In this document: one piece after another, positions 1 through 64,000 of the stretch
Position numbering within the stretch: position 1 is the first letter of the stretch
How the letters are laid out: each line of letters starts with the position of its first letter
Origin: Singulisphaera sp.
GTDB lineage: Bacteria; Planctomycetota; Planctomycetia; Isosphaerales; Isosphaeraceae
DNA: 64,000 nt
Reading direction: 5' to 3'
Assembly (NCBI GenBank): GCA_027451445.1
Contig: DAIDJG010000609.1
Span: forward strand, 1 to 64,000
Position numbers and translations under genes: made by a program
The notes under the pieces: model-generated
Told to the model about the DNA's origin: nothing
What the model saw: only the letters and a program-made list of their open reading frames with translations
Database searches by the model: none

Positions 1-230
1 GGCATGGCGCCGAAGAACTTCTTGAAGGCGTCGAGCCCGCCGGCCGAAGCGACCAAGCCCGCTACCGGCGGCTCGACTCGGCCTCGTTCTCTCACCGAGG
101 CATCCTCGTCGGCCTTCGTCGACAATTCGTCGCTTGGTCCATGAAGCTTGACCGGACGTTTCGGGTGGGAAGGCGGCTTGGCCCTATCGGAGGCCGTCTT
201 ACTCGGCTTGCCTCGTTTTTTCGCGGCCAT
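1..230 (-). CDS. CheB/CheR-type chemotaxis fusion protein, N-terminal part only
   Basis: This frame is not in the ORF track because it runs off the window edge. It starts at an ATG at 230 with AAAGGGG about 7 nt upstream and stays open to base 1, giving 76 codons. A basic, disordered first 45 residues (MAAKKRGKPSKTAS) lead into VAGLVASAGGLDAFKKFF. That matches the first beta strand and serine loop of the CheB methylesterase domain (consensus GIGASAGG). Proteins with such a lysine-rich leader are usually large CheB-CheR-PAS-histidine kinase hybrids. Only the N-terminus is visible, so the downstream domain order is inference. Confidence 0.7.
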   Translation of the reverse strand, partial: MAAKKRGKPSKTASDRAKPPSHPKRPVKLHGPSDELSTKADEDASVRERGRVEPPVAGLVASAGGLDAFKKFFGAM

Positions 231-300
231 CGGCGGTCCCCTTTCGGCCTCTCTCGGCTCTCATTGTACCCAGCGCTCATGGAACGTTCAGCCGAATGAA

Positions 301-321
301 CCCTGACACCGCGTGTCAGGG
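301..321. repeat. Perfect 9-bp inverted repeat (hairpin)
   Basis: CCCTGACAC and GTGTCAGGG flank a 3-nt loop. A further GTGTCAGGG-like copy follows at about 339-346 (GTGTGTCAGGG). The hairpin lies between the divergent CheB/CheR start and the receiver remnant. It has no T-tract, so it is more likely a binding site or folded leader than a terminator. Confidence 0.5.
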
Positions 322-420
322 TGTCCCCCACAAAAAGTGTGTCAGGGCTCCCGACTGCGAGGTCGTTGACGCTCCGGTTAGAGTATCCCTCGACAGTTCT
401 GTCCTCCACACCTCAGAGCG

Positions 421-850
421 GTGACGGAGCTGTTTAGGAAGAGTCGGGAGGTTGACCATGAAACAGCATGTCTGCTGATTGCCGATCGCGGTGGCGAGCA
501 ATGCGAGGCCTACGGCAGGCTCCTCAGAGCGCAGGGCTACGCGATCGAAACCTCCACGGATGGTCTGAATTGCACGGCGAAACTGCGACAGTTGAAGCCG
601 GCCGTGCTCGCGCTGAATCTGAGCTACTCTGAGGTGGGGCTGAGGGCGTGCTTGCCTCGCGCCGCAACGCGAGCCCCGCACCCAGGATCACCGAGCTGCT
701 CACGTCCACCGCTGCCGATCCACCGGATCAGGCTGATTTCACCGAGCCCCCCGTCGTGGACGACCTGCGCAGGTCTCGTGAAGTGGCCAGCCTGTTGAAG
801 ATCATACGCTCTGCCTTCGTCAAAAAGCGTCGCAGGGACCTGTCAGACGT
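421..850 (+). pseudogene. Decayed response-regulator receiver domain
   Basis: The first frame (from 421) reads ACLLIADRGGEQCEAYGRLL followed by GYAIETSTDG and KLRQLKPAVLALNL, a typical receiver beta1-alpha1-beta3 pattern. The frame is then lost. The rest of the receiver appears to continue in another frame from about 650 (LLTSTAADPPDQADF, then SLLKIIRSAFVKK). At least one frameshift plus a small deletion separates the two pieces, and the usual DxRMP phospho-aspartate loop is absent. I read it as a dead receiver gene next to other signalling remnants. A highly divergent live gene is less likely. Confidence 0.55.
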
Positions 851-907
851 GGGTGGTGGTCTTGATCGCCCAGGGCTTCTTGTCGAAGGAATTACGGGAT
901 ACTGCCC

Positions 908-1399
908 ATGTTCCAGGTCGCCACTCCCCTGATCCAGCCCACCTGCGAGAGCTCCAAAGCGGAAGCGGACGCGCCCCCGGCGACCGCTCCGCTCCTCACG
1001 CAGGGCCTGGAGGACCACCGTCTGGCGGAACGAATCGAACGCGCTCTGCATGCGACCGGTTACGGGGCACTGCGCACCATCCAGGTCTCCGTCAACGCTC
1101 GATGCGTCATCCTCGAGGGTCGAGTCTCCAGTTACTATCTGAAGCAGGTCGCGCAGGCGACCGCCCTGGCTGTACCGGGAGGTCATCAGATCCGCAACGG
1201 CCTGGACGTGGTCCAATGGGACTCAGACCGCAGGGAGGCTGGCGACGTGCGAGAACCACAAAGCAAACTCAGTAGCCGTCAGGGAAGTCGGCATCGCGCC
1301 GGACGACCTCGGTCGGGTCATGGAACCGCGGTTCTCTACCAAGGCTCGCGAGATGGACTGTCTCGCGAAAGTTTTTCGACAAGATTCACCGCGGCCTGA
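908..1399 (+). CDS. BON-domain protein
   Basis: Residues about 34-97 form a BON domain (LAERIERALHATGYGALRTI, then a beta strand VILEGRVSSYYLKQVAQ and the end IRNGLDVV). BON domains bind membranes or ligands and are common as small stand-alone proteins in planctomycetes. The reading frame continues past the expected end of the domain, for about 60 residues, into DNA that in another frame is a histidine-kinase remnant. The tail (SRHRAGRPRSGHG) therefore looks like read-through after a deletion joined two genes. The start is the first ATG and no strong ribosome site is seen close to it. Confidence 0.6.
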   Translation: MFQVATPLIQPTCESSKAEADAPPATAPLLTQGLEDHRLAERIERALHATGYGALRTIQVSVNARCVILEGRVSSYYLKQVAQATALAVPGGHQIRNGLDVVQWDSDRREAGDVREPQSKLSSRQGSRHRAGRPRSGHGTAVLYQGSRDGLSRESFSTRFTAA

Positions 1400-1497
1400 G
1401 TCTGGTCCGTGAACCGGGCATGGAAAGCACGTTCACAGTCCGGCAGGCTGTGGCTACCTACGAAAGAGAGATGCCCGATGAGCGACGATGCCCCTAG
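1252..1497 (+). pseudogene. Remnant of a histidine kinase ATPase domain (C-terminal end)
   Basis: One frame reads VREVGIAPDDLGRVMEPRFSTK, the F-box region of a HATPase_c domain (usual form: MEPFFTTK). It continues as CLAKVFRQ, a decayed G2 box. A shifted frame supplies KIHRGLSLVREPGMESTFTV, the last strands of the domain. The stop lies inside the start of the following response regulator, the overlap expected of a former kinase-regulator operon. The GTGLGL motif and everything N-terminal to the F box are missing. Confidence 0.6.
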
Positions 1498-2206
1498 CAT
1501 CCTCCTGGTAGAATATGATGTGTACATATGCGAAAATATGGCCGACATCCTCACCGATCAGGGATTTCGCGTCGACATGGCTCATGAAGGGATGATCGCC
1601 CTGGAACTGGTGCGACGGCAGCCGTACGACGTGGCGCTCCTCGACTTGAGGATGCCCGGCATGGACGGCCTGACGCTCTACCGCGAGATCAAGAAGGTGC
1701 AGGCCGGGACGGTCGCGCTCCTCGTCACCGCCTATGTCGGCGGGTCCACAGCCGAGGAGGCGATCGCCGCAGGGGCGTGGCGGGTCCTGTCCAAGCCCGT
1801 CGATCTACCGAGGCTGCTGGGCCTGATCGAAGAGGCGTTGGAACAGCCGCTGGTGCTGGTTGTCGATGACGACGCCGACCTGTGCGATAGCCTCTGGGAC
1901 CTGCTGCGCGAACGAGGCTACCGGGTCTGTATCGCCCACGACGGGCGGCAGGCGGCCGAGCGGCTGCGCGATTCGACACGGGTCGTTCTGATCGACCTGA
2001 AGCTCCCGGGCGGGGACGGCGACGAGGTATTCCATCAGGTCCGGGTTGCGAACCCGGAGGCGCGGACCATGCTCACCACCGGGTACCGGGCCGAGACGGA
2101 GTCGATGGTCGAGCGGCTCTGGACCGAGGGGGTCAACGCAATCTGCTACAAGCCGTTCGACATCCCCGAGTTCCTGGGGACTTTGGGACAACTGGCCAGA
2201 GGGTGA
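1478..2206 (+). CDS. Response regulator with two tandem receiver domains
   Basis: This 242-residue protein starts at MSDDAPS, chosen because the receiver begins directly after it. Receiver 1 (about 7-120) has phospho-acceptor Asp56 in LLDLRMPGMDG and the lysine loop LSKPVD. Its first acidic pair is weak (VEYD where DD is usual). Receiver 2 (about 126-240) has VVDDDAD, Asp173 in LIDLKLPGGDG and CYKPFD. There is no output domain, so it probably works by phosphotransfer or by protein contacts with a kinase. The adjoining kinase gene survives only as a fragment, so the input partner must be elsewhere or lost. Confidence 0.85.
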   Translation: MSDDAPSILLVEYDVYICENMADILTDQGFRVDMAHEGMIALELVRRQPYDVALLDLRMPGMDGLTLYREIKKVQAGTVALLVTAYVGGSTAEEAIAAGAWRVLSKPVDLPRLLGLIEEALEQPLVLVVDDDADLCDSLWDLLRERGYRVCIAHDGRQAAERLRDSTRVVLIDLKLPGGDGDEVFHQVRVANPEARTMLTTGYRAETESMVERLWTEGVNAICYKPFDIPEFLGTLGQLARG

Positions 2207-2340
2207 CGGAGTGGCCTGCCGTTCGAACTTGGCGGAACCGAGCGACCTCCCCAACGGGACAACGGCTGACGCGCTACCGCGAATGGGGCGTCTGGCTCCT
2301 GCGGCCGACGTGATCGTTCTACGCGACGAGGACGAAAGGG

Positions 2341-2463
2341 ACCGGCCTGGGCCGGGCGATCTGCCGGTGGATCATTGAGGCCCACGAGGGCCGGATCGTC
2401 CTCGGCGTTGGCGTTGTCCGGGGCGCGGAGTTCATCCCCATCCTACCGCGAGGTAATCCATGA
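2341..2463 (+). pseudogene. Second histidine-kinase remnant (G2 box and C-terminus)
   Basis: The frame reads TGLGRAICRWIIEAHEGRI and ends at a TGA overlapping the ATG of the next gene (ATGA). This is the G2 box and last helix of a HATPase_c domain. The expected ending, a strand such as GxGSTFTVxLP, is garbled (VRGAEFIPILP). No intact kinase sequence precedes it within 130 bp. The piece marks the 3' end of a lost kinase once translationally coupled to the ANTAR regulator. Confidence 0.6.
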
Positions 2464-3080
2464 ACGCTTCGCTGCGCATCGCCGTCGCCGACGACGAGTT
2501 GGAGATGCAAGAGTACTACCAGACGATCCTGCCCGTGCTGGGCCACGTGGTCGTGGCCGTGGCAGGAACGGGCGCGGAGCTGGTCGAGAAGTGCCGCGCG
2601 CAGCATCCCGACCTGGTGATCACGGACATCAAGATGCCGGACATGGACGGAATTGAGGCAGCGGCGCAAATCTATCGGGAGGCGCCGATACCCGTCATCC
2701 TCGTCTCGGCGTATCACGACGCTGATTTTATCCAGCGAGCCGAGGCGAACCACATCCTGTCCTACCTGGTCAAGCCGATCAAGCAGGCCGACCTCGCACC
2801 GGCCATCGCGATTGTCGTGCGCCGCTTCCGGCAGTTCGAGACGCTCCGCCGGGAGACCACCGACCTGAAACACGCTCTGGAAGATAGGAAGCTCATCGAG
2901 CGGGCCAAGGGCCTGCTGATGAAAAAGGCGTCGCTCGACGAGGCGGAGGCATTCTTGCGGCTACAGACGCTGGCCAGCAATCAAAACCGCAAGCTGGTGG
3001 AGATCGCGCGAATGCTGCTGACGGCAGAGGAAGCGTTCGATGGGTCCAAGCCGGGCCGTCGACAAGGGGGCCTTCATTGA
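2460..3080 (+). CDS. REC-ANTAR response regulator (transcription antitermination)
   Basis: The protein has 206 residues. A receiver domain (about 5-118) carries the acidic pair VADDE, phospho-acceptor Asp56 in VITDIKMPDMDG and the loop LVKPIK. A coiled linker leads to an ANTAR domain (about 132-190: LIERAKGLLMKKASLDEAEAF with the downstream helix RKLVEIARMLL). ANTAR domains bind paired hairpins in nascent mRNA and prevent terminator formation, so this is an RNA-level regulator. The ATG overlaps the stop of the kinase remnant. A basic tail (GRRQGG) follows the ANTAR domain. Confidence 0.9.
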   Translation: MNASLRIAVADDELEMQEYYQTILPVLGHVVVAVAGTGAELVEKCRAQHPDLVITDIKMPDMDGIEAAAQIYREAPIPVILVSAYHDADFIQRAEANHILSYLVKPIKQADLAPAIAIVVRRFRQFETLRRETTDLKHALEDRKLIERAKGLLMKKASLDEAEAFLRLQTLASNQNRKLVEIARMLLTAEEAFDGSKPGRRQGGLH

Positions 3081-3255
3081 GTCTCGATGAGGAGGAGCCC
3101 GGCTTCGTCATCAGACCGTCTGCCATGGGAAGGTCGAGAATCGATGACCATCAAGGTTCATGGGGTGCCATGGTATTGAGCTGACGGCCTCGTTTGATGG
3201 CCTTGCGGTGGAACGACAGGGTTTTCTCTTCCCCCCAAACCGGAGACGGACACCC

Positions 3256-3579
3256 GTGAGTATCGTACTGAAAGGCGGCGCGTTCGACGGTAGGCACCTT
3301 GAGGGAGGCCGCCCCAAAGCTGGCCTGCCCGCGCAGATTCAACTGACCGACACGGGTGCGGTTTTCTCCATCGTTCGCGAGGATGGCCATAAAGTCGACT
3401 ATCCCGATTACTGGAGGTTGTCGGACAAGACAAGGACGAGCGACCCAGCCGCGCCGACTCCGCCCTGGACCGCTCTCTACCACAAGACCGAGACGACCAG
3501 GTCGGGCGAAGTCGAGTTCCAGCACGTCGCGACCACCCACCACGAAAAACCACTCCCGCCGCCTCCGGCGGTTTGGTAG
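3256..3579 (+). CDS. Small hypothetical protein
   Basis: The ORF can start upstream at 3160. I prefer the GTG at 3256, which has GGAGACGG upstream and leaves a clean beta-rich start (VSIVLKGGAFDGRHLEGG). It is about 107 residues, with alternating strands and a DYPDYWRL motif, and ends in a proline-rich tail. No family is recognised with certainty. Confidence 0.45.
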   Translation: MSIVLKGGAFDGRHLEGGRPKAGLPAQIQLTDTGAVFSIVREDGHKVDYPDYWRLSDKTRTSDPAAPTPPWTALYHKTETTRSGEVEFQHVATTHHEKPLPPPPAVW

Positions 3580-3920
3580 CAAGGCAGGCGCAGCACAGTG
3601 GCTCACTCGCTGCGCCGATGACCCGCTTGTACGAGGATTCAGCGCAGTCTTGAGGGGAAGATCACGCGGTCGGTCACTCGTCGTGGTAGGATCGAACTTA
3701 CGCGTGTTAGGTCTTCGACTGGAAAGGGATCACACGAACGATTCCCTGGGAACTTGCCGTCAGGGGCTCAGGTTCATCAGTCCGGCTGGCTCCGAAAATA
3801 GCATCTCGATGCAGGCATGCGAAGCGAGGTGGACGCCTACTAGGGAACCTCGATCGCGGTGGTTAACCAACCGCCGGGGAGGAACAATGAAAAAACGCGT
3901 CGAACTTCCGAGGTTCCAGG
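3580..3920. other. Intergenic region without a recognisable gene
   Basis: About 340 bp between the small ORF and the transglutaminase gene. Overlapping ORFs are present on both strands, but none shows a domain or a good ribosome site. The GGGGAGGAAC at about 3876 lies too far from the 3921 ATG to be its ribosome site. Confidence 0.4.
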
Positions 3921-4730
3921 ATGAAGATCAACGTCGGCTTTGAGATTGTCTACGATTGTCCTCAGCCCACTCCCATGATCCTGGCGCTCAGTATCCACTA
4001 TTCTCGCGTTTCTGACTTGCTGAGACCCGATCATCTCGTCATCAACCCGCCCGTTCCCATCAAGGCGTACCGCGACGGTTTCGGCAACTGGTGCAGCCGG
4101 ATTGTTGCACCGAAGGGCGAAGTGCGTCTCTGGACCGATACGATCGTCAACGATCCGGGAACCCCCGATCAGTACGATCGAGCGGCGCAGCAGCATCAGG
4201 TTCACGATCTGCCCGAAGACACTCTCGTCTACCTGCTGGGGAGCCGCTATTGCGAGACCGATCGCCTCTCGGAGACGGCCTGGTCGCTCTTCGGCAACGC
4301 ACCCACCGGCTGGGCTCGTGTCCAGGCCATCTGCGATTTCGTTCACGGGCATGTTCAGTTCGGATACGAACATGCGCGCCCGACGAAGACCGCATGGGAG
4401 ACGTTCAACGAACGTCAGGGCGTTTGCCGGGATTTCGCTCATCTGGCTGTGACTTTTTGCCGATGTGTGAACATCCCTGCGCGTTATTGCACCGGTTATC
4501 TCGGCGACATCGGCGTACCCCCAAGCGCCTCGCCGATGGATTTCAGCGGCTGGTTCGAAGCGTTCGTCGGCGGCCAGTGGTACACGTTCGATGCCCGGAA
4601 CAATGTTCCGAGGATCGGACGAGTCTTGATCGCGCGGGGACGAGACGCTGCCGACGTGGCGATCAGCACGACCTTCGGGCCCAACACTCTGAAATCGTTT
4701 CGGGTCTGGACTGACGAGGTCAAGAGCTGA
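3921..4730 (+). CDS. Transglutaminase-like family protein
   Basis: This 269-residue cytoplasmic protein has an N-terminal beta-sandwich (about 1-90) followed by a transglutaminase core (about 125-240). The nucleophile Cys169 lies in RQGVCRDFAHLAVTFCRCVNIPARY, the hallmark of the bacterial transglutaminase/peptidase fold. The aspartate is D224 in WYTFDARN. The His that often precedes WFE in these enzymes is not visible (DFSGWFEAF). Either the triad is completed elsewhere or activity is changed. Homologues act as proteases or amidases of unknown substrate. Confidence 0.8.
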   Translation: MKINVGFEIVYDCPQPTPMILALSIHYSRVSDLLRPDHLVINPPVPIKAYRDGFGNWCSRIVAPKGEVRLWTDTIVNDPGTPDQYDRAAQQHQVHDLPEDTLVYLLGSRYCETDRLSETAWSLFGNAPTGWARVQAICDFVHGHVQFGYEHARPTKTAWETFNERQGVCRDFAHLAVTFCRCVNIPARYCTGYLGDIGVPPSASPMDFSGWFEAFVGGQWYTFDARNNVPRIGRVLIARGRDAADVAISTTFGPNTLKSFRVWTDEVKS

Positions 4731-5113
4731 GAGGTCAGGCGGCGGCGGGCGTTTCGTCCTCTATGAATCGCCGGATTGGGCGGAGCAGCCAGGGCGCCAA
4801 GCTTCAACGCCTCGGGGATCGACCTTTCTCAATAAATGATGAATATATCAGGACAAATTATATCCGGAGAAGAATCCTCGAGGATCTGTTCTACAGGCGG
4901 TGATTGTAGCCGCACGGCTAAGCGGAACGCCTTCGCTGTGGGTCCATGCCCAGCAGCACGGTGCGGTGCGTGCGGGGCATGACGCCGCACAGTCAGAGCG
5001 GCACGGCGACGCAAGTCCACGCGATCGACGAGCACATCTTTATCGACGGTGTACCACTTCCCGACCACGTCGGCTGCGGGACCGCGGGACTGCGGCGATT
5101 TTTTGGTTTTTTC
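4731..5113. other. Intergenic region upstream of hsp20
   Basis: No convincing coding sequence is seen in these 380 bp. There is an AT-rich patch at about 4828-4865 (AATAAATGATGAATATATCAGG) within otherwise GC-rich DNA, which may hold a promoter. ORFs in this stretch have no domain signal. Confidence 0.35.
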
Positions 5114-5143
5114 TTGACGTCAAAGAGCTCTCCTGGCATATTG
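5114..5143 (+). promoter_or_regulatory. Putative sigma70-type promoter
   Basis: TTGACG at 5114-5119 and CATATT at 5137-5142 are separated by 17 nt. It points toward the hsp20 gene but is followed first by a strong terminator hairpin. Confidence 0.35.
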
Positions 5144-5198
5144 ATGAGTTATAGAAGATCATCGGCTCCTGATGGGCCGAAGGGTCTTTGGCTAAGGT

Positions 5199-5242
5199 GG
5201 CCACGCTCGCGCGAATCGTCGCACGAGCGTGGCCTTTTTTTT
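5199..5242 (+). terminator. Strong intrinsic terminator in the hsp20 leader
   Basis: An 11-bp perfect stem (GGCCACGCTCG with CGAGCGTGGCC) around a 14-nt loop is followed by eight T residues. It lies between the possible promoter at 5114 and the hsp20 ATG at 5307. It would end a short RNA of roughly 90 nt, or act as an attenuator. Confidence 0.8.
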
Positions 5243-5306
5243 GGTCCCGCGCGCCGCAAGAGCCCGGCGGGGGGCCATCCGCCCATGGCTCTGGAGGAGA
5301 TCCGAG

Positions 5307-5948
5307 ATGACGATCGAGCGCTGGGACCCGTTCCGCGAGGCGATCAGTCTGCGCGAAGCGATGAACTCTCTGTTCGCGGAGAGCTACGTGCGGCCGGGCG
5401 ACCGGCCGGCGGTTGGCGGGACCGCGACGCTCCCCCTGGACGTTGCCGAGACCGAGGGCGAGTTTGTGATCAAGGCATCGTTGCCGGGCATCAAACCCGA
5501 GGACGTGCACATCACCGCCCACGGCGACACGCTCATGATCCGGGGTGAGAGCAAGGCCGAGGAGGAGAAGAAAGGCACGCACTGGCACATGCGCGAGCGT
5601 CGCGTCAGCTCGTTCGCGCGCTCCATTAGCCTGGGCACCCCGATCCAAGCCGACGCCGCGAACGCCCAGTTCGATCACGGGGTATTGACGCTGACCCTGC
5701 CCAAGACGGCGGCGGCCAAGCCGAAGCTAATCAAGGTGACGAGTAGCCCGACACCACCCCTATCGAGCGATCAGCCGGATCGTCCCGCTCAGGATCGAAA
5801 TACGTCTGTCACCGCCAAGAGCACTCCCGCATCCCAACCGATGAAGCCAAGTGGGAAGCCGGAGGCAACCCCCGACGTTGCGGCCGAGCAACCCCGCAAG
5901 TCGAACGAGACCGCGACGGCTGGCAAAGAAGCGGTGGCAAGCCGGTAG
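5307..5948 (+). CDS. Hsp20 small heat-shock chaperone
   Basis: GGAGGAGA lies 7-9 nt before the ATG. Residues about 38-132 form an alpha-crystallin domain (LPLDVAETEGEFVIKASLPG, then the ending GVLTLTLPKT). The N-terminus has the usual WDPFRE. The C-terminal tail (about 140-213) is unusually long, rich in Pro, Ser, Thr and Lys and probably disordered. It extends well past the typical 150-residue length. Hsp20 proteins hold unfolding proteins in large oligomers in the cytoplasm. It heads a block of small envelope and stress genes read in the same direction. Confidence 0.92.
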   Translation: MTIERWDPFREAISLREAMNSLFAESYVRPGDRPAVGGTATLPLDVAETEGEFVIKASLPGIKPEDVHITAHGDTLMIRGESKAEEEKKGTHWHMRERRVSSFARSISLGTPIQADAANAQFDHGVLTLTLPKTAAAKPKLIKVTSSPTPPLSSDQPDRPAQDRNTSVTAKSTPASQPMKPSGKPEATPDVAAEQPRKSNETATAGKEAVASR

Positions 5949-6132
5949 CGGAGAGTCGAAACGGGCCGACGCCACGGACCAACAGTAGGTCACCATGGCC
6001 AAGACGTTGTTGGAACGGTCGGGACAGGTCGACTTCCTTGACCGGCGTCATTGGTACGTTCTCGTAGCCATGCGGGGGATTGGCCCCCGCTCGCGCTGCA
6101 CTCAGTTCCTGTTCAAGAGAGGAAGAAGTCTC

Positions 6133-6303
6133 ATGTTGTACTATGCCATCGTGTTCGCGATCCTCGCCCTGGTCGCTGGCGTCCTCGGATTCGTGGGACT
6201 CAGCGGTACGCTCGCCTTGATCGCCAAGGTCCTGCTGTTCGTTTTCTTGGCCCTTTTCGTGGTCTCGCTGATATTCGGCGGGAGGCGTGGGTCGATCGTC
6301 TGA
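6133..6303 (+). CDS. DUF1328 small membrane protein
   Basis: This 56-residue protein begins at the ATG at 6133, with GAGAGGAAGAAG upstream. It consists of two hydrophobic helices ([20 protein letters not shown] and [21 protein letters not shown]) ending in FGGRR, as in the YtjA/UPF0391 family. The longer ORF start at 5995 adds a non-conserved extension and is rejected. The family is linked to envelope stress but its function is not known. A second copy lies at 6619. Confidence 0.85.
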
Positions 6304-6361
6304 TCCTCGGTGGACGGGCGCGGCCCGTCTGCCGAAAGTCGTCGTCAGAGGAGGGTTTCGG

Positions 6362-6571
6362 ATGAGCAAGGTCGGGCACAATCGGATCGCGCTCCGCGCC
6401 GCGCTGCTGTTCGGAGCGCTCATAACCTTTGCCGGCTGTGAGACCAAGGGGCCTGCCGAACGCGCGGGCGAGAGCATCGACAAGAGCGTCCAGGACGCCA
6501 AGGACGCGATCAATCCTCCTGGCCCCTCGGAGAAGGCGGGACGAAGCATCGACAAGGCCCTGGGCAAGTGA
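6362..6571 (+). CDS. Small lipoprotein
   Basis: The 69-residue protein follows GAGGAGGG by 8 nt. The signal peptide (LRAALLFGALITFAGC) ends in a lipobox with Cys near residue 26. The mature part has two similar amphipathic repeats (AERAGESIDKSVQDAK and SEKAGRSIDKALGK), resembling short entericidin or YMGG-like helices. It probably sits at the membrane surface. It lies between two DUF1328 genes. Confidence 0.75.
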   Translation: MSKVGHNRIALRAALLFGALITFAGCETKGPAERAGESIDKSVQDAKDAINPPGPSEKAGRSIDKALGK

Positions 6572-6618
6572 CCCAAGGGTCGGCCCCGTTCATGGGCCAC
6601 ATCCTGGAGAATGGTCCC

Positions 6619-6789
6619 ATGCCTCGGTTCGTCATCACCTTCGCGGTCTTCGCCCTGATCGCCCGCAGCCTCGGCTTCGTCGCCGTTACAGGCACACTCG
6701 CGGTGATCGCCAAGATTTTGCAGCTCGGTTTCCTGGCCGCCTTCGTGGCCCCGCTGATCTTCGGCGGGACGTGGAAGCCGGCCGGTTGA
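6619..6789 (+). CDS. Second DUF1328-like small membrane protein
   Basis: MPRFVITFAVFALIARSLGFVAVTG and LAVIAKILQLGFLAAFVAPLIFGG parallel the protein at 6133 almost helix by helix, so the two are probably duplicates. The start at 6619 follows TGGAGA by 8 nt. An Arg in the first helix and a divergent C-terminus (TWKPAG) suggest relaxed constraint. Confidence 0.7.
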   Translation: MPRFVITFAVFALIARSLGFVAVTGTLAVIAKILQLGFLAAFVAPLIFGGTWKPAG

Positions 6790-6865
6790 ACTTCGTTGTT
6801 GTGGGCAACCTCGTCGTGAGACAGCCCAAAGACCAATGATTTGTGGCTTCAGGAGACACAAACAC

Positions 6866-7081
6866 ATGAAACGCACACTGTTATCAGCTTTGATTCTCGG
6901 GGTCCTCGTGTTTCCCGCCGTCGGCCTGGTCGGCTGCGGCGAGGAGTCGAAGACGGGAAGGACGGAAACGGTCACGACGCCGGGTGGGACCACCACCACG
7001 ACCTCGGAGACCAAGGTCAAATCAACCGGTGAGAACCCGCCACCGAATTCCGCAGGCGAAACCGGTAAGACTGCTAGGTGA
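6866..7081 (+). CDS. Small lipoprotein with Thr/Ser-rich tail
   Basis: CAGGAGACAC precedes the ATG. A signal peptide ends at the lipobox VGLVGC (Cys about 24). The remaining 47 residues are low-complexity and rich in Thr, Gly and Glu (TVTTPGGTTTTTSETK), likely an extended surface segment. No domain is recognised. It is the last member of the Hsp20/DUF1328 block. Confidence 0.7.
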   Translation: MKRTLLSALILGVLVFPAVGLVGCGEESKTGRTETVTTPGGTTTTTSETKVKSTGENPPPNSAGETGKTAR

Positions 7082-7376
7082 GAACGTCACACGGACCGCC
7101 CTCGACCACACGGGGGCGATCACACCGGCCGTTCCTGATTTCAAAAACGCTGAGTGAGCCATGCGGTTGAATTGGCGTCGATGCAAGTAATTGGCTCGAA
7201 GGTCACTGCTTCATGCTGTCATCCGGTCGAATGGAACTTCGGCGCGATCCCGGATGCCGGCTATGTAGGCATCCGCGCCGATTGCCCCGATGACGTGACC
7301 TTCGGGTCGTGCCAACACCAAGGCACTGTCGTCCAATCCCATCCCATTTCAGTACCACCGCTTGACAGGGATCCTC

Positions 7377-7688
7377 ATGGCGACCGATCGTGAGGTTGAG
7401 GAGATGATCGCCCGCTGCGTGGGCATTATGGTCTTCTACCGTAACAGCGGTAAGACAACGCAATCAAACCGCCGGATGGTCGCGGAGGTCCGGGCCGTCG
7501 CCGGTTGCGTAAAGGAGTGGCACCCGGCGGACGGCGTGGTCCGGCGCATCCTCGATTCGGTGAAAGCAGAGATGATCGTTCGGTACGGGCACGAGTTGGG
7601 CGTGAGGCTTGACGGCGAATTCTACACGGCTTTCGAGGGCGAGACCATGCCGTTGCCCATCCCTTCGCCATCGATGACCCGAAGTTGA
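7377..7688 (+). CDS. Hypothetical protein, about 103 residues
   Basis: The start is taken at MATDREVEEMIARCVGIMVFY, where a helical, soluble pattern begins (ATG with CAGGGATCC upstream). A basic middle (NRRMVAEVRAV) and an acidic C-terminal half follow. The codon pattern is gene-like, but no family is recognised. The ORF at 7154 that overlaps its start has no support. Confidence 0.5.
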   Translation: MATDREVEEMIARCVGIMVFYRNSGKTTQSNRRMVAEVRAVAGCVKEWHPADGVVRRILDSVKAEMIVRYGHELGVRLDGEFYTAFEGETMPLPIPSPSMTRS

Positions 7689-7863
7689 CAATTTGTGGAA
7701 ACACCCCGCATGCCCGGTCGATGGTGCGAAGGCCGGTGAGCCGGCCCCGGGATCAGGGGCCAACGGTCAGGAACGATGGAGGACCAGCCAGAATGTCTTA
7801 CCGTAATGGCCGCCAGCGCCTTGGCGGCCCTCCTCGGGGCCGGAGATCGCGGAGTCGACAGGG

Positions 7864-8313
7864 CTAGAGCGTCGTGGGCTTTTCCAGTAGCTCCTTCAAT
7901 CGCGCCAGGTCATTGCGATTGGCTTTTCGCATCGCCGCTACGATGAAGGGTGCCACCAACCGAGAGAAGCCAGAGGGTGTGCCCCGGTTCCGAAGTGTCA
8001 TGCGAGTACTGCCTCCTTCCGTTGATTCCCACGTGTATGCGGTTTCCATCGGGAAAGGACCCTCGGCAGTACGCATGACCAGTCGCTCGCCTGGTATTAA
8101 TTCGACGACCTCATAGACGAATTTAATGTGCATACCCAAGAACTTGGCTGCAAATGTAATTAGCGAACCAACACACAGCGGTGGCGCAGATTTCCATTCG
8201 ACGGACTTGATGTTGAGATTCCAAGCTGGAGCAGTGTCTGGATTCGACGCGAACGCGGCGACGTCAGCTCTGGGGCAATCGATGACTGTCTCGGCTAATA
8301 TATCAACATTCAT
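7864..8313 (-). CDS. SRPBCC-family protein (polyketide cyclase-like)
   Basis: The protein has 149 residues. The start at 8313 follows AAAGGAATAAAG, and the longer ORF start at 8340 lacks a site. The fold pattern is typical of SRPBCC proteins: an opening strand (ILAETVIDCPRADVAAF), a helix, a sheet with SVEWKS and YEVVELIPGERLVM, and a long C-terminal helix (APFIVAAMRKANRNDLARLKELLE). Such START/Bet v 1-like proteins bind hydrophobic ligands. No catalytic motif is seen and its partner is unknown. It is transcribed against its neighbours. Confidence 0.8.
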   Translation of the reverse strand: MNVDILAETVIDCPRADVAAFASNPDTAPAWNLNIKSVEWKSAPPLCVGSLITFAAKFLGMHIKFVYEVVELIPGERLVMRTAEGPFPMETAYTWESTEGGSTRMTLRNRGTPSGFSRLVAPFIVAAMRKANRNDLARLKELLEKPTTL

Positions 8314-8340
8314 GCACTTTATTCCTTTCTGGCGTGCCAC

Positions 8341-8903
8341 TCTAAAGCGTAGCAGATCGGCCGCCGCATTGTGCCCTCGATCTTCTGGGAAAACTGTTGC
8401 TACGCGGCGAAGCCCCTTGCTCGCCCGTCCGCATGCCCGAGCTGTAGGAACCGCGTTTCATCGCGCGGCGAGCGCCCCTCGCGCTCTTCTTTCCGGCGCA
8501 TAAGCTTTCAGATGTCAGCTTCCCTTGCCGAACACGCCTTGGGCAGGCGCGAAAGGAAGATCCTAACCGCTTGTGAGACAGGTCCTCAAGGATTCTTATC
8601 CGGAGATGGTTCTTGCTGGCTTATTCATGATTCACTGAGGGCGGTTGATCATCGAGTCGCCGAAAACCGGCCCGGCTCGCTGCGTCGCGACCCCAAGTCC
8701 AGTGGCCAAAGCGGAAAGCGAGCTTGGTTTTACAAGAATCGGCCTTGTCTCCGGTCGAGGTTCATCCCGTTTCTGTCCCGCGTATTGATGTAAGTCGAGT
8801 CGGCAACGCTGAGCCTTTAGGGACTGAGCGGACAAAAAGTCTTGTTCCGGGCCGGTCGGCGGGTTGCAATGAGGTGCCTCCGTGGGAGTGATAAGGCACG
8901 GAA
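8341..8903. other. Intergenic region, no gene supported
   Basis: About 560 bp between the divergent SRPBCC and hydrolase genes. The ORFs here (for example 8371-8793) are arginine- and serine-rich translations without domains or ribosome sites. The region should contain both promoters, but I see no clear consensus. Confidence 0.4.
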
Positions 8904-9716
8904 ATGGCGGGACGCATGCAGAGACAAGTGGCTAGTTCCGGGACTAACGCGAGAGCCGTGGGGTCGCCCTCGTGCCTGATTCTTCACGGGCTGGGCGGCG
9001 GGCCTTACGAGATCGAGCCGCTGATTGATGCGCTCAAGGCCGACGGACTTCGCGTCGAGGCGCCCATCTTGCCCGGCCACGAACCCGACGGCCCGGTCAT
9101 GCCGGCCTCAAATTGGCGCGGGTGGGCGGAGGCGACCGAGGCCGCCTTTGACGCGCTCGCCGCAGCCGGCGGGCCGGTGGTCGTGATCGGGTTCTCGACC
9201 GGCGGGACACTCGCCCTGCGCCTCGCCACACGCCGCCCGGTCGCGCGGATGGTGCTGCTCGCGCCGTTCCTGGCGATCCGCTACAGCGGGCTGATCCCGT
9301 TCCGACCAGCCAGCTACCTTCGGCACCTCGCTCAGGTCATCCCCGATCTGCCGCGCCGGCCGCCCGCCGTCCGCGACCGCGCGATGCGACGCTGGGCCTC
9401 CGACCATGACGGGTTCCGCACATTCAACCTCCATTCCACGATCAGCGCTCTCGAGCTGATCGACGAGGTCAGGTCACTCGTTTCCGGGATCACCACACCG
9501 ACCCTGATCATCCAAGGGAAGCTCGACACTGTTGTCGAGCCCTTCAACGCGCGCTGGCTTTACCGTCAGCTCGGCGCGACGACCAAGGCTTATATCAGCC
9601 TCCCACGGTCGGACCACCTGATCGCACTCGATCGTGACCGTCATAGGGCCATCACTGCGACCCTGGAGTTCGTTCGTGACGGTACGCTCCCGGCCGGGAG
9701 TGATCTGACGGGTTGA
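8904..9716 (+). CDS. Alpha/beta hydrolase, carboxylesterase-like
   Basis: The 270-residue protein has an oxyanion-type motif CLILHGLGGGPYE at about 24-36. The nucleophile Ser98 lies in VIGFSTGG, with acid Asp208 in IQGKLDTVVE and His238 in LPRSDHLIALD. The layout matches monoglyceride lipase/Est30-type carboxylesterases. There is no signal peptide, so it should be cytoplasmic. The substrate cannot be told from sequence. Confidence 0.85.
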   Translation: MAGRMQRQVASSGTNARAVGSPSCLILHGLGGGPYEIEPLIDALKADGLRVEAPILPGHEPDGPVMPASNWRGWAEATEAAFDALAAAGGPVVVIGFSTGGTLALRLATRRPVARMVLLAPFLAIRYSGLIPFRPASYLRHLAQVIPDLPRRPPAVRDRAMRRWASDHDGFRTFNLHSTISALELIDEVRSLVSGITTPTLIIQGKLDTVVEPFNARWLYRQLGATTKAYISLPRSDHLIALDRDRHRAITATLEFVRDGTLPAGSDLTG

Positions 9717-10771
9717 AACCCGGACGGGCCCGGAATTGTGTGTGCCGCAGTTCATTCCACGCGGGTCGTCGACGGCCCGTCGCACACGCTCTTGACTGAG
9801 AGACGTGATGAGTAAGCCTGGGAACCTCACAGAGATTGAGCGGAGTTTGGAGCAGCAGTTCGGGGTGGACCGGAGCCTGCTGGCGGGCCTGTGGCTGGCG
9901 TGCGCGCTCGTTGGCATCATCGCGAGGCGCTGCCTTTGCGACTGATCGGTTCGCTAATCCCGCTGTTGGGCGTTCCGCTGTTCCTCGCCGCACGGGTGAA
10001 GGCGTTCCAGCGCCTACGCTGCCAAAGTTCAACCTCGCGGTTGGCCGCTTGTCGCCAACCGAGTAGCCCTCGACAAGGAGAGGGCGTTGCTACCACCGAA
10101 CCGATGGCGGTCTCAAAGGACGTAGTGGGGGCGGTGGTCAGTCTGTACTTTGTCGTAGACCGCGTCGAACTGGTTTATGTCACCCCGTGTTCCCTAACGG
10201 CCACGAGCCAGCTCTGGACGACCCTTTGCGGGCTCGTGACCACCGTCGCCGGCCTGGCGATCGTTCTGCGGCAAGTCGCAAATCCGGTCGCCTGGGCCGA
10301 GGAGTTCGTCGGCGTGAAAGTACGGCCGCTCGGGCCTCAAAACTGCTTCAACACTGGGCGCATCAACGTCCGTCGCGTCCGGAGACATAGGTCTGGCGAA
10401 TCAAGGACTCGGAAGTACCGCATACGGTCTTTTTGCCGATCGCTCCGAAAGCCATCCTTCCAGGATCAGACATCCAGATTGGAGTCTTCCGTGTGGGAAA
10501 TTTCGACTTCAACGGTCTGGTCGAGGCGCGAGACGATCAGATCAGCGTTGTGACGCGATCGGCACGTGAAATTTCGTCCACGACCCGTTTCGCGATGCAG
10601 TGCCCCTCGGCGAGACTCGTAGTGGCTTTGCCATCAGCTAATTACCGCCACAGAAAGCGCGACCCTGACCGCCCCTGTGGATTGTCACAAGGAGTTGCCT
10701 CGTGCGAGTGCTAAACGACTCACCAGCCTCCTGCGCTGCGGTGGCAATCGGTAGCAACGCTCGCTTCAGCG
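9717..10771 (+). other. Probable degraded coding region
   Basis: A 45-codon frame from 9808 (MSKPGNLTEIERSLEQQFG) ends early. A neighbouring frame then gives a hydrophobic segment (LIGSLIPLLGVPLFLAAR) and later LCGLVTTVAGLAIVLRQVA. The alternation of frames suggests one or two decayed membrane-protein genes, but no family can be named. The longest ORF (9891-10553) is arginine-rich toward its end and is not credible as a whole. Confidence 0.3.
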
Positions 10772-12715
10772 TCAACGGTAGAACGGCCGCCCTTTGAGCC
10801 ACCTCGGACCGTACGTCGGCTCCGGCTTGTCGATCTCAAGCGCGCCCAGGTCCGGTGCCTGGCCCGTGAAACCGTCGTTCACTGTCGGAATCTTCACCCC
10901 CGAATCCACCGCCTTGCTTGTCGCCCTGAGTCGGAAGTTCAGGTCGACGGCGTGATAGACCGCATGCCGGTTGGGCGGATCGGGGGGAATCAATCGGTCG
11001 AACACGTCGAAATCGACCTCTATGCCGTGCATCTCCTGCTTCGTGGCCGCACAGAAGTCGGCCAGCGTGGCGAAGTTCTTCCAATCCTCGGGCCTCGGCT
11101 CATACAAGCGCTGCCCGGTCTCCGGTGCCAGCCACCTGTATTGCTCCGTTACACCCTTGTTGGGGCGAAACCCGTTGTAATCCGAGCTGAACGCATCGGT
11201 CGCGTTCGCCCACGTCATGACACCGCGGCCGGGAGTGTCGCGTCCCAGGAACAGATTGTTCCGGAAGTGCACGTTGGTCGAGGGCTCACGCACGACCTGC
11301 TCGCCGATGATCGTGTTGTGGTAAACGAACAGGCCGGCCGGATGGGCTGAGAACTTGAACGCCACGCCCGTGGGTTCGTGATACAGGATGTTGCCGATGA
11401 AATAGACCGGCCCGCCGAACACCGGCTGGGCGCTGTATCCCCCCATCGCGGCATTGACGCCGCGGTTATTCATGACCCGCACGTTGTGGACCCCGCCATC
11501 GGTTTCCACGAAGTCGTCATTGAGCAGGTGCAAGTCGTTGTTGTAGATGTCGATCGACGATGCCTGCTGTTCGGAATCCTCTGGGGGAGTCCCATACGTC
11601 GATATGCCGATCCCGTCGTGGAAATAGGCGACCTCATTATGGGCGATCACATGCCCAGGCCCGTAAACCTTGACCGCATAGTAGCTCGTGAGCTGGTGGG
11701 AGCCATAGCGCCCGGCGCTGTCCCACCACGGTCCCGGCCAGCCGATCAAACGAAAGCGGTCATCGCGGCCGAGGAAGAGGTTGTCGACGATGTAGAAGTC
11801 GCTGGAGCCGGCGTACTCGGTCCAGACTCCGAACCCGACCTGCTCGAAGCGGCAGTTCTTGACCGTCAGGCCGACCGCGCCGAGGACCTCCTTCTGGCCG
11901 ACGAAGATTCCCACGTCGGTATTGCGAATCGTCAGTCCATCGAAGATGTGGTAGCGCGACGCCATGACGTCGAACAGCCGGTGGTTGCCGGCCCCGTCGA
12001 AGATCACCTCGCCGTCACCGGCCGCCATGATTGTGATTGGCTTTTCGCGCGTTCCCTTCAACGTGAGCGATATCGAACCATCGAAGGGCGTCATCAGCGG
12101 GTCCACGTAGTTTAGCCGATCGGACTTGTAGAGCCCTGCATGCATCAGGATCGTATCGCCCGGCCTGGCCCGCCGTTCTCAGACCACACTCCAGTCGCCC
12201 AGGCCCGCCCCGTAATAGGCCTGCAAGAGGCTCGTGAAGCTGGGTTCCTGGCGCGGAGCTTGATAGTCCGGAGGGTAAACATGCAGCTTACGCCCCTCCC
12301 TGGAAGGCTGCGGCTCGTTGCGTGTGGTCACCCGCACGGTGTGCGCGGTTTGGCCACTCACCCCGTCCGGATCGGTCAGATGGAACCGGCACTCGTAGTC
12401 TGTCCCCGGCTGCAGGTTCAGGATGCTGCCGGCGAATCCCTCGGGGACCGTGTAATCGAGATTCTCGCGCCGACGGTAGACGTTCTCGCCGCCGACTCGC
12501 ACCAGGGGGAGCGCCGCGCGCCAGTCGGATTCACCGACCGGGTGAAACTCCACCGCGACTGTCGCATTCCGGTTCGCATCCCCGCGCATCTCCCACTCGA
12601 AGCCCAGGTTCAGGAGTGTGGGGTGTTCCACGATGAACTTGCCGGCCTGGGTACTGTTCTCGGCGCCAGCGCCTGTGGCAGTCAGAAGGGGAGACAAGAG
12701 ACCCGGGTATATCAT
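10772..12715 (-). pseudogene. Right-handed beta-helix (pectate-lyase-like) secreted protein with in-frame TGA
   Basis: Two track ORFs (12790-12179 and 12145-10772) are in the same frame and are separated by a single TGA at 12179-12181. Together they make about 647 residues: a signal-like start (MIYPGLLSPLL), a fibronectin-like beta domain (about 30-150), then a parallel beta-helix with repeated turns (IFDGLTIRNTDVG, YHDGIGISTYG, DGGVHNVRVMNNRGVNA). The C-terminal HAVYHAVDLNFRLRATSKAVDSG fits this family. The stop falls where a Trp codon (TGG) would read naturally before a conserved RPGDTIL segment. Either the gene is inactivated by a point mutation or the base is an error. Confidence 0.75.
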
Positions 12716-13354
12716 GGTCGGTGCCCTCTGGCCGGCGTCTGCATTTCCTTCCCGAGCACCGTCCGGCGTGCACTCGGTCGTCTGCGACAAGTCCGATCTG
12801 AGGACCCCGCGGCCGATTATCGCACGCGGAGTAGATAGATGGCACGTGACGATCGCGGTTCTGTATTGGCTGTTCCGGGATGGAGTCGAGCGTCACGAAC
12901 CGGAGGAGGACGCATGCACGCGAGCGGATAGGTCTCTGTCCAGCCGAACCCGTTTACGTTAATCACAAGACGATGGAACGATGATCCGTTGAATGTTCCG
13001 CAGGTAACACGAAATGCCTGCAAAGAATCGCCGGTCCGGTGGCCTAGCTCTCATTGCTCGCGGTCATCCTTGCACGGGCTTCGGTACATCTTTCAACTTC
13101 TTTCAGCGCACCTGCTGCACCAGGGGTGCCCCGGCTGGGATCAAAGATCATGGGGTCTGCCTGAGTTTGGGCTCGTATCAGGTTTCGAGCGATTGCCGTG
13201 TTCCCTCGTGATCCGAAGGGTGCGACGGATGAGGTTTGGAATCAATGGTGTCCCATCGATTGCCCTCGATCGCAACATGCGCGGAAATGACGACCACCAG
13301 GAAGGCCAGAGCGATGCGCCTTCGATGAACACGATAGCCCGCGGTCAAAAGCCC
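12716..13354. other. Intergenic region, no gene supported
   Basis: About 640 bp with mutually overlapping ORFs that lack domains. The plus-strand ORF 12989-13498 runs antisense through the better-supported small gene at 13355-13546. Confidence 0.4.
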
Positions 13355-13546
13355 TCAAACCGGGATCTCTTCAAGCCGACTGCCGGTCGGGTAGCGTCCC
13401 TGCGCGATCCCCAGGGTGAGCTCACGATAGGCATCCACACGATCCCGTGTTTCGATCACGGCAACTTCACGTTCCGGCGGTTTCGCGCGGCGGAATAGCG
13501 TTGGTTCGTAGTCTCTGGGGGTGAGAGCGAGAACCTTGAAGCGCAT
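13355..13546 (-). CDS. Small hypothetical protein, 63 residues
   Basis: GAGGAGTATTCGGGA precedes the ATG, a strong ribosome site. The sequence (MRFKVLALTPRDYEPTLFRR) is charged, soluble and ends in RLEEIPV. It lies about 110 bp downstream of an XRE regulator on the same strand and may be co-transcribed. The arrangement recalls small regulator-partner pairs, but no toxin or antitoxin family is recognised. Confidence 0.5.
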   Translation of the reverse strand: MRFKVLALTPRDYEPTLFRRAKPPEREVAVIETRDRVDAYRELTLGIAQGRYPTGSRLEEIPV

Positions 13547-13660
13547 TCCCGAATACTCCTCGTCTTGGCGGCGGCCGTGGTCCCTGGTTGCGTAGCAATT
13601 GGGACGGAGTTTATCTGACCGTGGTTTGTCCGTCCACGGTTCGGTTGTCTCTGCGCGACG

Positions 13661-13900
13661 TTACTTCGCAGGCGACGCGGCCTCGGCGAACAGTTCGGCC
13701 AATGGAACACGCAAGACGTGAGCGATCTGGCGGATGTTCAGGATCGAGACGTTGCGTTCGCCGCGTTCCACCGAGCCGATGAAGGTTCTGTGCAGGCCGC
13801 ACCTGTCTGCCAGTTCGGCCTGGGTCAACTTGCGCGCAATCCGATGCTTTCGGAATTGTTGACCCAGCGCGCGAAGGAATGAGATCTCGTCGAGGTTCAT
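13661..13900 (-). CDS. XRE-family helix-turn-helix regulator
   Basis: This 79-residue protein is essentially one HTH_3 domain. It has the pattern ALGQQFRKHRIARKLTQAELADRCGLHRTFIGSVERGERN followed by a helix and VPLAELFAEA. The recognition helix includes HRTFIGSVERG, as in controller (C) proteins of restriction systems and phage Cro/CI-like regulators. No restriction gene is adjacent. The small gene at 13355 lies downstream. Confidence 0.85.
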   Translation of the reverse strand: MNLDEISFLRALGQQFRKHRIARKLTQAELADRCGLHRTFIGSVERGERNVSILNIRQIAHVLRVPLAELFAEAASPAK

Positions 13901-14233
13901 GCTTGACGAGCATTCTCGCGGCTCTCATGATGCATTTAAGTAGAGTTTTCGGGCGCGACTTTTTCCGTTGAACACGGCGTCGGGAATCCGCAATCCGAGC
14001 GCGACCGCTCGCGGATCAGAATGATGTTGGAATGCAGTTTGAGAGGCGGAGGTGGCTCTGTGCCTTTGGGTATCGCCTTCAGCGAACGCTCAAGACTGGC
14101 ATGCTCCGAACCCGGGGTCAGACCAGTTCGCGGCCGCGACGCCCCAGGTGAACCACGATTTTTCTCCGTCGAGCGACAGAACGGGCGCTACCGAGGGACC
14201 GCAATCAAGCCGCGCACCCGGGGCGCCCAACTG

Positions 14234-15043
14234 ATGAAGTCACACCGTTGGGCTTTTTTGTTGCTCGTCCCGGCACTGCTCGCAGGGTGCGGCCCAACGC
14301 CGGATCAGGCTGTTGGAGAGAATACCCAACTGAAGAGTCGACTCAACAGTGCCGAAGCCACAGCGGCGTCGCTCAAGCAGGACAACGACAAACTCCAGGC
14401 GGAGAACGACCGCCTGCGGGAGAAACTTGCTGCTGCGACCGGTGGCAAGGGACTCTCAATCGAGGAGGCGCAAAAACATCTCGATGTCCGTCAAGCCAAT
14501 CTGGAGAAACGCGAGCAGGATCTCTTGCTGCACGAGAAGACCGCAGAAAACCAACTCGACCAGCGTCGCCAAGCTCAGGACACGGAACTCGGAACCCGCG
14601 AGAAGGCTGTCCAGAAGAGAGAGTTGGAAATCTCCCAGAAGGAAGGCGAGTTCTACAAGGCGACCAACTTGACGATGAAGGACATCGGCGAGGCCCAGCA
14701 GATCAAGCGGGAATACGAGGGTATGCGGACCGAGAGGGACCGCGCGAATGCGAAGGCCGACCGATGGCTAGTCTTCATCTGGATTGTGTCCATCGCTTTC
14801 ATCATTGCCATCATGGGTCTTTCAGCCACGCTAATGATATTGAGACACCGAAGTCTGATCGCCGTTCGGGAGTTGGATGCACGTCAAGAGATGGCCAGGC
14901 TGCTTGGTGCCGCGATCGCGTCGCAGTTGCCCCCCGAGCACGGAGCGATGGTGGTCGACGCCTTCAATCGACTCACCGCGACGAAAGAACGCCGTGCGAA
15001 CGCTGCTGACATACACCGAGTAGGAGAGTCTCCGCCGAGTTGA
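14234..15043 (+). CDS. Lipoprotein with long coiled coil and C-terminal membrane helix
   Basis: The start at MKSHRWAF is chosen because a signal peptide begins there and ends in the lipobox LLAGC (Cys19). The upstream extension from 14021 is rejected. Residues about 30-170 form a coiled coil (QLKSRLNSAEATAASLKQDNDKL with repeated RE/EK heptads). One membrane helix follows at about 177-200 (WLVFIWIVSIAFIIAIMGL), then an amphipathic tail of about 60 residues. Lipid at one end and a membrane span at the other would let it bridge two membranes or loop back. A protein of the same build lies at 18233-18856. Confidence 0.75.
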   Translation: MKSHRWAFLLLVPALLAGCGPTPDQAVGENTQLKSRLNSAEATAASLKQDNDKLQAENDRLREKLAAATGGKGLSIEEAQKHLDVRQANLEKREQDLLLHEKTAENQLDQRRQAQDTELGTREKAVQKRELEISQKEGEFYKATNLTMKDIGEAQQIKREYEGMRTERDRANAKADRWLVFIWIVSIAFIIAIMGLSATLMILRHRSLIAVRELDARQEMARLLGAAIASQLPPEHGAMVVDAFNRLTATKERRANAADIHRVGESPPS

Positions 15044-15101
15044 CTACTCAAGGCGATTGTGCGCGACGGGGGCATCGGATCTGTCCAAACGCCGCGGACC
15101 T

Positions 15102-15353
15102 TTAGCCCAGCACGGCGATTTCCTTATCGACGGCGGCCACGAAACGGGGAAAGGAGATACCAATGGCACCGCAGAACGCCCGAACCTCGACCAGGTCCAG
15201 GCGCCGCTCTCCGCGCTCGCACTTGCTCACAAACGACTGGGTCTGGCCGAGGTTTTCGGCCAATTGGACCTGCGTCAGGCCGGCGCGCGCTCGGGCCTCG
15301 CGCAGGCGACGAAGGAAAATCTCGTATTCCCGGGAGAAGATCGACTTGTCCAT
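15102..15353 (-). CDS. XRE-family helix-turn-helix regulator
   Basis: The 83-residue single-domain protein carries the HTH in RARAGLTQVQLAENLGQTQSFVSKCERGERRLDLVEV. It starts at MDKSIFSREYEIFLRRLR. It is distinct from the regulator at 13661 but of the same class. No partner gene is adjacent on the same strand. It converges with the lipoprotein gene at 14234. Confidence 0.85.
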   Translation of the reverse strand: MDKSIFSREYEIFLRRLREARARAGLTQVQLAENLGQTQSFVSKCERGERRLDLVEVRAFCGAIGISFPRFVAAVDKEIAVLG

Positions 15354-16028
15354 GCGGTCGTGTCACCTCGACCGCAGGCTGCAGTCGCAATCAGAATAGT
15401 CCAAATTCGACTATTCGAGGGTTGACCCTCCCAACTCGGACCCGGAGGTTAACGATGTGAGCATCAGGAGTTTAAATCGGGTTCGTCCGAGCGGTCCTAC
15501 GGAAACACGAGTTTGGAAGCTTCCATGACCAGTTGCAGCGTATTTTTCCCAATTCTCTTATGCGTTTGTGGCATGTATTTCTATTGTCAGAGCGACGCCC
15601 TTGTCCCCTGCTCGAGCTTCCCGGGCGACGTGATGCGCGGCGAGGGTGTGAAATACCGCGGCGAGGCCCGGCTGTACTTGAACCTGGCCAAGACCCGGTC
15701 GGTCGACACCGACGTCCTCATACGGTTCAACGAATACGTTTTAATCAGCGACAACTAGGGCTCCCGCCCGGCGGATACGCCATGCCCTGGGCCTTCAGCG
15801 GGGTATGCTGCACTCAGGAGCCGAGGACGGGCTCAACGCGATAGATTAACCGGACGTCGCGGGGAAGCTCGTAGTCGACATGGTGCGCATATTTGCGCGA
15901 AACACATCCCGAGCCAAGCTCATCAAGTCAGAGACAAAACTCATGCTGATCACCGGCGCCTCGCGACTGGGCGGGCGCCGGCAGATCAACGACATTCGGC
16001 GCTTGACTGCTCTGTGCGCACGAGGCGT
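15354..16028. other. Intergenic region with a doubtful small ORF
   Basis: An ORF at 15513-15758 (plus strand) has a hydrophobic start (SVFFPILLCVCGMYFYC) and then a hydrophilic part ending in FNEYVLISDN. It could be the debris of a secreted protein. No ribosome site or family supports it, and nothing else credible is seen in the 675 bp. Confidence 0.3.
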
Positions 16029-16388
16029 TCAGACTGACCCAGTAATCTTCCGAATCCTGCCCCGATCAATCCGCAGTTCGACACGCTCTCGATTTGGCAC
16101 AGCTCTGTATGTCACGTGGCACCGCTCGCCATGCCGGATGCTAAGTTGTTTCTCGATGAAGTCGAGCAGATTCCCTTCGACGGGGCTGAACGCGTGAAGC
16201 CGCACACCAGACGCGGGATCTGTTGCGAAGTTCCACTTGTTCCGGTTCCCGGCGGCAATCCGCCACGCTTCGAGGCGTTCAATGTCGTCGGGATGAACAC
16301 CAAAGGCGCCCGTCTTGTTTTGAGCCTCGTGAATGTAGACGGCGCGGAATTCGATCTCGGGCACGGCCACCGCAAGGTTGTTGCTCAA
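16029..16388 (-). CDS. Hypothetical protein, 119 residues
   Basis: The frame opens with TTG, preceded by GGAGAAAACCC at good spacing. The sequence alternates beta strands and a helix (VAVPEIEFRAVYIHEAQN, HPDDIERLEAWRIAAG, LLDFIEKQLSIRHGERCHVTYRAVP). A soluble mixed alpha/beta domain is likely. No family is recognised. Confidence 0.55.
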   Translation of the reverse strand: MSNNLAVAVPEIEFRAVYIHEAQNKTGAFGVHPDDIERLEAWRIAAGNRNKWNFATDPASGVRLHAFSPVEGNLLDFIEKQLSIRHGERCHVTYRAVPNRERVELRIDRGRIRKITGSV

Positions 16389-16769
16389 GGGTTTTCTCCG
16401 CGAATCGACGCACAGGGATCATCAACGCGACCTGATTATTAGCCATCTGTTCGCAATCGTCAAGGTCGTATCTACGATTTTTGACAAGTAAGATCCCCTT
16501 GTACTTCCCCCCTTGTACTTCCCTGTGCTTCGCCTTTGCGCCTCGGAGTCTGTCACGCGCGAAATACGACCGCATCGTCCAAGACCGCAACCATCCCAGG
16601 AGGCGAGCCGAGTCTCGGAGCTTAACACCAGGTTCGTCGGGGAGATTCCATCGCCCCGTATCAACTTGCTTCGGTCGGATTGGCCGACGTATTTTACGGA
16701 CTCGGCGCGGCGCTCAACGTCTTTCCGTAAGTCTGTGATCCCCGAATCTTAAACGGATACGTCGATTCC
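16389..16769. other. Intergenic region without a supported gene
   Basis: Short overlapping ORFs only. A direct repeat CCCTTGTACTTCC occurs twice at about 16495-16521. The region should hold the divergent promoters of the flanking genes. Confidence 0.35.
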
Positions 16770-17582
16770 ATGGCACACAAAAAGCCACCGAAACTTCCCG
16801 AGAGCGGTGACGCCTTCGCCGTTCCCTTCGACGATGGTCGCTTCGCGGTCTGCCGCGTTATTCTCGACGCGACAAGCGATGAGGCCAGGGATTGGGGCCA
16901 ACCGGTCGTGTTCATCGCCGGTTCGGCCTGGATCGGCACTGAGATTCCGCGCGTCGACGACCCGGCGCTACGGCCGATCCTGCATCTGAACCACCACCTT
17001 TATAAGAACGAGCCGAACATCCTCTGGGTTGCGGAAGAAGTTCCGGGTAACTTCGTCCCGCTCGGAAAGATCGAGCCAACCGTCGACGAAAAGGCCCGCG
17101 TGCGCATGACCTTTGGCAGGTGGGAACACGTCGCCATGCAGCCACTGCTCCAGTGGCGGTGGGATCACGATCGCGAAGCCGTGCTCGCCGACGACGCCGT
17201 TGCGAAGAAGGCGGAGGCCGAGCGGTACACGATTGCGCAAGAGCAGCGCAACGAGTACCTCGGCCGTGTGACCCTCGAAGAACTCCGCAGGCGACGTTTC
17301 TTCCCCAACTGGACGATCCCGCTCGCAAGGTTTACCCGAGCCTCTCGAAAGCTCATGTTGCACGCCGTTGAACGTCTGCTCGAACTCGGCCCGAGTGCGC
17401 GCGAGGAGGCGCGAATCGCAATCCTTCAAGAGTGCATCGAGAGTTTTAACGCGCTCAACGACGGGACCGGGTTCATCGAGACGGACGAACGGGAAGATAT
17501 CTGCGCGGAGTTCGAGGCCATCGTTCATGCCTGCGGACTCGGTGCTCACGAGGATCTGGCGGACCGTTGGCGAGAATGGTGA
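16770..17582 (+). CDS. Imm26-like N-terminal domain protein
   Basis: The protein has 270 residues. The N-terminal part (about 9-100) fits the Imm26 immunity-protein family: GDAFAVPFDDGRFAVCRVI followed by a beta-rich stretch and ILWVAEEVPGNFVPLG. The C-terminal half (about 130-270) is helical and unrelated (EELRRRRFFPNWTIPLARF, LLELGPSAREEARIAIL). Imm26 proteins neutralise polymorphic toxins when next to one. No toxin gene is adjacent here, so the protein may be an orphan immunity gene or use the fold for another task. Confidence 0.6.
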   Translation: MAHKKPPKLPESGDAFAVPFDDGRFAVCRVILDATSDEARDWGQPVVFIAGSAWIGTEIPRVDDPALRPILHLNHHLYKNEPNILWVAEEVPGNFVPLGKIEPTVDEKARVRMTFGRWEHVAMQPLLQWRWDHDREAVLADDAVAKKAEAERYTIAQEQRNEYLGRVTLEELRRRRFFPNWTIPLARFTRASRKLMLHAVERLLELGPSAREEARIAILQECIESFNALNDGTGFIETDEREDICAEFEAIVHACGLGAHEDLADRWREW

Positions 17583-17711
17583 GGAGCCTGGTGTTCGCCA
17601 CTGGTCCGATAGCTAAAAAGAACCGGACCGGGCGACCCGCTTGCGCAGGCCGCCCGCCGGTGTCGCCGATGTGTCGTTCTTCAAAAGGGATCGTGAGTCG
17701 GTAGATTTCGG

Positions 17712-18236
17712 TCACGGGGTCTGGTCATGTGAAGTTCCCGGTGGCACATCCAGGGACGGCATTGTGGGCGGCGTCGGCAGCCGAGCCACGATGGCCACAT
17801 GGATCATCTGTTCCGGAGCAAGAGTCGCGATCGTATCGAGCGTGGTGGCCGCCACGGCGTTCGCGTCGCGGAGCATGAAGACGAGCAAGGCTACAACACC
17901 GAGCACGACAACGGCTGCGATCACGACGAGTTCCAGCGATGGTCCCACCAGCCGCATCTCCTGCTCGTGAGCCAAACGTTCCAGGGTCGCGAATCTCTGG
18001 TTTTGCTCGTCGACCGTCGCGACCCACTTGCGCAACTCTTCCGCCGAGATCGTCTTGATCGACTCGATCGCCTCGCGCTCGGCACGCTGCTGGCGGTCCC
18101 AGTCCTGGAGCGCTCGCTCGCGGGCGTTAAGGTTCGCCTGAAGCGGTATGACCATCACGAACCACGAGAAGACCAAGCCGGCCGCGAAACCGACCATACC
18201 GCCGATCAGACCCCCGAGAAGATTTGGGACCTTCAT
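17712..18236 (-). CDS. Two-helix membrane protein with coiled-coil loop
   Basis: The 174-residue protein has a membrane helix at about 7-31 (LLGGLIGGMVGFAAGLVFSWF) and a charged coiled-coil stretch (about 38-98: NARERALQDWDRQQRAEREAIESI). A second helix follows at about 101-123 (LELVVIAAVVVLGVVALLVFM), then a soluble tail. Its ATG overlaps the TGA of the upstream lipoprotein gene (ATGA), so the pair is translationally coupled and probably acts together at the membrane. Confidence 0.7.
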   Translation of the reverse strand: MKVPNLLGGLIGGMVGFAAGLVFSWFVMVIPLQANLNARERALQDWDRQQRAEREAIESIKTISAEELRKWVATVDEQNQRFATLERLAHEQEMRLVGPSLELVVIAAVVVLGVVALLVFMLRDANAVAATTLDTIATLAPEQMIHVAIVARLPTPPTMPSLDVPPGTSHDQTP

Positions 18237-18856
18237 GACATCCCTCCTCGCGGCTGGAGTGACGCCGCTCGCTGCACGACGAGCAGGTCGTGCCGGTGAC
18301 GTAGCACGCGATACCGGGCGCCGACCACGATCAGGACGATCAGCGTCAAGCCGCCGAAGATTCCGAGCACGGCGTCGATCATCGTGGACCGTGCGCGCTT
18401 GACGTCCGCGATGCGCGGTGCGCGATCGACAAGATCCTGGAGCACGAGCTTCTCGCGCTGGACCGCACCGAGTTCGAGCCGCAGGCCGGCGATCACGTTC
18501 TCAAGCTGGGCGACTTTCTCGTCCGAAAGCTGGTGCCTTCGTGCCTGACGATCTTCCAACTCTTGTTTCAGGCTGACCAGCTCCTTTTCATGTTTCGCTG
18601 CAAGTTCCGTTTCTCTCCGGGTGAGTTGTGTCTGAAGAGCTTTCACGGTCTCTTCCAGGCGGGCGTTCTCCTTCAAGAGGTCGTTGACGCGTTCGTTGGC
18701 TGCGACGAGCGATCGGTGTTCCTCCTGGCTACCGCCGCAGCCCGACAGGGCCAGGCCGTAGATCAGAGGCAGTGCGGACACGAGCGCGAGAATGCCCGGC
18801 ACACGGCCGGGCGAAGAAAAAGACAGGGGCTCTGGGCCGGATGACGGCCTTTTCAT
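18233..18856 (-). CDS. Lipoprotein with coiled coil and C-terminal membrane helix
   Basis: The 207-residue protein has a signal peptide ending in the lipobox LALSGC (Cys about 40). A coiled coil follows at about 50-145 (LLKENARLEETVKALQTQLTRRE). A membrane helix lies at about 160-182 (VLGIFGGLTLIVLIVVGARYR), with a short basic tail. The order of parts is the same as in the protein at 14234, though the two are not close in sequence. It is coupled to the membrane protein at 17712. Confidence 0.7.
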   Translation of the reverse strand: MKRPSSGPEPLSFSSPGRVPGILALVSALPLIYGLALSGCGGSQEEHRSLVAANERVNDLLKENARLEETVKALQTQLTRRETELAAKHEKELVSLKQELEDRQARRHQLSDEKVAQLENVIAGLRLELGAVQREKLVLQDLVDRAPRIADVKRARSTMIDAVLGIFGGLTLIVLIVVGARYRVLRHRHDLLVVQRAASLQPRGGMS

Positions 18857-18960
18857 GGGAGCCTCCGATGTTCAGAGCTGTAAAGCGACAGGATGGTCGA
18901 AGCCACTTCGGTCGAACACGGCCGGTGGAAAGCCGCGTCGCTCGGGACGCGATCTACGCG

Positions 18961-19530
18961 TTATTGCAGGCGATCATTCTGAAGGCGCGCGATCACGTCC
19001 CTGGCCTGCTCCGTCGTCAGGTTCTCGGGGCGAACCGCACCGAACTCCTCGCGGAGCAGACCTTCCATGTCGATGCGCTTCTTGAACGCAATCGCGTAGA
19101 TGGCTCTCACCTGGGAGGACGTCGCGGCACTGGCCGAACCGCTCTGTGGCGCGCTGTCCGGAACCGAGACGACTTCGGTCGAGCAGGCATGACCGTTGAC
19201 CGGGCTTGCGACGCCGTTGGTCCGAGCATGCACGCCATTGGAGTGCGCTCCCACGCCATCGGCCAATGCAGTCGAACCCAGTGCATGGCCACTGGCCGGC
19301 ACGGCGCCAGGAACCCGCCGCGTGGGCTCGGATTTGAGCCGTACCAGCTCGTCGGTAACGGCCTGTTGCGCGGCCGAGAACGCCCGCCGGATATGCGCTT
19401 GAAAGCCCTCCGGGTCATTTTGCAGCAGATTGGAGTCGAGTTCGACCTCGATGTTGCAGCTCGCCCCGGCCGAGCAGTAATTGGGCAGTCCCAGCTTGCG
19501 CGAGACGCCCACGTTCAATTTGAGGGGCAT
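18961..19530 (-). CDS. Unrecognised island protein with a C-terminal helical module
   Basis: The protein has 189 residues. Residues 1-65 form a compact alpha/beta domain (LKLNVGVSRKLGLPNYCSAGASCNIEVELDS) with Cys19 and Cys25. A low-complexity linker rich in Ala, Gly and His follows. The C-terminal 45 residues (SSQVRAIYAIAFKKRIDMEGLLREEF) resemble a short helical module found at the ends of phage and plasmid DNA-metabolism proteins. It is the next gene after the clamp-like gene, 68 bp away, which supports a DNA-linked role. That role is inference. Confidence 0.6.
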   Translation of the reverse strand: MPLKLNVGVSRKLGLPNYCSAGASCNIEVELDSNLLQNDPEGFQAHIRRAFSAAQQAVTDELVRLKSEPTRRVPGAVPASGHALGSTALADGVGAHSNGVHARTNGVASPVNGHACSTEVVSVPDSAPQSGSASAATSSQVRAIYAIAFKKRIDMEGLLREEFGAVRPENLTTEQARDVIARLQNDRLQ

Positions 19531-19598
19531 GATGTTTTCCTCCTACCCGGGCACGCGAGGGACGCTGGCAATGCAACGTCCCCTCGGTCCAACCAGGT

Positions 19599-21101
19599 TC
19601 ACTCGGTCACGTCCTGAAGCTGGAGTTGGCGGAGCGAGCGCAGGGTATCTTGTAAGAGTCGGCTCTGTTTGCGATGGCGCCGTAGCGAGATGACCAGTCG
19701 CCCGAAACGAGTCTTCGCATCGGAAAGGACTTCATGGAGTGCCTCGGCCTCCTTGATCAGGGCTGTCAGGCTCGTGGGCCCGGCGGTGTCGGTAGTGCCG
19801 GGGCCGTTGCTCGCTTCGCCGACTTTTCCGTTCGTCTGGGCCGCTGCCACGACTTGCTCGGCAACCGCGCCTGTCGAGGTCTTCGCTCCGTTTTTCGCGG
19901 TTGTGGTTCGCTCATGCACGACGGTTCTCTCTTTCTCGATCTCGTCCTCGCGTGCGACGGGTCCGGCGATGCCAGGAGAGGACTCGATCCTGATGGCATC
20001 GTCGGTGGCCTCGATGGCCGTCTCGGGGTTCATGGATTGCCAGACGTAGATGCTGCGGGCCACGCGGGCGGCGATCGGGGACTTGGCGTCCTGAATCTCC
20101 AGGTCCCGGAAACCGAGACGGAGAGCACGGAGCATGAAGTCGCGTTCACCGTTCACCCGCAAGGGAGCACCCGTGAAGCGAGAACGGTTCAACACCAGTT
20201 CCGTGGTGCGTTCCGGATCACCACCCCGGGTGCGGAGCGTAACGCGACCGTTGAGTTCGAGCGTCAACGGGACGTACGTGTCGTCGGCCTGCGGTAGTCC
20301 CGGCAGCGTGTCGGCGAGAAACGCAGCATCCGAATCGTCGATCGTCAGCCGAGTGGCTGCGGTTTCGGGACCGGGTACGATGTGCGAGATTTCCGGGAAG
20401 CGCACGTCCTTCTGAATCTCCAGAAACAAGGTCCACGAGCCGGCTCGGAGCACGACGTGAGTATCGGTCTTCGCGATCGAGATGGCACGATCGCGCGGCA
20501 GCATGGGAGAGGCGAAGATTGGCGCGTGCCTGACAAGCACGTCGTCGTTCCAGGGGAAACGAAGCCCTCCCTGGATCAGGAGCTGGCGACCGTCGGTTGC
20601 AACGATGTCGCTCGTCTTGCCTCGAAGCTGGATAGTGGATAGTGCGTATCGCGTGTCGGCCTCGTCGCACGTCTCCGAGGCAGCGGTGAGCGCGCCGAGT
20701 AGCTCCGCCGGTGCCGTTGACCGCGATTCCGGAAATGTGGGAAACGCGGCGACGGTACCGGCCTCCGGCACAGCGTACTCGCGCGACTGGGAAGCGTGTC
20801 GATCCTGCCAACGGACAACGGTGCGGTCAGGGGCGGCGGATTCGAGAACGACGGAGGTGTCCTGTTTGCCCTCGAAGTCCGCCAGCGCGTCCAGCGGCAG
20901 CAGGATCGTTTCGCGCGGCTCGGCACGGCCGGACAGCGTACAGGTGACGCCGAGCGCCTCGTACCGATGTTTCACGCATAGCTGCGTTCCCTGGGCTTCG
21001 AGCACCAGTGGGGGAATCGGGCTCCGATGAGCGATTCCCAAGACGACACGACGGAACACCTGACGAAGGTTGTGCACTTGACGACGGGTGAGCGTTATCA
21101 C
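19599..21101 (-). CDS. DNA sliding-clamp (DnaN)-like protein with C-terminal coiled coil
   Basis: The start at the GTG at 21101 follows GGGAGACCACC, and the longer ORF start is rejected. It encodes 500 residues. The middle (about 120-210) carries the most telling clamp pattern: DEADTRYALSTIQLRG and DIVATDGRQLLIQGG, as in DnaN domain 2 (TRYxLNGV, VATDGHRL). Residues about 1-110 and 230-360 have the strand-rich, variable look of clamp domains 1 and 3. The usual DnaN C-terminal MPMR motif is absent. Instead a long linker and a helical coil follow (about 435-500). It may be a dedicated clamp for the element or a non-replicative relative. Confidence 0.65.
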   Translation of the reverse strand: MITLTRRQVHNLRQVFRRVVLGIAHRSPIPPLVLEAQGTQLCVKHRYEALGVTCTLSGRAEPRETILLPLDALADFEGKQDTSVVLESAAPDRTVVRWQDRHASQSREYAVPEAGTVAAFPTFPESRSTAPAELLGALTAASETCDEADTRYALSTIQLRGKTSDIVATDGRQLLIQGGLRFPWNDDVLVRHAPIFASPMLPRDRAISIAKTDTHVVLRAGSWTLFLEIQKDVRFPEISHIVPGPETAATRLTIDDSDAAFLADTLPGLPQADDTYVPLTLELNGRVTLRTRGGDPERTTELVLNRSRFTGAPLRVNGERDFMLRALRLGFRDLEIQDAKSPIAARVARSIYVWQSMNPETAIEATDDAIRIESSPGIAGPVAREDEIEKERTVVHERTTTAKNGAKTSTGAVAEQVVAAAQTNGKVGEASNGPGTTDTAGPTSLTALIKEAEALHEVLSDAKTRFGRLVISLRRHRKQSRLLQDTLRSLRQLQLQDVTE

Positions 21102-21514
21102 GGTGTGGTCTCCCAGTGAACGGAACGGACGGATACGGAACACGCGGGCGTCGCACGGAAGCCCGCGTGAGATCGGGTTGAACGCGGAGGTCGCTTCGCA
21201 CGGAAGCGCTTTCGACGTCGCGATGCCGATTTGACCGGTAATCACCGGCTCGTCGGCACGAAGACCGCGAGGCGGTGGCTTTGCGGGACATTCGGGACAC
21301 GGTCACGATGACTTGGACGCGCGCAGCCAGGTCGACCGGCGGCCAATTGCGCCGTGTGTTGTCAAGGTGTGTATGATAAGAGTGGGTGACACGGCGATGG
21401 ACGGCGTGGTCTGGGTGTGCACTCCGTGTTTACATGACCCGTCGTGACCGCCTGGAGAAGGTGTGTCGTTCCCAGTCTCCTGAATCCGTATCAGGAGAGC
21501 CGAGGAGTCCAATC
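21102..21514. promoter_or_regulatory. Divergent intergenic region between the clamp-like gene and a secreted-protein gene
   Basis: About 410 bp. A TATGAT hexamer at about 21371 could be a -10 element for the rightward gene, but no good -35 is spaced correctly. It should also hold the promoter of the leftward clamp-like operon. No coding signal is seen. Confidence 0.35.
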
Positions 21515-22144
21515 ATGGGGCGAAATCGCTTGAAACCCTGGACGCTGCTCGTCGTCGCTCTCGCGTTGCACATGGGGAACGGCGCGGAAGCCCAGACCTA
21601 TTACAGGACGGTTCCAGGCGGCAGTGCGATTCCGTACGGATACGGGATCGCAAACGGTCAAATCGCACCGGGCTATCAGGCCGCGTACCAGTTCTACCCC
21701 CGTCCCTACTACTACGGGTTTCCGAGGCAACGTCAGACTGTGACGGACTACCAGTCGCTGATCAACGCGGTCACGTCATTGCCCGGCTGGTACGGACCCG
21801 CCCCACGACCCGCTCGCCCCGTCGCGCCTCAGCCAACGATAGCGCGAGGTGAGTTGATCAACGATGATGGCACGGTACTGTGGCCCAGCGCAACGCCGAG
21901 CGATTCACGGGTCCTGACCACGCGCCACGCTGCCGAGGAAGCGGTCAGGATCGCCGTCCAGGAGCAGCGCAAGGAGGGCCAGGCCACCATTCGTCACGTG
22001 GCCGACGCCCGCAACAAACTTGATGCCTTCGCCCGTGATGCACTGCCCATCCTGAAGGCCAAGAACGCCGCCGATTCGGCCGGGCTGGAGCGGTTCATCG
22101 TCGAGCTGAAAAAGACGCTCGCGACACTGGCGGTCCACTATTGA
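21515..22144 (+). CDS. Secreted protein with Tyr/Pro-rich segment
   Basis: The ATG at 21515 follows CGAGGAGTCC. The 209-residue protein has a cleavable signal peptide (LLVVALALHMGNGAEA, likely cut near AEA/Q). A Tyr/Pro/Gly-rich stretch follows (about 28-80: YYRTVPGGSAIPYGYG, FYPRPYYYGF). The C-terminal part is helical (about 135-209: TTRHAAEEAVRIAVQEQRK). No enzyme motif is present. It is one of the few rightward genes in the island. Confidence 0.65.
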   Translation: MGRNRLKPWTLLVVALALHMGNGAEAQTYYRTVPGGSAIPYGYGIANGQIAPGYQAAYQFYPRPYYYGFPRQRQTVTDYQSLINAVTSLPGWYGPAPRPARPVAPQPTIARGELINDDGTVLWPSATPSDSRVLTTRHAAEEAVRIAVQEQRKEGQATIRHVADARNKLDAFARDALPILKAKNAADSAGLERFIVELKKTLATLAVHY

Positions 22145-22182
22145 ACGCGCGGAAGCCCACGGGAAGCGCTCGCGAGCGAGAC

Positions 22183-23253
22183 TCAGGGCTTTCCCAGGGC
22201 TTCCTCAATCGACCGTTCGAGTTCAGGATCACTCAGCTCCAGTCCGACGAGAGTGCCGTTCCTGCCGATCAGGAAGTTCTCGGGTAGCGTCACCACGCCG
22301 AATCGTGTAGCTATATCATCGCTTTCGTCATCGCTCAGCAGGTTTGGCCACGTGATTCCGTGCTCGACGAGCACGTGACGAACGGTGGGCAACACAGTTT
22401 TGGCTTCCTTCACGTCTTCGTGATGGGCGTCGAGGTTGACGCCGATGACCTCGAAGCCGCGTTTCTCGTATTTCGTCGCCAGCGCGGTGAGTCGCTGGAA
22501 CACGGTCACACTGGGGGGACACCAGGTCGCCCAGAAGTGAACCAGAACGACCTTCCCCGTCAGGCCGCCCGAGCGGAATCTCTGGCCTTCGACGTCGGTT
22601 CCCTCCAGAGAGGGTGCCGGCGTGCCCACCAGGTTGAGCATGCGCCGCCGTTGCTCGAAATGAGACCTGACCACAGGATCGCGCGCCTCATCGCACAGTA
22701 GCGTGCAGGCGCGTTTGGCCACGGCGTAGGACTTCAGATGGATCAGCCTCTGGAGTGTCACCTCTCCCAGACCCAGGCTTCGATCCTCCGCGGACGGTCC
22801 GTCCTTCGGTTGTGCCTGTTTCGCTCGACGCAGGAAAGCGGCGAGAACATCAAGTGCCTCGACCGACTTTCCCTGGTCGATCCTGGCGATCACCATGGCG
22901 TGTGTGGCCAGTGCCAGCACGTCGGTCGGTGTGTTCGGGTCGGCAAGGCAACGATCGGCCGCTGGGGCCGCCGCAGCGAGCAGGTCGCGGTCGATCGCGT
23001 GCTGAAACAATTCGCGGTAGGTACGCGTTGCGTCGTCACCTGTCTTCCTCGCCGCCAGTGCGGTCAGGTCGGCAATCCGCTGTACTTCGAGTTCGTCCAG
23101 GCGACGGTTGTAGAATGCGTCAAGAGCTTCGAGCGAGTCGAAGGATCGAGCGGGCTCCTGGACCGCCTGCGCTCGGGCTGTTTCTTCCTGAATCGCGGCC
23201 CACGAAGCGAACAGGGACACGATGAAAGCGAGAACTCGACCCGTCATTTTCAT
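22183..23253 (-). CDS. TlpA-like thioredoxin-fold secreted protein lacking the second active-site Cys
   Basis: It encodes 356 residues from MKMTGRVLAF, where a signal peptide begins. The N-terminal half is helical (about 40-205). The C-terminal half (about 212-352) is a TlpA/ResA-like thioredoxin domain: VGTPAPSLEGTDVEGQ, then VVLVHFWATWCPPSVTVF, and the cis-Pro loop VVTLPENFLIG. The active-site motif reads WCPPS, so the resolving Cys of the usual CPPC is missing. This would block normal disulfide exchange but could still allow mixed disulfides or thiol-peroxidase-like chemistry. It points toward the envelope. Confidence 0.8.
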   Translation of the reverse strand: MKMTGRVLAFIVSLFASWAAIQEETARAQAVQEPARSFDSLEALDAFYNRRLDELEVQRIADLTALAARKTGDDATRTYRELFQHAIDRDLLAAAAPAADRCLADPNTPTDVLALATHAMVIARIDQGKSVEALDVLAAFLRRAKQAQPKDGPSAEDRSLGLGEVTLQRLIHLKSYAVAKRACTLLCDEARDPVVRSHFEQRRRMLNLVGTPAPSLEGTDVEGQRFRSGGLTGKVVLVHFWATWCPPSVTVFQRLTALATKYEKRGFEVIGVNLDAHHEDVKEAKTVLPTVRHVLVEHGITWPNLLSDDESDDIATRFGVVTLPENFLIGRNGTLVGLELSDPELERSIEEALGKP

Positions 23254-23423
23254 GCCGATTCTCCGTTGAGGACGGAGTCGCTGGCGTCTCAGGTGCACCG
23301 CGGAGGATGACCCCGGTTAGCACGCCAGCTCTTCTCCGCACCTGCACATGGTAAAGCTTCCAACGACCCTTCGTCCATGAAGGGATGGTCGGACGTTGGG
23401 GCGGCGGTTGCGGAGAACCGCTG

Positions 23424-23738
23424 TCACGAGCACGTACGGAAACACGACACCGGTTCACGGTCGGCCGTGACCGTCGAGGCGGCGAAAACGTCGTCCGGCT
23501 CGACGATGAAGTAGACGTCGCAGATTTCACATTCACCGAGCGGCAGCTCACCGTCTGCCACCGGGCCAGGATATGGCACGGAATTGCGGCAGAATGGGCA
23601 CTCGATGCACAGCGTCAGCTCCTCGGGTTCCAGGTCGGTCGGCACCTCTGGGACGACCTGGAAGCCGAGCAGATGGACGTTGCCAAGTGGTTCGCCGAGC
23701 GCGTCGGCAACAGCGCATTCCAGTTGAGCTTGGGTCAC
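23424..23738 (-). CDS. Small zinc-ribbon-like protein
   Basis: The start is the GTG at 23738 with GAGGAGAATCTC upstream, not the longer ORF. In 104 residues there are two cysteine pairs: LCIECPFC and GECEICDVYF. These probably fold as a four-Cys zinc ribbon. The N-terminal part is helical and acidic. It is one of several small paired-cysteine proteins in the island. Confidence 0.6.
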   Translation of the reverse strand: MTQAQLECAVADALGEPLGNVHLLGFQVVPEVPTDLEPEELTLCIECPFCRNSVPYPGPVADGELPLGECEICDVYFIVEPDDVFAASTVTADREPVSCFRTCS

Positions 23739-23878
23739 GAGATTCTCCTCATGGGTTTGATGGCGAGCGTAGTCGTGCTCAGGGCGCACGACGGCGCTTT
23801 CCAGGGGTTCGTCGACGTTTGATCTGGGTCGGTGGGAGTGCTAACGATGTGAACTTCGGGGCAATTCGCAGGTCGCTG

Positions 23879-24778
23879 TTACAACAGAGACGGCACCGGC
23901 GTGGGCCTGGAGCTGCCCTTCTCGGCCGTCAGCTCGATGACCCTGGCACGCAGGTGTGCCGATGCCGCGGCGAACGCAGTTTCCAGCTTCGCCTTCTCCT
24001 CACCGAGGTAATCGGCGTAGGCTTCGACCTTGAAACGCGTCTGCCGGATGCGCTCGGCTGCGCGCTCCAGAGTATCGGGACGCGTTTCCTCGCCGAACGC
24101 GGCGATCGCCATCTCGTGTTCGCTGATCAGCGCCTCCAGTCCCGAGGCCACTGACTCCTGGACGCTCCGGTCGCCATGCGGCGTGCCCGCCGGTACCGGA
24201 AAGCGGCGCAGGCTGCCATTGATCCGCACGATGAACCGGCCGATGCGGTCGATGAATTCGGTGTGCTCGCGAGGTACGAAGTAACAGCCGCCGTTGTCAC
24301 GGATCGGGAACAGGTCCGCCTTTCGCTCGAACAACCGCTGGATGACCCGCGTCACGTCGCTCCCATTACGCGTCACGATGCACTCGTCGAGGGCCTCCTG
24401 GGCCAGCGTCGCCAGGCCCGGCAGGTCGCATCGTACTTTTCCTGTGGCCTTCTCCAGGGTGAGCACCGTCTCCAGGTCGTACTGGAAGTGGTCGCCCTCC
24501 CGGTGCTCCGTTGTGAACTGGAACTTGATCGCATCCGCGTCCTCGGCGAGTTGGCGGATGATGCGGTCCTCACTGAGCTTCTTGCAGGCACGCGAGAACG
24601 CATGGCGCGGCGCCAGTTCGCGTGCCACAGATTCGTCGAGGTCGCTGTCGCGCAGGGCCTCGATGAGCGCTCGGTACGCGATCGACGTTCCCGAAGCGCT
24701 CCAGGTGATGATTTCGCCCAGCAGCTTCGTTCCGGGTGCAACGGGGTATACGCCGTTCGTTTTCGTGGCAACGGACAT
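23879..24778 (-). CDS. Hypothetical protein, possibly DUF6744-like, about 300 residues
   Basis: The start MSVATKTNG follows GAGGAGCACC. The 299-residue soluble protein has an N-terminal alpha/beta region (IAYRALIEALRDSDLDESVARELAPRHAFSRAC). A central strand/helix part contains NGGCYFVPREHTEFIDRIGRFI. A long C-terminal helical coil follows (about 235-290: AAERIRQTRFKVEAYADYLGEEKAKLE). I recall similar proteins in planctomycete accessory regions under a DUF label, but the match is from memory and uncertain. It follows the VWA gene by about 120 bp. Confidence 0.6.
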   Translation of the reverse strand: MSVATKTNGVYPVAPGTKLLGEIITWSASGTSIAYRALIEALRDSDLDESVARELAPRHAFSRACKKLSEDRIIRQLAEDADAIKFQFTTEHREGDHFQYDLETVLTLEKATGKVRCDLPGLATLAQEALDECIVTRNGSDVTRVIQRLFERKADLFPIRDNGGCYFVPREHTEFIDRIGRFIVRINGSLRRFPVPAGTPHGDRSVQESVASGLEALISEHEMAIAAFGEETRPDTLERAAERIRQTRFKVEAYADYLGEEKAKLETAFAAASAHLRARVIELTAEKGSSRPTPVPSLL

Positions 24779-24897
24779 CTCAGGGTGCTCCTCATGATGG
24801 GTTAGAAAAGCGAGACGGCCCGACCGACGCATTCGCGCACGTGGTGTGCGGGTGGATGCGTCTGCCGAGCCGTGGTGATAGAGAATGGGATGGGCCG

Positions 24898-26316
24898 TCA
24901 GAGGGAAAGCACGCGTTCCACGGCCACCTCGGACGTGGCAAGCGAGGGCAGCTCGTGCACCTCGTCGCTGATCGTGGTCAGGTCACCCGGAACGCTGCCG
25001 ATCACAAGCGTGATGACACGAGCCCTCACTGCCCGCTTCCAGACCAGGAACGCTTCCTGATCCTCCAGGGGAATCTGGCAGACGGCGTCGGTGATGATGA
25101 TCACGTCGGTGTCGCCCCGTGGGGCCTTGAGTTCGTTGTAATAGCGCGGCAATTCGCGGACCGGCACGTCGAGCGTGCTGCCGCGACCCAGGAATGCTTC
25201 CAGCCAGTCGGCCAGTGCCTGTTCGTTCCACCGTCCAGGCGGCAGGGGAAGTAATCGCTCGCCGGTGTCCCCGCTGTAGGCGACCAGGCCGCACCAGCGC
25301 CGTTGCTGACGGGCGATCCAGGCGAGAGCAAGGGCAAGCGCCTTGGCGGTATGCACCTTCTCGCCTTCCATGCTGCCCGACTCGTCGACCGTGACCAGGA
25401 TCGGTCCCTTGCCCACCGGATCGGTGGCGTGGTACTCGCGACAGAGCGTCTGGCGCTCGGCGAGACGACGTAACGTATCCAGCTCGCACTCGGGGAGCGC
25501 GAGCCTCGCCAGCTCGGTGGGCAGGAGTCGGCCGATGTCGCCGCCGGGCTCGACGCCCACGACGTCATCAAGGCCATGAGTTGTCTTGCGGCGTTGCCTG
25601 GACTGGGCCACACGGCGATAGCGGCCCGCCAGTTCGGCAATCCGACGCAGCCTGGGACTGGCCCGCACTCGGCGGAACAGCGCGGCGATGGCCTTCGGGT
25701 CGTTGCTCCCTGGTCCTCCGGGTCCCAGGCCGGCTGCTGCGGCGACTTCCATGCACTCGGACACCTCGGCGCTCGCCTCGGTCAGGGCCTTGCACACGGC
25801 GCGCAGGACGGCGATCTCCTCGTCGGATTCGGACGCCCCGCTTACGGAATCCGGTCCCATGGCGTCCCCGTCCGGCTTCTTCGGTTCCTGCTCGTCGCAC
25901 AGGTTAGAAAACTGCTCGGCGTAGCTAACCGCAGCGAGGGCGGCGGCCGCTTCCTGGAGCATGGTCGTCGCATGCAGGGCGTGGTACTCCGGCGTCTCCA
26001 GGAGCTGCGTCAGGAACTTGTGGCGCAGCCGGTCGGCGCAGTCGGGCATCAGCCTTGCCTCCGGAGCGAAGGCCGCGGTGTGAAAGTCGGCCATCGCGTA
26101 AGCGCCGAGGCACCGCCTGGCCAGTGTGGCATGCTCGGCCAGCAGATCGGCACCCCGACGAAGGGCCCAGTCGTCGATCTCGAGCGCGTTCGGGTTGGTG
26201 ACTCGCGGTGAACGCCGCTCTCCGCTTTCCGGAGGATGGGTGAGTGGATCGGCCCGAGTAATCGGTTCGTCGGTTCCCGTCAGGTCGAGCATGCGGAGTA
26301 GTTCATCACGATCCAT
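24898..26316 (-). CDS. VWA-domain protein (ViaA/CoxE-like), partner of the MoxR ATPase
   Basis: The protein has 472 residues from MDRDELLRMLD, with AAAGGACC upstream. The N-terminal half is helical, with an acidic Ser-rich linker (about 130-150). The C-terminal part (about 285-470) is a von Willebrand A domain. Its metal site DESGSMEGEKVH is complete, with the later IIITDAVCQIP strand and a Thr/Gly segment. VWA proteins of this layout pair with MoxR-type AAA ATPases (RavA-ViaA, CoxD-CoxE) in chaperone or metal-loading roles. The AAA gene lies two genes upstream in the same operon. Its start overlaps the zinc-ribbon gene by 11 bp. Confidence 0.85.
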   Translation of the reverse strand: MDRDELLRMLDLTGTDEPITRADPLTHPPESGERRSPRVTNPNALEIDDWALRRGADLLAEHATLARRCLGAYAMADFHTAAFAPEARLMPDCADRLRHKFLTQLLETPEYHALHATTMLQEAAAALAAVSYAEQFSNLCDEQEPKKPDGDAMGPDSVSGASESDEEIAVLRAVCKALTEASAEVSECMEVAAAAGLGPGGPGSNDPKAIAALFRRVRASPRLRRIAELAGRYRRVAQSRQRRKTTHGLDDVVGVEPGGDIGRLLPTELARLALPECELDTLRRLAERQTLCREYHATDPVGKGPILVTVDESGSMEGEKVHTAKALALALAWIARQQRRWCGLVAYSGDTGERLLPLPPGRWNEQALADWLEAFLGRGSTLDVPVRELPRYYNELKAPRGDTDVIIITDAVCQIPLEDQEAFLVWKRAVRARVITLVIGSVPGDLTTISDEVHELPSLATSEVAVERVLSL

Positions 26317-26698
26317 CGGCGGTGGTCCTTTCGGAGTTTGGTTCGTTGTCGCAAAGCGGATGCGAGTCCGCACGCAGCGACCGCGGTTCAGGATGCGAGT
26401 CCGCACGCAGCGACCGCGGTTCAGCGGGCTTGAGCTGCCAGAACCAGGGCGGTCCACTGGCGGGGAATGGGACGACCTGTTCGAGAACTGCGCGGCAGTC
26501 CGGGCAACGGTAGGGCGGATCGAGGCCGTCGCAGTCGTACTGGTCGATGTCGAGACCTGACGCCTGGAACAGGTTCAGCACGCGCTGGCAAGAAGGACAC
26601 GGCGACTCAATCAGTGCGAGCTGGAGCACGAGTTGCCGCTGCTTGCCCAAGGAGCCCAACACCTCCCTGGGCGTCTGAAGAATCTGGCGGTTGGTCAT
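26306..26698 (-). CDS. Small four-Cys protein with an 11-residue duplication
   Basis: The start at 26698 follows AAGGACCG. The 130-residue protein has ESPCPSCQRVLNLF and YRCPDCRAVLEQV, two CxxC pairs for a likely zinc ribbon. Near the C-terminus EPRSLRADSHP is repeated twice in tandem, encoded by a perfect 33-bp duplication. It sits between the AAA and VWA genes and overlaps the latter, so it is probably made with them. Confidence 0.65.
   Translation of the reverse strand: MTNRQILQTPREVLGSLGKQRQLVLQLALIESPCPSCQRVLNLFQASGLDIDQYDCDGLDPPYRCPDCRAVLEQVVPFPASGPPWFWQLKPAEPRSLRADSHPEPRSLRADSHPLCDNEPNSERTTADGS
26358..26423 (-). repeat. Two perfect 33-bp tandem repeats
   Basis: GGATGCGAGTCCGCACGCAG... 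occurs at 26358-26390 and again at 26391-26423 with no mismatch. The unit is a multiple of three, so it adds 11 residues to the protein without a frameshift. Perfect identity suggests recent origin or a mobile short repeat. Confidence 0.85.
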
Positions 26699-26755
26699 GA
26701 TCACGGTCCTTCGGTAACGAAAGTTCCAGGGCGTTTTTGGGAAAAGACGCCTCGT

Positions 26756-27886
26756 TCAGACCTCGTGAATGCAGGCGAGTCGGATACGACGCATCTGGTC
26801 GCGGACGTAGGCGCGGGCCTTGGAGGCTCGCGGGTCGCGTTCGATGGCGCTCAATTGCTTCTCGATCTCCCCGAGCTTCGCAGTGGCGGTCGTCGCCTGC
26901 CCGAGGTTCTTGACGTCCGTGGCGGAGAGGATCTGCTCGGCCTCCATGAGAAGCTGGTTGACGCGCATGCCCGTGGGATTCGCGATACGGGCGATGACCT
27001 GGGCAGACTTTTCGGGCTGCTCGACCGGATCGTCCCAAAGGACGCTGGCCAGAACTTCGAGGTGCTCCGGGGATACCCGTTCGGCTCCGGCCAGGTACGC
27101 GTACGCCTGGGTGGCACCCACGGCCTTGTACTGGCGTCGATCCCCCGGTTGGATACCCTCCTTGGTCAGGGTGCGCAGGATCGTCTCCAGGGCCTCGACT
27201 GCATCGTCCGACCATGGCAACGCCCCTGCCGCTTTGTGGGCGGCGTCGACCTCGTCGGCCGTGATGGACGTCGAGAGCTTCGGACCGTGGTCCCGGGTCC
27301 AGAGGAGCCGTCTCCGGCCTGCCAGCGTGGCAATCGGGCGAACCGTGCGGCGGAACAGGAACCGATCGAGCAGTGCGGTCAGTTCCTTCCCGGTCTCGGG
27401 AGAGGGCCACTCGTTTGAAGCAGCGACGCAGAGCCGCAAGGGCACGCGCAGGGTCTCGCCGTCGTTCTCGAAGACGCGCTCGTTGAGGATCTTGAGCAAG
27501 GTGTTCAGGATCGCGGAGCTGGCCTTCCACACTTCGTCGATGAACGCCAGCTCGGCCTCGGGGAGCTTGCTCGTCGTGACGCGGCGGTAGCGGTCCTCCT
27601 TCAGCGCGGTAATCGACACCGGCCCGACAACCTCTTCGGGGGTGCTGAACTTCGTGAGCAGGATGGCGAAGCGGCGGCCGTGCATCCAGTTCATGAGCGA
27701 GTCGAGAAGCAGGCTCTTGGCGCAACCGGGAGGCCCAACCAGGAGCAGGTGTTCCTGGGCGATCAGGGCCGTGAGCGCGAGGTCGATCTCGTCGTCGCGC
27801 TCGATGAGCGCCTCGGACAGCTCGCGGCGAGCCGTCATGAACTTGTCCTGGACGGCGGAGTGGGTTTCGGGGCTGAGAGTCTTCAT
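26756..27886 (-). CDS. MoxR/RavA-type AAA ATPase
   Basis: The 376-residue protein has Walker A at 51-58 (GPPGCAKS), Walker B at 113-118 (LAFIDEVWK) and sensor 1 Asn158 in CVAASNEWP. Arginine-finger candidates lie in LLDRFLFRRTV. The C-terminal part (about 300-376) is helical. It resembles RavA more than the shorter classic MoxR. Such ATPases form hexamers that remodel or load clients together with a VWA partner, here the gene at 24898. The start MKTLSPETH is chosen because the upstream nine residues are not domain-like. Confidence 0.85.
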   Translation of the reverse strand: MKTLSPETHSAVQDKFMTARRELSEALIERDDEIDLALTALIAQEHLLLVGPPGCAKSLLLDSLMNWMHGRRFAILLTKFSTPEEVVGPVSITALKEDRYRRVTTSKLPEAELAFIDEVWKASSAILNTLLKILNERVFENDGETLRVPLRLCVAASNEWPSPETGKELTALLDRFLFRRTVRPIATLAGRRRLLWTRDHGPKLSTSITADEVDAAHKAAGALPWSDDAVEALETILRTLTKEGIQPGDRRQYKAVGATQAYAYLAGAERVSPEHLEVLASVLWDDPVEQPEKSAQVIARIANPTGMRVNQLLMEAEQILSATDVKNLGQATTATAKLGEIEKQLSAIERDPRASKARAYVRDQMRRIRLACIHEV

Positions 27887-28275
27887 GGGGATGGGTTCCT
27901 GAGTGAGTGTCAAAGATCATCAGTTCAAAGCGCACGTTGCACGTCCCCCACGTCGGCACATGGGAGGTTCGGATTAATTGGGTTTCCGGACGACCACCGC
28001 CCGGCTCATATCCGACGCTTGCGACGTGAATCTCATCCCCGTCGACCAGGAACGAGGGTTCAACGCTATTGCTGGCGCGGAACGGACGCTACGAGAGATT
28101 GTGGGCGGATGGGCTGACGAGCAAACGCTCGACGGGGAAGAGCGATGTGTCGCGAAGCAATGGGTTTCCCCGACGAATCCAGGTGACTTCGTGCAGCGTT
28201 CCTCGACACCGAAATGCTGAAGGTGCGCGAGCCGCGCACGAAGCGATCGGAGGTGTAGGTGCGGGTCGATTCTGG
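27887..28275. other. Intergenic region before the AAA gene
   Basis: About 390 bp without a credible gene. The plus-strand ORF 27978-28220 has no ribosome site. This is the longest gap in the leftward gene train and probably holds the promoter of the AAA-VWA operon. Confidence 0.35.
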
Positions 28276-28881
28276 TTACCGATCACCGGTGCGTCGCTCG
28301 TTTGTTCTGGGCCGGCGGCTGAGGACCGCACAGGCCGCAAGATAAACCGGACCGATATCGACGCGGTTGGCCTGGAGGACCTGATCCCCCGTCTCCGCGT
28401 CGCCAGTCTCGACAGCGTCGATCAGGATCGCGAGCGAGCTGAGGAAGCGTCCGGTTCCAGCGTGTACGGGCTCGACTTCCTCATAGCCGTACATGGCGCC
28501 GTGCGCGTCGGCGAGTGACGGATAAAACGTGGGACCGTAGTCGTAGGAGATGCGACGTAACATGCCCGTCGCCCTGATCCGGACCCAGTCACCGCGTCTG
28601 TATTGCGCACCGTTCGCGAACACGAGCGTTCTTTCGCCGGGCTCGATTGATTTACGGTAACGACCATTCTCGTCGAGAATGTCGAGCGCACGAAGATAGA
28701 AGACGTCGCGCCACTCCTCGCCGCACGCCAAACACTCAACCGGTCCGGTCACACGATCGCTGTCTGCTTCGACATGACCGGCCTCGATGTCGCCGGAGCC
28801 GCAGAACGGGCACTTCGCGCCGCCGCGTTCGATGTATTCCTCGACCATCGCGGAAGTCAATTCCTTCGTCGTGCCGGCCAT
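28276..28881 (-). CDS. Four-Cys zinc-ribbon protein, 201 residues
   Basis: AAAGGAATGTGCAC precedes the ATG at 28881. The N-terminus has AKCPFCGSGDIE and VECLACGEEWRDVF, a standard two-CxxC ribbon of the kind that binds nucleic acid or protein. A beta-rich domain follows (about 85-130: VFANGAQYRRGDWVRIRATG, RISYDYGPTFYPS) and a helical end. Function is not recognised. Similar ribbons recur in the island (23424, 26306, 29945). Confidence 0.6.
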   Translation of the reverse strand: MAGTTKELTSAMVEEYIERGGAKCPFCGSGDIEAGHVEADSDRVTGPVECLACGEEWRDVFYLRALDILDENGRYRKSIEPGERTLVFANGAQYRRGDWVRIRATGMLRRISYDYGPTFYPSLADAHGAMYGYEEVEPVHAGTGRFLSSLAILIDAVETGDAETGDQVLQANRVDIGPVYLAACAVLSRRPRTNERRTGDR

Positions 28882-28948
28882 GTGCACATTCCTTTCGGAG
28901 AGGTTGTTGCGTTCCGATCATGTGGTGACCGAGTGGATCGAGCCGCCA

Positions 28949-29200
28949 TCACGAAGAGTCGGGGACGAAGTTGACGTAGAAACGCGGGTGGTGCCGGAAC
29001 TCCAGCGAGCCACGCTGGTTGTCGTGTTTGCGTACGACGACCACGTAAGGCGCCAGGAAACCCTCGACGATGAAGTCGCGGGCCAGTTCCTGCGGGTCCC
29101 AAACCTGGCCGTAGGCGGCTTCAAGCACTTCCCGGCTACCAGGCTCTGCGTTGATCTCGATGAGGCGTTGTCGACGCAGCAATTCGGCCAAATCGTTCAT
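28949..29200 (-). CDS. Small hypothetical protein, 83 residues
   Basis: The start MNDLAELLRRQRLIEI follows GAGGGATTCG, and the upstream extension in the track is rejected. The protein is one soluble domain (SREVLEAAYGQVWDPQELARDFIVEGFLAPYVVVVRK) with a helix-helix-strand pattern. The EFRHHPRFYVNFVP ending is strand-like. It lies 68 bp before the next gene of the leftward train. Confidence 0.55.
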   Translation of the reverse strand: MNDLAELLRRQRLIEINAEPGSREVLEAAYGQVWDPQELARDFIVEGFLAPYVVVVRKHDNQRGSLEFRHHPRFYVNFVPDSS

Positions 29201-29396
29201 CGAATCCCTCGCCTTCTGGTTGGGTTGAGCACGGTCGTTCAAAAGCGGATGTTTGCCAACTGCGGTCGACCGACTGCGGTCACATCCCGACGGGTAAGCG
29301 GTACAGGTCAGTCCCGTTTCTCGAACCACGCAACCCCGTCCAGGGAGGAGCACCGAGGCTTCGGCACAGTCCTTTTTCCCTGACGGGTTCGGGTCT

Positions 29397-29948
29397 TCAC
29401 TCCGAGCGGTCGGTCTCATCCGTCGGCACGATGATGATGCCCTGGTCGTACGGATTCCTGGGATTTTCGTCGTCAGTGATCCTCGTCAGATACGCGCTGT
29501 CGAAGCCCACCAGTTCGCCGGTTTCGAGCTTGCGCACCTCAAGCTCAACCGGCGTTCTGGTATCGGGATCGACGATCTCGACGGTCTCGACAAACCGGGA
29601 TCGGACGGATTTGAACACCGGTCGGACATCATCAGCGCCCTCGACGACCGGGATCTCGTACAGCGCGTTCCCGTCGCCGTCCTTCACGACGGCTGCATCT
29701 GAGGCTACAGCCATGGTGCAGATCTCGCTGGACGTGCGATCGTACATCGAGACGGACCATTTGCCGGACGTGTGGTACTCGATCACGATATGGGTTGCAT
29801 CATCGGGTTTGTCGCCGTCCAGGAGCAGGCGAACGCCCGTGTCCTCGACCTCAACGGTAACGACCCGCCGCGCCCTTTCCGAACGATCAATCTGCTCGGT
29901 CTCCGGGTCGAAATCGTGCACGAGCAGTTCCGCGATCTTGCTGATCAT
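29397..29948 (-). CDS. Hypothetical protein, 183 residues
   Basis: GAGGAACGACC precedes the ATG. Its first bases overlap the stop of the upstream gene (ATGA), so the two are coupled. The protein is acidic and strand-rich (VVTVEVEDTGVRLLLDG, THIVIEYHTSGKWSVSMY, FVETVEIVDPDTRTPVELE), suggesting a beta-sandwich. No cysteine pairs or catalytic motif are seen. Confidence 0.55.
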   Translation of the reverse strand: MISKIAELLVHDFDPETEQIDRSERARRVVTVEVEDTGVRLLLDGDKPDDATHIVIEYHTSGKWSVSMYDRTSSEICTMAVASDAAVVKDGDGNALYEIPVVEGADDVRPVFKSVRSRFVETVEIVDPDTRTPVELEVRKLETGELVGFDSAYLTRITDDENPRNPYDQGIIIVPTDETDRSE

Positions 29949-30370
29949 GGTCGTTCCTCGTCTCCTGCTGGTAGTTCCTTATCGCACTGAGTGCAGTGTA
30001 CTCCGGGGCAGCCGGCCTCAGCGGGTTCAACGAGCGCCGCGTCGTACCTGATCCCCACTTGTTGCCCGGGCTGATAGGCCGAGCGACACGCCAACGAACA
30101 AAACGGCAGGACTTGACCCGTTGCCTCGTCCGTATCCTCGTCAACCTCGAAAAGTACGGGCACTCGCCGCAGGTTGATGTCGTATTCTCCTTCACGCACG
30201 TCACGCCGGAAATCGGCGTCCTGGATCTCGACGCGGGTGCGCATGTCGGCCATGCCTGAAAAGTGTCCGTACGAACGCTTCTTGCCGTGGCGGCCTCCGA
30301 GCCGCGCCCACCGATCCTTCGCCCAGCCGAAGAACTTGCCGGTCTCGTGCTTCAATCTGCGCAACTTCAT
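29945..30370 (-). CDS. Small Cys-containing hypothetical protein
   Basis: The start follows GAGGAAAACAGCG. The N-terminus is strongly basic (MKLRRLKHETGKFFGWAKDR). The C-terminal half holds LPFCSLACRSAY and HCTQCDKEL, four cysteines that could bind zinc, in a pattern resembling zinc knuckles. Its end overlaps the next gene by 4 bp (ATGA). A nucleic-acid contact is plausible but unproved. Confidence 0.55.
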   Translation of the reverse strand: MKLRRLKHETGKFFGWAKDRWARLGGRHGKKRSYGHFSGMADMRTRVEIQDADFRRDVREGEYDINLRRVPVLFEVDEDTDEATGQVLPFCSLACRSAYQPGQQVGIRYDAALVEPAEAGCPGVHCTQCDKELPAGDEERP

Positions 30371-30384
30371 CGCTGTTTTCCTCG

Positions 30385-30789
30385 TCAGGCGATCCGTTCA
30401 AAGGTGAAGAAGTCACTGTCCTTCCGGAGTCGTCCCCGGAAGGTCATACCGTTGCGATAGAACTGAATCACACCGCCTCGCACGTCGACGTGGTCCGATA
30501 CGAGATCGCCGTGCCATGTAACAACCTTTCGCGGCAACATCGAACGATAGTAGAAATTGCCGCACATGCCGATCGCGCAGTTCTTGTCCAGTCCCTCGAT
30601 CTCCGCCTGGGAGAGAAGGCGGTTGTGAGTCTCGGCCTCCTCACGCGTGACCTCGACTCGACCGAACGTTGGGTCGTACGTGCCGTGTTCCGGGCTGTGG
30701 AACAGGTAGCCAAGGCAACGATCCGAGTCGCAGTCTCGGTACGTGATAAGGCTCCCCTTGTTCTCAAGGGTCGGCGCTTTCCTCGACAT
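30385..30789 (-). CDS. Hypothetical protein, 134 residues
   Basis: The ATG at 30789 has GAGGAGGGTGAGG upstream; the GTG at 30795 is too close to that site. Four Cys are present in YRDCDSDRCLGY and NCAIGMCGNFYY, but not as CxxC pairs. The rest is strand-rich (VEVTREEAETHNRLL, VIQFYRNGMTFRGRLRK). The start of this gene nearly abuts the end of the upstream one. Confidence 0.5.
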   Translation of the reverse strand: MSRKAPTLENKGSLITYRDCDSDRCLGYLFHSPEHGTYDPTFGRVEVTREEAETHNRLLSQAEIEGLDKNCAIGMCGNFYYRSMLPRKVVTWHGDLVSDHVDVRGGVIQFYRNGMTFRGRLRKDSDFFTFERIA

Positions 30790-30791
30790 CC

Positions 30792-31208
30792 TCACCCTCC
30801 TCTTCGTCGTGATCCCCCCGGCAGGAGATCAGCGAACTCGTAGGCTGCCCGTTGTTTGTCCAGGGACTCGAGCACGATTCCCTTCGTGTTGACGCAGACG
30901 CTCAGTCCCGGTCGCCCCTGTACGGCGGGAACTTCGACGGTGAGACAATCCCGAGGCACCGGGATGACCACCTGTTTGAGACCGTGCGTGTGGTGCCGCA
31001 CACAGAGCCTGGGAGCGGGCATGGTCGAGCCCGGACGCACCACGGCCGGGTGCGTGGCCCCCAGGAGCGCTCGACCAACCGCGAGCACCTCAGCGGCCGA
31101 CAGGCGACTCCTGGGCTCGTCTGCGTGGACCAGCCTGCCGGCGACTGCTTCGAGCAGTGCCGCGCGGTACGTGTCGATATCGAGCGGAGATCCTTCAGAC
31201 TCCTTCAT
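30792..31208 (-). CDS. Hypothetical protein, 138 residues
   Basis: The protein starts MKESEGSPLDIDTYRAALLEAV, a helical region (about 10-50) followed by a strand-rich part with CVRHHTHGLKQVVIPVPRDC. A C-terminal helix ends in LLPGGSRRRGG. It ends within the ribosome site of the next gene, so the two are in one operon. No family is recognised. Confidence 0.5.
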   Translation of the reverse strand: MKESEGSPLDIDTYRAALLEAVAGRLVHADEPRSRLSAAEVLAVGRALLGATHPAVVRPGSTMPAPRLCVRHHTHGLKQVVIPVPRDCLTVEVPAVQGRPGLSVCVNTKGIVLESLDKQRAAYEFADLLPGGSRRRGG

Positions 31209-31458
31209 TCTCGTTCTTCTCCTTTTTGCTGGCGGGTATTGCTGGTTGAAAAGGACGGTGACTGTGCACAGCGGAGTGCTCGTCGCCGCCGTGCGTGCGC
31301 GCGAGACCAGAGCCGTGTGCGATTGCGGCCGAGACGTCCGGAACGGTCAGGCTAAACGGCGTGCGAGTGCGCACGTGGCACGGGAAACCGTCAACCTCGA
31401 CGGCTGTGGTCTTTCGCGCGTCGCATTCGATTTGCGGGCCAAAGGCAGAACTTTTAGC

Positions 31459-31668
31459 TCAGCCGAGGTAGGGCATGCCCTGGGCAAAGGCGCGATCATC
31501 GCCCTCCAGTTCGGCGTCGAGTCTGAACGCGAGAATCGGTTCCTGGGCGATCCGGAGTTCCGGCTCGTGAATAGCGTGAGGGCTGTTCAGTTCGATGAAG
31601 AAGATCTTCTGAACGAGCTGGTCGTCGGTCAGCTCATTCACGAGTTGCCTGAGCTGGTGAAAGTTCAT
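31459..31668 (-). CDS. Small hypothetical protein, 69 residues
   Basis: The start MNFHQLRQLVNELTDDQL follows GGAGGGCTTC. The remainder (IFFIELNSPHAIHEPELR, GDDRAFAQGMPYLG) is soluble. It overlaps the 3' end of the larger upstream gene by 35 bp in another frame, which suggests coupling. Confidence 0.5.
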   Translation of the reverse strand: MNFHQLRQLVNELTDDQLVQKIFFIELNSPHAIHEPELRIAQEPILAFRLDAELEGDDRAFAQGMPYLG

Positions 31669-32803
31669 GAAGCCCTCCATCACCGTCGCGCTGGCCTACG
31701 GGATCTCGGGGTCTCGGTCGCGGACGTCGCGATCTCATCTCGCCTTCCAGGAACGCGCTGAGCGGTCCTTTCCAGCAACCCCATCGCTCGGGATCAAGCC
31801 CTTCGGGAAGCTTGTCGTACTGGTCTCGGAGCGCGGTCCATTGCGGACACCGGCGGTACGCCCGCCGGCCACGAAACTGCTCGTGGATCTTCGTAATGGC
31901 GTAGAGCCGGGCCAGGCATTTGCGAGACCCCGTCTGAGGACTGTTCGCCGTGCTATAGAGCCGGCCGCTCCAGGCCCCGCGATAGCCCCCGTGCTCGTAA
32001 CGGCGTGGCTCCCAGTCGTCGGCATCGTGGCAGTCCTCACGATCGGGTAACGCAAAACGAAGGAACGGTGCAGCCGTTGTCAGGTCGTTGATCAGCGCCT
32101 GGGACAGCGCGTCGATCCGCGTACGCATCTCGGCTGCAGCGCGGCCCAGCTCTTCGGCGTGAGCGATGCTGGCCGTCTTGTTGTCTTGCCGGGTGCGCCG
32201 CGCCTTGGCCTTGGAGGGACTGAACTTCACGAGCGCGTAGTTCGTCCTGGTGAACGGGGCCACGACGAGGCTCGATTCCTCGAAACCATCGTCGGAGCGC
32301 AGGTCCTCGGCCACGTCACGATGCATCAGGATGGGGCCAAGCTCGTGGGTCAGCCTCGCGAGAGCCGTAACGCGCGTGTCACCTCCCAGAGCGTGCAACA
32401 CTCGCTCAGGTCCGATACCTTCGCCAAGCTTCTGAGACGCGATCGCGAGGTCGAGCAAAGGGCGTTCGTGCACGAGGTACTGAAGCGGTGCAGGTTGAAC
32501 GAGCTTGTTGTCCTTCCACTCGGACTGGAGCTTCACGCCCTCGACCCGCGTCAGGAGCGAATGCGCCGCCGGATACTGAGCTTCGAGCGCCGCGACGATC
32601 TCGGCGCGATTGTGTCCGGCGACGAAAGCATGCTCACGCAGGTCCTGGAGATCGCGGCTGATCTGCCAGATCTGCGTGCCCGAAGGCAGACTCGGCAGAT
32701 CGTGAGGGTGTCGACGACGATGGCTTTCCAGCCGGCCCGTAAGCTGCTTGACCAGTTTCGCACCCACGATTGGGTTCGAGACGCTGGCGGTCGCAATGGA
32801 CAT
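31634..32803 (-). CDS. Hypothetical protein, 389 residues
   Basis: This is the largest unrecognised protein of the leftward train. It starts MSIATASVSNPIVGAKLVKQLTG. Much of it is helical with alternating Arg/Asp (IWQISRDLQDLREHAFVAGHNRAEIVAALEAQ, TALARLTHELGPILMHRDVAEDL). The middle contains a basic stretch (SKAKARRTRQDNK). The C-terminal part is aromatic and Arg-rich (DWEPRRYEHGGYRGAWSGRL, RCPQWTALRDQYDK). No signal peptide is present. It follows the 254-residue protein by 64 bp. Confidence 0.55.
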   Translation of the reverse strand: MSIATASVSNPIVGAKLVKQLTGRLESHRRRHPHDLPSLPSGTQIWQISRDLQDLREHAFVAGHNRAEIVAALEAQYPAAHSLLTRVEGVKLQSEWKDNKLVQPAPLQYLVHERPLLDLAIASQKLGEGIGPERVLHALGGDTRVTALARLTHELGPILMHRDVAEDLRSDDGFEESSLVVAPFTRTNYALVKFSPSKAKARRTRQDNKTASIAHAEELGRAAAEMRTRIDALSQALINDLTTAAPFLRFALPDREDCHDADDWEPRRYEHGGYRGAWSGRLYSTANSPQTGSRKCLARLYAITKIHEQFRGRRAYRRCPQWTALRDQYDKLPEGLDPERWGCWKGPLSAFLEGEMRSRRPRPRPRDPVGQRDGDGGLHELSPAQATRE

Positions 32804-32867
32804 CGTGATGTTCCTCCGAAAGAGGGGCGGCCTGAGTGGCCACCCCTGAACTCTGAAACGATCTTGA

Positions 32868-33632
32868 TCAGCCGGCGAGGAGCTTCAGTTGCTCGCGAAC
32901 CACGCGGTTGTCGATCACGAGGCCGAGCTTGTCGTAGAGCGCCGTGAGCCAGACGCTCGTATCGTCGTTGCGCTGCATCACCTGCTCGATGACCAGCGTC
33001 TTGCATTCCTGGCTCAGGTCGGGGCGGTCGTGCTGCGAGCGGATCGCTGCCGCCATGCGGGCGACGGCCGCCTTGCGCGCGAGCCGCTCTTCGATCTGCG
33101 CGATGAGGTCCTTGACGGACTGCGTCGTGGGCCACGTCGTGTGAACCGTTTCCTCGTGGGCGCCCGATTTGCCATACGAGATGGAGCGTTTGTCGATGAC
33201 GAGTGTCACGAACGCGGTACAGCCGATGCCCTTGCGGGCGCTCGTTTCGTCGCTGGCCTCGACCGAGACCGTCACGTCGCACGGCTTGCCGTTGAACGCT
33301 GTGATCACGTCGGCGGCCAGACGGGCCTTGACGGCCTCAGGGCATTCAGACGCCAGTTCCAGGGTCGCGGTGCGCAGGTTCTCCAGCTCGGCTTTGAGCT
33401 GGTTCCGAAGCTCGCCAAGCTGGTCATCGAGATCGCGGGCCTCGTCGAGCTGGACTTCCAGGTCGGCGCGGAGCCGGCGCTTGAGGTTGGTGTACACGAC
33501 GTCGGCGACGTGGTCGATGGAGAGCTGGGTGTTGATTGACCCGGCCGGCAGTTCCAGGGAAGGACCGGCGGGTACGATGCTCGCGATTTCGGTCTTGGGA
33601 GCGGAGGCGTCGGACGACTTGCGCGAAGCCAT
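32868..33632 (-). CDS. Hypothetical coiled-coil protein, 254 residues
   Basis: The ATG at 33632 has GAGGAGAACACC upstream; the longer ORF start is unsupported. A Ser/Pro-rich start is followed by a coiled coil (about 55-100: LEVQLDEARDLDDQLGELRNQLKAELENL). Next comes a beta strand region (CDVTVSVEASDETSARKGIGC, AFVTLVIDKRSISYG). A C-terminal helical part follows (VKDLIAQIEERLARKAAVARMAAAI). It probably forms oligomers. No family is recognised. Confidence 0.55.
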   Translation of the reverse strand: MASRKSSDASAPKTEIASIVPAGPSLELPAGSINTQLSIDHVADVVYTNLKRRLRADLEVQLDEARDLDDQLGELRNQLKAELENLRTATLELASECPEAVKARLAADVITAFNGKPCDVTVSVEASDETSARKGIGCTAFVTLVIDKRSISYGKSGAHEETVHTTWPTTQSVKDLIAQIEERLARKAAVARMAAAIRSQHDRPDLSQECKTLVIEQVMQRNDDTSVWLTALYDKLGLVIDNRVVREQLKLLAG

Positions 33633-33806
33633 GGTGTTCTCCTCGTACGGAAAGTGCTCAGGATTGCACAAAGCAGCGGACTCGGCGCGCACGCGACCGG
33701 GCCTGCCACACGGAGGCTCGTCAAACAATTCTCGAAACCGGCCTGCATCATGGACCGGAAGGAGCCGGTCGATACCGGTTAGCCGGGACTGGAAACACCC
33801 GAGCCG

Positions 33807-33962
33807 TCAACGGGAACTGACGATTCGCCAGGTGCCATTCATGAAGTACTCCGCAAACTCGCGGATCAGCGCCGCGAACTGTTCCTGGCCCAGGAAACGG
33901 CGCAGCAGCACATGCGGGTCACCGCCGAGAGCCTGAACGCACGACTCTGGTTGGCTCCCCAT
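33807..33962 (-). CDS. Very small hypothetical protein, 51 residues
   Basis: The ATG at 33962 follows GGAGGCGGCCG, better than the TTG at 34028 used by the track. The sequence (VLLRRFLGQEQFAALIREFAEYFMNG) is one or two helices. It lies in the same direction and close to its neighbours, so it is likely expressed with them. Confidence 0.45.
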   Translation of the reverse strand: MGSQPESCVQALGGDPHVLLRRFLGQEQFAALIREFAEYFMNGTWRIVSSR

Positions 33963-34024
33963 CGGCCGCCTCCAATTGTTGGTATCGTTGTGCGCGGAAT
34001 CCGGCACGGAAGGTAGCTTCGCTT

Positions 34025-34288
34025 TCAATCAGCCGACGACGGCGCATTCGCTCCACCGCTGAGGAATGACTGGATCGCGTTCACGAGTGCGGACGCGGCT
34101 TCAACGGGAACTTCCATGTGGCAGGCGTCCGTGAGCCTGCCGCGCGCTGTGATCGGAGAGAGGCGCATGACCTCTTGCCCCTCCCCGCTGCGATTCACGA
34201 TCGCGATTCCGGTTTGCTTGCCATAGCGGTTCCGCCCACGATACGTCAGTTCGGGAACGGAACCGCCGGGATACTTGATCTCGATCAT
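34025..34288 (-). CDS. Small hypothetical protein, 87 residues
   Basis: GAGGTGAGACG precedes the ATG. The protein has a strand-rich N-terminus (IEIKYPGGSVPELTYRGRNRYGKQTGIAIVN) and a C-terminal helix (EAASALVNAIQSFLSGG). It lies 14 bp after the preceding gene of the train. No family is recognised. Confidence 0.5.
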   Translation of the reverse strand: MIEIKYPGGSVPELTYRGRNRYGKQTGIAIVNRSGEGQEVMRLSPITARGRLTDACHMEVPVEAASALVNAIQSFLSGGANAPSSAD

Positions 34289-34302
34289 CGTCTCACCTCG
34301 TT

Positions 34303-34638
34303 TCAGTCATCCTCGCCGGGAACCGGGATGTCACGGTCCTCCCACGAGGCACTGTGCTCGTCCAGCCGCCTTGCCACCCGCCGCTCGGTGTTCTCGTCTT
34401 CGTAAATCGCCCGGTGGTGCTCCAGGCGGTCGTTTGGGTTCCTGCCTTCGTATGCGACCAGCTCGAACTGGCCGAACCCGTTCGTGCTCACTTCGTACGC
34501 GCGCTCACCATCGGGGCCCTCGTACCAGGTCAAGATTTCGCCGCGCTGGTGGAGACCCAGCGCGCGGCGGAATTCATCGGCCTGCTCGTCGAGAAAGCGC
34601 AGGACCGCCAGGTCATCCGGCCGGATCGACTTGCTCAT
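34303..34638 (-). CDS. Hypothetical protein, 111 residues
   Basis: The track gives a 487-residue ORF here, but only the last 111 residues, from MSKSIRPDDLAVL, form a coherent protein. The upstream part is out-of-frame translation of the next gene. The start overlaps the end of the upstream gene by 26 bp. The protein has a helical N-terminus (FLDEQADEFRRALGLH), strands (EILTWYEGPDGERAYEVS, QFELVAYEG) and an acidic C-terminus. Confidence 0.5.
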   Translation of the reverse strand: MSKSIRPDDLAVLRFLDEQADEFRRALGLHQRGEILTWYEGPDGERAYEVSTNGFGQFELVAYEGRNPNDRLEHHRAIYEDENTERRVARRLDEHSASWEDRDIPVPGEDD

Positions 34639-35086
34639 CTTCGTTACCGTGCACAATCTCCAGCTGGACGACTTGAACGACGTAGTCGATCCGCTCGTCG
34701 CAGTACGGGTCGTTGTCATTCGCCCAGGCGATGGCCTTCTTTTCCGCGTCGGCGGCGGTCGGGGCATTGACCTGGACCGTATTGCAAGCGATCTGGTCGC
34801 CGCTGACATCGCAAACGCAGTAGGTGGCCATCCAGGGCCGATCCATGAGCAACATGGCGATTGCGCCGGCACCTGCGACGCAAGTGCCATGCTCGTCATA
34901 GACCTCGAATTCGCTCTCCACGTTCTCCACGAGGTCGCCGCTGGCGATCTCGGCCGTGTCGTCTTCGAGAGCCGCGGCGAGCAACTCGTCTGCGTGTAGC
35001 TTGATGTAATCGACGTTGGGCGCTTCAACCTGCACGGTCGTTGTCTCCCAGACGGCTCGATGCTGCTTGAGCGTAAAATGCGGCAT
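34613..35086 (-). CDS. Hypothetical acidic protein, 157 residues
   Basis: CAGGAGACATGAC precedes the ATG at 35086. The N-terminal part (MPHFTLKQHRAVWETTTVQVEAPN) and the DADELLAA-like helix lead into repeated acidic strands (FEVYDEHGTCVAG, ATYCVCDVSGDQIACNTVQV). These look like small ubiquitin-like or sandwich units. The ending NDNDPYCDERIDYVVQVVQ is acidic. It is the first gene of a leftward run, divergent from 35242. Confidence 0.5.
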   Translation of the reverse strand: MPHFTLKQHRAVWETTTVQVEAPNVDYIKLHADELLAAALEDDTAEIASGDLVENVESEFEVYDEHGTCVAGAGAIAMLLMDRPWMATYCVCDVSGDQIACNTVQVNAPTAADAEKKAIAWANDNDPYCDERIDYVVQVVQLEIVHGNEDEQVDPAG

Positions 35087-35241
35087 GTCATGTCTCCTGA
35101 TCGACGGCGAACACACGTCTTCGAACGGGCATGCTCCGTAGGAACGCACAGGTCATCGCCATGAGCCTTCAGGGTGGATATTCTGGTACGGAATCTCCAG
35201 CCGTCCGCTGGACTGGAGCCGATCCGGGGGACCTCTGAGGA

Positions 35242-35724
35242 ATGCCGATCGAGATGATCTCCACAACGGTTATGATCCCTCGCCAACAAGCTCGTCGCGC
35301 GCTCTGCGTTATGGTGATGTCCATCCCTTACTTGCTTTGCGGCTGCACCAAGTCGCCGCCGGCCGCGGGGCCCGTGCCCGCGCCAGCCCAGCCGGTCCCC
35401 GCGCCAGCCCAGCCGGCCCCAGCGGCACCCAAGACGGTCGACGTTGAGGAGCTCGTTCGGACGGTAATCACAAAGCAATTCGGCGTGCCGGCCGGCAAGA
35501 TCGCCATGGACCGACCGCTTTCCGACCCGCCCCTGAGCGCCGATGAACTGGACATGGTCGAATTGGTGATGGAATTGGAGGATCGCCTCAACATCACGAT
35601 CCCCGATGAAGCGCTGGAGAAGCGGTCCAAGGCGACGAAGGCTGCCGACGTGGTGCGGATCACTCCGGCCGACCTCGTCAAGATCGTGCGCAAGGCCCAG
35701 ACGCGGCCAGGCAAAGCCCGTTAG
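35242..35724 (+). CDS. Lipoprotein with an acyl-carrier-like domain lacking the prosthetic-group Ser
   Basis: The 160-residue protein has GGGGGACC upstream of the first ATG. A signal peptide (ALCVMVMSIPYLLCGC) ends in a lipobox. A Pro/Ala linker with a repeated PVPAPAQ unit follows. Residues about 70-150 resemble acyl carrier protein: VITKQFGVPAGKI, then LSADELDMVELVMELEDRLNITIPDEALEK. The position of the phosphopantetheine Ser (DSL in ACP) is Glu (DEL). It therefore cannot carry an acyl chain in the normal way and may act as a helical adaptor at the membrane. Confidence 0.7.
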   Translation: MPIEMISTTVMIPRQQARRALCVMVMSIPYLLCGCTKSPPAAGPVPAPAQPVPAPAQPAPAAPKTVDVEELVRTVITKQFGVPAGKIAMDRPLSDPPLSADELDMVELVMELEDRLNITIPDEALEKRSKATKAADVVRITPADLVKIVRKAQTRPGKAR

Positions 35725-35856
35725 TGTGTTGGGTTGTCCGGCCTGCGACGTGCACTGCACGGCCATCCTGTCCCGCCCGGCCGTTTCTGCGCCCGGCCGG
35801 AAGAACCCTCCCGAGAATCTCGCGACCGAGTTCGCAGAGAATCCCCCGCCGTCGAC

Positions 35857-36678
35857 TCAGAACTGCCCCCAACCCCAAAGGTGCCTGATCCTGGAGCGGA
35901 GCAACTCGAAACGGCGGTCGTACGCCCGGTATGTTCTCCAAATGTCGAGCAAGTACACGGGGTCGGTGCCGTGTTTGCCGATCTCGTCGTAAACATCGCC
36001 TGTGAGCCAGTCCGTGACCTTCTTTAGCTCGGGCCACAGCGCGCGGATGCGCGGTCCGATCCAATCCATGATTTCGACCTCTTTCTCGACGACGATGACG
36101 CGGCGCACGGAGCGCTTGGAACAAACGCGGCGCAGAAACCATCCCATGCCGAGGCCGCCCACGAGCACTGTTCCCCGTGCCGCGCGAACACCCGACCGCT
36201 GCGTGAGGATCTCCATGGGGGTGTAGGACATCCAGACCCGGCCAGGACCATCCGTGCCGATCCGGTCCCCTGGAAAACCCTGTGCCAGGACCGGCACGGT
36301 CACTTCGCTGGTGAACCAGCAATGCCCGGACCGTCGGCCCTGCGCGATCGTGACGGCCTGCGCCGCCGGAACCAGGACGTCGTAGTAGTGAAAGCCACCC
36401 GATGAGACGCGATGCCCTTCCAAATGTGGAATCTGTCGCTGGACGGGCGACGCGGGAACATCGAAAACGCGTGGCGCCCGAAAGGTCTCGCCGCGGATCA
36501 ACAGATCGGACTGAAACCTGGTTCGTTCCTCGTCCCAGTCCACCGCGGCGCCCGCGGCCACCAGTTTTTCGCATCGAGAACTCAGCGCCTTGTCGTTTTC
36601 GAGACGCTCGCGGGCGATCAGCGCTGGCGTGAACCAGCCGATGGCCGGGATTTGATTCAGGTCGCGGGGCATGATCAT
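35857..36678 (-). CDS. Rossmann methyltransferase/spermidine-synthase-like protein
   Basis: GGAGAATTCGGC precedes the ATG, which overlaps the upstream TGA (ATGA). The 273-residue protein has an N-terminal beta-rich part (about 60-160). A nucleotide/SAM-binding fold follows: VLVGGLGMGWFLRRVC as the glycine-rich motif I, then RVIVVEKEVEIMDWI with the acidic ribose-binding residue. The DPVYLLDIWRTY strand resembles the catalytic-side DIW of spermidine synthases. A signature for a specific substrate is not seen. Confidence 0.65.
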   Translation of the reverse strand: MIMPRDLNQIPAIGWFTPALIARERLENDKALSSRCEKLVAAGAAVDWDEERTRFQSDLLIRGETFRAPRVFDVPASPVQRQIPHLEGHRVSSGGFHYYDVLVPAAQAVTIAQGRRSGHCWFTSEVTVPVLAQGFPGDRIGTDGPGRVWMSYTPMEILTQRSGVRAARGTVLVGGLGMGWFLRRVCSKRSVRRVIVVEKEVEIMDWIGPRIRALWPELKKVTDWLTGDVYDEIGKHGTDPVYLLDIWRTYRAYDRRFELLRSRIRHLWGWGQF

Positions 36679-37358
36679 GCCGAATTCTCCTTGTCTCTGG
36701 GAGCGCGAACGTGATCCGGCAGAGCAGCAACGCTACCGGAACGAGCATCGACGGCTTTGCTTGACTCGGTGTGATCGACGGCAGGCGCCCAGCCCTTCGG
36801 CATAAGCCGAAACCGGCGGACGTTTCGGAGAAAGAACCTCAGGGCGCGATCGGGAAGGCCCACGGTGCGGAGTACGGTGTGTCGAAGGGCAAGTCGCCAC
36901 TCATGCCACCCGCCCCGAGCGCGCTTGCAGCCGCGACACGCCACCTCGTACTGGTCCGTTGCGAAATGGCAGCTGGGCGGCCCGTCCGTTCGTAGTTCAT
37001 CCTGAACGGCCTCCGGCACAGCCAGATCCGCCTCCAGTCGCGCGAGTTCGGCGCGGAACGCGAGAAGTTGACGCTGCATTGCAGCACGCTCCTCGACGGC
37101 GAGCTTGATCTGATGGCGAACGTCACCGACGTACTCGGCGACGAGCCCATCGACCGTGCGGCTGCGCGCTTCGCTCTCCGAATCGGACACATCGAGCCCG
37201 CAGATTCGGTACAGGTTGTTGATGAGCCGCAGGATGTAATCGCTGAGCCCAATCTCGATGGCCTCAACCATGGCTTCAGTTGCCAGGTTCGGAGCGACCC
37301 TGGCGCGGGCGGGCATGGGTCCGAAGTAAAGGGGCCTGCCCGATTCCTCGAACATCAT
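36675..37358 (-). CDS. Hypothetical protein, about 227 residues
   Basis: The ATG at 37358 follows AAGAGGATAG. The N-terminal part contains RPLYFGPMPARARVAPN. A helical, coiled region follows (about 80-130: QIKLAVEERAAMQRQLLAFRAELARLEADL). Then comes CHFATDQYEVACRGCKRARGG, a possible two-Cys site, and an RFFLRNVRRFRLMPKGWAP segment. A related but frame-broken segment occurs just upstream at about 37445-37560. It is coupled to the methyltransferase-like gene. Confidence 0.5.
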   Translation of the reverse strand: MMFEESGRPLYFGPMPARARVAPNLATEAMVEAIEIGLSDYILRLINNLYRICGLDVSDSESEARSRTVDGLVAEYVGDVRHQIKLAVEERAAMQRQLLAFRAELARLEADLAVPEAVQDELRTDGPPSCHFATDQYEVACRGCKRARGGWHEWRLALRHTVLRTVGLPDRALRFFLRNVRRFRLMPKGWAPAVDHTESSKAVDARSGSVAALPDHVRAPRDKENSA

Positions 37359-37646
37359 TGGCACTATCCTCTTGTCGGTGGCTGGCAATGGAAACGCTCG
37401 CTCAACGGCCTCGAAACCGTCAAAGCTCGCAGCACGAAGGTTGATCATCCGGCCGGGGGCACCCAGCCTCTGGGCATGCGCTGAAACCGGGCGGTCGTTG
37501 CGTCAGAAGAAGCGCACGTGGCCGCAGGGCATGCCCATGGCGCAGGACGTGGTCGTTGGGCGCGAGTGGGTGCTAGAAGACCACACGGCGTCCCAGAACC
37601 GTGACAGGAATCGGCCGGTCCCTGCGACGCACGATGGCATGATGGG

Positions 37647-37758
37647 TCATGGCGCGGGAAGCCCGCTTTCACGAGCGAGCAGCGCGTACTCTGAGAGGAC
37701 GCGATCGCGAATCTCGGTCAGGAGTTTCGTGTTCTTGACGCTTCGCGCGACGAACTCG
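37647..37758 (-). pseudogene. 3' fragment of the gene cut by the IS1-like element
   Basis: Joining this piece to the 5' part at 39002-39551, counting the 8-bp duplication once, keeps the frame. The rebuilt end reads AMREFVARSVKNTKLLTEIR and finishes ...GLPAP before TGA. The fragment has no start of its own. Confidence 0.85.
37751..37758. repeat. Left 8-bp target duplication of the IS1-like element
   Basis: CGAACTCG here is repeated at 39002-39009 on the other side of the element. Confidence 0.9.
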
Positions 37759-39001
37759 GGTGCTGTATCCGTAAGCCGTGAAACCTGGCCTCAGCCGTTC
37801 GGTGGTGAACAATAGCACAGAAGCTCTTTCAGCGTCCATATGTGGTCGGTCAACCCCGCCGCCATTGCGGGAGTTCGAGGAGTCCAAACGCGACCATGAG
37901 CAGTCGGCGGACAGAGCTTGATCCGTAAGGCACTGTGGGGACGCACGAGATTGTAAACCGCATCCTCGAAATCAAGGTGGTGCTGGAGCGAGTCCTTCCG
38001 CTTGGAATGTGACAACGTCTTGCGCACCAACCGACCGTTGTTTTGACGCGACGTCAAGTTATCACGCTCCACATAAGAGGTGTTGATCTGGGAACCGCAG
38101 CGATCGGTCTGCATAATCCGGATGAGATCCTCCTCGGTGCCGAACAGGATCTGCCGCTTGACTTCGACCACGCGCCCCTCTTCGCGATCCTTGCGGACCT
38201 GAGCGTAACGCAGGTTCGGGTCCACCAACCGTCGCGGTTCTTTGCGCGGTCGCCCGCGGCCACGTCGGACGGGGGGTGGCTCCGGGGTGCTGTAAGTGGC
38301 GATCAGCGCGGCGACATAGGCTGGCAGTTCGTCGCTGGTGAAGAACGGTGCGCGACCATTGGTCCGAGCCTTGAATTTGGCCAGAAACGCTCGTGCTTCC
38401 AGCTCGCTACGATCGTGGCTGAGGTGGTTGACCACGCGCAACCGGCTGGGGAGGGCCAGGGCGCGCCAGACCCACATGTCGCCGACGTCCGGGGGATCTT
38501 TCGATTGGCGGTGGACTTGCTTTTTTTGATAAACGTCCACAGTTCGTCAATTTGCACTTGGGTGAGCGAGAGATCGCGGACAAGCCCGGCGCTGACTACG
38601 GCACTATGCTGTCCTGCCAATGCGAGCCAATGCAACACGCGGTTCGGAGTGTGGCCTGTAAGACGGGCTACCGCCCTCACGCTGTTGCGCTCGCTCAGAA
38701 GCGCCAGCGCTTCAAGTACGGTCGCGCGCGAGCTTCGCAGAGTCTCGAATAACGTATGCTTGTCTATGCTAAACGTATGCCGGCACGTCGCGCAGTAGTA
38801 ACGCTGCTCCCTGTAGCTGAAGACCTTGATGTTGCCAGCTCCCGCGATCCCGTAATCGGGGCAAGCCTTGTGGTCGCACCATTGCCGCTCAGGTTCCATG
38901 ACGCATCACCTCCAGCTAACGATGATACGTCAGATGGTCGTTCACAGCCAACCGCAACTAGGTACAAACGATCAGTATTCACGGCTTACGGATACAGCAC
39001 C
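37759..39001. mobile_element. IS1-like insertion sequence, 1243 bp
   Basis: The two ends are perfect inverted repeats of 24 bp beginning GGTGCTGTATCCGTAAGC. They are flanked by the 8-bp duplication CGAACTCG, the size typical of the IS1 family. Inside lie two overlapping transposase frames joined by a run of seven A residues. The element is complete, with no internal damage seen, so it may still be active. It interrupts a gene of the island near its 3' end. Confidence 0.92.
37791..38899 (-). CDS. IS1-family transposase, two frames joined by -1 frameshift
   Basis: Frame A (38899-38303) has an N-terminal zinc ribbon (WCDHKACPDYG, YYCATCRHTF), a helix-turn-helix and the first catalytic Asp in VQIDELWTFIKK. 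Frame B (38540-37791) carries FFTSDELPAY and the glutamate in NTSYVERDNLTSRQNNGRL, completing the DDE triad. The two overlap at ATCAAAAAAAGC (38521-38529 region). There a -1 slip changes IKKS to the QKKQV frame, the classic IS1 InsA-InsB mechanism. Confidence 0.88.
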
Positions 39002-39551
39002 CGAACTCGCGCATCGCGTTCAGGTCGGGTTTGTAGACGAGATCGTTTGGCGGTTCGCCCTCGACCCACAGGTATGAGGGCAAGTCGTCCGGCCGCATGT
39101 ATCGAATCGCGTCCGTTTCTCGGGCAAGTTCGAGGACGGCACAGCTCTCGTCCTGGTGGGCGACTCGCGTGATCTGGGGCATTCGCGCAACCATCTGTCG
39201 AAGATGGCGCAGACCGAGGTCGACGAGTTGGCCGACACCGAAGAGGATGACCCCCTGGTCGCGTCGACCCGTGTCCTCTCCCTTGAGGCCGAGCCAGCAA
39301 TCGAACTCGCCGCGTGCCATACCTCCGTCCTCGGCGCAGATATGAAACCAGCCGTTCGGCGGGTCCACGAGCGCGGAGAAGTTGCCGACCTGGGGCATGA
39401 AGTCTAGCTCGGTGATGGCTGGCAGGAGAGCATACCCTGCCAGGGTGTAGAGGTCGCAATGGCCGCAACCGTTGTCGCCGGTAATGGCGCACACGGCGCG
39501 GTGGACCGCCTCTGCGGCGGTGTCTCGCAGGTGTAATGGCGGTAATGGCAT
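38979..39551 (-). pseudogene. Island gene truncated by the IS1-like element (5' part)
   Basis: The gene has GGAGGGCC upstream of its ATG. The 190-codon truncated frame ends in ten residues encoded by the IS (GCCIRKP). Without the IS the product would be 217 residues. The visible part has ITGDNGCGHCDLYTLAG (two Cys), then a beta/alpha pattern with WFHICAEDGGMARGEFDCWLGLKG and a basic C-terminal region. No family is recognised. The last 33 or so native residues are lost from the truncated protein. Confidence 0.7.
39002..39009. repeat. Right 8-bp target duplication of the IS1-like element
   Basis: CGAACTCG, matching 37751-37758. Confidence 0.9.
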
Positions 39552-39721
39552 GGTGTTCCCGGCCCTCCGAAAGGTGTGTTCCAGCTTCGATCGAGCGGCA
39601 TCACCTTGGTTGTGACGGTTTTTGGTTCGCTCTTCACAGCGTCGACGGGCTCACCGGCTGCAGGACGCAGCCCGGCTCCTTCGACGGCGGTCGGTGCGGG
39701 ATTGATCAGTAAGATGCGACG

Positions 39722-39815
39722 TCAGGGCGTGTCGTCGTTCGCATCCAGGACGTGGTCGAGCTGTTCGGACGACGAGAGCAGCAGGAAGACGAGCCAATCA
39801 TCGGGGCTGCCGGGC
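39722..39815 (-). pseudogene. 3' fragment of the gene cut by the IS4-like element
   Basis: When the IS and one copy of the duplication are removed, the frame from 41647 continues as EEPGSPDDWLVFLLLSSSEQ and ends ...DANDDTP before TGA at 39722. The join is in frame. Confidence 0.85.
39806..39815. repeat. Left 10-bp target duplication of the IS4-like element
   Basis: GCTGCCGGGC here is repeated at 41351-41360. Because the IS ends with C/G, an 8-bp reading (CTGCCGGG) is also possible. Confidence 0.88.
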
Positions 39816-41350
39816 CAGTGAGTTCAGGGTCTTACAGATGCCGTAGGGGACCCGCGTTTTTGTTCGCGATCCTGCTGGAGCACTCGATAGGTCGAGGTAT
39901 GATTGCCAAGCACGCGGATCTTGACTTTCTGATGACCGCCGCGGCCCGAACTGGGAGCTTTCCACCAGCGGTCGCTCCATGTGTCTCGCAGCCGCTCCTG
40001 CAAGAACGTACGCAATTCGCCGGCCGTCGGCTCCTCATCCAACAACCCAATCAGTGTCTCCACATCCACCAACTCGTTGACCGACACCATTTGTCGCTGC
40101 ACGTCATCGAACAGCTTCTCGATCGAGATCTTCTGCGCCTCGCATTTTTGATGCGACGCCAGATGACTGCGTATGACTTGCAGCGCATTGTACAACAGCA
40201 GGCAGATCGACAACTGAAACAACACCGCCTTCGGCTTAGTGCCAATCAGGTGCTTCAACGAGAACACCTCGGTGATCTGCTGGAAGACGGTTTCGATTCC
40301 CCAACGGCTGCGATACGTCAAGAGCATCGCCTCGGCCGAAAACTTCTCCGGATCCAACAGGTCCGTAATGATGCTGATCTCTTTGCCGTCAGCAAGGAAC
40401 TTCGTGATCCGGCGCACGTACACTCGGTCTTCCGTTGGGACTTTGCCAAGCCAACCCCACTCTTGCACGATCCGGTGCCCTTCGGCATCGCAGCTCTCCT
40501 GGGCTGGACGCTCCGGATCGGGAACGAACGTCGTATTGCTGCAGTAGCGGATGATGAAATGACCGAAGGCTTTCAACACCTTTCGTGGGAAACTCAGGTT
40601 GCAATACAGCCGGTCCAGTACAAGTACCCATTCCTTCAAGCCGGCTGCGGTTGCAAACTTCGGCAACAGGCGTTCCGTGAGGGCGGCCTCACCAGCTTCA
40701 CCATCAAGATGACCGACCATCGCTACGGTCGTGCCCGTGCTCAGGTTCAATCCCACCGAAGCCCGCGCACCCAAGATGCCCGCCCGCAAACCACGCAACG
40801 GCTTGAGCAACCGATGGACATGCTTGATTGCCTTGCCATCCCCGCCGAAGACTTCGAACTCCTTCCAGCACGCTGGCAGCGGATCCACGGCTGGGACCGC
40901 AGGCAGAACCGCATCCATCCGTTGTGCGCCTTCTTCGAGGAAGGTCTCGCTAAGGCCCATCGGCAAGTTCCCAAGCTTCTCGTACGCCGAGCTGAGCGCG
41001 ACGGGCAAAATGTTATCTTCCCGTCCTCGTTCGAAGGCCTGGGCGCCACTCCCGTCGTGTTCCAGCAAGGCATCAGTGATCAGATGGGCCAAAGTGGAGA
41101 ACTTCAAGTCGCGCTCGTAGCAGCGCCCACGTTCTCGCGCCCAGAGGTCCTCCAACCAGTCGTCGGCCATCGAAAAACGCAGCAACCGCCACACCGAGTC
41201 GGCCAGCGGCAGTTTGCCCAGCACCGTTGCGGAAAAACCATTGTCGTCCATGACAAAAACGCTCCTGGTGAAACTCAAGCCGATGTCCGAAGGGGACTTA
41301 TGATATCAACCTCAAATCCTCTGCGAAACACCAAGACCCTGAACTCACTG
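39816..41350. mobile_element. IS4-like insertion sequence, 1535 bp
   Basis: The ends are perfect inverted repeats of at least 18 bp (CAGTGAGTTCAGGGTCTT) flanked by a 10-bp target duplication. One long transposase gene fills the element. The structure is intact, which argues for a recent insertion. It lies about 800 bp from the IS1-like copy in the same island. Confidence 0.92.
39824..41278 (-). CDS. IS4-family DDE transposase
   Basis: The 484-residue protein has the first catalytic Asp in FEVFGGDGKAIKHV and the second in WVLVLDRLYCNLSF. The C-terminal signature is YRSRWGIETVFQQITEVFSLKHLIG, the Y-(2)-R-(3)-E block of the IS4 family. The lysine that often completes the YREK motif is not in the usual position. 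The gene fills the element and no frameshift is needed. Confidence 0.88.
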   Translation of the reverse strand: MSFTRSVFVMDDNGFSATVLGKLPLADSVWRLLRFSMADDWLEDLWARERGRCYERDLKFSTLAHLITDALLEHDGSGAQAFERGREDNILPVALSSAYEKLGNLPMGLSETFLEEGAQRMDAVLPAVPAVDPLPACWKEFEVFGGDGKAIKHVHRLLKPLRGLRAGILGARASVGLNLSTGTTVAMVGHLDGEAGEAALTERLLPKFATAAGLKEWVLVLDRLYCNLSFPRKVLKAFGHFIIRYCSNTTFVPDPERPAQESCDAEGHRIVQEWGWLGKVPTEDRVYVRRITKFLADGKEISIITDLLDPEKFSAEAMLLTYRSRWGIETVFQQITEVFSLKHLIGTKPKAVLFQLSICLLLYNALQVIRSHLASHQKCEAQKISIEKLFDDVQRQMVSVNELVDVETLIGLLDEEPTAGELRTFLQERLRDTWSDRWWKAPSSGRGGHQKVKIRVLGNHTSTYRVLQQDREQKRGSPTASVRP

Positions 41351-41647
41351 GCTGCCGGGCTCCTCCTGGATCAACCGGCGAACGCGATCGCCGTCATAGC
41401 CCTCGACGGTGAGATGACGTACTTCAGCGCGGTATAGGAGTGCCGACACGACCGTGAGATCGTCGATGCATTGCTTGCGCAGAATCGCGACGACGATCGC
41501 ATGAAAAGCACAGGTCATCGGATCGGCGCGCTCGGGCGAACCATGACCAGGGTAGGCGTCGATCTCGGCGCCCAGGACGGCACGTATCGCGCCGGCGATC
41601 AGCTCTACGAGCGCAAGCGCCTCAGGCGGGATCGGGGGATCGAGCAT
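41345..41647 (-). pseudogene. Island gene truncated by the IS4-like element (5' part)
   Basis: The start MLDPPIPPEALALVELI follows GACGGAGC. The truncated frame ends two codons inside the IS (SQ, then stop). The rebuilt protein has 126 residues: a helical N-terminus (ALVELIAGAIRAVLGAEIDAY), then CAFHAIVVAILRKQCIDDLTVVSALL and HLTVEGYDGDRVRRLIQEE. No family is recognised. The long N-terminal extension of the track ORF is not supported. Confidence 0.65.
41351..41360. repeat. Right 10-bp target duplication of the IS4-like element
   Basis: GCTGCCGGGC, matching 39806-39815. Confidence 0.88.
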
Positions 41648-41783
41648 TGGTCGCTCCGTCAATCGGGCAACGTGGGTCGCGGAAAGACCCCCGGGCGATG
41701 TCGAGTTGAGAGGTCGGCCCCGACCACTGCCGAGGCCGGTATGGAAAACAAGCTGAGACGAGCCACGCTGGACGACGTCTGAT

Positions 41784-42518
41784 TCACGAAGCGTGCGCCG
41801 TCGCCGGTACGTCCGGTCGGAGCCGCGTTGAGCGGATATCCCTCGCATCCGGCTTCCGATGCCGTTCACTGTGGGCGTGCGGCATCGCGGTGCCGCTTGG
41901 CGACTCCTCGCCCTGGAACTGGGCCCAGCTATCGGCCAGCGCCGCGCGCGAGATCGACACCGCCGCAGGGGTCACGCCCAACTCTCGCGCGGCCGAGCCC
42001 GTCTCGTATCCCTCGGCCAGCAGCAGGGCCATCTCGCGCTTGCGTTGAGACAGCGTGGCCAGCCAGGCCGGGAGGTCGATCCGGAACGCGGCCTGAGTTG
42101 CCGGGTCGACGCGACCGTCCGACAGGAGAAACTCGTGCCAGGGTCCCTCGTTGACCACCGAACCGGCTCGCTGATTGATGCGCATAATCTGCACACCGGC
42201 CCTCTTGGAGGCTCGGTAGACGTCGAGACTACGGCCGGTCTTTGAGGTGCCCATCGCACGGCCGTTCTGGACGTAGCGCACGGCGTTGGTGACGATACCC
42301 GCAGGACCAACAACCACAGGGTCCTGGCCACGCCGTGCGAGGCCGACCCAGGCGTGCCAGCACGCGGCCAGGACGTCGGTCTCGAACTCGTCACGATACC
42401 GTTTTGCGACGCGAGGGAGATGGAAAGTGATCGCTCGGCGCATGATGGGAAGATGATCCGTGAACCGCTGTTGAAGCTGCGCCAGCGTGCAATCAATTGG
42501 AAGAAGCGGGGTAATCAT
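41784..42518 (-). CDS. Sigma-factor-like protein with C-terminal helix-turn-helix
   Basis: The start MITPLLPIDCTL follows AAGGAGATCGCC; the long extension in the track is rejected. In 244 residues a helical N-terminus (ITFHLPRVAKRYRDEFETDVLAACWHAWVGL) resembles a region-2-like bundle. The C-terminal half has LSQRKREMALLLAEGYETGSAARELGVTPAAVSISRAALADSW, a sigma-70 region-4/LuxR-like helix-turn-helix. It may direct transcription of the element's own genes. A short inverted repeat lies 33 bp upstream of its start. Confidence 0.65.
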   Translation of the reverse strand: MITPLLPIDCTLAQLQQRFTDHLPIMRRAITFHLPRVAKRYRDEFETDVLAACWHAWVGLARRGQDPVVVGPAGIVTNAVRYVQNGRAMGTSKTGRSLDVYRASKRAGVQIMRINQRAGSVVNEGPWHEFLLSDGRVDPATQAAFRIDLPAWLATLSQRKREMALLLAEGYETGSAARELGVTPAAVSISRAALADSWAQFQGEESPSGTAMPHAHSERHRKPDARDIRSTRLRPDVPATAHAS

Positions 42519-42550
42519 GAGGCGATCTCCTTGTGAGGGACCGCCCCCGA

Positions 42551-42577
42551 GGGACGGTCCAGTTTTGGAACCGTCCC
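42551..42577. repeat. Inverted repeat upstream of the sigma-like gene
   Basis: GGGACGGT and ACCGTCCC are separated by 11 nt. The position, 33 bp before the start codon of the sigma-like gene, suits an operator or leader hairpin. Confidence 0.5.
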
Positions 42578-42877
42578 CTTCAGGACAGAGGAAGAAAGAG
42601 CCCACGCATTGTCGCAACGCGAAGCAATGAAGCAGGCCGGCGATTTGAAACGTGTCAAACCAACTACGACATAGGTACTGGGTCGCCCGCACGCGTCCTG
42701 GACTCGCTTGTTTCGGTGATGTGTTCCCGCGAGTCGCGTCACCTTCAAAGAACAGCATGCGAAGCCGACCACTCCTCGGACGGTCGATGAAAATACCGGT
42801 CCGACGGATGCCGACATAATCGGATCATTGGAGAAAACGAAGCGAGGTTGATCTGGCCAGCTTGTTCCATCGCTGGG

Positions 42878-43096
42878 TCACGTTGTATTCGGGTTCCTCT
42901 CCGTTTGGACGGGCTCAAGAGAATCGGCCCTGTACTCGCCAGAAGGCGATCGAGCGAGAAGCGGGTTGTCCTCGGCGTCCAGGCTGACTGACCGGTGTTT
43001 GCTTGACCGCGAGAGGTCACGATACCGGAGCCAACGTTGCGCGATCGTTCGGCCGATCAGGATCGCAAACTCACTCATTAACGAGTCAATCTCCAT
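42878..43096 (-). CDS. Small hypothetical protein, 72 residues
   Basis: GAGGAGGCACCC precedes the ATG at ideal spacing. The N-terminal half (MEIDSLMSEFAILIGRTIAQRWLRYRD) is a single amphipathic helix. The rest is polar and disordered. It lies between the integrase-type gene and the sigma-like gene, in the same direction. Confidence 0.55.
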   Translation of the reverse strand: MEIDSLMSEFAILIGRTIAQRWLRYRDLSRSSKHRSVSLDAEDNPLLARSPSGEYRADSLEPVQTERNPNTT

Positions 43097-43110
43097 GGGT
43101 GCCTCCTCAT

Positions 43111-43140
43111 GAAAGAAAAGGCCCAGCGTGAAGCTGGGCC
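43111..43140 (-). terminator. Intrinsic terminator after the serine recombinase gene
   Basis: On the minus strand GGCCCAGC TTCAC GCTGGGCC forms an 8-bp stem followed by TTTTCTTTC. It lies about 50 bp after the recombinase stop and just before the ribosome site of the 72-residue gene. Confidence 0.75.
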
Positions 43141-43187
43141 TGGGAGCGTCGGTACCTTTCTAACGTCCTGATCGTGATCGACGTGGT

Positions 43188-45062
43188 TCAGCCGGTCTCG
43201 CGTGGTTCCGGTGGCTGGGAATCGACCCAGCGCTTCCACACGTTGTAGGCATTGCCGGTACCGAGGCCGGTGATGTCACCGATCTCTACCCACGTCATGT
43301 CGCGTGCGCGCATTGCTGCGATTTCCGGTGCCCATACGTCGCGCCGCGTCGGTCGACCGAGATCCAATTGGACCTCAGGTGATCCGACGTGTAGCGACCG
43401 CTGTACCACTTGCACGACGGTCTCCGGCAAGTGGTTGTCGAGCGCTGCTTGCAAGATACCGAGCGCGTCAATCCGAAATCGAAGGCGGATGTAGCCGCGT
43501 TGTTTACCCTGCGAAACGACGGCCTCGGCCGTGACCCGGCCAAGCAGTCGCCGTAACAAGTGCGCGAAGCGATCCGGCTGCTCCCTGAATGTTGGCAGCA
43601 AATTCGCCAGTTCGGCTCGGACCCACGCATCATCCGGTAGCTCGACGGTGTTTTGCAGAAGCGTCGCGGATTGGTCAATCCGGGCACGTACCGCTTCGGC
43701 CTCGACTTCGTATTCCGCGAGGCGTTGACGTATGGCCGGGCTATCTTGTCTACCGTCGGCGAGTTGATCGACGAGGTTCTTGATGCGATTCTCCAGGCGG
43801 ATCAAATGGTTGCGATCTGTCTGAATCGCGTCGGGTAACGTACCGGCTGCTTCTGTCAAAGCCTGGCGCAGGGAGGACAGAGCCTTATCGAGCCATCCCG
43901 GCCACTGCAGCAAGAGGCCCGAAAGGAAGTCGATCAGCGTCCTCTCGGCTTTGTCTATTGGTACTCTCCCAGCCATTGCGCAAAGTCCCTTGCGGTAGTT
44001 GGGACAGCCCAGGTAGCTCCGTGCCCCACTCCCCTGGACCCACAGGCGAGAGCCACAGGTACGGCAATACACGAGTCCCCCGAGCAAGCTTTTCGGGTAG
44101 ACTTCGGTATGGTGGGAGTTGGGACCTCGGCGTTTTTGACCTGGCTGGGCGCCGTACTTCTCAGCCAGCTCGCGCAACCTCTGCTGTGCCTTGGTCCACA
44201 GATCCTGGTCGATGATGCGAAGTTCGGGCCGCTCACGAATGACATGTTGCTCGGCCGGCACCGGAACCTGCTTGGTCTTGCCATCTGAGTTTCGCAAAGT
44301 GCGAGTCGTTCCCCAGGCCCACTCACCGACATACTTTCGGTTTGTGAGGATCCGACGAACCTGCTGGTGATGCCACCCGGGCACCGTTGCCTGATGACCC
44401 TTGTCCACTCCCAACCGCGTCAACTCGCGTGCGATCCAACCGATCGATTTCAAGTCAACGGCGAACCAGGCGAAGATCTGACGCACCCAGCGGGCTTGGG
44501 CCTCGCAGATTCTCACCCCCTTCTTGGGTTTCGGCCCGCGGCGAGATTCTTCGGCCCAGTTGGGGTCGAGGCAGTAGGATTCGAATCCAAACGAAAAGTC
44601 ACCGGCAGAGCCATCGTCAAGCACGCGACCAAGTTGGCCTCGGCGAACGCGTCTACCGAGTTCGCGGATTGTGGTGCTGTTGTGCAACTCCATCACCTTC
44701 ACACGGAGCTCCCAGCCCTCCTGAGTGGTGTCGATCCCTTCGCCAGTCGAGATGAACCGGCCGCCCGAGTACACGAGGTCGGTGATGAAAGAGAATGCGT
44801 TGTCCGCCCGACTGAGCCGCGATTGGTCGTCGACCGCCAGGATTCCGATTTCCTTGCGGTCGATCATCCCGCGAAGTTCATCGAAAACCGCTCGGTCGTT
44901 TTTAGTCCCCGATTCCGCACGGTCGTGCATTACACGAAACCCGCTCGCGTCAATCCCCTTGGTACCGAGTCCCTTGCGGACGTCACGCTCCTGGTCTTCA
45001 CAGCTTTCGTCACGCTGCATGTCCGATGAGAAGCGGGTATAGATCACATTTTCTCTTGTCAC
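43188..45062 (-). CDS. Large serine recombinase (site-specific integrase)
   Basis: The start is set at the GTG at 45062, with GGGAGAGTAACA upstream, because the catalytic domain begins directly after it (NVIYTRFSSDMQRDESCEDQ). The 624-residue protein has the resolvase domain (about 5-150) with the serine in RFSSD and the motif DDQSRLSR. The recombinase domain follows (about 190-290, GWIARELTRLGV). A zinc ribbon is present (CRTCGSRLWVQ, LGCPNYRKGLC). A coiled-coil part (about 390-470) and a C-terminal HTH-like end close it. Enzymes of this class integrate and excise phages and ICEs without host factors. It is the likely integrase of this island. Confidence 0.92.
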   Translation of the reverse strand: MTRENVIYTRFSSDMQRDESCEDQERDVRKGLGTKGIDASGFRVMHDRAESGTKNDRAVFDELRGMIDRKEIGILAVDDQSRLSRADNAFSFITDLVYSGGRFISTGEGIDTTQEGWELRVKVMELHNSTTIRELGRRVRRGQLGRVLDDGSAGDFSFGFESYCLDPNWAEESRRGPKPKKGVRICEAQARWVRQIFAWFAVDLKSIGWIARELTRLGVDKGHQATVPGWHHQQVRRILTNRKYVGEWAWGTTRTLRNSDGKTKQVPVPAEQHVIRERPELRIIDQDLWTKAQQRLRELAEKYGAQPGQKRRGPNSHHTEVYPKSLLGGLVYCRTCGSRLWVQGSGARSYLGCPNYRKGLCAMAGRVPIDKAERTLIDFLSGLLLQWPGWLDKALSSLRQALTEAAGTLPDAIQTDRNHLIRLENRIKNLVDQLADGRQDSPAIRQRLAEYEVEAEAVRARIDQSATLLQNTVELPDDAWVRAELANLLPTFREQPDRFAHLLRRLLGRVTAEAVVSQGKQRGYIRLRFRIDALGILQAALDNHLPETVVQVVQRSLHVGSPEVQLDLGRPTRRDVWAPEIAAMRARDMTWVEIGDITGLGTGNAYNVWKRWVDSQPPEPRETG

Positions 45063-45664
45063 TGTTACTCTCCCATACCGGCCAGGACACACTGCCCGAT
45101 CGGGAAGGCATGACTCAGTCTTCCGAAGCTCCGAGGCCGTAGAACCGAACACCAGTGAAGGTAATAGGTTCCGGCAAACTCAGCCAGAGCAAGGGGGTGA
45201 CTAACGGCTCGTTAGGAAATATCAATCGCCGGTCGCCCCGATTTAAGTTGAAGGTGGTCAATCACTTACAGAACGATAGAACGCACGGCTCCGAAGTTTG
45301 ACTACACTCTGCACACTCGTACCCGCCGTCCTAAATGCCTTCGCCTATCGCAGTTGTGAAATTGAGAGCGTACGGGCATTGCCGTGCGCTCTCTCAATAG
45401 CTAGACGCCGAAGTTAAACCACCGCTGTGCTATTTTTCACTGGTGGCCCCCACTCGCTTGCCCAAACATCGTCGGATCACCCGACTCTTAATCAGCGGGT
45501 TGTAGCTTCGACTCATGCGGGGTCATTTTAACTCCAGGATCACAAAGGACTTGTGGCGACAGATTCTCCCAGAGAATTGAAAAGAATGTCGGACTTCGGC
45601 AGAGATGACCGTCTTCAGTTAGTATGTCCGCGTTTTCGCCCCTCAAGGAGGAACCGCAGTCTTT
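45063..45664. other. Gap at the right edge of the island, with a hairpin
   Basis: About 600 bp with only weak ORFs. It contains an imperfect inverted repeat at 45361-45397 (ATTGAGAGCGTACGG with CCGTGCGCTCTCTCAAT). The base composition is lower in GC than the flanks. This is where an attachment site for the serine recombinase would be expected, but no copy at the other end was found. Confidence 0.4.
45361..45397. repeat. Imperfect inverted repeat
   Basis: Arms ATTGAGAGCG and CGCTCTCTCAAT with a 2-nt bulge and a further TACGG/CCGTG pairing near the loop. There is no T-tract, so it is not a typical terminator. Confidence 0.45.
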
Positions 45665-46120
45665 TCAGCGGGTCCGTCGCTTTGCGGCCGGGTGGCCGCG
45701 CTCTTGGCTCTGGCTTGAATCGAGGCGAAGGGCGAGGTCCTGAAGCCCTTCTTTCGGCACGTCCACGGTCAGCGGCGTTGTCTTGGGACTCGCGTATTTC
45801 GCTAGACTCGGCGAACTGCCGGCGCCGAGGGAGAGCGTCACTCGGTACCGCCCGACCATCGCGCCATCCCCGTGTGGATATGTGCGGAGTGTAAATCTTC
45901 CATCCTCGTAAAGCAGGCTGCTTGCGTCGAGTGCGCTGCCGTTCACGGAGGGACTGGCGCTGTCGGAGACGAACCAGATGCTGCCCGGGAAGACGGGCTT
46001 ACCGACGGAGTCCAGAACCTTGCCGCGGACGATGACCAGTTCAGGGCCGCGCTCAGCACACCCGCAAACGGCCAGCGTTAGAAGGCAATACATAAAAATG
46101 ACTAAAAATTTTGTATGCAT
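45665..46120 (-). CDS. Planctomycete-type lipoprotein with a beta-sandwich domain
   Basis: The start is MHTKFLVIFMYC, where a signal peptide begins; it ends in the lipobox LAVCGC. The 151-residue protein then has a carboxypeptidase-regulatory-like sandwich: VIVRGKVLDSVGKPVFPGSIWFV, the strand RFTLRTYPHGDGAMVGRYRVTLSL and LTVDVPKEG. Such proteins usually lie directly after DUF1559 genes in planctomycetes, as here (gap 152 bp). It is anchored in the outer or inner membrane. Confidence 0.75.
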   Translation of the reverse strand: MHTKFLVIFMYCLLTLAVCGCAERGPELVIVRGKVLDSVGKPVFPGSIWFVSDSASPSVNGSALDASSLLYEDGRFTLRTYPHGDGAMVGRYRVTLSLGAGSSPSLAKYASPKTTPLTVDVPKEGLQDLALRLDSSQSQERGHPAAKRRTR

Positions 46121-46272
46121 GGAGGCGTAACTCGTCCTTGCCAGGAAATCGGTTCCGAGATCCGCGTGAATGGCGATCCTCGACGTCCTCAACCGCGGGC
46201 GGCCTCGACGATCGAGACTCGCCCCGCGTTATAGCGCAGTCGACCGTTGGAATGTGGCGAGAACGGACGCGC

Positions 46273-47346
46273 TCAGTAGTCTGAAGCAGACAGGATACCC
46301 CCGTCCTTCGGCTGGATCAGCTTGCGCATGACCTGAAAATCGACGCTGTACTTGAGCGTCCGGACGGACCCGTCGGAGATGAGGAACTGAACTCCGGCTG
46401 GATCGGGCGAGCCCCAATTACCGCCGCCGCAGGAGCCACCGTCGTTGTACGGATCATAGGGTCCCGCGACGAGCTCTCTGAGACCTCGCTGGTCCATGTA
46501 CAGCTTCCCGCCGCACCGCGCGGCGCCCCCCGCGCCGCCGAGGACGATTGGCTCGTCCCAGTACCAGCTTCCCGCGGCGACCGCGTCCGGGTCGAGCGCC
46601 TTCTCGCCAACGAGAATTGAATTCGACAGCCCATCCGTGATGTCGGCGGCGCGCATGACGTTGCCGAAGGTCGAGGTGGGCGGTTCGGTCCAGTTCGGGC
46701 GGACGATCTGGTCATTGGCCGCGTAATCGGTATGGCCCCAGGGGTTGAGCCCTGCGCCGTCGTAGCTCCAGCCGGGGTAGACCGGGTCCGTTCCCGGGTT
46801 GTTCACCGCGATGGCCTGCCGTCGCCCCGGGATGTAGTAAATGGAAACTGCGGTTGCGTAACTCGCTGCGGAAAAGGGCGAGGCCGAGCTGCCGGCGTTC
46901 ACGGAGTTGTAAAGGCTGCCCTGTTCAACATAGGGTAAAAGCGCGAATGCATAAGAACCCGTCTGCTTCGTCCCGGCCTTGGCGGGGTCGCCGAAACCCC
47001 AGGGCCACGACCACGTCGGCGCGTTGGTCACGCACGTTGGCGTGTTGAGATTGGGTTTGTAATTCGTGGTGTAATCACTCATGGAAAGCCAGGGGCCGCC
47101 GCCGTTGTTGGGGAAGAAGTCCCAGGAGTCGTGATGGTTGTGCATCGCCACACCGATCTGCTTGAGATTGTTGGTCGATTGCGATCGGCGTGCCGCGCCG
47201 CGGGCCGCCTGAACGGCAGGCAAGAGCATGCCGACAAGAGCGCCGATGATCGCGATGACGACCAGTAGCTCGATCAGGGTGAACGCGCGGCGGCTCTGTG
47301 GAATTCGGCAACGATTCCCTGAATCCGTTCTGCTCAGGTTATGCAT
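46273..47346 (-). CDS. DUF1559 protein with prepilin-type N-terminus
   Basis: The start MHNLSRTD follows AGGAG at good spacing. The prepilin motif [25 protein letters not shown] gives a cleavage site after the first Arg/Ala and one hydrophobic helix. [30 protein letters not shown] is the next conserved DUF1559 block. The ending [21 protein letters not shown] is typical. The protein has 357 residues and is probably an extracellular pseudopilin or fibre subunit. These are the most numerous protein family in this phylum. Confidence 0.95.
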
Positions 47347-47530
47347 CCGCATCTCCTGTTGACCATGAGGGGGAGGCTTTGAAGCCACTGGCATCCCGTC
47401 CATGACCACCGTGGTCAGCGGGCAGGCACAGCTTACGCCCTGCTTCCCCGGCGATCTGTAAGACGGGTCACACTTCCCGCGCACGGCTCAGATCGATTCG
47501 CCAGACCTCAAAGTCCGGGCAGCCCCATCG

Positions 47531-48571
47531 TCAGGGAACGATCGCACCCTGGCAGCCCGAGCCGGTCCCCGCCGTACAGCCGTAGCAATGCTGACCGGTA
47601 ACGATGTGACGGCTTCCCAGCGATCCTCCGTGGAAATCGCGGATGTGAGCCGGCAAGCCACGGGCGAGGCCGAGCTCCAGCATCTGGTTGAAGTCGCAAT
47701 CGTAGAGCCGTCCGTCCCATCCCACCGATAAAGTCGTCCGGCACATGACGCCGGCGGCGGCCGCCGGGTTGTAGGCGGCGACCAGCGTCCGCATGTAGTC
47801 GTCGTACCGCCCGGCTCGGATCAGGTCGTCCAGGAACCGGCTGATCGGCATGTTCGTGATGGTGTGCAGCCGGTTGAAAAGCACACCGTAACGAGCGGCC
47901 AGCTCCCGGTGGTAGGCGTCCTCTAGCCCGTCCTGCGACGGCGGCAGCGATGGGCCGGCCGGGTTGTACACGAGCGTCAGCATCAACTCGCTTTCCGGCT
48001 GGCCGTAGCCCACATCATTTAGCCGTCGCAGGGCCGTGACCGATTTCTCGAACACCCCGTCGCCGCGCTGCTTGTCCGTATTCGCGGGCAGGTAGCAGGG
48101 GAGCGAGGCGACGACCTCGACCCGATGTTGGGCCAGGAAGGTTGGCAGATCGTCGTATCCGGGGGCCAGCAGGATCGTCAGGTTGCAGCGGTCGATTACG
48201 TGGCGGTCCTGGGCGCGGGCCTGCGCGACCAGCCAGCGAAAGTGCGGATTCATCTCCGGCGCACCGCCCGTGACGTCGAGGACCGGGATATCGGCCTGCG
48301 CCAGTGCGTCCAGGCAAAGCTGCATGGTCTCGCGACTCATGACCTCGCGCCGTTCCGGCCCGGCGTCGACGTGGCAGTGACAGCAGGTCTGGTTGCAAAC
48401 CTTGCCAACATTCACTTGCAGTACCCGGATGCCGGCCGCCCGGAGCGGCCAGAGCCCGCTCTCGGCCAGGGACTGCGCAAAGGGGCGGTGCGGCCCCTCC
48501 GAGAGGATGCGCCGCTGGGTCGCGGGATCGGCAAGGGGGCTTCCTTCCCGTAGCAGCGTCAACGTGGTCAT
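47531..48571 (-). CDS. arsS: ArsS-like radical SAM protein (arsenosugar biosynthesis)
   Basis: AGGAGAGCGC precedes the ATG at 48571. The 346-residue protein has the radical SAM cluster motif VNVGKVCNQTCCHCHVDAGP, followed by VLDVTGGAPEMNPHF. The C-terminal Cys-rich part has GWDGRLYDCDFNQMLEL and GQHCYGCTAGTGSGC. This fits the TIGR04167 (radical SAM/Cys-rich, ArsS) family. ArsS transfers a deoxyadenosyl group to dimethylarsenite on the way to arsenosugars. The methyltransferase-like gene just upstream (31 bp) supports this. Confidence 0.88.
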   Translation of the reverse strand: MTTLTLLREGSPLADPATQRRILSEGPHRPFAQSLAESGLWPLRAAGIRVLQVNVGKVCNQTCCHCHVDAGPERREVMSRETMQLCLDALAQADIPVLDVTGGAPEMNPHFRWLVAQARAQDRHVIDRCNLTILLAPGYDDLPTFLAQHRVEVVASLPCYLPANTDKQRGDGVFEKSVTALRRLNDVGYGQPESELMLTLVYNPAGPSLPPSQDGLEDAYHRELAARYGVLFNRLHTITNMPISRFLDDLIRAGRYDDYMRTLVAAYNPAAAAGVMCRTTLSVGWDGRLYDCDFNQMLELGLARGLPAHIRDFHGGSLGSRHIVTGQHCYGCTAGTGSGCQGAIVP

Positions 48572-48602
48572 GCGCTCTCCTGTCACATTGGCCTGCCAAG
48601 AG

Positions 48603-49810
48603 CTAACAGCCCGCGCTATCGGGACCACAGCAGGAACTGGCGGGCGCCGTGGTCGCTGCATAATCCGAGCCCTTTGTCTCGCGCGGGAGCCGTCGCGCCG
48701 AGCGGCGACAGTCGAACTGGCGGGCTTCATCCAGCGCGATCGGCTCGCGCGGCTCGACCGGCTCGAAGGCCCCCGAATACGGCTCGCGCTGGAGCAGGCG
48801 GAAGGTCTTGTCGCAGACGGCCACCCGTTCGCCGCGCGGAAAGAGATGGCCGTCGTCGTCCTCGACCGTCTTGAACGGACCCCGGTAGATGAGGGCCTGG
48901 TTGCGTTCCAGGCACGGCCCCTGTTTGCCCTTGTGGGCCACGACGGTCACTGAGCGGAACTCGATCCCGTCGACGGTACGCCACGGCTCCTTCTGGCGCA
49001 TGGCGATCTCTATGCCGTGGAACCCGGCGTCTTCGAATGCCCGGAGAAACGCGTCCTCCCGATAGGCCCCGGCGATGCAGCCAGACCACAGTTGCGGGTC
49101 GCGCTGGAGCGGCTCGGGCACATCCTCATCGGCGACAATGTCACTGACGGCCACCCGGCCATCCCGCCGCAGCACCCGGTACATCTCGGCGAAGAGCGAC
49201 CGGCGGTCGGCGGGCCGCACCAGGTTCAGCACGCAGTTGGAGAGGATGCAATCGACGCTTTCATCGGGAACGAGCGGGGCCTCGTCGCGGAGCCGATCTT
49301 CGACGGACCGCACCTCCAGCCAGCCCCATTGGTCGTGGACAGGCTGACGGGCCAGTTCGTCGGCAAGCCGGTCGAGATCGAGGCGCAGGTCCTGGATCAG
49401 GCCGCAACGGAACTCCACGTTGTCATAGCCGAGGCGCTCGGCCACAGTGAGCCGGTGTCGCCGGGCAAGGGCAAGCATATCCCGATTGCAGTCCACGCCG
49501 ATGACCCGCCCTCCGGGGCCGGCGATCTGGGCGGCGTGAAGCACAGCTTGCCTCCGCCCGAGCCCAGGTCCAGGACAGTATCGCCGGGCCGGACGTACGG
49601 CGTCGGATCGCCGCAATCGTAGTCGCGCTCCAGCACTTCGGTGGGGATGGCTTCAAGATGGCGCGGATCGTAGACGGTCGGGCAGCATAACGCCGGCTCC
49701 ACTTCCCGCGCCCCGGCGCCATACCGCTGCCGGACCGCCTCCTCAGGCGGCACGAACGCCAAATCGTCCGTCAAAACCGGCGTCGCCACCGGCCTCTCAT
49801 CCTCAAGCAT
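48603..49810 (-). CDS. arsM: ArsM-like methyltransferase, apparent frameshift near 49538
   Basis: The start MLEDERPVATPVL follows AAAGGCG. A SAM-binding motif (VLDLGSGGGKLCF) breaks off at about 49538 and continues one frame away as AAQIAGPGGRVIGVDCNRDM. One missing base would restore a protein of about 402 residues. The rest is intact (DCILSNCVLNLVRPADRRSLFAEMYRVLRRDGR, then WSGCIAGAYREDAFL). The C-terminus has a Cys cluster (SSCCGPDSAGC) like those of arsenite methyltransferases. It lies next to the ArsS-like gene. Sequencing error, a mutation and programmed shifting are all possible. Confidence 0.75.
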
Positions 49811-49845
49811 GTGTATCGCCTTTCTATGCTGCTCGTCGATGCCGA

Positions 49846-50097
49846 TTATCTCCGAGAAGAGGACAGCGGAATCGCGAAGGGTCCTCTTCGGGGGACGAGG
49901 TGCGCCCGGTCCGGGGCGTATCGCTGGGCACTTTCCTGAATCTCGCGCACCGTGGGAGAGTGCCCGTACCGGTTTCCCGCAGGCCGGGGGACGGCCCTCC
50001 CCAGCAACCCTGACGAAGCCCACGCAATCGTAACGAGCAGACAGAGACCAAGGAGCACGAGTCGTCGATGCGACCGGTGCGAACTTCGTTGATTCAT
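49846..50097 (-). CDS. Small protein with one membrane helix or signal anchor
   Basis: The ATG at 50097 follows GGGAGGATTTC. The 83-residue protein has one hydrophobic helix (RRLVLLGLCLLVTIAWASSGLLG) after a basic N-terminus. A soluble, Arg/Pro-rich tail follows. It lies between the second radical SAM gene and the ArsM-like gene, in the same direction. Role unknown. Confidence 0.55.
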   Translation of the reverse strand: MNQRSSHRSHRRLVLLGLCLLVTIAWASSGLLGRAVPRPAGNRYGHSPTVREIQESAQRYAPDRAHLVPRRGPFAIPLSSSRR

Positions 50098-50196
50098 GAA
50101 ATCCTCCCTGCGCCGGGTAGACAAGAGGCTGCCGATTTTGGGCATCCCGCCTCCGAACGAACGACCGGAGGCCCGTGGACCATCCGGACGGCATGG

Positions 50197-51213
50197 CTAC
50201 TCATCGAGGATCTTGAACGGATGCACGCCAATGTGTGTCGGTGGCGCCACGGGCGCGGGTCGTCTGGGACGAAGCGCCTCGACTTCAACATCCACCATGC
50301 CTCGCTCGGTCCTGGTCCCACGCCTCAGCAACTCGGGGGCATGCTTGGCGAAGAACTCATCGCACCAGAGGCAATGGTTCCCGAGCTCGCGGCTGCGCTG
50401 AAAGCCATGCGCTTCGTTCAGGCCGAGGGACTCGCCCATCTTTTCCGGCCGGCCTTCGTTCAATGCCTGGAAGACGGGATGGCCGGCGCATCGGTCAAGG
50501 ATGGCGAGGAGCGGCTCGTCCAGCAGGCAGCCGACCGGCCGGCACGTCATCGGGCAGCACGGGTAGACGTCCGCCAACTGGACGTTGACCTCGCACCCTT
50601 CGCCGCCGTAGTCGAGGAAGTTCCTGGCTCCGCTCCACATCCGGCAGAATCCGTGCTCGGGGCCGGCCGACGAGAGGCGGTTTTGCCGTGCACGTCCGCG
50701 CGGCCAGAGCGGCCCAATCCACTGTTCTTCGGTCGCCCCCCAGAAGCCGAACGTCTGACGGCTGGCGTCGTCCGCGGAGCCTGTCGCCGGGAGCATGCCG
50801 CGCGACTCGAAAAGCCGGGTCAAGGCATCACGGCGCTCCAGCGTGCCCTTGGGGTGAAACGGGTCCATACTCGAGACGTCTACGCGGCGGACGTGATGGG
50901 CGAGCAACCGGTCGAGAGTCGGGCCATCGAGCAGGTCGCCATTGGTCTGGACCCAGACTGGCGTTCCGCCGAGATAGCGGTCGTGGATTCGCCGCAGCGT
51001 GTGAAAGAGCAGCTCGGGCCAGGCGAGGACCTCTCCCCCCGACAGGATGATCCTGCCGACCGCCACCTCATCCAGGTCAGGAAAGTGCGCGATGCATCGC
51101 GAGACGTCGTCGTCGCCCAGTCCGGGCGCACCGGGCTCGGAGTCGTTATAACAATGCGGGCACCGCTGGTTGCAATCGCGCGAAACGACCCAGTAGATCG
51201 AATCCATCACCAT
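50197..51213 (-). CDS. Radical SAM protein of the arsenosugar-type cluster
   Basis: The 338-residue protein opens with IYWVVSRDCNQRCPHCYND, the CxxxCxxC cluster site, followed by GRIILSGGEVLAWPELL. The C-terminal part has more Cys residues (VYPCCPMTCRPVGCLL, NHCLWCDEFF) that could hold auxiliary clusters, as in SPASM proteins. It heads a leftward run that includes the ArsM- and ArsS-like genes. A Crp-type palindrome lies about 120 bp upstream of its start. Confidence 0.8.
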   Translation of the reverse strand: MVMDSIYWVVSRDCNQRCPHCYNDSEPGAPGLGDDDVSRCIAHFPDLDEVAVGRIILSGGEVLAWPELLFHTLRRIHDRYLGGTPVWVQTNGDLLDGPTLDRLLAHHVRRVDVSSMDPFHPKGTLERRDALTRLFESRGMLPATGSADDASRQTFGFWGATEEQWIGPLWPRGRARQNRLSSAGPEHGFCRMWSGARNFLDYGGEGCEVNVQLADVYPCCPMTCRPVGCLLDEPLLAILDRCAGHPVFQALNEGRPEKMGESLGLNEAHGFQRSRELGNHCLWCDEFFAKHAPELLRRGTRTERGMVDVEVEALRPRRPAPVAPPTHIGVHPFKILDE

Positions 51214-51334
51214 CTCCTCCGCCGGGCCGGTACGTTAAAGTCCGGCGTCGCTGAAAGCCAAGGACTGCACGCGCAACCTTCCCCCACCGGCGCCGGTTGT
51301 GAAACGTAGTTTATTCTCCCGCCGATCGTGCTTC

Positions 51335-51350
51335 TGTGAGCCGACTCACA
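51335..51350. promoter_or_regulatory. Perfect Crp-type site
   Basis: TGTGAGCCGACTCACA, an exact TGTGA-N6-TCACA palindrome. It lies between the radical SAM gene (start 51213, minus) and a lipoprotein gene (start 51430, plus). Confidence 0.7.
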
Positions 51351-51429
51351 GACCGGTGGGGTCATTCGGGGGTAGATTTCCAATCCGGGTATGGGTATCG
51401 GCATCTTCGTTCAGCGAGGAAGAACCCCG

Positions 51430-51612
51430 ATGATATTCGATCGTGTTCAGTCGGCCGGCCTGATCTTTGTTGGAATTCTAACGATTCAAGGCTGCTCTGG
51501 CGGTCCGGAACCGCCTTCGCCAGCATCCTCCCCGACCCAGGGACCAGCGGCCGCGAAGCCGGGCGAAGGATCAGGAATCGCCACCCCGTCGACGCCGTCG
51601 AAGGGAAGTTGA
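51430..51612 (+). CDS. Small lipoprotein
   Basis: GCGAGGAAGAACC precedes the ATG. The 60-residue protein has a signal peptide ending in the lipobox LTIQGC, then a Pro/Ser/Gly-rich disordered tail (PEPPSPASSPTQGPAAAKPG). It has no recognisable domain. It may share the palindromic regulatory site with the divergent gene. Confidence 0.65.
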   Translation: MIFDRVQSAGLIFVGILTIQGCSGGPEPPSPASSPTQGPAAAKPGEGSGIATPSTPSKGS

Positions 51613-51764
51613 AGCCGTCCAGACCGGCTGACGGCTTGCCCGGTGTGAGCGGGATCACGGAGCCTGGGCCGGTTCCAGGACGATTGAGGACAGGAAGCCT
51701 GGCACGTCCCGCAATGGCCGTCGGGGCGCGGGACCATCCCTCAGGGAGTGAGGAGGATTCAGCC

Positions 51765-51959
51765 ATGAAGCCGTTTCGCCTGTTCGTCGTAACGATCGCC
51801 CTCGCAGGACTGTCGCAGGGCTGCCACAGGATGGAGCCGCGCCGGCCCATCATGCGGCGATCCGCCGGTGACGGTGCGACGGTTACCCCGACGCCGATGA
51901 CCGCGCCGTCGGAAGGCTCGGGAACGATGGGGGGTTACCATCCCTCGGAAGGGAGCTGA
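51765..51959 (+). CDS. Small lipoprotein
   Basis: AGGAGGATTCAGCC precedes the ATG. The 64-residue protein has a signal peptide ending LAGLSQGC, then a Pro/Thr/Gly-rich tail ending SGTMGGYHPSEGS. It resembles the lipoprotein at 51430 in build. Its 3' end overlaps the end of the converging membrane transferase gene by 25 bp. Confidence 0.65.
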   Translation: MKPFRLFVVTIALAGLSQGCHRMEPRRPIMRRSAGDGATVTPTPMTAPSEGSGTMGGYHPSEGS

Positions 51960-53662
51960 CCTGGAGCGTTATCGGTGCGGGGAGACCACTTCCGGTCCCT
52001 CCAGGTTTCCAGGGCGAGGGCCGTGAAGAACGGCCCGAACTCCAGCCAGACAAACCCGCAATCAAACGCGTCGAACGCTCGGTCGATGGCGGCCTGGCCG
52101 CCCGGCGCCGCCTGGTACTCCAGGTGGAAGCGAAGGTAGTACATGAGGGCGAGGCCGGTCAGCAGAAACCAGCTCCGCCGCTCGGCGAACACGAGAAAGG
52201 GAAGGCTCCACGTCAAGTACCACGGATGCGGCGTGCTGCTGAGAAGCCAGCCCCAGGCCAGGATCAGGGCCGTGCCGCGAAGCAGGACAAGAGGTTCAGG
52301 AGCCCTGAAGACGCGCACGGCCCAGATGAGGCCGATCGTCGCGAGCGCCGCGCCCATCACGGCCTGCGTAAGCAGGAACGCGGGCTTCGCGCCCGAGGCG
52401 CCGACGACCCTGGCCAGCGTCGCGGCCGCGACGCGATCGATCGCTCGCCGCGCTTCCGCCGGGACCACCACAAACCAGCGATCGGGCACACCGGGCGCCT
52501 GCGGGTGCAGGTTCTCGTGCGCAAGCATGAACAGCAAGTCATTCTTCTGCCAGCGTGTCAGGAACGTGCCGAGGCCGGTCCACGGCGAGTGCGTCGAGAC
52601 TTTGCCCTTTCCCGTCGCGCCCGCCAGGAATGGGACATACGCCCCAACGATGACCGTGGCGAAGGCGAGCGCGGGAAGGATCGCCCGGCCTCGCAGCCGC
52701 GCGGCAAGGAAGGCCGCGACGATCGGGAGGAGGACGACGGGGTAGCTCTTGGCTAGCACCGCCAGGCCAAGCGCGATCGCCCCGAGCAGTGGCTCCAGGA
52801 ACCGATGCCGGAGGGTTGAACCGACTGTTGGGCCGATGAGCCAGTAGGCCGCCAAGATCGTGAAGAAAACGGCGATCGCGTCCAGGTGTCCCGTGTTGGC
52901 GAATTCCTTGAGCACGAGCGGGCACCATCCGTAGCTCAGGGACCAGTCCGCCGGAAGGCCCAGCCGGCGGAGCAGGCGAGCCAGGATCAGCAACGTTCCC
53001 ACGTCGAAGGCAATCAAGAGGCACTTCAAAACGAGCACGTGGCCCCAGACCGGCATCGATGCCGGCGTCAGGACGGCCGCCAACGCGAAGACCATCTGGG
53101 CGGCGGGCGGATAGATGGTCGGCACCTCACGATGGTGGATGCGCTCGAAAATGGTTTGGACCGAAACCGACGTGCCCGCGAGTCGCCGGAGTTGACCCAA
53201 GGAAGCGTCGACCGCCGACTCTCGCCCAAGCTGGTCGATCTCGGCCGGCGCGTAGTGGAAGGGATTCAGTCCGCTCAGAATGACCCGGCCGTCCCACAGG
53301 TAGCGATAGTAGTCGATCTCCTGGATCGGCCGGGAAACCAGCAGGATGAGCCGAAAGGTCACCGCGAACGCTATCACTGACGGCATACGGCGACCAGCGG
53401 AATCCACTCGCCGTGAATCTACCCCGATGGAATGACGCGCGCGGAGTAGCCCGGCCAGGGCAAACGCGTAACCGACCCATGCCAGCGCGAGCAGACCAAG
53501 CACCGCCAGGATCGGACGCTCGCGATATCCCTCGCCGTACCGAAACCCGGTGCTCAGGATCGCGACAAGTCCATAGATCGGAAGTGAGCCGACACCGATG
53601 ATGACAAGCCTGCGCCGGACCGGATCGCTTTTTTGGCGCTCTTGAGGCGACAGCCGGGTCAC
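51935..53662 (-). CDS. Polytopic membrane glycosyltransferase (GT87/DUF2029-like)
   Basis: The GTG at 53662 follows CAGGAGGCCG and overlaps the previous stop as GTGA, so the genes are coupled. The 575-residue protein has about a dozen hydrophobic helices. The motif PIQEIDYYRYLWDGRVILSGLNPFHYAP near residue 110 is typical of polyprenol-phosphate-dependent mannosyltransferases. The upstream GT2 protein would make the lipid-linked sugar that it uses. The track's longer 724-residue version is a fusion with the preceding frame. Confidence 0.82.
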   Translation of the reverse strand: MTRLSPQERQKSDPVRRRLVIIGVGSLPIYGLVAILSTGFRYGEGYRERPILAVLGLLALAWVGYAFALAGLLRARHSIGVDSRRVDSAGRRMPSVIAFAVTFRLILLVSRPIQEIDYYRYLWDGRVILSGLNPFHYAPAEIDQLGRESAVDASLGQLRRLAGTSVSVQTIFERIHHREVPTIYPPAAQMVFALAAVLTPASMPVWGHVLVLKCLLIAFDVGTLLILARLLRRLGLPADWSLSYGWCPLVLKEFANTGHLDAIAVFFTILAAYWLIGPTVGSTLRHRFLEPLLGAIALGLAVLAKSYPVVLLPIVAAFLAARLRGRAILPALAFATVIVGAYVPFLAGATGKGKVSTHSPWTGLGTFLTRWQKNDLLFMLAHENLHPQAPGVPDRWFVVVPAEARRAIDRVAAATLARVVGASGAKPAFLLTQAVMGAALATIGLIWAVRVFRAPEPLVLLRGTALILAWGWLLSSTPHPWYLTWSLPFLVFAERRSWFLLTGLALMYYLRFHLEYQAAPGGQAAIDRAFDAFDCGFVWLEFGPFFTALALETWRDRKWSPRTDNAPGQLPSEGW

Positions 53663-54468
53663 GGGCAAGCGGCCTCCTGGGAAGAGGCTTGTGGTCGATC
53701 GCGGTCGACTTGGAGGGCCATCTTCGACCCGGATGCGCCCGACGGCCTTCCATACCGGGCGATTGTCAGCAGGATCTTCGAGCCCGCCAGAATCGTTCCC
53801 CGGACCGTGCCGCTGATCTTGCTCCTCCCGACCCGGCGGCGATAGGCGACGGGGATTTCCCGGATGCGCAGGCCGTGGCGGGCGGCCTTGATCTGCATCT
53901 CGATCGTCCAGCCGAAGTCGCGGTCGCACATGCCGAGCCCGTGCAGGGCCTCCCAGTGTATCGCCCGGAACGGGCCGAGGTCCGTGTAATTGACCCCGAA
54001 GAGGCGCCGCATGAGGAAGCAGGCGAACCGATTTCCCCAGACGGATTGCAGCGGCATCGCACCCGGCTCGCGTCGGCCCGCCAGGCGCGAGCCGAGCACG
54101 AAATCGCAATCCCCGTCCAGGAGCGGCTGAACCAGGAACGGCAGCTCCTCGGGATGATCGCTGTAGTCAGCGTCGAGGAAGACGACGACACTCGGCGGAC
54201 CGCCGGGGCGGCCCGCTAGCGCCGTCAGCCCGCGCAGGCATGCCGAGCCGTAGCCGCGCCGCGGTTCGACCACGACCTCGGCACCGTGGGCACGCGCGAC
54301 CTCTGTGGTTCGATCGCTCGATCCGTTATCGACGACCAGCACCGTGTCGACCCACGCCGATGGAAGCCCCCCGAGGACGAAGGGGATCGACTGTTCCTCG
54401 TTCAGGGCGGGGATGACCACGGCAACCCCGCCCTGGCGGGACGACGATTCGTGTGGACTCATCCGCAT
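53659..54468 (-). CDS. Family 2 glycosyltransferase (polyprenyl-phosphate sugar transferase-like)
   Basis: The 269-residue protein has the GT-A fold: VAVVIPALNEEQSIPFVLG, VLVVDNGSSDRT and the DxD strand VVFLDADYSDHPEEL. GSRLAGRREPGAMPLQSVWGNRFAC and the ending VAYRRRVGRSKISGT match dolichyl/polyprenyl-phosphate sugar synthases. There is no membrane helix, so it works on the inner face of the membrane. It follows csrA with a 10-bp overlap and is coupled to the membrane transferase. Confidence 0.88.
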   Translation of the reverse strand: MRMSPHESSSRQGGVAVVIPALNEEQSIPFVLGGLPSAWVDTVLVVDNGSSDRTTEVARAHGAEVVVEPRRGYGSACLRGLTALAGRPGGPPSVVVFLDADYSDHPEELPFLVQPLLDGDCDFVLGSRLAGRREPGAMPLQSVWGNRFACFLMRRLFGVNYTDLGPFRAIHWEALHGLGMCDRDFGWTIEMQIKAARHGLRIREIPVAYRRRVGRSKISGTVRGTILAGSKILLTIARYGRPSGASGSKMALQVDRDRPQASSQEAACP

Positions 54469-54659
54469 GTTTTGCCATCCCCGGTTACGCCCCCCAGCCG
54501 GGGCTGGGAATCGGTCACAAGTTCCTCGCGGAAGACGCCGACCTCAGCCGGCGCCTTGATGCCAATCTTCACGTTTCGGCCCTGGATACCGACGATGGTA
54601 ACGATAACCGACCCGCCGACGAGTACCCGTTCTCCGACCTTCCGGCTTAAGACCAACAT
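54459..54659 (-). CDS. csrA: CsrA RNA-binding regulator
   Basis: GGGAGGGGCTCC precedes the ATG. The 66-residue protein reads MLVLSRKVGERVLVG and VIVTIVGIQGRNVKIGIKAP, the standard CsrA beta-strands. A nonstandard tail (LGGVTGDGKTCG) follows. CsrA binds GGA motifs near ribosome sites and controls translation. It is the first gene of a leftward run with the glycosyltransferases. A Crp-type site lies about 155 bp upstream. Confidence 0.95.
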   Translation of the reverse strand: MLVLSRKVGERVLVGGSVIVTIVGIQGRNVKIGIKAPAEVGVFREELVTDSQPRLGGVTGDGKTCG

Positions 54660-54814
54660 GGAGCCCCTCCCTGGAAGTACCTCAGGACAACGATCCGCAC
54701 GGACTGATCCGCCTTCGACCCGCCAGACGCGAAGGGCGTGTCCCCTGAACTGCCGCGCCGGGCGGATAACCGCGCCTTGGCGACCGTATCCTACGGTCGA
54801 TCCGGTTCCGACTC

Positions 54815-54830
54815 TGTGAACGGGCTCACG
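54815..54830. promoter_or_regulatory. Crp-type site, one mismatch
   Basis: TGTGAACGGGCTCACG, one base off the TGTGA-N6-TCACA consensus. It lies upstream of csrA and its glycosyltransferase operon. Confidence 0.55.
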
Positions 54831-54989
54831 TTGAAAGGATAGTCGCCGGCGACCACAGGCAATGTGAGGTGCATTACAAAACGGAGTGCTACTAGCGGCA
54901 TCCGTGACGAATCCAGCGCGTGCCGCGAAAACCAGGGGCCGGTGACCCGGTATCCGGCGGGGACGGCAAGGATGTGCAGGAGTGGTAAT

Positions 54990-56429
54990 CTACCGGGCGC
55001 TTCCGGGACCGGCGGAGCCCTTCGGGCGGTACTCGTCCTGAGATCCCCGGGTCAACGCCTTAGGCGTCGGGGCGTGGCGGTCGCGCCAGGATGCCAGCCG
55101 GGCCGGGGAGAAGCCCGCGCGGAAGCCGGCAAGACAGGACAGGTTGACCAGCGTCATCCGAAAAACGCCCGCGGCGTCCCAGCGGCGCCCGGACGTGACC
55201 GCCGCCTCGGGGACGGTACGGATCGAGCCGATGACGCGCGCCCGGCGTACCAACGCAACGTCCTCCATCAGCGGCATCGCGGCGAAGCCGCCGAGTCGGT
55301 GAAACTGCTCTGCCCGCAGGAAGAAGGCCTGGTCGCCGTACGGCAGCCGGAACAAGGCGCAGCGAAGTCGGACTCCGGCCTCGACGAGTCTCATAAGAAA
55401 CCCCGGCCGGTCAATTTGAAGCCGAAACGCGCCGAGGACGACGCGTGGGTCCATTAAAGCACGCCGGACAATGCCGACGTATTCAGTCGGCAGGAGTGTA
55501 TCCGCGTGGAGGAACAACAGGATTGGGCTGCGCGCGTGCGCTGCGCCTGCGTTGAGTTGCGGCCCTCGCCCCCGCGGTGCGGCGATCACCCTTGCCCCGC
55601 TCGACGCCGCAATTTCCCGGGTGTCATCCGTGCTCCCGCCGTCGGCCACAATGACCTCGACTCCAGGCCGGAGGACCGCGCGGACGGTGCGCCCGATCAA
55701 CGCCGCCTCGTCCAGCGTCGGAATGACGATCGACAACTCGGGTTCGCCGGCTCGTGATGAAGGGTCATCCGTCAGACGGGACGCCTCCCAGACCGCCAGG
55801 TCGCCCGGCTCGTCCACGTCGTCGAGCGGCGGGAGTAGATGAACGCCCAGTCTCAGTCGCTTCGCCCGCGCAAGAGTTTCGGACAGGACGTGCGCCGTCC
55901 CCCACGGCATCCGGTCGAAAAGCTCGGGAACGGGCCTGCGCAGGCCAATGAGGTAATAGCCGCCGTCGGTCGCCGGGCCCAGGACGAGGTCATAATACGG
56001 GAGGGCGTCGAAGGCATCCGAGATGATCCGCGCGGTGATCCCCGGGCAGTCGGTGCCAATGATCACGGCCGACCGCGCGTCCGCGAGCATGGTGCCGAAC
56101 GCGTGCGCCATGCGCGCGCCCAGGTCCCCATCCGGCTGCGGGTGATACCGGCGCTCGCCGAAGGCATCCTTGAACCGCCCGGCGTCTCCCCCGGTGAACC
56201 AGACGTCGATCGATGCATGCCGCATACCATCGAGTTCGTCGACGCGGCGAAGCGTGTGCCGGACCATCTCCGCGTGCAGCCGGGCGGCCCCCTCCGGGCC
56301 GAGGGCCGAGATCAGGCGCGTCTTGGCGCGGCCTGGCTCGGGAAACCGGGTGAAGACCGCCAGGCGCTCGGAGGCATCGTGGTCCAGGTCGGCTCGCATT
56401 CGTTTACGCGCCCCGCGTGGTGAGTCCAT
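54990..56429 (-). CDS. Fusion of DUF2064 (TIGR04282) and TIGR04283 transferase domains
   Basis: The 479-residue protein has two GT-A-type domains. Residues about 20-215 match the DUF2064/TIGR04282 type (RLAVFTRFPEPGRAKTRLI, then SAVIIGTDCPGI and GPATDGGYYLIGLRRPVPELFDRMPWGT). Residues about 228-460 match TIGR04283 (LSIVIPTLDEAALIGRTVRAVL, VEVIVADGGSTDDTREIA, LFLHADTLLP). In other genomes these are often two separate genes near ArsS-like radical SAM proteins. Here they are one chain, consistent with consecutive steps. The exact sugar substrates are unknown. Confidence 0.85.
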   Translation of the reverse strand: MDSPRGARKRMRADLDHDASERLAVFTRFPEPGRAKTRLISALGPEGAARLHAEMVRHTLRRVDELDGMRHASIDVWFTGGDAGRFKDAFGERRYHPQPDGDLGARMAHAFGTMLADARSAVIIGTDCPGITARIISDAFDALPYYDLVLGPATDGGYYLIGLRRPVPELFDRMPWGTAHVLSETLARAKRLRLGVHLLPPLDDVDEPGDLAVWEASRLTDDPSSRAGEPELSIVIPTLDEAALIGRTVRAVLRPGVEVIVADGGSTDDTREIAASSGARVIAAPRGRGPQLNAGAAHARSPILLFLHADTLLPTEYVGIVRRALMDPRVVLGAFRLQIDRPGFLMRLVEAGVRLRCALFRLPYGDQAFFLRAEQFHRLGGFAAMPLMEDVALVRRARVIGSIRTVPEAAVTSGRRWDAAGVFRMTLVNLSCLAGFRAGFSPARLASWRDRHAPTPKALTRGSQDEYRPKGSAGPGSAR

Positions 56430-56494
56430 CGTGCCCGCAGCCCATACCGCGGTCTGCTAAACGGCGAGTCTAGCCGATGCTGAAGACGCCAGAC

Positions 56495-56510
56495 AGTGAA
56501 TCGGGTTACA
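56495..56510. promoter_or_regulatory. Crp-type site, degenerate
   Basis: AGTGAATCGGGTTACA, the same spacing with two mismatches. It lies between the divergent fusion transferase (minus) and flavoprotein (plus) genes. A site here would fall inside the long version of the flavoprotein ORF, which supports the downstream start. Confidence 0.45.
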
Positions 56511-56594
56511 TTCGCAAGAAGCGATTCAGCCGATAATGGGCATCTCCTGACGGACCGCGAATGCCCCGGATGCCGACACTCGGACCTCTACCCG

Positions 56595-57737
56595 ATGACG
56601 AACAACGTGATGGAACGCGAAGTCGTTCTCTGGGGGATGGGTCACACGAACCTCCACGTAGCGCGGATGTGGCGGCAGAGCCCGATCCCGGGCGCCCGGC
56701 TCACGTGCGTCTCGAACCTGCCGGTCTCGACCTATTCGGGAATGCTCCCGGGCGTCCTCGCGGGGCAGTACCCGCGGGAGCGCATGGAGATCGACCTCCG
56801 GCGATTCTGCAACGCGGCTGGCGTGCGGTTGATCCTGGGAGATGTGACCGGGCTCGACCTGGCGCGTCGCCAATTGTCGTTCGGGGACGACCCGCCGCTC
56901 CGGTTCGACGTCCTGTCGGTCGGCATCGGCTCGGTACCGTCGCGCGAGGGAGTCGAAGAGGTCGGCGATGCCATCCTGGCCATGAAGCCCATGCCGACGT
57001 TCCTCGACCGTCTGCGCCAGCGGCTGCTTGATCTCCGTCCCACGGCTGCCGGAGGAGCGCTTCGCGTGGCCGTAGTCGGCGGCGGCGCGGCCGGCGTCGA
57101 GATCAGTTTCTGCGTGCCGCCCTTCGTAAAGCGCACCTTCGGCGACGTCCCGCTGCAATTGTCATTGATCCACGACCATGGACAGCTCTCGGCGGGGTCG
57201 GCCGCGACGAACGATCGAATCCGAACTCGTCTCGACTCCCGAGGCGTCCGGCTTCGGCTCGGGCGGCGTGTGACTCGCGTCGAAAGGGATCGGGTCATGC
57301 TTTCGACCGGAGAGTGCATCGAGGCCGACCTCATCATTTGGGCGACCGGCGCCACCGCGGCGGCGGTGCTGGGCCGACTGGGGCTGCCGACGGACGATCG
57401 AGGTTTCCTGCTCACCCGGCCGACATTGCAGACCCTGGCCGATGCGCCGATCTTCGCCGTGGGTGATTGCGGGACGATCCAGGAGTCGCCGACTCCCAAG
57501 GCAGGCGTGTACGCCGTCCGGCAAGGACCGATCCTCTGGGAGAACGTCGTTCGCATGCTCGACGGCCGGCCGCTTCGACCGTATCGGCCGCAGACGAACT
57601 TCCTCAGGCTGATGAACACGGGAGACGGCCAGGCGATCGGCGAGAACCGGGCGTTCACGTTCGAGGGCCGCTGGTGCTGGCGGCTCAAGGACCGGATCGA
57701 CCGGCGATTCATGAGCCAGTTCACGACGACGGGCTAG
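56595..57737 (+). CDS. FAD-dependent pyridine nucleotide-disulfide oxidoreductase (TIGR03169-like)
   Basis: The start at 56595 is preferred to the GTG at 56496 because the first FAD-binding strand begins soon after (EVVLWGMGHTNLHVA) and a regulatory palindrome overlaps the longer version. Later motifs are AVVGGGAAGVEISF (NADH-binding GxGxxG-type) and FAVGDCGTIQESPTPKAGVYAVRQGP (second FAD contact). The family is known as an N-terminal extension of SelD-type proteins and as a separate protein in selenium/arsenic gene clusters. The true electron acceptor is unknown. Confidence 0.8.
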   Translation: MTNNVMEREVVLWGMGHTNLHVARMWRQSPIPGARLTCVSNLPVSTYSGMLPGVLAGQYPRERMEIDLRRFCNAAGVRLILGDVTGLDLARRQLSFGDDPPLRFDVLSVGIGSVPSREGVEEVGDAILAMKPMPTFLDRLRQRLLDLRPTAAGGALRVAVVGGGAAGVEISFCVPPFVKRTFGDVPLQLSLIHDHGQLSAGSAATNDRIRTRLDSRGVRLRLGRRVTRVERDRVMLSTGECIEADLIIWATGATAAAVLGRLGLPTDDRGFLLTRPTLQTLADAPIFAVGDCGTIQESPTPKAGVYAVRQGPILWENVVRMLDGRPLRPYRPQTNFLRLMNTGDGQAIGENRAFTFEGRWCWRLKDRIDRRFMSQFTTTG

Positions 57738-59278
57738 CGCGTCCAGGCCAGCCAACGCCTAAGGAGTCCCTGGACGAAGGGCGTCAGCCGGGTCCTCGAA
57801 TAAGCGTCGCCGAGTTTTTTCAGGGCCTCCGCCTGCGTCGGGTAGGGATGGATCGTGCGGGCCAAATCCTTGAGCCCGAGCCCGCCGGTCAGCGCCAGCG
57901 TGAGCTCCGAGATCATGTCACCGGCATGCCGCGCGACGATCGTCGCGCCGAGGATACGGTCCGTCCCGGCCCGGACGTGGACCTTGACGAAGCCCTCCGG
58001 CTCGCCGTCGAGCACGGCCCGGTCAACCGCTCGGAATTCCTGGAGAAACGTCCGGACGGGGATACCCTGGTCCCTGGCTTCCTGCTCGTAGAGTCCCACA
58101 TGGGCAATCTCCGGATCGGTGTACGTGCACCAGGGGACCGTCAGGGTGCTCGCCCGCGCCTGGCCGAAAAAGAGCGCGTTCTGGATCGCGACCCGTGCCA
58201 GCGCGTCCGCCATGTGGGTGAACTTGAACCGGCTGGCGACGTCGCCCGCGGCGAAGACTCGCGGATTGGAGGTGCGAAGCCGGTCGTCCACCGTCACGCC
58301 ATTTCGATCGTAGGCGACGCTGGCCTGTTCCAGGCCGAGTCCTTCGACATTGGGGGCGCGGCCGACACCGACCAGGATCTCGTCCACCCGGAGTTCGGAG
58401 GTGGATCTCTCGCACTCCAGAGTGAGCACCTTATCGGCGCCATCTCTCCGAGCGGCGGTGATGTTGCAGCAGCAGTTGATCGCGATCCCGTCGCGCCGGA
58501 GCGCGGCATCGACGATGCCCGCGGCGTCGCGGTCCTCGCGCGGGAGGATCTGGCGCATCGCTTCGAGCAGGGTGACCGTCGAGCCGAAGCGAGCGAAGGC
58601 CTGCGCGAGCTCGCAGCCGATCGGACCGGCCCCAATGACGGCAATCCGGCGCGGCAGTTCGGTGAGCGAGAAGACGGTTTCATTGGTCAGATACCCGGCG
58701 GACTCGAGTCCGGTGATCGGGGGCGCCGAGGCACGCGCCCCTGTAGCGATGACGGCCTTCCGGAAATGCAGCGTCTGCCCGTTGATCTCGGCAGTCCGCG
58801 GACCCGTGAAGCGCCCGGCTCCCAGGAAGACATCGACGCCCAGGTCGCGGAACCGGGCCGCCGAGTCGTGCGGGCTGATGGCCGCCCGGAGCCGGCGCAT
58901 CCGCGCCATGACCGCAGGGAAATCGACCCTGGTCCCTTCGGGAACCACGACTCCAAACTCGCCGGCATCCCGCACGCCGGCCGCGGCACGAGCGGCGCGC
59001 ACAAGGGCCTTGGACGGGACGCAGCCGACGTTCAGGCAGTCTCCGCCCATCAGGTGTTTCTCGACCAGGGCGACCTTCGCCTCCAGGCCGGCGGCGCCGG
59101 CCGCCGTCACGAGCCCGGCCGTACCAGCGCCAATGACCACGAGGTGATAACGGCCGTCCGGTACGGGGTTCGTCCATTCGCGGGGATGGACGTTCGCGAT
59201 CAGGGTGGCATTGAATTCATCGCACGGTGTGATCAGGGGCTCGGCGGACTGGCCGGACGCGAACGCGGATTCCTGCAA
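57734..59278 (-). CDS. Mercuric-reductase-like flavoprotein disulfide reductase
   Basis: The TTG start at 59278 follows GGAGAGTGTCCG. The 514-residue protein has an FAD motif (LVVIGAGTAGLVTAAGAAG). The redox-active cysteines lie in GGDCLNVGCVPSKAL, the NAD motif in IAVIGAGPIGCELAQAF, and HPYPTQAEAL near the C-terminus holds the catalytic His. There is no N-terminal metal-binding domain and no paired C-terminal Cys, so real mercuric activity is unlikely. Such proteins often pair with TVP38 membrane proteins, as here. Its end meets the converging gene by 4 bp. Confidence 0.88.
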   Translation of the reverse strand: MQESAFASGQSAEPLITPCDEFNATLIANVHPREWTNPVPDGRYHLVVIGAGTAGLVTAAGAAGLEAKVALVEKHLMGGDCLNVGCVPSKALVRAARAAAGVRDAGEFGVVVPEGTRVDFPAVMARMRRLRAAISPHDSAARFRDLGVDVFLGAGRFTGPRTAEINGQTLHFRKAVIATGARASAPPITGLESAGYLTNETVFSLTELPRRIAVIGAGPIGCELAQAFARFGSTVTLLEAMRQILPREDRDAAGIVDAALRRDGIAINCCCNITAARRDGADKVLTLECERSTSELRVDEILVGVGRAPNVEGLGLEQASVAYDRNGVTVDDRLRTSNPRVFAAGDVASRFKFTHMADALARVAIQNALFFGQARASTLTVPWCTYTDPEIAHVGLYEQEARDQGIPVRTFLQEFRAVDRAVLDGEPEGFVKVHVRAGTDRILGATIVARHAGDMISELTLALTGGLGLKDLARTIHPYPTQAEALKKLGDAYSRTRLTPFVQGLLRRWLAWTR

Positions 59279-59309
59279 CGGACACTCTCCTTACGCTTGT
59301 TTTGACCGT

Positions 59310-60206
59310 TCAGCGACCCATGATCATCGCGACAGCACCAGCGACAGCAATGAGAGCCAGGACCGCCATAATCGTCGCACCCCAGGGCCAGCCGGTCACC
59401 GGGGCCTCGCCATATTCATCGTGGGGAGGCATCGGTTCCTCGCCATTCGCGGCAATCCCCGTGTGTGTGCGCATTGCGCGCCGAGCCAGGCGGGTGACGT
59501 ACACCGTCAACGCCGCCGTGGCGAGGAGCCCGACGACGAACAGTGCCCACTCTCCCGGCCCGCGCGCGCGGCCTCCAGAGGCAGCCTCGAGTCCGACCCG
59601 GCCGGCGTGGCCCAGATAGACGTACATCAGCGTCCCGGGGAGCATCGTGACCCAACTGGTCAGAACGCAGGGCCAGAAGCGGATCTTTGTCAGGCCGTAG
59701 AGGTAGTTCTGAAGGTTGAACGGGACCGCGGGCGAGAGCCGCAGCAGGGCGACGATCTTCCAACCCTCCTCACCGATGGCCCGATCGATCGCCTCGAACT
59801 TTGGATATCGGCGAACCCTGCGCGCGATCGCGTCGCGGGCGAGATAACGCGACATCAGGAAGGCGAGCGCCGACCCCGTCGTGGAGGCAAGCGACACGGT
59901 GGCTGTCCCGATCCCAAGCCCGAAAATTGCTCCGGCGGCGATGGTCAACGCCGAGGCGGGCGCCAGGGCCACGACCGCCAGGACGTAGATCAGACCGTAA
60001 ACGATCGGACCCCAGACGCCGAGTCCTTGCAGCCGGCCCGAGAGCGCTTCGAGCATCACGCCGACGGGGAATTCGCGCGTGATCACGAACAGGCTCAGGG
60101 CGATCGCACCGATCGAGGCGGCCTTGATGACCCCGGCGGCTCGCCGCGCCCAGGCCGCGACTCCACGGGGTCGTGGCATGCTCGATTCCGAGAGGGATTG
60201 TTTCAA
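59310..60206 (-). CDS. TVP38/TMEM64 family membrane protein
   Basis: A TTG start at 60206 has GAGGAAGCA upstream; the ATG at 60179 is an alternative. The 298-residue protein has about six membrane helices. The conserved block GAIFGLGIGTATVSLASTTGSALAFLMSRYLARD is followed by LLRLSPAVPFNLQNYLYGLTKI, the PF09335 signature. The family is related to DedA proteins, which act in lipid scrambling. The C-terminal part has two more helices. It is read with the reductase gene after a 31-bp gap. Confidence 0.9.
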   Translation of the reverse strand: MKQSLSESSMPRPRGVAAWARRAAGVIKAASIGAIALSLFVITREFPVGVMLEALSGRLQGLGVWGPIVYGLIYVLAVVALAPASALTIAAGAIFGLGIGTATVSLASTTGSALAFLMSRYLARDAIARRVRRYPKFEAIDRAIGEEGWKIVALLRLSPAVPFNLQNYLYGLTKIRFWPCVLTSWVTMLPGTLMYVYLGHAGRVGLEAASGGRARGPGEWALFVVGLLATAALTVYVTRLARRAMRTHTGIAANGEEPMPPHDEYGEAPVTGWPWGATIMAVLALIAVAGAVAMIMGR

Positions 60207-60328
60207 TGCTTCCTCACAACGACGATTGACGGTGCGGATCCAGGAACCACGGCAGTAGCGGGGTTCCTTCCGATCCGCACCGCCAAAAGCCAGGTGGCTC
60301 GCGAAGGCCGGAGCGCGAGCATGATCGT

Positions 60329-60772
60329 CTACCGGAGCTCGCCTGACCCGTCGACGGCGTGCCGGACCAGTCGCATGAACCCGGTCGGGTCGAGGTAGCC
60401 TGCATGGCTCGAACGCACGCGGCCGTCGAGCCCAAGGGTGGCGATCGTCGGCACGCCTTCAACACGAAGGGCTTCGATGACCGCGGCGTGCGCCGGGTCG
60501 TCCGCGTCGATCTTGAGCGGGACTGTCGAATCGTTGAGCAACCGGATGACGCCTTGATCGCGGAGCGTCGTTCGCTCCAACCGCCGGCACCAGCCGCAGT
60601 GCTCGGACGCGACCACGATAACGATCGGCCGGCCGAGCCGCACGGCCTCGCTACGGGCCTGCCCGTAGTCTCCCCGCCAACGCACTTCCCCGGCCGAGGC
60701 CGCGGCCGAGAGGACGCCAAGGACGATCCACGGCGCCACCACAACAGAGGCACGGAAAACAAGACGAATCAT
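60329..60772 (-). CDS. Secreted thioredoxin-like protein
   Basis: The start MIRLVFRASV is where the signal peptide begins (cleavage near AAASA/G). The 147-residue protein has the active site VASEHCGWCRRLE, a CxxC with Gly-Trp between the cysteines. The cis-Pro loop is GVPTIATL. This fits the thioredoxin-fold DUF255/thioredoxin_7-like group exported across the inner membrane. It lies upstream of the TVP38 and reductase genes on the same strand. A Crp-type site lies about 135 bp before it. Confidence 0.85.
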   Translation of the reverse strand: MIRLVFRASVVVAPWIVLGVLSAAASAGEVRWRGDYGQARSEAVRLGRPIVIVVASEHCGWCRRLERTTLRDQGVIRLLNDSTVPLKIDADDPAHAAVIEALRVEGVPTIATLGLDGRVRSSHAGYLDPTGFMRLVRHAVDGSGELR

Positions 60773-60905
60773 TGGTTGTCCCTGAATATAATTGAGTCTC
60801 GATACGGTAATGCCCACACATCCGACGGATCGGCCAAGCTCACGCGGCATCGGCGTCAACCGCCCTCCAACACAGAGCAGATCGGGATTGCCGGTCGAGG
60901 GAATG

Positions 60906-60921
60906 CGTGAGCCGGATCACA
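60906..60921. promoter_or_regulatory. Crp-type site, one mismatch
   Basis: CGTGAGCCGGATCACA. It lies upstream of the thioredoxin-TVP38-reductase run and just after the end of the DUF547 gene. Confidence 0.55.
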
Positions 60922-60946
60922 GTCCGCCACGCCGCCGAGCCAGGTT

Positions 60947-61798
60947 CTATTTCCGGACCGGCCGCTGATCGTTGAGCGACCAGTCATAGTCCAGGTAACA
61001 GACCCGCAACCCGGGCTGAACCACCCATTCCGTCCCCCCCGGCAGCATCGGGGCCAGCGCCCTCAATTGATCGGCGGGGGTCGCGCCGAAATCGGTCCCG
61101 TACCACTCAAAGAGCTTCGAGACGCAAACCTCCTTCGACCCGGCGTCGGCGTGGAAGTTCTCGGGCCGGGCGAAAAAGCGCTTGCCGTTGGATGTGAGCT
61201 GCTCGTCAAGGCCGTCGGCCGTATACGCCCGGTTCCAGAGCTGAGGACAACCCCGCGAGGCGCAGACCAGGGCCAGGTGAATTCGAGGCTCGCTCATCTT
61301 CCGCAGGATCGAGTGCTCGATGGCGTCAAGCGAGAGTTGCTGTCCATCCACCCAGACCAGCAGGTCCTTCCAGATGTTGTACCCGCCAAACCGCGATGTG
61401 TGGTCGCGGATGCTCCGGGTCGGGTACTCACGGAGGATGCCCTTGAGTGTCAGTGCGTTGTAGATATTGATCCAATAGGCCAGTTGCGCCGACCTCGCCG
61501 CTGGCTTCTTGAGATCGACGCAACCGGCCCCGGCGAGGTAATCGTCGAGGGCTTGCGTATCGTCGGCACTGGCCTTCCAGCGCGCGTAGGCAACCAACCC
61601 TCGGTCGTCAACATACTTGCGGAGCAGCGCGTCGAACGACGAGTGATCGACCCCGGCCAACGACGCGCGATCCCGCCGGTCGCAGGGCCGGCCGACCTGA
61701 ACCTTCGATCCGCCCCACGCCGCCGGCAGTCCGCAAAGGACAGATACCCCGAGGCTCAACATGGCCGCGGCGATCGATGAACGCTTCCGTACAGTCAT
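60947..61798 (-). CDS. Secreted DUF547 protein
   Basis: The start MTVRKRSSIAAAML is where a signal peptide begins (SLGVSVLCGLPAAWG). The 283-residue protein has the DUF547 blocks LAYWINIYNALTLKGILREYPTRSIRD, LDAIEHSILRK and RIHLALVCASRGCPQLWNRAY. This domain occurs in bacteria and plants and has no known activity. A Crp-type palindrome lies about 80 bp upstream of the start. Confidence 0.88.
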   Translation of the reverse strand: MTVRKRSSIAAAMLSLGVSVLCGLPAAWGGSKVQVGRPCDRRDRASLAGVDHSSFDALLRKYVDDRGLVAYARWKASADDTQALDDYLAGAGCVDLKKPAARSAQLAYWINIYNALTLKGILREYPTRSIRDHTSRFGGYNIWKDLLVWVDGQQLSLDAIEHSILRKMSEPRIHLALVCASRGCPQLWNRAYTADGLDEQLTSNGKRFFARPENFHADAGSKEVCVSKLFEWYGTDFGATPADQLRALAPMLPGGTEWVVQPGLRVCYLDYDWSLNDQRPVRK

Positions 61799-61877
61799 AC
61801 ATTCGCTCCGATCCAAAGCCACAAAGCCGATCTCGCGATCGTACCCGGCCATCATCGCGGATCAAGCCAGCGACGTC

Positions 61878-61893
61878 TGTGAGATACGGCACA
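61878..61893. promoter_or_regulatory. Crp-type site, one mismatch
   Basis: TGTGAGATACGGCACA. It lies between the DUF547 gene (minus) and the Crp/Fnr regulator gene (plus). Confidence 0.5.
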
Positions 61894-62000
61894 GACCGTT
61901 CCCCTGCGCAAAGGCTATCGTCGACCCTCGACTGGCAGGGTGGCGAAGAGGCCCTAATGGTTGTAGCCTCCGGACAACTGATTTATCCTGGAAGGCTAAT

Positions 62001-62020
62001 CGTTACCAAGACGTGTAACG
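62001..62020. promoter_or_regulatory. Inverted repeat in front of the Crp/Fnr regulator gene
   Basis: CGTTAC and GTAACG are separated by 8 nt, 26 bp before the start codon. The place suits an operator for self-control or for another regulator. Its sequence differs from the TGTGA sites. Confidence 0.5.
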
Positions 62021-62046
62021 CGGACCAGTCGATACGCCGGGCGGCC

Positions 62047-62736
62047 ATGACAAACAAGGTCTGGTATTTGAAACGCTGCGACTTGTTCGAGCGGTTGACG
62101 CCCGAGCAGGCCGAGCACCTGGAAGGCCGGGCCGTCATGCGCCGGTTCGTCAGGGGAGAGATCGTCTATGTCCCATCGGACCTAGCACGGAGCGTCCTCG
62201 TCCTGGCGAGCGGCCGCGTCAAGATCAAGGGAATCACGCTGGATGGCAAAGAGATCATCTACGCGTTCATCGAGCCGGGGGAACTCTTCGGGGAACTCGC
62301 CCTGGTCGATGAAACGCCACGCGATGAGTTTGCCGAGGCGCTGGAAACCTCCGAGATCCTGGCGATCGCCCGGGACGACCTGTTCGCGCTGATGGCCGCG
62401 CGCCCGGACTTCTCGCTCGGCATCACCAAACTCCTGGGACTGCGAAGGAAGCGGATTGAGACGCGGCTCCGGAACATCATGTTCCGCTCGAACCGGCAGC
62501 GGGTCCTGGGTGTTCTCCTGGAGCTGCTCGATTCCTACGGTGAACGACTCGGGCCGATCTGGCAAATCCGGCTACGACTCTCCCACCAGGAATTGGCCAG
62601 CCTGATCGGCGCGACGCGAGAGACGGTAACGATCGTGCTCGGACAGTTGCAACTGGAGGGCCTGATCCGGGTCAAGCGCCGCTGTATCACCGTGCTTGAC
62701 CGGGACCGCCTGGTCACGGAGTCCAACGCCGAGTGA
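62047..62736 (+). CDS. Crp/Fnr family transcription regulator
   Basis: The 229-residue protein starts at MTNKVWYLKRCDLF. The N-terminal cyclic-nucleotide-binding fold (about 12-125) has VRGEIVYVPSD and IEPGELFGELALVDETPRDEFAEA. The C-terminal winged helix is LSHQELASLIGATRETVTIVLGQLQLEGLI. The recognition helix TRETV is like that of Crp (SRETV), which reads TGTGA half-sites. The cluster cysteines of Fnr are absent (only one Cys near the N-terminus), so it is not an iron-sulfur oxygen sensor. The ligand cannot be told. Confidence 0.92.
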   Translation: MTNKVWYLKRCDLFERLTPEQAEHLEGRAVMRRFVRGEIVYVPSDLARSVLVLASGRVKIKGITLDGKEIIYAFIEPGELFGELALVDETPRDEFAEALETSEILAIARDDLFALMAARPDFSLGITKLLGLRRKRIETRLRNIMFRSNRQRVLGVLLELLDSYGERLGPIWQIRLRLSHQELASLIGATRETVTIVLGQLQLEGLIRVKRRCITVLDRDRLVTESNAE

Positions 62737-62829
62737 CTTAAACTGTTTGCCATCTCACGGTGCCTTTCGTCGTTTTTTGCGATTCATAATATTCAGGGGC
62801 CACCGCGTGAGCCGGTCGGAGTCGGAGCG

Positions 62830-63381
62830 ATGAGCCAAGACACACAGAACGGCTGGGAAGCCTGCCCTGCGGGAGAATTCGCGAGCCTGGCGACGCGGCT
62901 CCGGACTCGACGCCGCCGGCGCGATGCGCTCCGCGCGACGGCGGGCCTTGCCCTGGCCATCGTGGTAGGCTCGGTGTTCTACCAGACCTGGTCGCGCTCC
63001 CGGGAATACAACTTCGCCGGGATCTCATGTTCTCGCGTCATCGCCCTCGCCCCCGATTATGCGATGGGGAAGCTGCCGCTCGCGCAGCGCGAACAAATCC
63101 GGCGGCACGTGTCGCAGTGCCCGCACTGCAAGCCGCTCTTCCAAAAGATGGGGATGACCGTTCAAACGAGGAATCGAGAATCCGGCCGAGTGCTCCCGGG
63201 GTCAATCACCGTTCGGAAGAATCCCGCCTCCGCCCACTCACGGAACCATTCCGCCAGCCTCGGCGCAAACGCCTCCGACCAGGAGTCAACCACGGCCGCA
63301 GTCCGTTCGACGGCTTGGCCGAGGCAAACCCCTTCCCCGAGCGCAGCCAGCAGGACGTACTGGCCGTGCGTGAGCTCATGA
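62830..63381 (+). CDS. Membrane protein with a short Cys/His motif
   Basis: The start MSQDTQNGWEAC is the first ATG of the frame. A basic cytoplasmic part (RLRTRRRRRDALR) is followed by one membrane helix (ATAGLALAIVVGSVFYQTW). Next comes RRHVSQCPHCKPLFQKM, an anti-sigma-like zinc motif (HxxxCxxC). From about 63162 on the frame overlaps the end of the opposite DUF2063 gene and becomes low-complexity. The real protein may therefore end earlier through a frameshift. It could be a zinc anti-sigma-type protein. Confidence 0.55.
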   Translation: MSQDTQNGWEACPAGEFASLATRLRTRRRRRDALRATAGLALAIVVGSVFYQTWSRSREYNFAGISCSRVIALAPDYAMGKLPLAQREQIRRHVSQCPHCKPLFQKMGMTVQTRNRESGRVLPGSITVRKNPASAHSRNHSASLGANASDQESTTAAVRSTAWPRQTPSPSAASRTYWPCVSS

Positions 63382-64000
63382 AGCTGGACCACGTAGTTTC
63401 GACGGGTCAGGGCCAGAAAGGATTCCCGGGGCGCCGGCGGCGCGACGTCCCGGCCATCGCGCAGGGCTGCATAATAATCCCTGAGGGGATAGCGGCTGGC
63501 GAGGAGGCGCAGGGACGGAACGCTGTCGAGGACCACCGCCGGCTGGCGAGCCGCCGGCACCGCCCAAAGCTGCTCAGCATCCAACAGTCGCTCGCCTTCG
63601 CAGCCCGGCCCGTCGAACACCTCGCCGACGGCCCATTCCAACGCAGCCAGGTCGACGCACAGGTCGGCCCAGCGATCGTCGTCCCCCTTGAGGTCACCGG
63701 CCGGGCGGGTCTCGGCCAGATAGCACGCCACATGGTCACCCAGCCGATTCAACGAATAGTTCCGCGGCGGATAGCTTTGGAGATAGCCGATGGCGATTTC
63801 ATCGAAGATCTCCTCTCCGACCGCGCGCCGCAGCAACGGGAATTCGCTGCGAAGGCATTCCAGGAGCCGCGCGAAATAGGCATTCGCGTAGAGCTCCAGG
63901 CGATCCAAGGCGGATAGCGACCGGGAGCGGGAGACGACCCGCTCCACCGTCGAAACCCCAACATCGAGGAACCGCTTGGCCTCCTCCGACTCGATGCCGG
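63162..64000 (-). CDS. DUF2063 (HvfC/BufC-type) putative DNA-binding-domain protein, 5' end outside window
   Basis: The track starts this at a GTG at 63947, but the frame stays open to the window edge (GIESEEAKRFLDVG), so the gene begins beyond 64000. The visible part holds the DUF2063 pattern: RLELYANAYFARLLECLRSEFPLL, FDEIAIGYLQSYPPRNYSLNRLGDHV and a C-terminal winged-helix-like part (WREWAEAGFFRT). These proteins accompany DUF692 (MNIO) enzymes that modify cysteine-containing peptides. A DUF692 gene would be expected just outside the window. Confidence 0.85.
   Translation of the reverse strand, partial: GIESEEAKRFLDVGVSTVERVVSRSRSLSALDRLELYANAYFARLLECLRSEFPLLRRAVGEEIFDEIAIGYLQSYPPRNYSLNRLGDHVACYLAETRPAGDLKGDDDRWADLCVDLAALEWAVGEVFDGPGCEGERLLDAEQLWAVPAARQPAVVLDSVPSLRLLASRYPLRDYYAALRDGRDVAPPAPRESFLALTRRNYVVQLHELTHGQYVLLAALGEGVCLGQAVERTAAVVDSWSEAFAPRLAEWFREWAEAGFFRTVIDPGSTRPDSRFLV

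Follow-up and report, generated by a model that had tools for sequence, protein, structure and literature searches.

Which function, if any, unites the genes lying between positions 18961 and 43096 of the window, the 64,000-nucleotide stretch of Singulisphaera sp. DNA analysed here? The initial annotation had described a tight leftward block with strong ribosome sites and had treated its 24 kb as one unit. The genes are indeed leftward and closely packed, with GAGG/AGGAG sites and ATGA overlaps (Table 1), and are flanked by ordinary chromosome (response regulators, a hydrolase, a DUF1559 pilin-like protein and a glycosyltransferase). The clamp, the MoxR ATPase, the VWA protein and the large serine recombinase at one end were all recovered, and the sigma-like protein was recovered with weak matches, while the methyltransferase-like protein was not: no methyltransferase domain was detected in any island protein scanned. 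About 15 proteins had been left without a family; about nine do lack relatives in the loci compared, but two are insertion sequences and another is a DUF6744 protein. Marker genes of standard phages, ICEs and the PRTRC system were absent from the proteins scanned, as that annotation had held. Terminase, capsid, relaxase and T4SS were missing from Pfam scans of the island proteins, which left only the serine recombinase, and searches of the window for RNA families and tRNAs returned none.

Table 1. Features of the island and of its recombinase end (window coordinates).
Feature	Position	Strand	Remarks
P158, small partner gene	18961..19530	-	directly downstream of clamp; beside clamp in many planctomycete loci
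Beta sliding clamp homologue	19599..21101	-	GTG start; conserved helical tail at C-terminus
TlpA/AhpC-type thioredoxin gene	22183..23298	-	between ZN98 and clamp; outside the unit
ZN98, small Cys-rich protein	23424..23789	-	conserved upstream neighbour of clamp
DUF6744 protein	23879..24778	-	PF20529 E 1e-6; GGxYFVP motif; proposed adaptor
ViaA-type VWA protein	24898..26316	-	complete MIDAS
RavA-type MoxR AAA+ ATPase	26756..27913	-	Walker A/B and Arg residues conserved
Small Zn-ribbon-like protein	28276..28881	-	at module boundary, conserved; L049 relative 56% over 68 aa
Small protein	28949..29200	-	L049 relative 71% over 83 aa
Four small genes, closely packed	29397..31208	-	without relatives in loci compared
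Two larger proteins	31634..33728	-	without Pfam family; without relative in loci compared
Two small genes	34025..34638	-	L049 relatives 58-60%
Two genes	35857..37448	-	without relatives in loci compared
IS1-like transposase, two broken frames	37791..38899	-	domain scan
190-aa protein	38979..39551	-	L049 relative 75% over 183 aa; best conserved gene of L049 island
DDE transposase	39824..41278	-	PF01609 3.5e-12
Sigma/LuxR-like HTH protein	41784..42518	-	weak matches: GerE 0.0025, sigma70-ECF 0.039
Large serine recombinase, right end	43188..45068	-	Recombinase 2.4e-19, Resolvase 3e-13

The island is accessory, not core, as had been supposed. A close relative of the VWA gene was found in 1 of 58 other genomes and one of the clamp in 18 of them, a patchy presence that rules out the core-gene explanation. 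Together with the recombinase, this distribution suggests that the island has been transferred. Its ends, which were expected to emerge from strain comparison, did not: no common 13-mer or longer was detected between 45100-46300 and 1-43000 that could mark att repeats, and the flanks were not found together, as an empty site, in the same-genus genome.

The profile of the clamp family matches PDB beta clamps (E ~1e-6) over profile positions 29-341, spanning three clamp domains, and the clamp also matches the processivity factor phrog_947, one relative over most of its length. The TDGxxL and FP...P cleft motifs are retained in the alignment. On these sequence features we count the protein as a beta sliding clamp homologue. 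It shares the three-domain profile and the cleft motifs with bacterial DnaN but is a divergent paralogue with a C-terminal tail, encoded in an accessory cassette and not beside dnaA. Its partner P158 belongs to no Pfam family and yielded no relatives in the viral contigs searched; its C-terminal Q..AI..I motif resembles the tails of phage annealing proteins.

The MoxR protein matches PF20030 (4e-53) and the RavA model NF010054 (1.5e-57), with Walker and Arg residues invariant in the alignment. The VWA protein matches the ViaA model (2.9e-18), is 61-69% identical to its relatives in L032 and L047 and conserves the DxSxS...T...D MIDAS, whose residues are invariant; its low-confidence structure model was left out. 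Active-type MoxR motifs and a complete MIDAS in the adjacent VWA gene are features in common with RavA-ViaA, the Escherichia coli MoxR-VWA co-chaperone (PMC3893208, PMC9489729). However, both proteins score far below the equivalog cut-offs (195.8 against 681 bits for RavA, 66.3 against 500 bits for ViaA), which places them, as judged from these models, in the same superfamilies but not the same families. The island further adds DUF6744, a sliding clamp and a mobile setting, and the respiratory or lysine decarboxylase partners of RavA-ViaA are not those of the island pair. The AF2 model of the DUF6744 protein (pLDDT 84.6) found no fold match in the PDB and matched only uncharacterised phage and halovirus proteins. 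No MoxR or VWA partners were recognised beside the halovirus DUF6744 gene, HCTV-1 genes 40 and 41 matching no model.

Two other known systems were compared. As in the MoxR-vWA ternary conflict systems (Kaur et al. 2020, PMC7159879), the island MoxR matches Pfam bpMoxR and a third component is present, but here it is DUF6744, whereas theirs is VMAP, iSTAND, FtsH or beta-propeller, domains found in none of the island proteins scanned; the word "clamp" is absent from that paper. PRTRC-type systems (E1/E2/JAB, ParB) have the plasmid setting in common: DUF6744-MoxR-VWA lies near Mov34 and ThiF on Pseudanabaena plasmids, and dnaN near E2/JAB/ThiF on an Anabaena plasmid. PRTRC models (NCBIfam, E 0.1) matched none of the ten main window proteins. 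With these defining features missing, we rejected both PRTRC and the known MoxR ternary systems as the identity of the island.

We then surveyed 39 planctomycete clamp loci, 37 of them assessable. An AAA+ module lies within ~5.5 kb of the clamp in 32 of the 37: Ycf46-DUF1257-DUF2997-P324 in 28 loci (Ycf46 within 3.2 kb), RavA-ViaA-DUF6744 in two (the window and L047, which has the VWA-DUF6744 part), and another MoxR/VWA pair in two (L066 and L048, where the genes are MoxR or VWA-like). All cassette markers found in these loci are on the strand of the clamp. Four loci (L132, L133, L134, L137) combine clamp and P158 with a PDDEXK nuclease and show no AAA+ module in the stretch covered; the L050 locus is decayed. 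The clearest comparison is with L049, from the same genus, which is colinear with the window over the sigma-like gene and those at 38979, 34303, 34025, 28949 and 28276. Past 28276, the window has MoxR-VWA-DUF6744, where L049 has DUF1257-DUF2997-Ycf46-P324; aligned in this way, the two loci differ by a module swap at the same position. The Ycf46/DUF1257 (Ycf35)/DUF2997 genes of phages and plasmids fill the MoxR-VWA place beside the same clamp family; their AAA+ protein is of a different clade, and at E 1e-60 the window genome lacks these genes. The proposed adaptor is exchanged too, either DUF6744 or the DUF3150-like P324 being encoded next to this clamp family; in L125-L127, DUF6744 pairs with Ycf46-DUF1257-DUF2997-P81. 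Profile comparison detected no homology between P324 and DUF6744, and P324 was rejected as a DUF6744 homologue.

What is conserved is smaller than the 24-kb island and consists of an AAA+ module, an adaptor and the clamp. Nine of the 25 island proteins queried, and the recombinase, have no relative in the loci compared, at odds with a single 24-kb unit. The expectation that neighbours are kept in unrelated strains held for the clamp and the AAA/VWA genes; six further genes recur in the L049 island. A mosaic of unrelated insertions without common function would account for the two insertion sequences, the thioredoxin gene parting conserved neighbours and the roughly nine proteins without relatives. 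Yet the L049 colinearity and the AAA/adaptor/clamp order conserved in many genomes contradict this for the core, and we regard it as very improbable for the island overall, though it may hold for the small genes at 29397-33728 and 35857-37448.

Outside planctomycetes, MoxR-VWA-DUF6744 turns up again on plasmids of actinobacteria, firmicutes and cyanobacteria as well as in phages, the trio being present in 7 of the 11 viral contigs having DUF6744. P324/DUF3150 pairs on plasmids with Ycf46 or with MoxR and a VWA-like protein. Relatives of dnaN occur in only 362 of 72,556 plasmid records, and four plasmids have dnaN within 10 kb of DUF6744/MoxR/VWA. The dnaN of the Alicyclobacillus plasmid is closest to clamps of Bacillus type and differs from the planctomycete family; separate recruitment of the clamp is therefore likely. 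Most trio-bearing plasmids show no dnaN in the part surveyed, and on a related Alicyclobacillus plasmid a dnaN occurs but the trio does not.

Taken together, a clamp beside interchangeable ATPase machines suggests a clamp-handling kit, so far undescribed, that mobile elements have disseminated. The literature searched contained no mention of DUF6744 or DUF3150 and no paper joining MoxR, VWA, DnaN and plasmid. We tentatively favour, at a little under an even chance, a conserved core that is a mobile-element-borne clamp-handling module with exchangeable AAA+ remodeller and adaptor. Such a module would encode a dedicated beta-clamp paralogue, its P158 partner, the DUF6744 adaptor and an AAA+ engine, here of RavA-ViaA type. 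The VWA MIDAS may grip the adaptor or the clamp, and the MoxR hexamer would spend ATP remodelling either of them, which might load or unload the element's own clamp, or strip it of its partners, while the element is replicated or repaired. The trio plasmids without dnaN, the clamp loci without AAA+ and the Ycf46 loci without a clamp (a clamp match is missing near 11 of 29 strong Ycf46 loci in relatives) count against clamp handling, as do the unmatched DUF6744 fold and the absence of detected homology between P324 and DUF6744. Replication genes, moreover, often lie together on mobile elements for other reasons. It is distinctly unlikely that the swappable engines and DUF6744/DUF3150-like adaptors are dedicated mobile-element clamp loaders or unloaders outside the DnaX/RFC clade.

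The main rival, which we consider fairly unlikely, is anti-phage or anti-plasmid defence, suggested by the location of the cassettes in defence islands. The clamp would then mark foreign replication forks, while the AAA+ machine, together with its adaptor, would stall or dismantle the replisome. Among 110 cassette-flanking proteins, 72 PADLOC families match at 1e-15, compared with 3 among 110 control proteins taken from these genomes, a contrast based on one control region per locus and heuristic gene calls. The flank matches listed include DISARM DrmA/DrmD, type I restriction, BREX helicase, RT and Cas1; CRISPR-Cas genes, by reading of translations, adjoin the cassette in L049 and L036; and several genomes carry 2-4 copies. 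However, mobile elements also land in defence islands, and the trio itself occurs in phages and phage-like contigs as well as on plasmids that also encode primase, SSB and dnaN. PADLOC moreover gave two weak matches for 32 window proteins, one protein per family, with MoxR unmatched. It is also unlikely that the trio acts as a general chaperone in assembling another large complex of the element (partition, conjugation or virion) and that the clamp is a separate replication gene sharing the neighbourhood, even if known MoxR-VWA pairs serve varied complexes (PMC7159879) and no clamp lies in the examined stretch of the Streptomyces, Nocardia, Pseudanabaena and Rubrobacter marinus trio plasmids. 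Against this, the clamp has the module close by in the window, in L047 and on two Alicyclobacillus plasmids, and engines are swapped at one position next to a single clamp family. Under the clamp-handling reading, the MoxR-VWA, Ycf46 and DUF1257 modules common on phages and plasmids gain a concrete candidate substrate, and AAA+ co-chaperones would become tied to the way in which mobile elements are replicated or repaired.

Two smaller genes of the island deserve mention. ZN98, whose true start is probably 23738, is separated from the clamp by 2.1 kb in the window against ~0.6 kb or less in the other loci having it, and the thioredoxin gene is a probable insertion parting genes that adjoin elsewhere. 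The sigma/LuxR-like protein is a recurrent neighbour of clamp loci, with relatives in L049, L056 and L134.

The leftward gene block described in the initial annotation, with its strong ribosome sites and overlapping starts, is present over about 17-45 kb of the window, on contig C609, which is 69,556 bases long and comes from a draft planctomycete genome of 10.9 Mb; no tRNAs or known RNA families were detected within this block. We recognised a beta-clamp homologue where a DnaN-like clamp had been proposed, as well as the large serine recombinase. The MoxR-VWA pair was also recovered: the MoxR is of RavA type and the VWA protein of ViaA type, with intact catalytic and MIDAS residues, respectively. 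The proposed sigma-like protein did give a sigma/LuxR-like match, but a weak one, and no methyltransferase-like protein was found in the island. A DUF6744 protein is among the recognisable genes, and the set is broken up by a thioredoxin gene and two insertion sequences.

The island is flanked by ordinary chromosome. Of 58 other related genomes, 18 have a clamp relative and four a VWA relative, one of them close; the window MoxR scored 463 bits, the next best among these 58 genomes 274 bits. Of 392 genomes across the phylum, 8 carry DUF6744 and 17 the clamp family at 1e-10; the latter tally takes in one probable housekeeping DnaN (matched at 7e-11, positions 1752-2549 of a complete chromosome) and two weak matches in genomes from another class. 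Given this patchy distribution, the island is accessory. Attachment repeats and an empty site were both looked for and not found, and transfer of the whole island is a candidate event. Nine of the 25 queried proteins, and the recombinase, had no relative in the fetched loci.

To define clamp neighbourhoods, the fetched loci were scanned with HMMs and their ORFs clustered. The usual planctomycete cassette reads, in order, DUF1257, DUF2997, Ycf46-like AAA, P324 (DUF3150-like), P81, ZN98 (small, Cys-rich), clamp and P158, with Ycf46 on the same strand and at most 3.2 kb from the clamp in 28 of 39 loci, window counted in. The window has MoxR-VWA-DUF6744 in place of the Ycf46 module, while VWA-DUF6744 (L047), a phrog_1297-type MoxR (L066) or a VWA-like protein (L048) lies near the clamp elsewhere. 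Two loci (L039, L041) stop at a contig edge and one (L050) is decayed. An AAA+ module accompanies 32 of the 37 assessable clamps; none was seen in L132, L133, L134 and L137, where a PDDEXK nuclease, called from the Pfam match of a relative and translations read by eye, adjoins P158. Since the related genomes hold 29 strong Ycf46 loci, 11 of them with no clamp nearby, the Ycf46 module also exists independently. One planctomycete genome (G407) holds four complete Ycf46-clamp cassettes (L138-L141).

The sister island L049, from the same genus, is colinear with the window (identities: sigma-like 50%, 38979 75%, 34303 60%, 34025 58%, 28949 71%, 28276 56%) and has a short clamp-like frame past its sigma-like gene. 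After the colinear stretch, DUF1257-DUF2997-Ycf46-P324 stands where the window has MoxR-VWA-DUF6744. DUF6744 itself accompanies Ycf46-DUF1257-DUF2997-P81 in L125-L127. Plasmid-borne P324 relatives are found with Ycf46-DUF1257-DUF2997 in Manganitrophus (annotated DUF3150), sit between MoxR and a VWA-like gene in Caballeronia and adjoin a VWA-like gene in Simplicispira. Thus, AAA+ modules and putative adaptors (DUF6744 or P324) are joined in multiple combinations.

Beyond planctomycetes, DUF6744 occurs with MoxR and VWA on plasmids of Alicyclobacillus, Brevibacillus, Rubrobacter, Streptomyces, Nocardia and Pseudanabaena and in Moorella phage MTATph1 (DUF6744 by HMM). Of the 11 viral contigs bearing DUF6744, 7 have the full trio. 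Among 72,556 plasmid records, 362 carry a dnaN relative and 16 DUF6744 (one query). On four plasmids (two Alicyclobacillus, one Brevibacillus, one Rubrobacter) dnaN lies less than 10 kb from the trio; as a counter-example, pAACI01 has dnaN without it. The dnaN of the Alicyclobacillus plasmid closely resembles Bacillus-type clamps, whereas the planctomycete family reaches only E ~1e-6, with a profile, making separate recruitment of the two probable. On pANACY.02, gene order ties the plasmid clamp to a ubiquitin-like set.

Alternatively, the cassette could be a defence system. The main support is that proteins flanking 20 cassettes matched 72 PADLOC families at 1e-15 versus 3 for 20 control stretches of the same genomes, with heuristic gene calls, one control stretch per locus and one protein able to match several families; the window proteins themselves gave two weak matches. 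As for a mobile-element clamp with an exchangeable AAA+ remodeller, the parts are identified, their order is conserved, engines and adaptors are exchanged and the sets recur on mobile elements. MoxR-VWA pairs act as remodelling chaperones powered by ATP (PMC7159879, PMC3893208). In the proposed mechanism, the VWA protein and adaptor would present the AAA+ ring with the clamp, or with a complex bound to it. No solved relative was found for the DUF6744 structure model (pLDDT 84.6), and its putative adaptor role is therefore proposed from gene order alone.

Features observed in and around the island and in the fetched loci
Locus	Coordinates	Feature
Window	13661-18856	Left of island: XRE-type HTH genes, coiled-coil lipoprotein/membrane-like proteins
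Window	15102-15353	HTH gene left of island, 74% identical to an HTH gene near a clamp in L039
L049	1-8805	CRISPR array and cas-like genes (Cas2, Cas1, Cas7, Cas8, Cas5, Cas3, by reading translations) directly beside sister island
L123 (genome G243)	7096-18658	Probable prophage, with a terminase-like protein close to MoxR, VWA and DUF6744 genes
L154 (phage-like contig)	4872-7247	791-aa MoxR-like frame, perhaps with intein, upstream of DUF6744 and a DnaB-like gene
L209 (Anabaena plasmid pANACY.02)	3320-9893	E2-like, Mov34 and ThiF genes, then dnaN and a gamma/tau gene

Follow-up and report, generated by a model that had tools for sequence, protein, structure and literature searches.

In the usual view, a bacterium relies on one DnaN and one loader for all clamp functions; in eukaryotes, the 9-1-1 clamp exists beside PCNA. 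MoxR and Ycf46-like ATPases lie outside the clamp-loader clade and, to our knowledge, the targets of the MoxR-vWA and Ycf46-like ATPases are mostly unknown. The usual role of MoxR-vWA pairs is the maturation or remodelling of protein complexes, in which they act as remodelling or insertion machines (PMC9976466); because they are known as such machines and not as clamp loaders, a loader role for a pair of this kind is to be regarded as no more than a possibility. MoxR-vWA proteins also occur in the MoxR-vWA-beta-propeller ternary conflict systems, in whose description no clamp is mentioned (PMC7159879).

Here we analyze a 64,000-nucleotide stretch (the window) of the 10.9-Mb draft genome of a planctomycete, a Singulisphaera species of the Isosphaeraceae, which encodes a divergent, accessory member of the DnaN superfamily as one gene of a conserved operon. 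The DnaN fold itself is known; what appears to be new here is its combination with AAA+ modules. No description of a clamp together with an AAA+ protein (and a nuclease) was found in the open-access literature, subscription journals being outside the scope of the search, and none was found there that links the Ycf46-like AAA+/DUF1257 module described below to a clamp.

A divergent DnaN-superfamily clamp outside the replication genes

The clamp gene occupies positions 19599-21101 of the minus strand, as the earlier note had placed it: the open frame spans 19599-21245, and homologues fit a GTG start at 21101, with GGGAG 8-9 nt upstream, giving a protein of 500 residues. Searches of Pfam, NCBIfam and the PDB with the single sequence returned zero matches, and a profile was needed for detection. 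The family profile, built from 31 sequences, retrieved 32 beta-clamp sequences from the PDB (best E 4e-9); the top matches were beta clamps only, led by 7rzm, 6ams and 4tsz, and profile positions 27-343 aligned colinearly to residues 29-350 of a 367-residue PDB clamp. The profile search proposed earlier thus favors a clamp, as does a profile-profile alignment to planctomycete DnaN proteins, that of the host included (99.2%, E 2.6e-19, 320 columns). Both motifs that had been read as DnaN domain 2 find their counterparts in this alignment, TRYALSTIQLRG pairing with TRYALGGVLVEL of the host DnaN and VATDGRQLLIQ with GTDGRRLA, and the alignment extends to the C-terminal strand, where DnaN YVVMPLTRD stands opposite clamp YVWQSMNPE. 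Among the 31 family members, 28 match the phage processivity-factor family phrog_947 (best 5.5e-14), and only one gives a match, a weak one, to the Pfam DnaN central-domain model.

The predicted structure leads to the same assignment. In an AlphaFold single-chain model computed with 19 related sequences (mean pLDDT 83), residues 1-377 show the strand and helix order of a three-domain clamp, residues 378-442 are a disordered linker and residues 445-499 form one long helix, in line with the linker and coiled coil first noticed in the sequence. The best 50 Foldseek matches in the PDB were all DnaN (E 1e-21 to 2e-20), with target-normalised TM scores of about 0.72-0.78 for nearly all of them and a maximum of 0.78, so that a single chain of the clamp matches DnaN along all three domains; the viral structure matches were headed by phage clamps. 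The proposal of a three-domain DnaN-type clamp is therefore borne out by the family profile, the profile-profile alignment and the AlphaFold/Foldseek comparison. The clamp resembles bacterial DnaN (PF00712/PF02767/PF02768) in its full-length three-domain fold, its colinear profile alignment, its domain-2 motif and the core of its client pocket, but differs from it in sequence, with about 14-18% identity in the structural alignment, which lies beneath Pfam detection.

The clamp is not a canonical replicative DnaN. It stays below the cutoffs of the Pfam and NCBIfam DnaN models, its neighbours include no dnaA, recF or gyrB, the linkage used as a criterion for the replicative protein, and the MPMxL-type end is gone: the equivalent strand reads YVWQSM. 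The absence of an MPMR end and the location outside the replication genes had both been recognized from the sequence. The clamp coexists with a canonical DnaN encoded elsewhere in the host genome (G000:C180), which passes the Pfam/NCBIfam cutoff and has the C-terminus YVVMPLTRDR (MPLTR).

The client pocket and the pore

To address which features of the client pocket are present in the clamp, we used the residue numbers and pocket roles known from E. coli DnaN (L155, T172, G174, R176, L177, P242 and M362) and set the residue correspondence by profile-profile alignment and comparison of 19 family members. The equivalents of R152, T172, D173 and G174 are kept in all 19 members, L155 in 17, Y153 in 16, L177 in 15 and P242 in 14. 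In contrast, the R176 equivalent is Gln in all members and the M362 equivalent is Gln or Ala in most; the H175 equivalent is Arg or His, and that of P363 is kept in 10 members and is Ser in the clamp of the window. The earlier claim that the usual client pocket residues are gone thus stands for the MPMR end and for M362 and R176, which are replaced, but not for L155, T172, G174, L177 and P242, whose equivalents persist in the majority of members or in all of them. Few parts of the family are as strongly conserved as the domain-2 pocket motif, and W98, Q173, L175, R234 and P236 are family-specific invariant residues. Since most pocket residues are kept and some are altered, the clamp probably has a binding pocket of altered specificity, judging from these alignments.

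The first pore helix is basic, with a charge of +5 (3 to 6 in most full-length members), and the remaining pore helices are neutral or acidic save that of residues 320-329 (+2). The clamp body carries a net charge of -5.

Distribution of the clamp family

The family was found in 32 of 99 related planctomycete genomes, representing 19 of 54 genera. Several genomes are multicopy; that of the window holds one accessory copy, and Singulisphaera GP187 has a copy at 48-50% identity. A scan of GTDB contigs with one short degenerate pattern returned planctomycete records only, plus one bacterium MAG, and because it relied on that single pattern, the family can be assigned to Planctomycetota alone only provisionally. 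When 392 genomes were drawn evenly from across the phylum, the strong matches (E < 1e-70) fell in the same class, and the weak ones (1e-8 to 1e-13) resemble ordinary DnaN in the four that were inspected. A tblastn search of 50,697 phage and 72,556 plasmid records revealed no relative, and matches in IMG/VR were confined to one contig. The clamp represents a paralogue family that is widespread in planctomycetes and invisible to Pfam and NCBIfam.

The operon in the window

In the window, genes for a MoxR ATPase, a vWA protein and a DUF6744 protein lie 3-7 kb upstream of the clamp, and the gene for a protein that we call ORFH lies immediately downstream, all on the minus strand. The MoxR AAA+ protein (26756-27913, start probably ATG at 27886) is RavA-like, with an intact Walker A (GPPGCAKS) and Walker B; it matches Pfam bpMoxR at E 4e-53 and NCBIfam RavA at E 1.5e-57. 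The ViaA-like vWA protein (24898-26457) has an intact DxSGS MIDAS motif, matches NCBIfam ViaA at E 4e-18 and Pfam VWA_2 weakly, and probably starts at an ATG at 26316, giving about 472 residues. A 33-nt sequence occurs in two perfect tandem copies (26358-26423) between the genes for MoxR and vWA; the copies are in frame with the over-long open reading frame of vWA but precede its likely start. The third gene of the module encodes the DUF6744 protein (23879-24832; Pfam PF20529, E 1e-6; start probably ATG at 24778). Upstream of the module is a zinc-ribbon protein gene (28276-28887).

The small cassette protein with an MTQ...TGE...GF motif and a four-cysteine zinc ribbon (23424-23789) is the upstream neighbour of the clamp in 31 of the 49 loci compared below. 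Two genes split the operon, in the window only: that of a TlpA/AhpC-like thioredoxin protein (22183-23298), between the zinc-ribbon gene and the clamp, and that of a secreted-type protein on the opposite strand (21386-22144, plus). Neither is probably part of the clamp system. ORFH (18961-19530, 189 residues) begins 68 nt downstream of the clamp; its model (pLDDT 75) has an N domain of two strands and a long helix, a disordered linker and a three-helix C domain, and a fold search with this structure gave zero significant matches. The genes next to the clamp in the window did not include a recognised nuclease.

The MoxR and vWA genes of the window resemble RavA-ViaA and other MoxR-vWA chaperone pairs in their adjacency, their intact motifs and their best NCBIfam matches, with scores of 196 and 66 bits that lie below the RavA and ViaA equivalog cutoffs of 681 and 500 bits. 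They differ in having DUF6744 as a third gene and in being linked to a clamp instead of respiratory enzymes. With the ternary conflict systems they share the bpMoxR domain, a vWA partner and a planctomycete distribution. However, no propeller family matched C-terminal to the vWA domain (354-457 of 519 residues), and membership in the ternary systems was rejected on this account.

Two mutually exclusive AAA+ modules

Comparison of 49 loci, the window and its relatives, revealed a highly conserved gene order of two types. Type I loci have the order MoxR, vWA, DUF6744 and clamp, followed by L065x, ORFH or neither. In type II loci, the order is a DUF1257-like protein, a coiled coil, a Ycf46-like AAA+ ATPase, P329, P86, a small protein in the zinc-ribbon slot, the clamp, ORFH and a PD-(D/E)XK nuclease. 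The AAA+/DUF1257 module takes the same operon slot in 26 of the 49 loci and the MoxR/vWA pair is present in 9, while none has both; DUF6744 occurs in 10, adjoining the MoxR/vWA genes wherever these are present in the sequence. ORFH lies downstream of the clamp in 26 loci and is followed in 14 by a RecB-like nuclease (PF12705, E 4e-31).

The window is type I upstream, yet it also has two type II components, the zinc-ribbon protein and ORFH, and its genome lacks the type II ATPase. In a sister species of the same genus (L063), a type II module stands behind a homologue (12960-13556) of the zinc-ribbon gene that precedes the MoxR gene of the window, and these arrangements point to a probable exchange of AAA+ modules between members of one genus.

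Other cassettes vary in content. An ATP-dependent DNA ligase lies beside the clamp in L042, DUF932 occurs in L054 and L066, and DUF2201 in L055. In L041, P329 and P86 (7725-8714 and 8711-8971) are conserved cassette proteins without a Pfam family, and an SNF2 helicase with a NO VEIN C-terminal domain (808-4332), which likewise precedes the cassettes of L044 and L048, has HmaA as its best PADLOC match. We read the PADLOC matches of L041 to Cas4/DruK, IetA and the helicase as superfamily resemblance.

Components of the type II module also occur in phages. Tunturi_3 encodes homologues of the ATPase, P86 and P329, the last annotated as an HNH endonuclease, together with an annotated DNA ligase and a Cas4-like exonuclease, and in RcDurkin and RHph_TM16 the ATPase is near a helicase and a polymerase or primase. 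The presence of the ATPase and its companions among phage DNA genes speaks for a role of the module in DNA transactions. The DnaN-like clamps of phages (phrog_947, for example gp84 of Mycobacterium phage Firecracker) are the best family-level profile match of the clamp but differ from it, as the latter is chromosomal and accompanied by ORFH and, in relatives, a nuclease. In Firecracker, a Ycf46-like AAA+ protein, Ku and DnaN are encoded in one gene run (L116, 11405-12583 and 20463-22163), so that its clamp, like ours, shares a gene run with a related AAA+ ATPase; the run is possibly a phage counterpart of the clamp cassette. Firecracker gp84 as a close relative was rejected, as the family HMM does not recover it.

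The helix tail correlates with a partner gene

The helix that follows the linker carries a TL.SL..L motif in its last residues. The motif is present in 26 loci, each with ORFH or L065x next door, and is missing in 11 loci without a partner gene, one of which (L070) is cut by a contig end; four further loci with a partner gene miss the strict pattern and have nearly intact tails. The association is strong when loci are counted regardless of phylogeny, which confounds the correlation (Fisher p 4e-7). This pattern suggests that helix 445-499 may be a docking site for a partner protein.

A clamp that may tether DNA-processing partners

We hypothesize, and consider somewhat better than even, that this is a dedicated, non-replicative planctomycete clamp that tethers partners in DNA processing, and that the AAA+ module assembles or remodels the complex they form. 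The proposal builds directly on the homology and fold of the clamp, the operon, the two exclusive AAA+ modules and the correlation between helix and partner gene. The body would most likely form a ring on DNA, with the host's own DnaN serving replication, and the flexible 65-residue linker and long helix may dock ORFH-like partners and, via them or directly, the RecB-like nuclease of relatives, so that the docked complex would hold a DNA-processing activity on DNA. The AAA+ module, here the MoxR protein, its vWA adaptor and DUF6744, may assemble, load or strip the complex, and in most relatives the Ycf46-like AAA+ protein with DUF1257 and helper proteins would act in the same role. Such a system probably serves in the processing of DNA ends, in recombination or in repair.

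If so, a specialised clamp would be added to the bacterial repertoire, somewhat like 9-1-1 beside PCNA, and MoxR-vWA and Ycf46-like ATPases would gain a candidate substrate in the clamp. A bolder extension, which we regard as doubtful, is that handling by these ATPases and not by one of the clamp-loader clade represents a second, independently evolved route for loading or unloading a DNA ring. Counted against the tethering account are the acidic body with only the first pore helix clearly basic, ATPases outside the clamp-loader clade, the split operon of the window with no nuclease, an ORFH of no recognised fold, and a window cassette in which no polymerase or known repair factor was recognised.

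The patchy, multicopy occurrence of the family and its exchangeable modules would also fit a defence or conflict system, in which clamp and nuclease would be directed at invading DNA, or the clamp would serve as a decoy that draws phage anti-DnaN factors, and the AAA+ module would control release. The MoxR protein is of the ternary conflict system type (PF20030; PMC7159879) and the SNF2 helicase of L041 matches defence helicase models. We nevertheless consider this unlikely: the window cassette has no effector or known defence protein, PADLOC gave zero matches with the window proteins, the Cas4/DruK matches reflect the general PD-(D/E)XK fold, and type II AAA+ proteins are found in phage replication regions. 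It is less probable still that the clamp fold no longer acts on DNA and instead provides the AAA+ machine with a protein scaffold. The lost MPMR end, the acidic body and several acidic pore helices would be in keeping with a scaffold, as would the maturation or remodelling of protein complexes usually ascribed to MoxR/vWA pairs (PMC9976466), but the strong conservation of the domain-2 pocket motif, the nuclease and ligase neighbours and the conserved basic first pore helix argue for a role on DNA.

That the clamp is a processivity factor with which an integrative element replicates, in line with the self-replication role entertained in the earlier note, seems very improbable. Phage DnaN genes are known, and the window holds nearby insertion sequences and, about 24 kb from the clamp, a large serine recombinase (43188-45152, minus; PF07508 and PF00239) that is one of only five in the genome. 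However, neither the scanned proteins of the window nor the neighbour families that recur included a recognised polymerase, primase or initiator, and the phage and plasmid searches were negative apart from the single IMG/VR contig. With no polymerase or initiator recognised in the cassettes examined, self-replication is unsupported so far, and the tethering clamp is the reading that we retain.

Mobile-element context of the window

Similar serine recombinases lie near the clamp loci L050, L060 and L068. A search for element borders around the clamp found no tRNA and no flanking direct repeats. Two insertion-sequence-like units are present, at 39814-41352, with perfect inverted ends of 20 nt and a DDE transposase, and at 37751-39009, with inverted ends of 37 nt (89%). 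An immunity-protein-like gene with weak Imm26 and DUF5713 matches lies at 16770-17582 (plus). Finally, the gene at 41784-42758 (minus) encodes an HTH or sigma-like protein with relatives inside or beside the clamp cassettes of L043 (10904-11860), L047 (6943-7668) and L063 (9450-10151).
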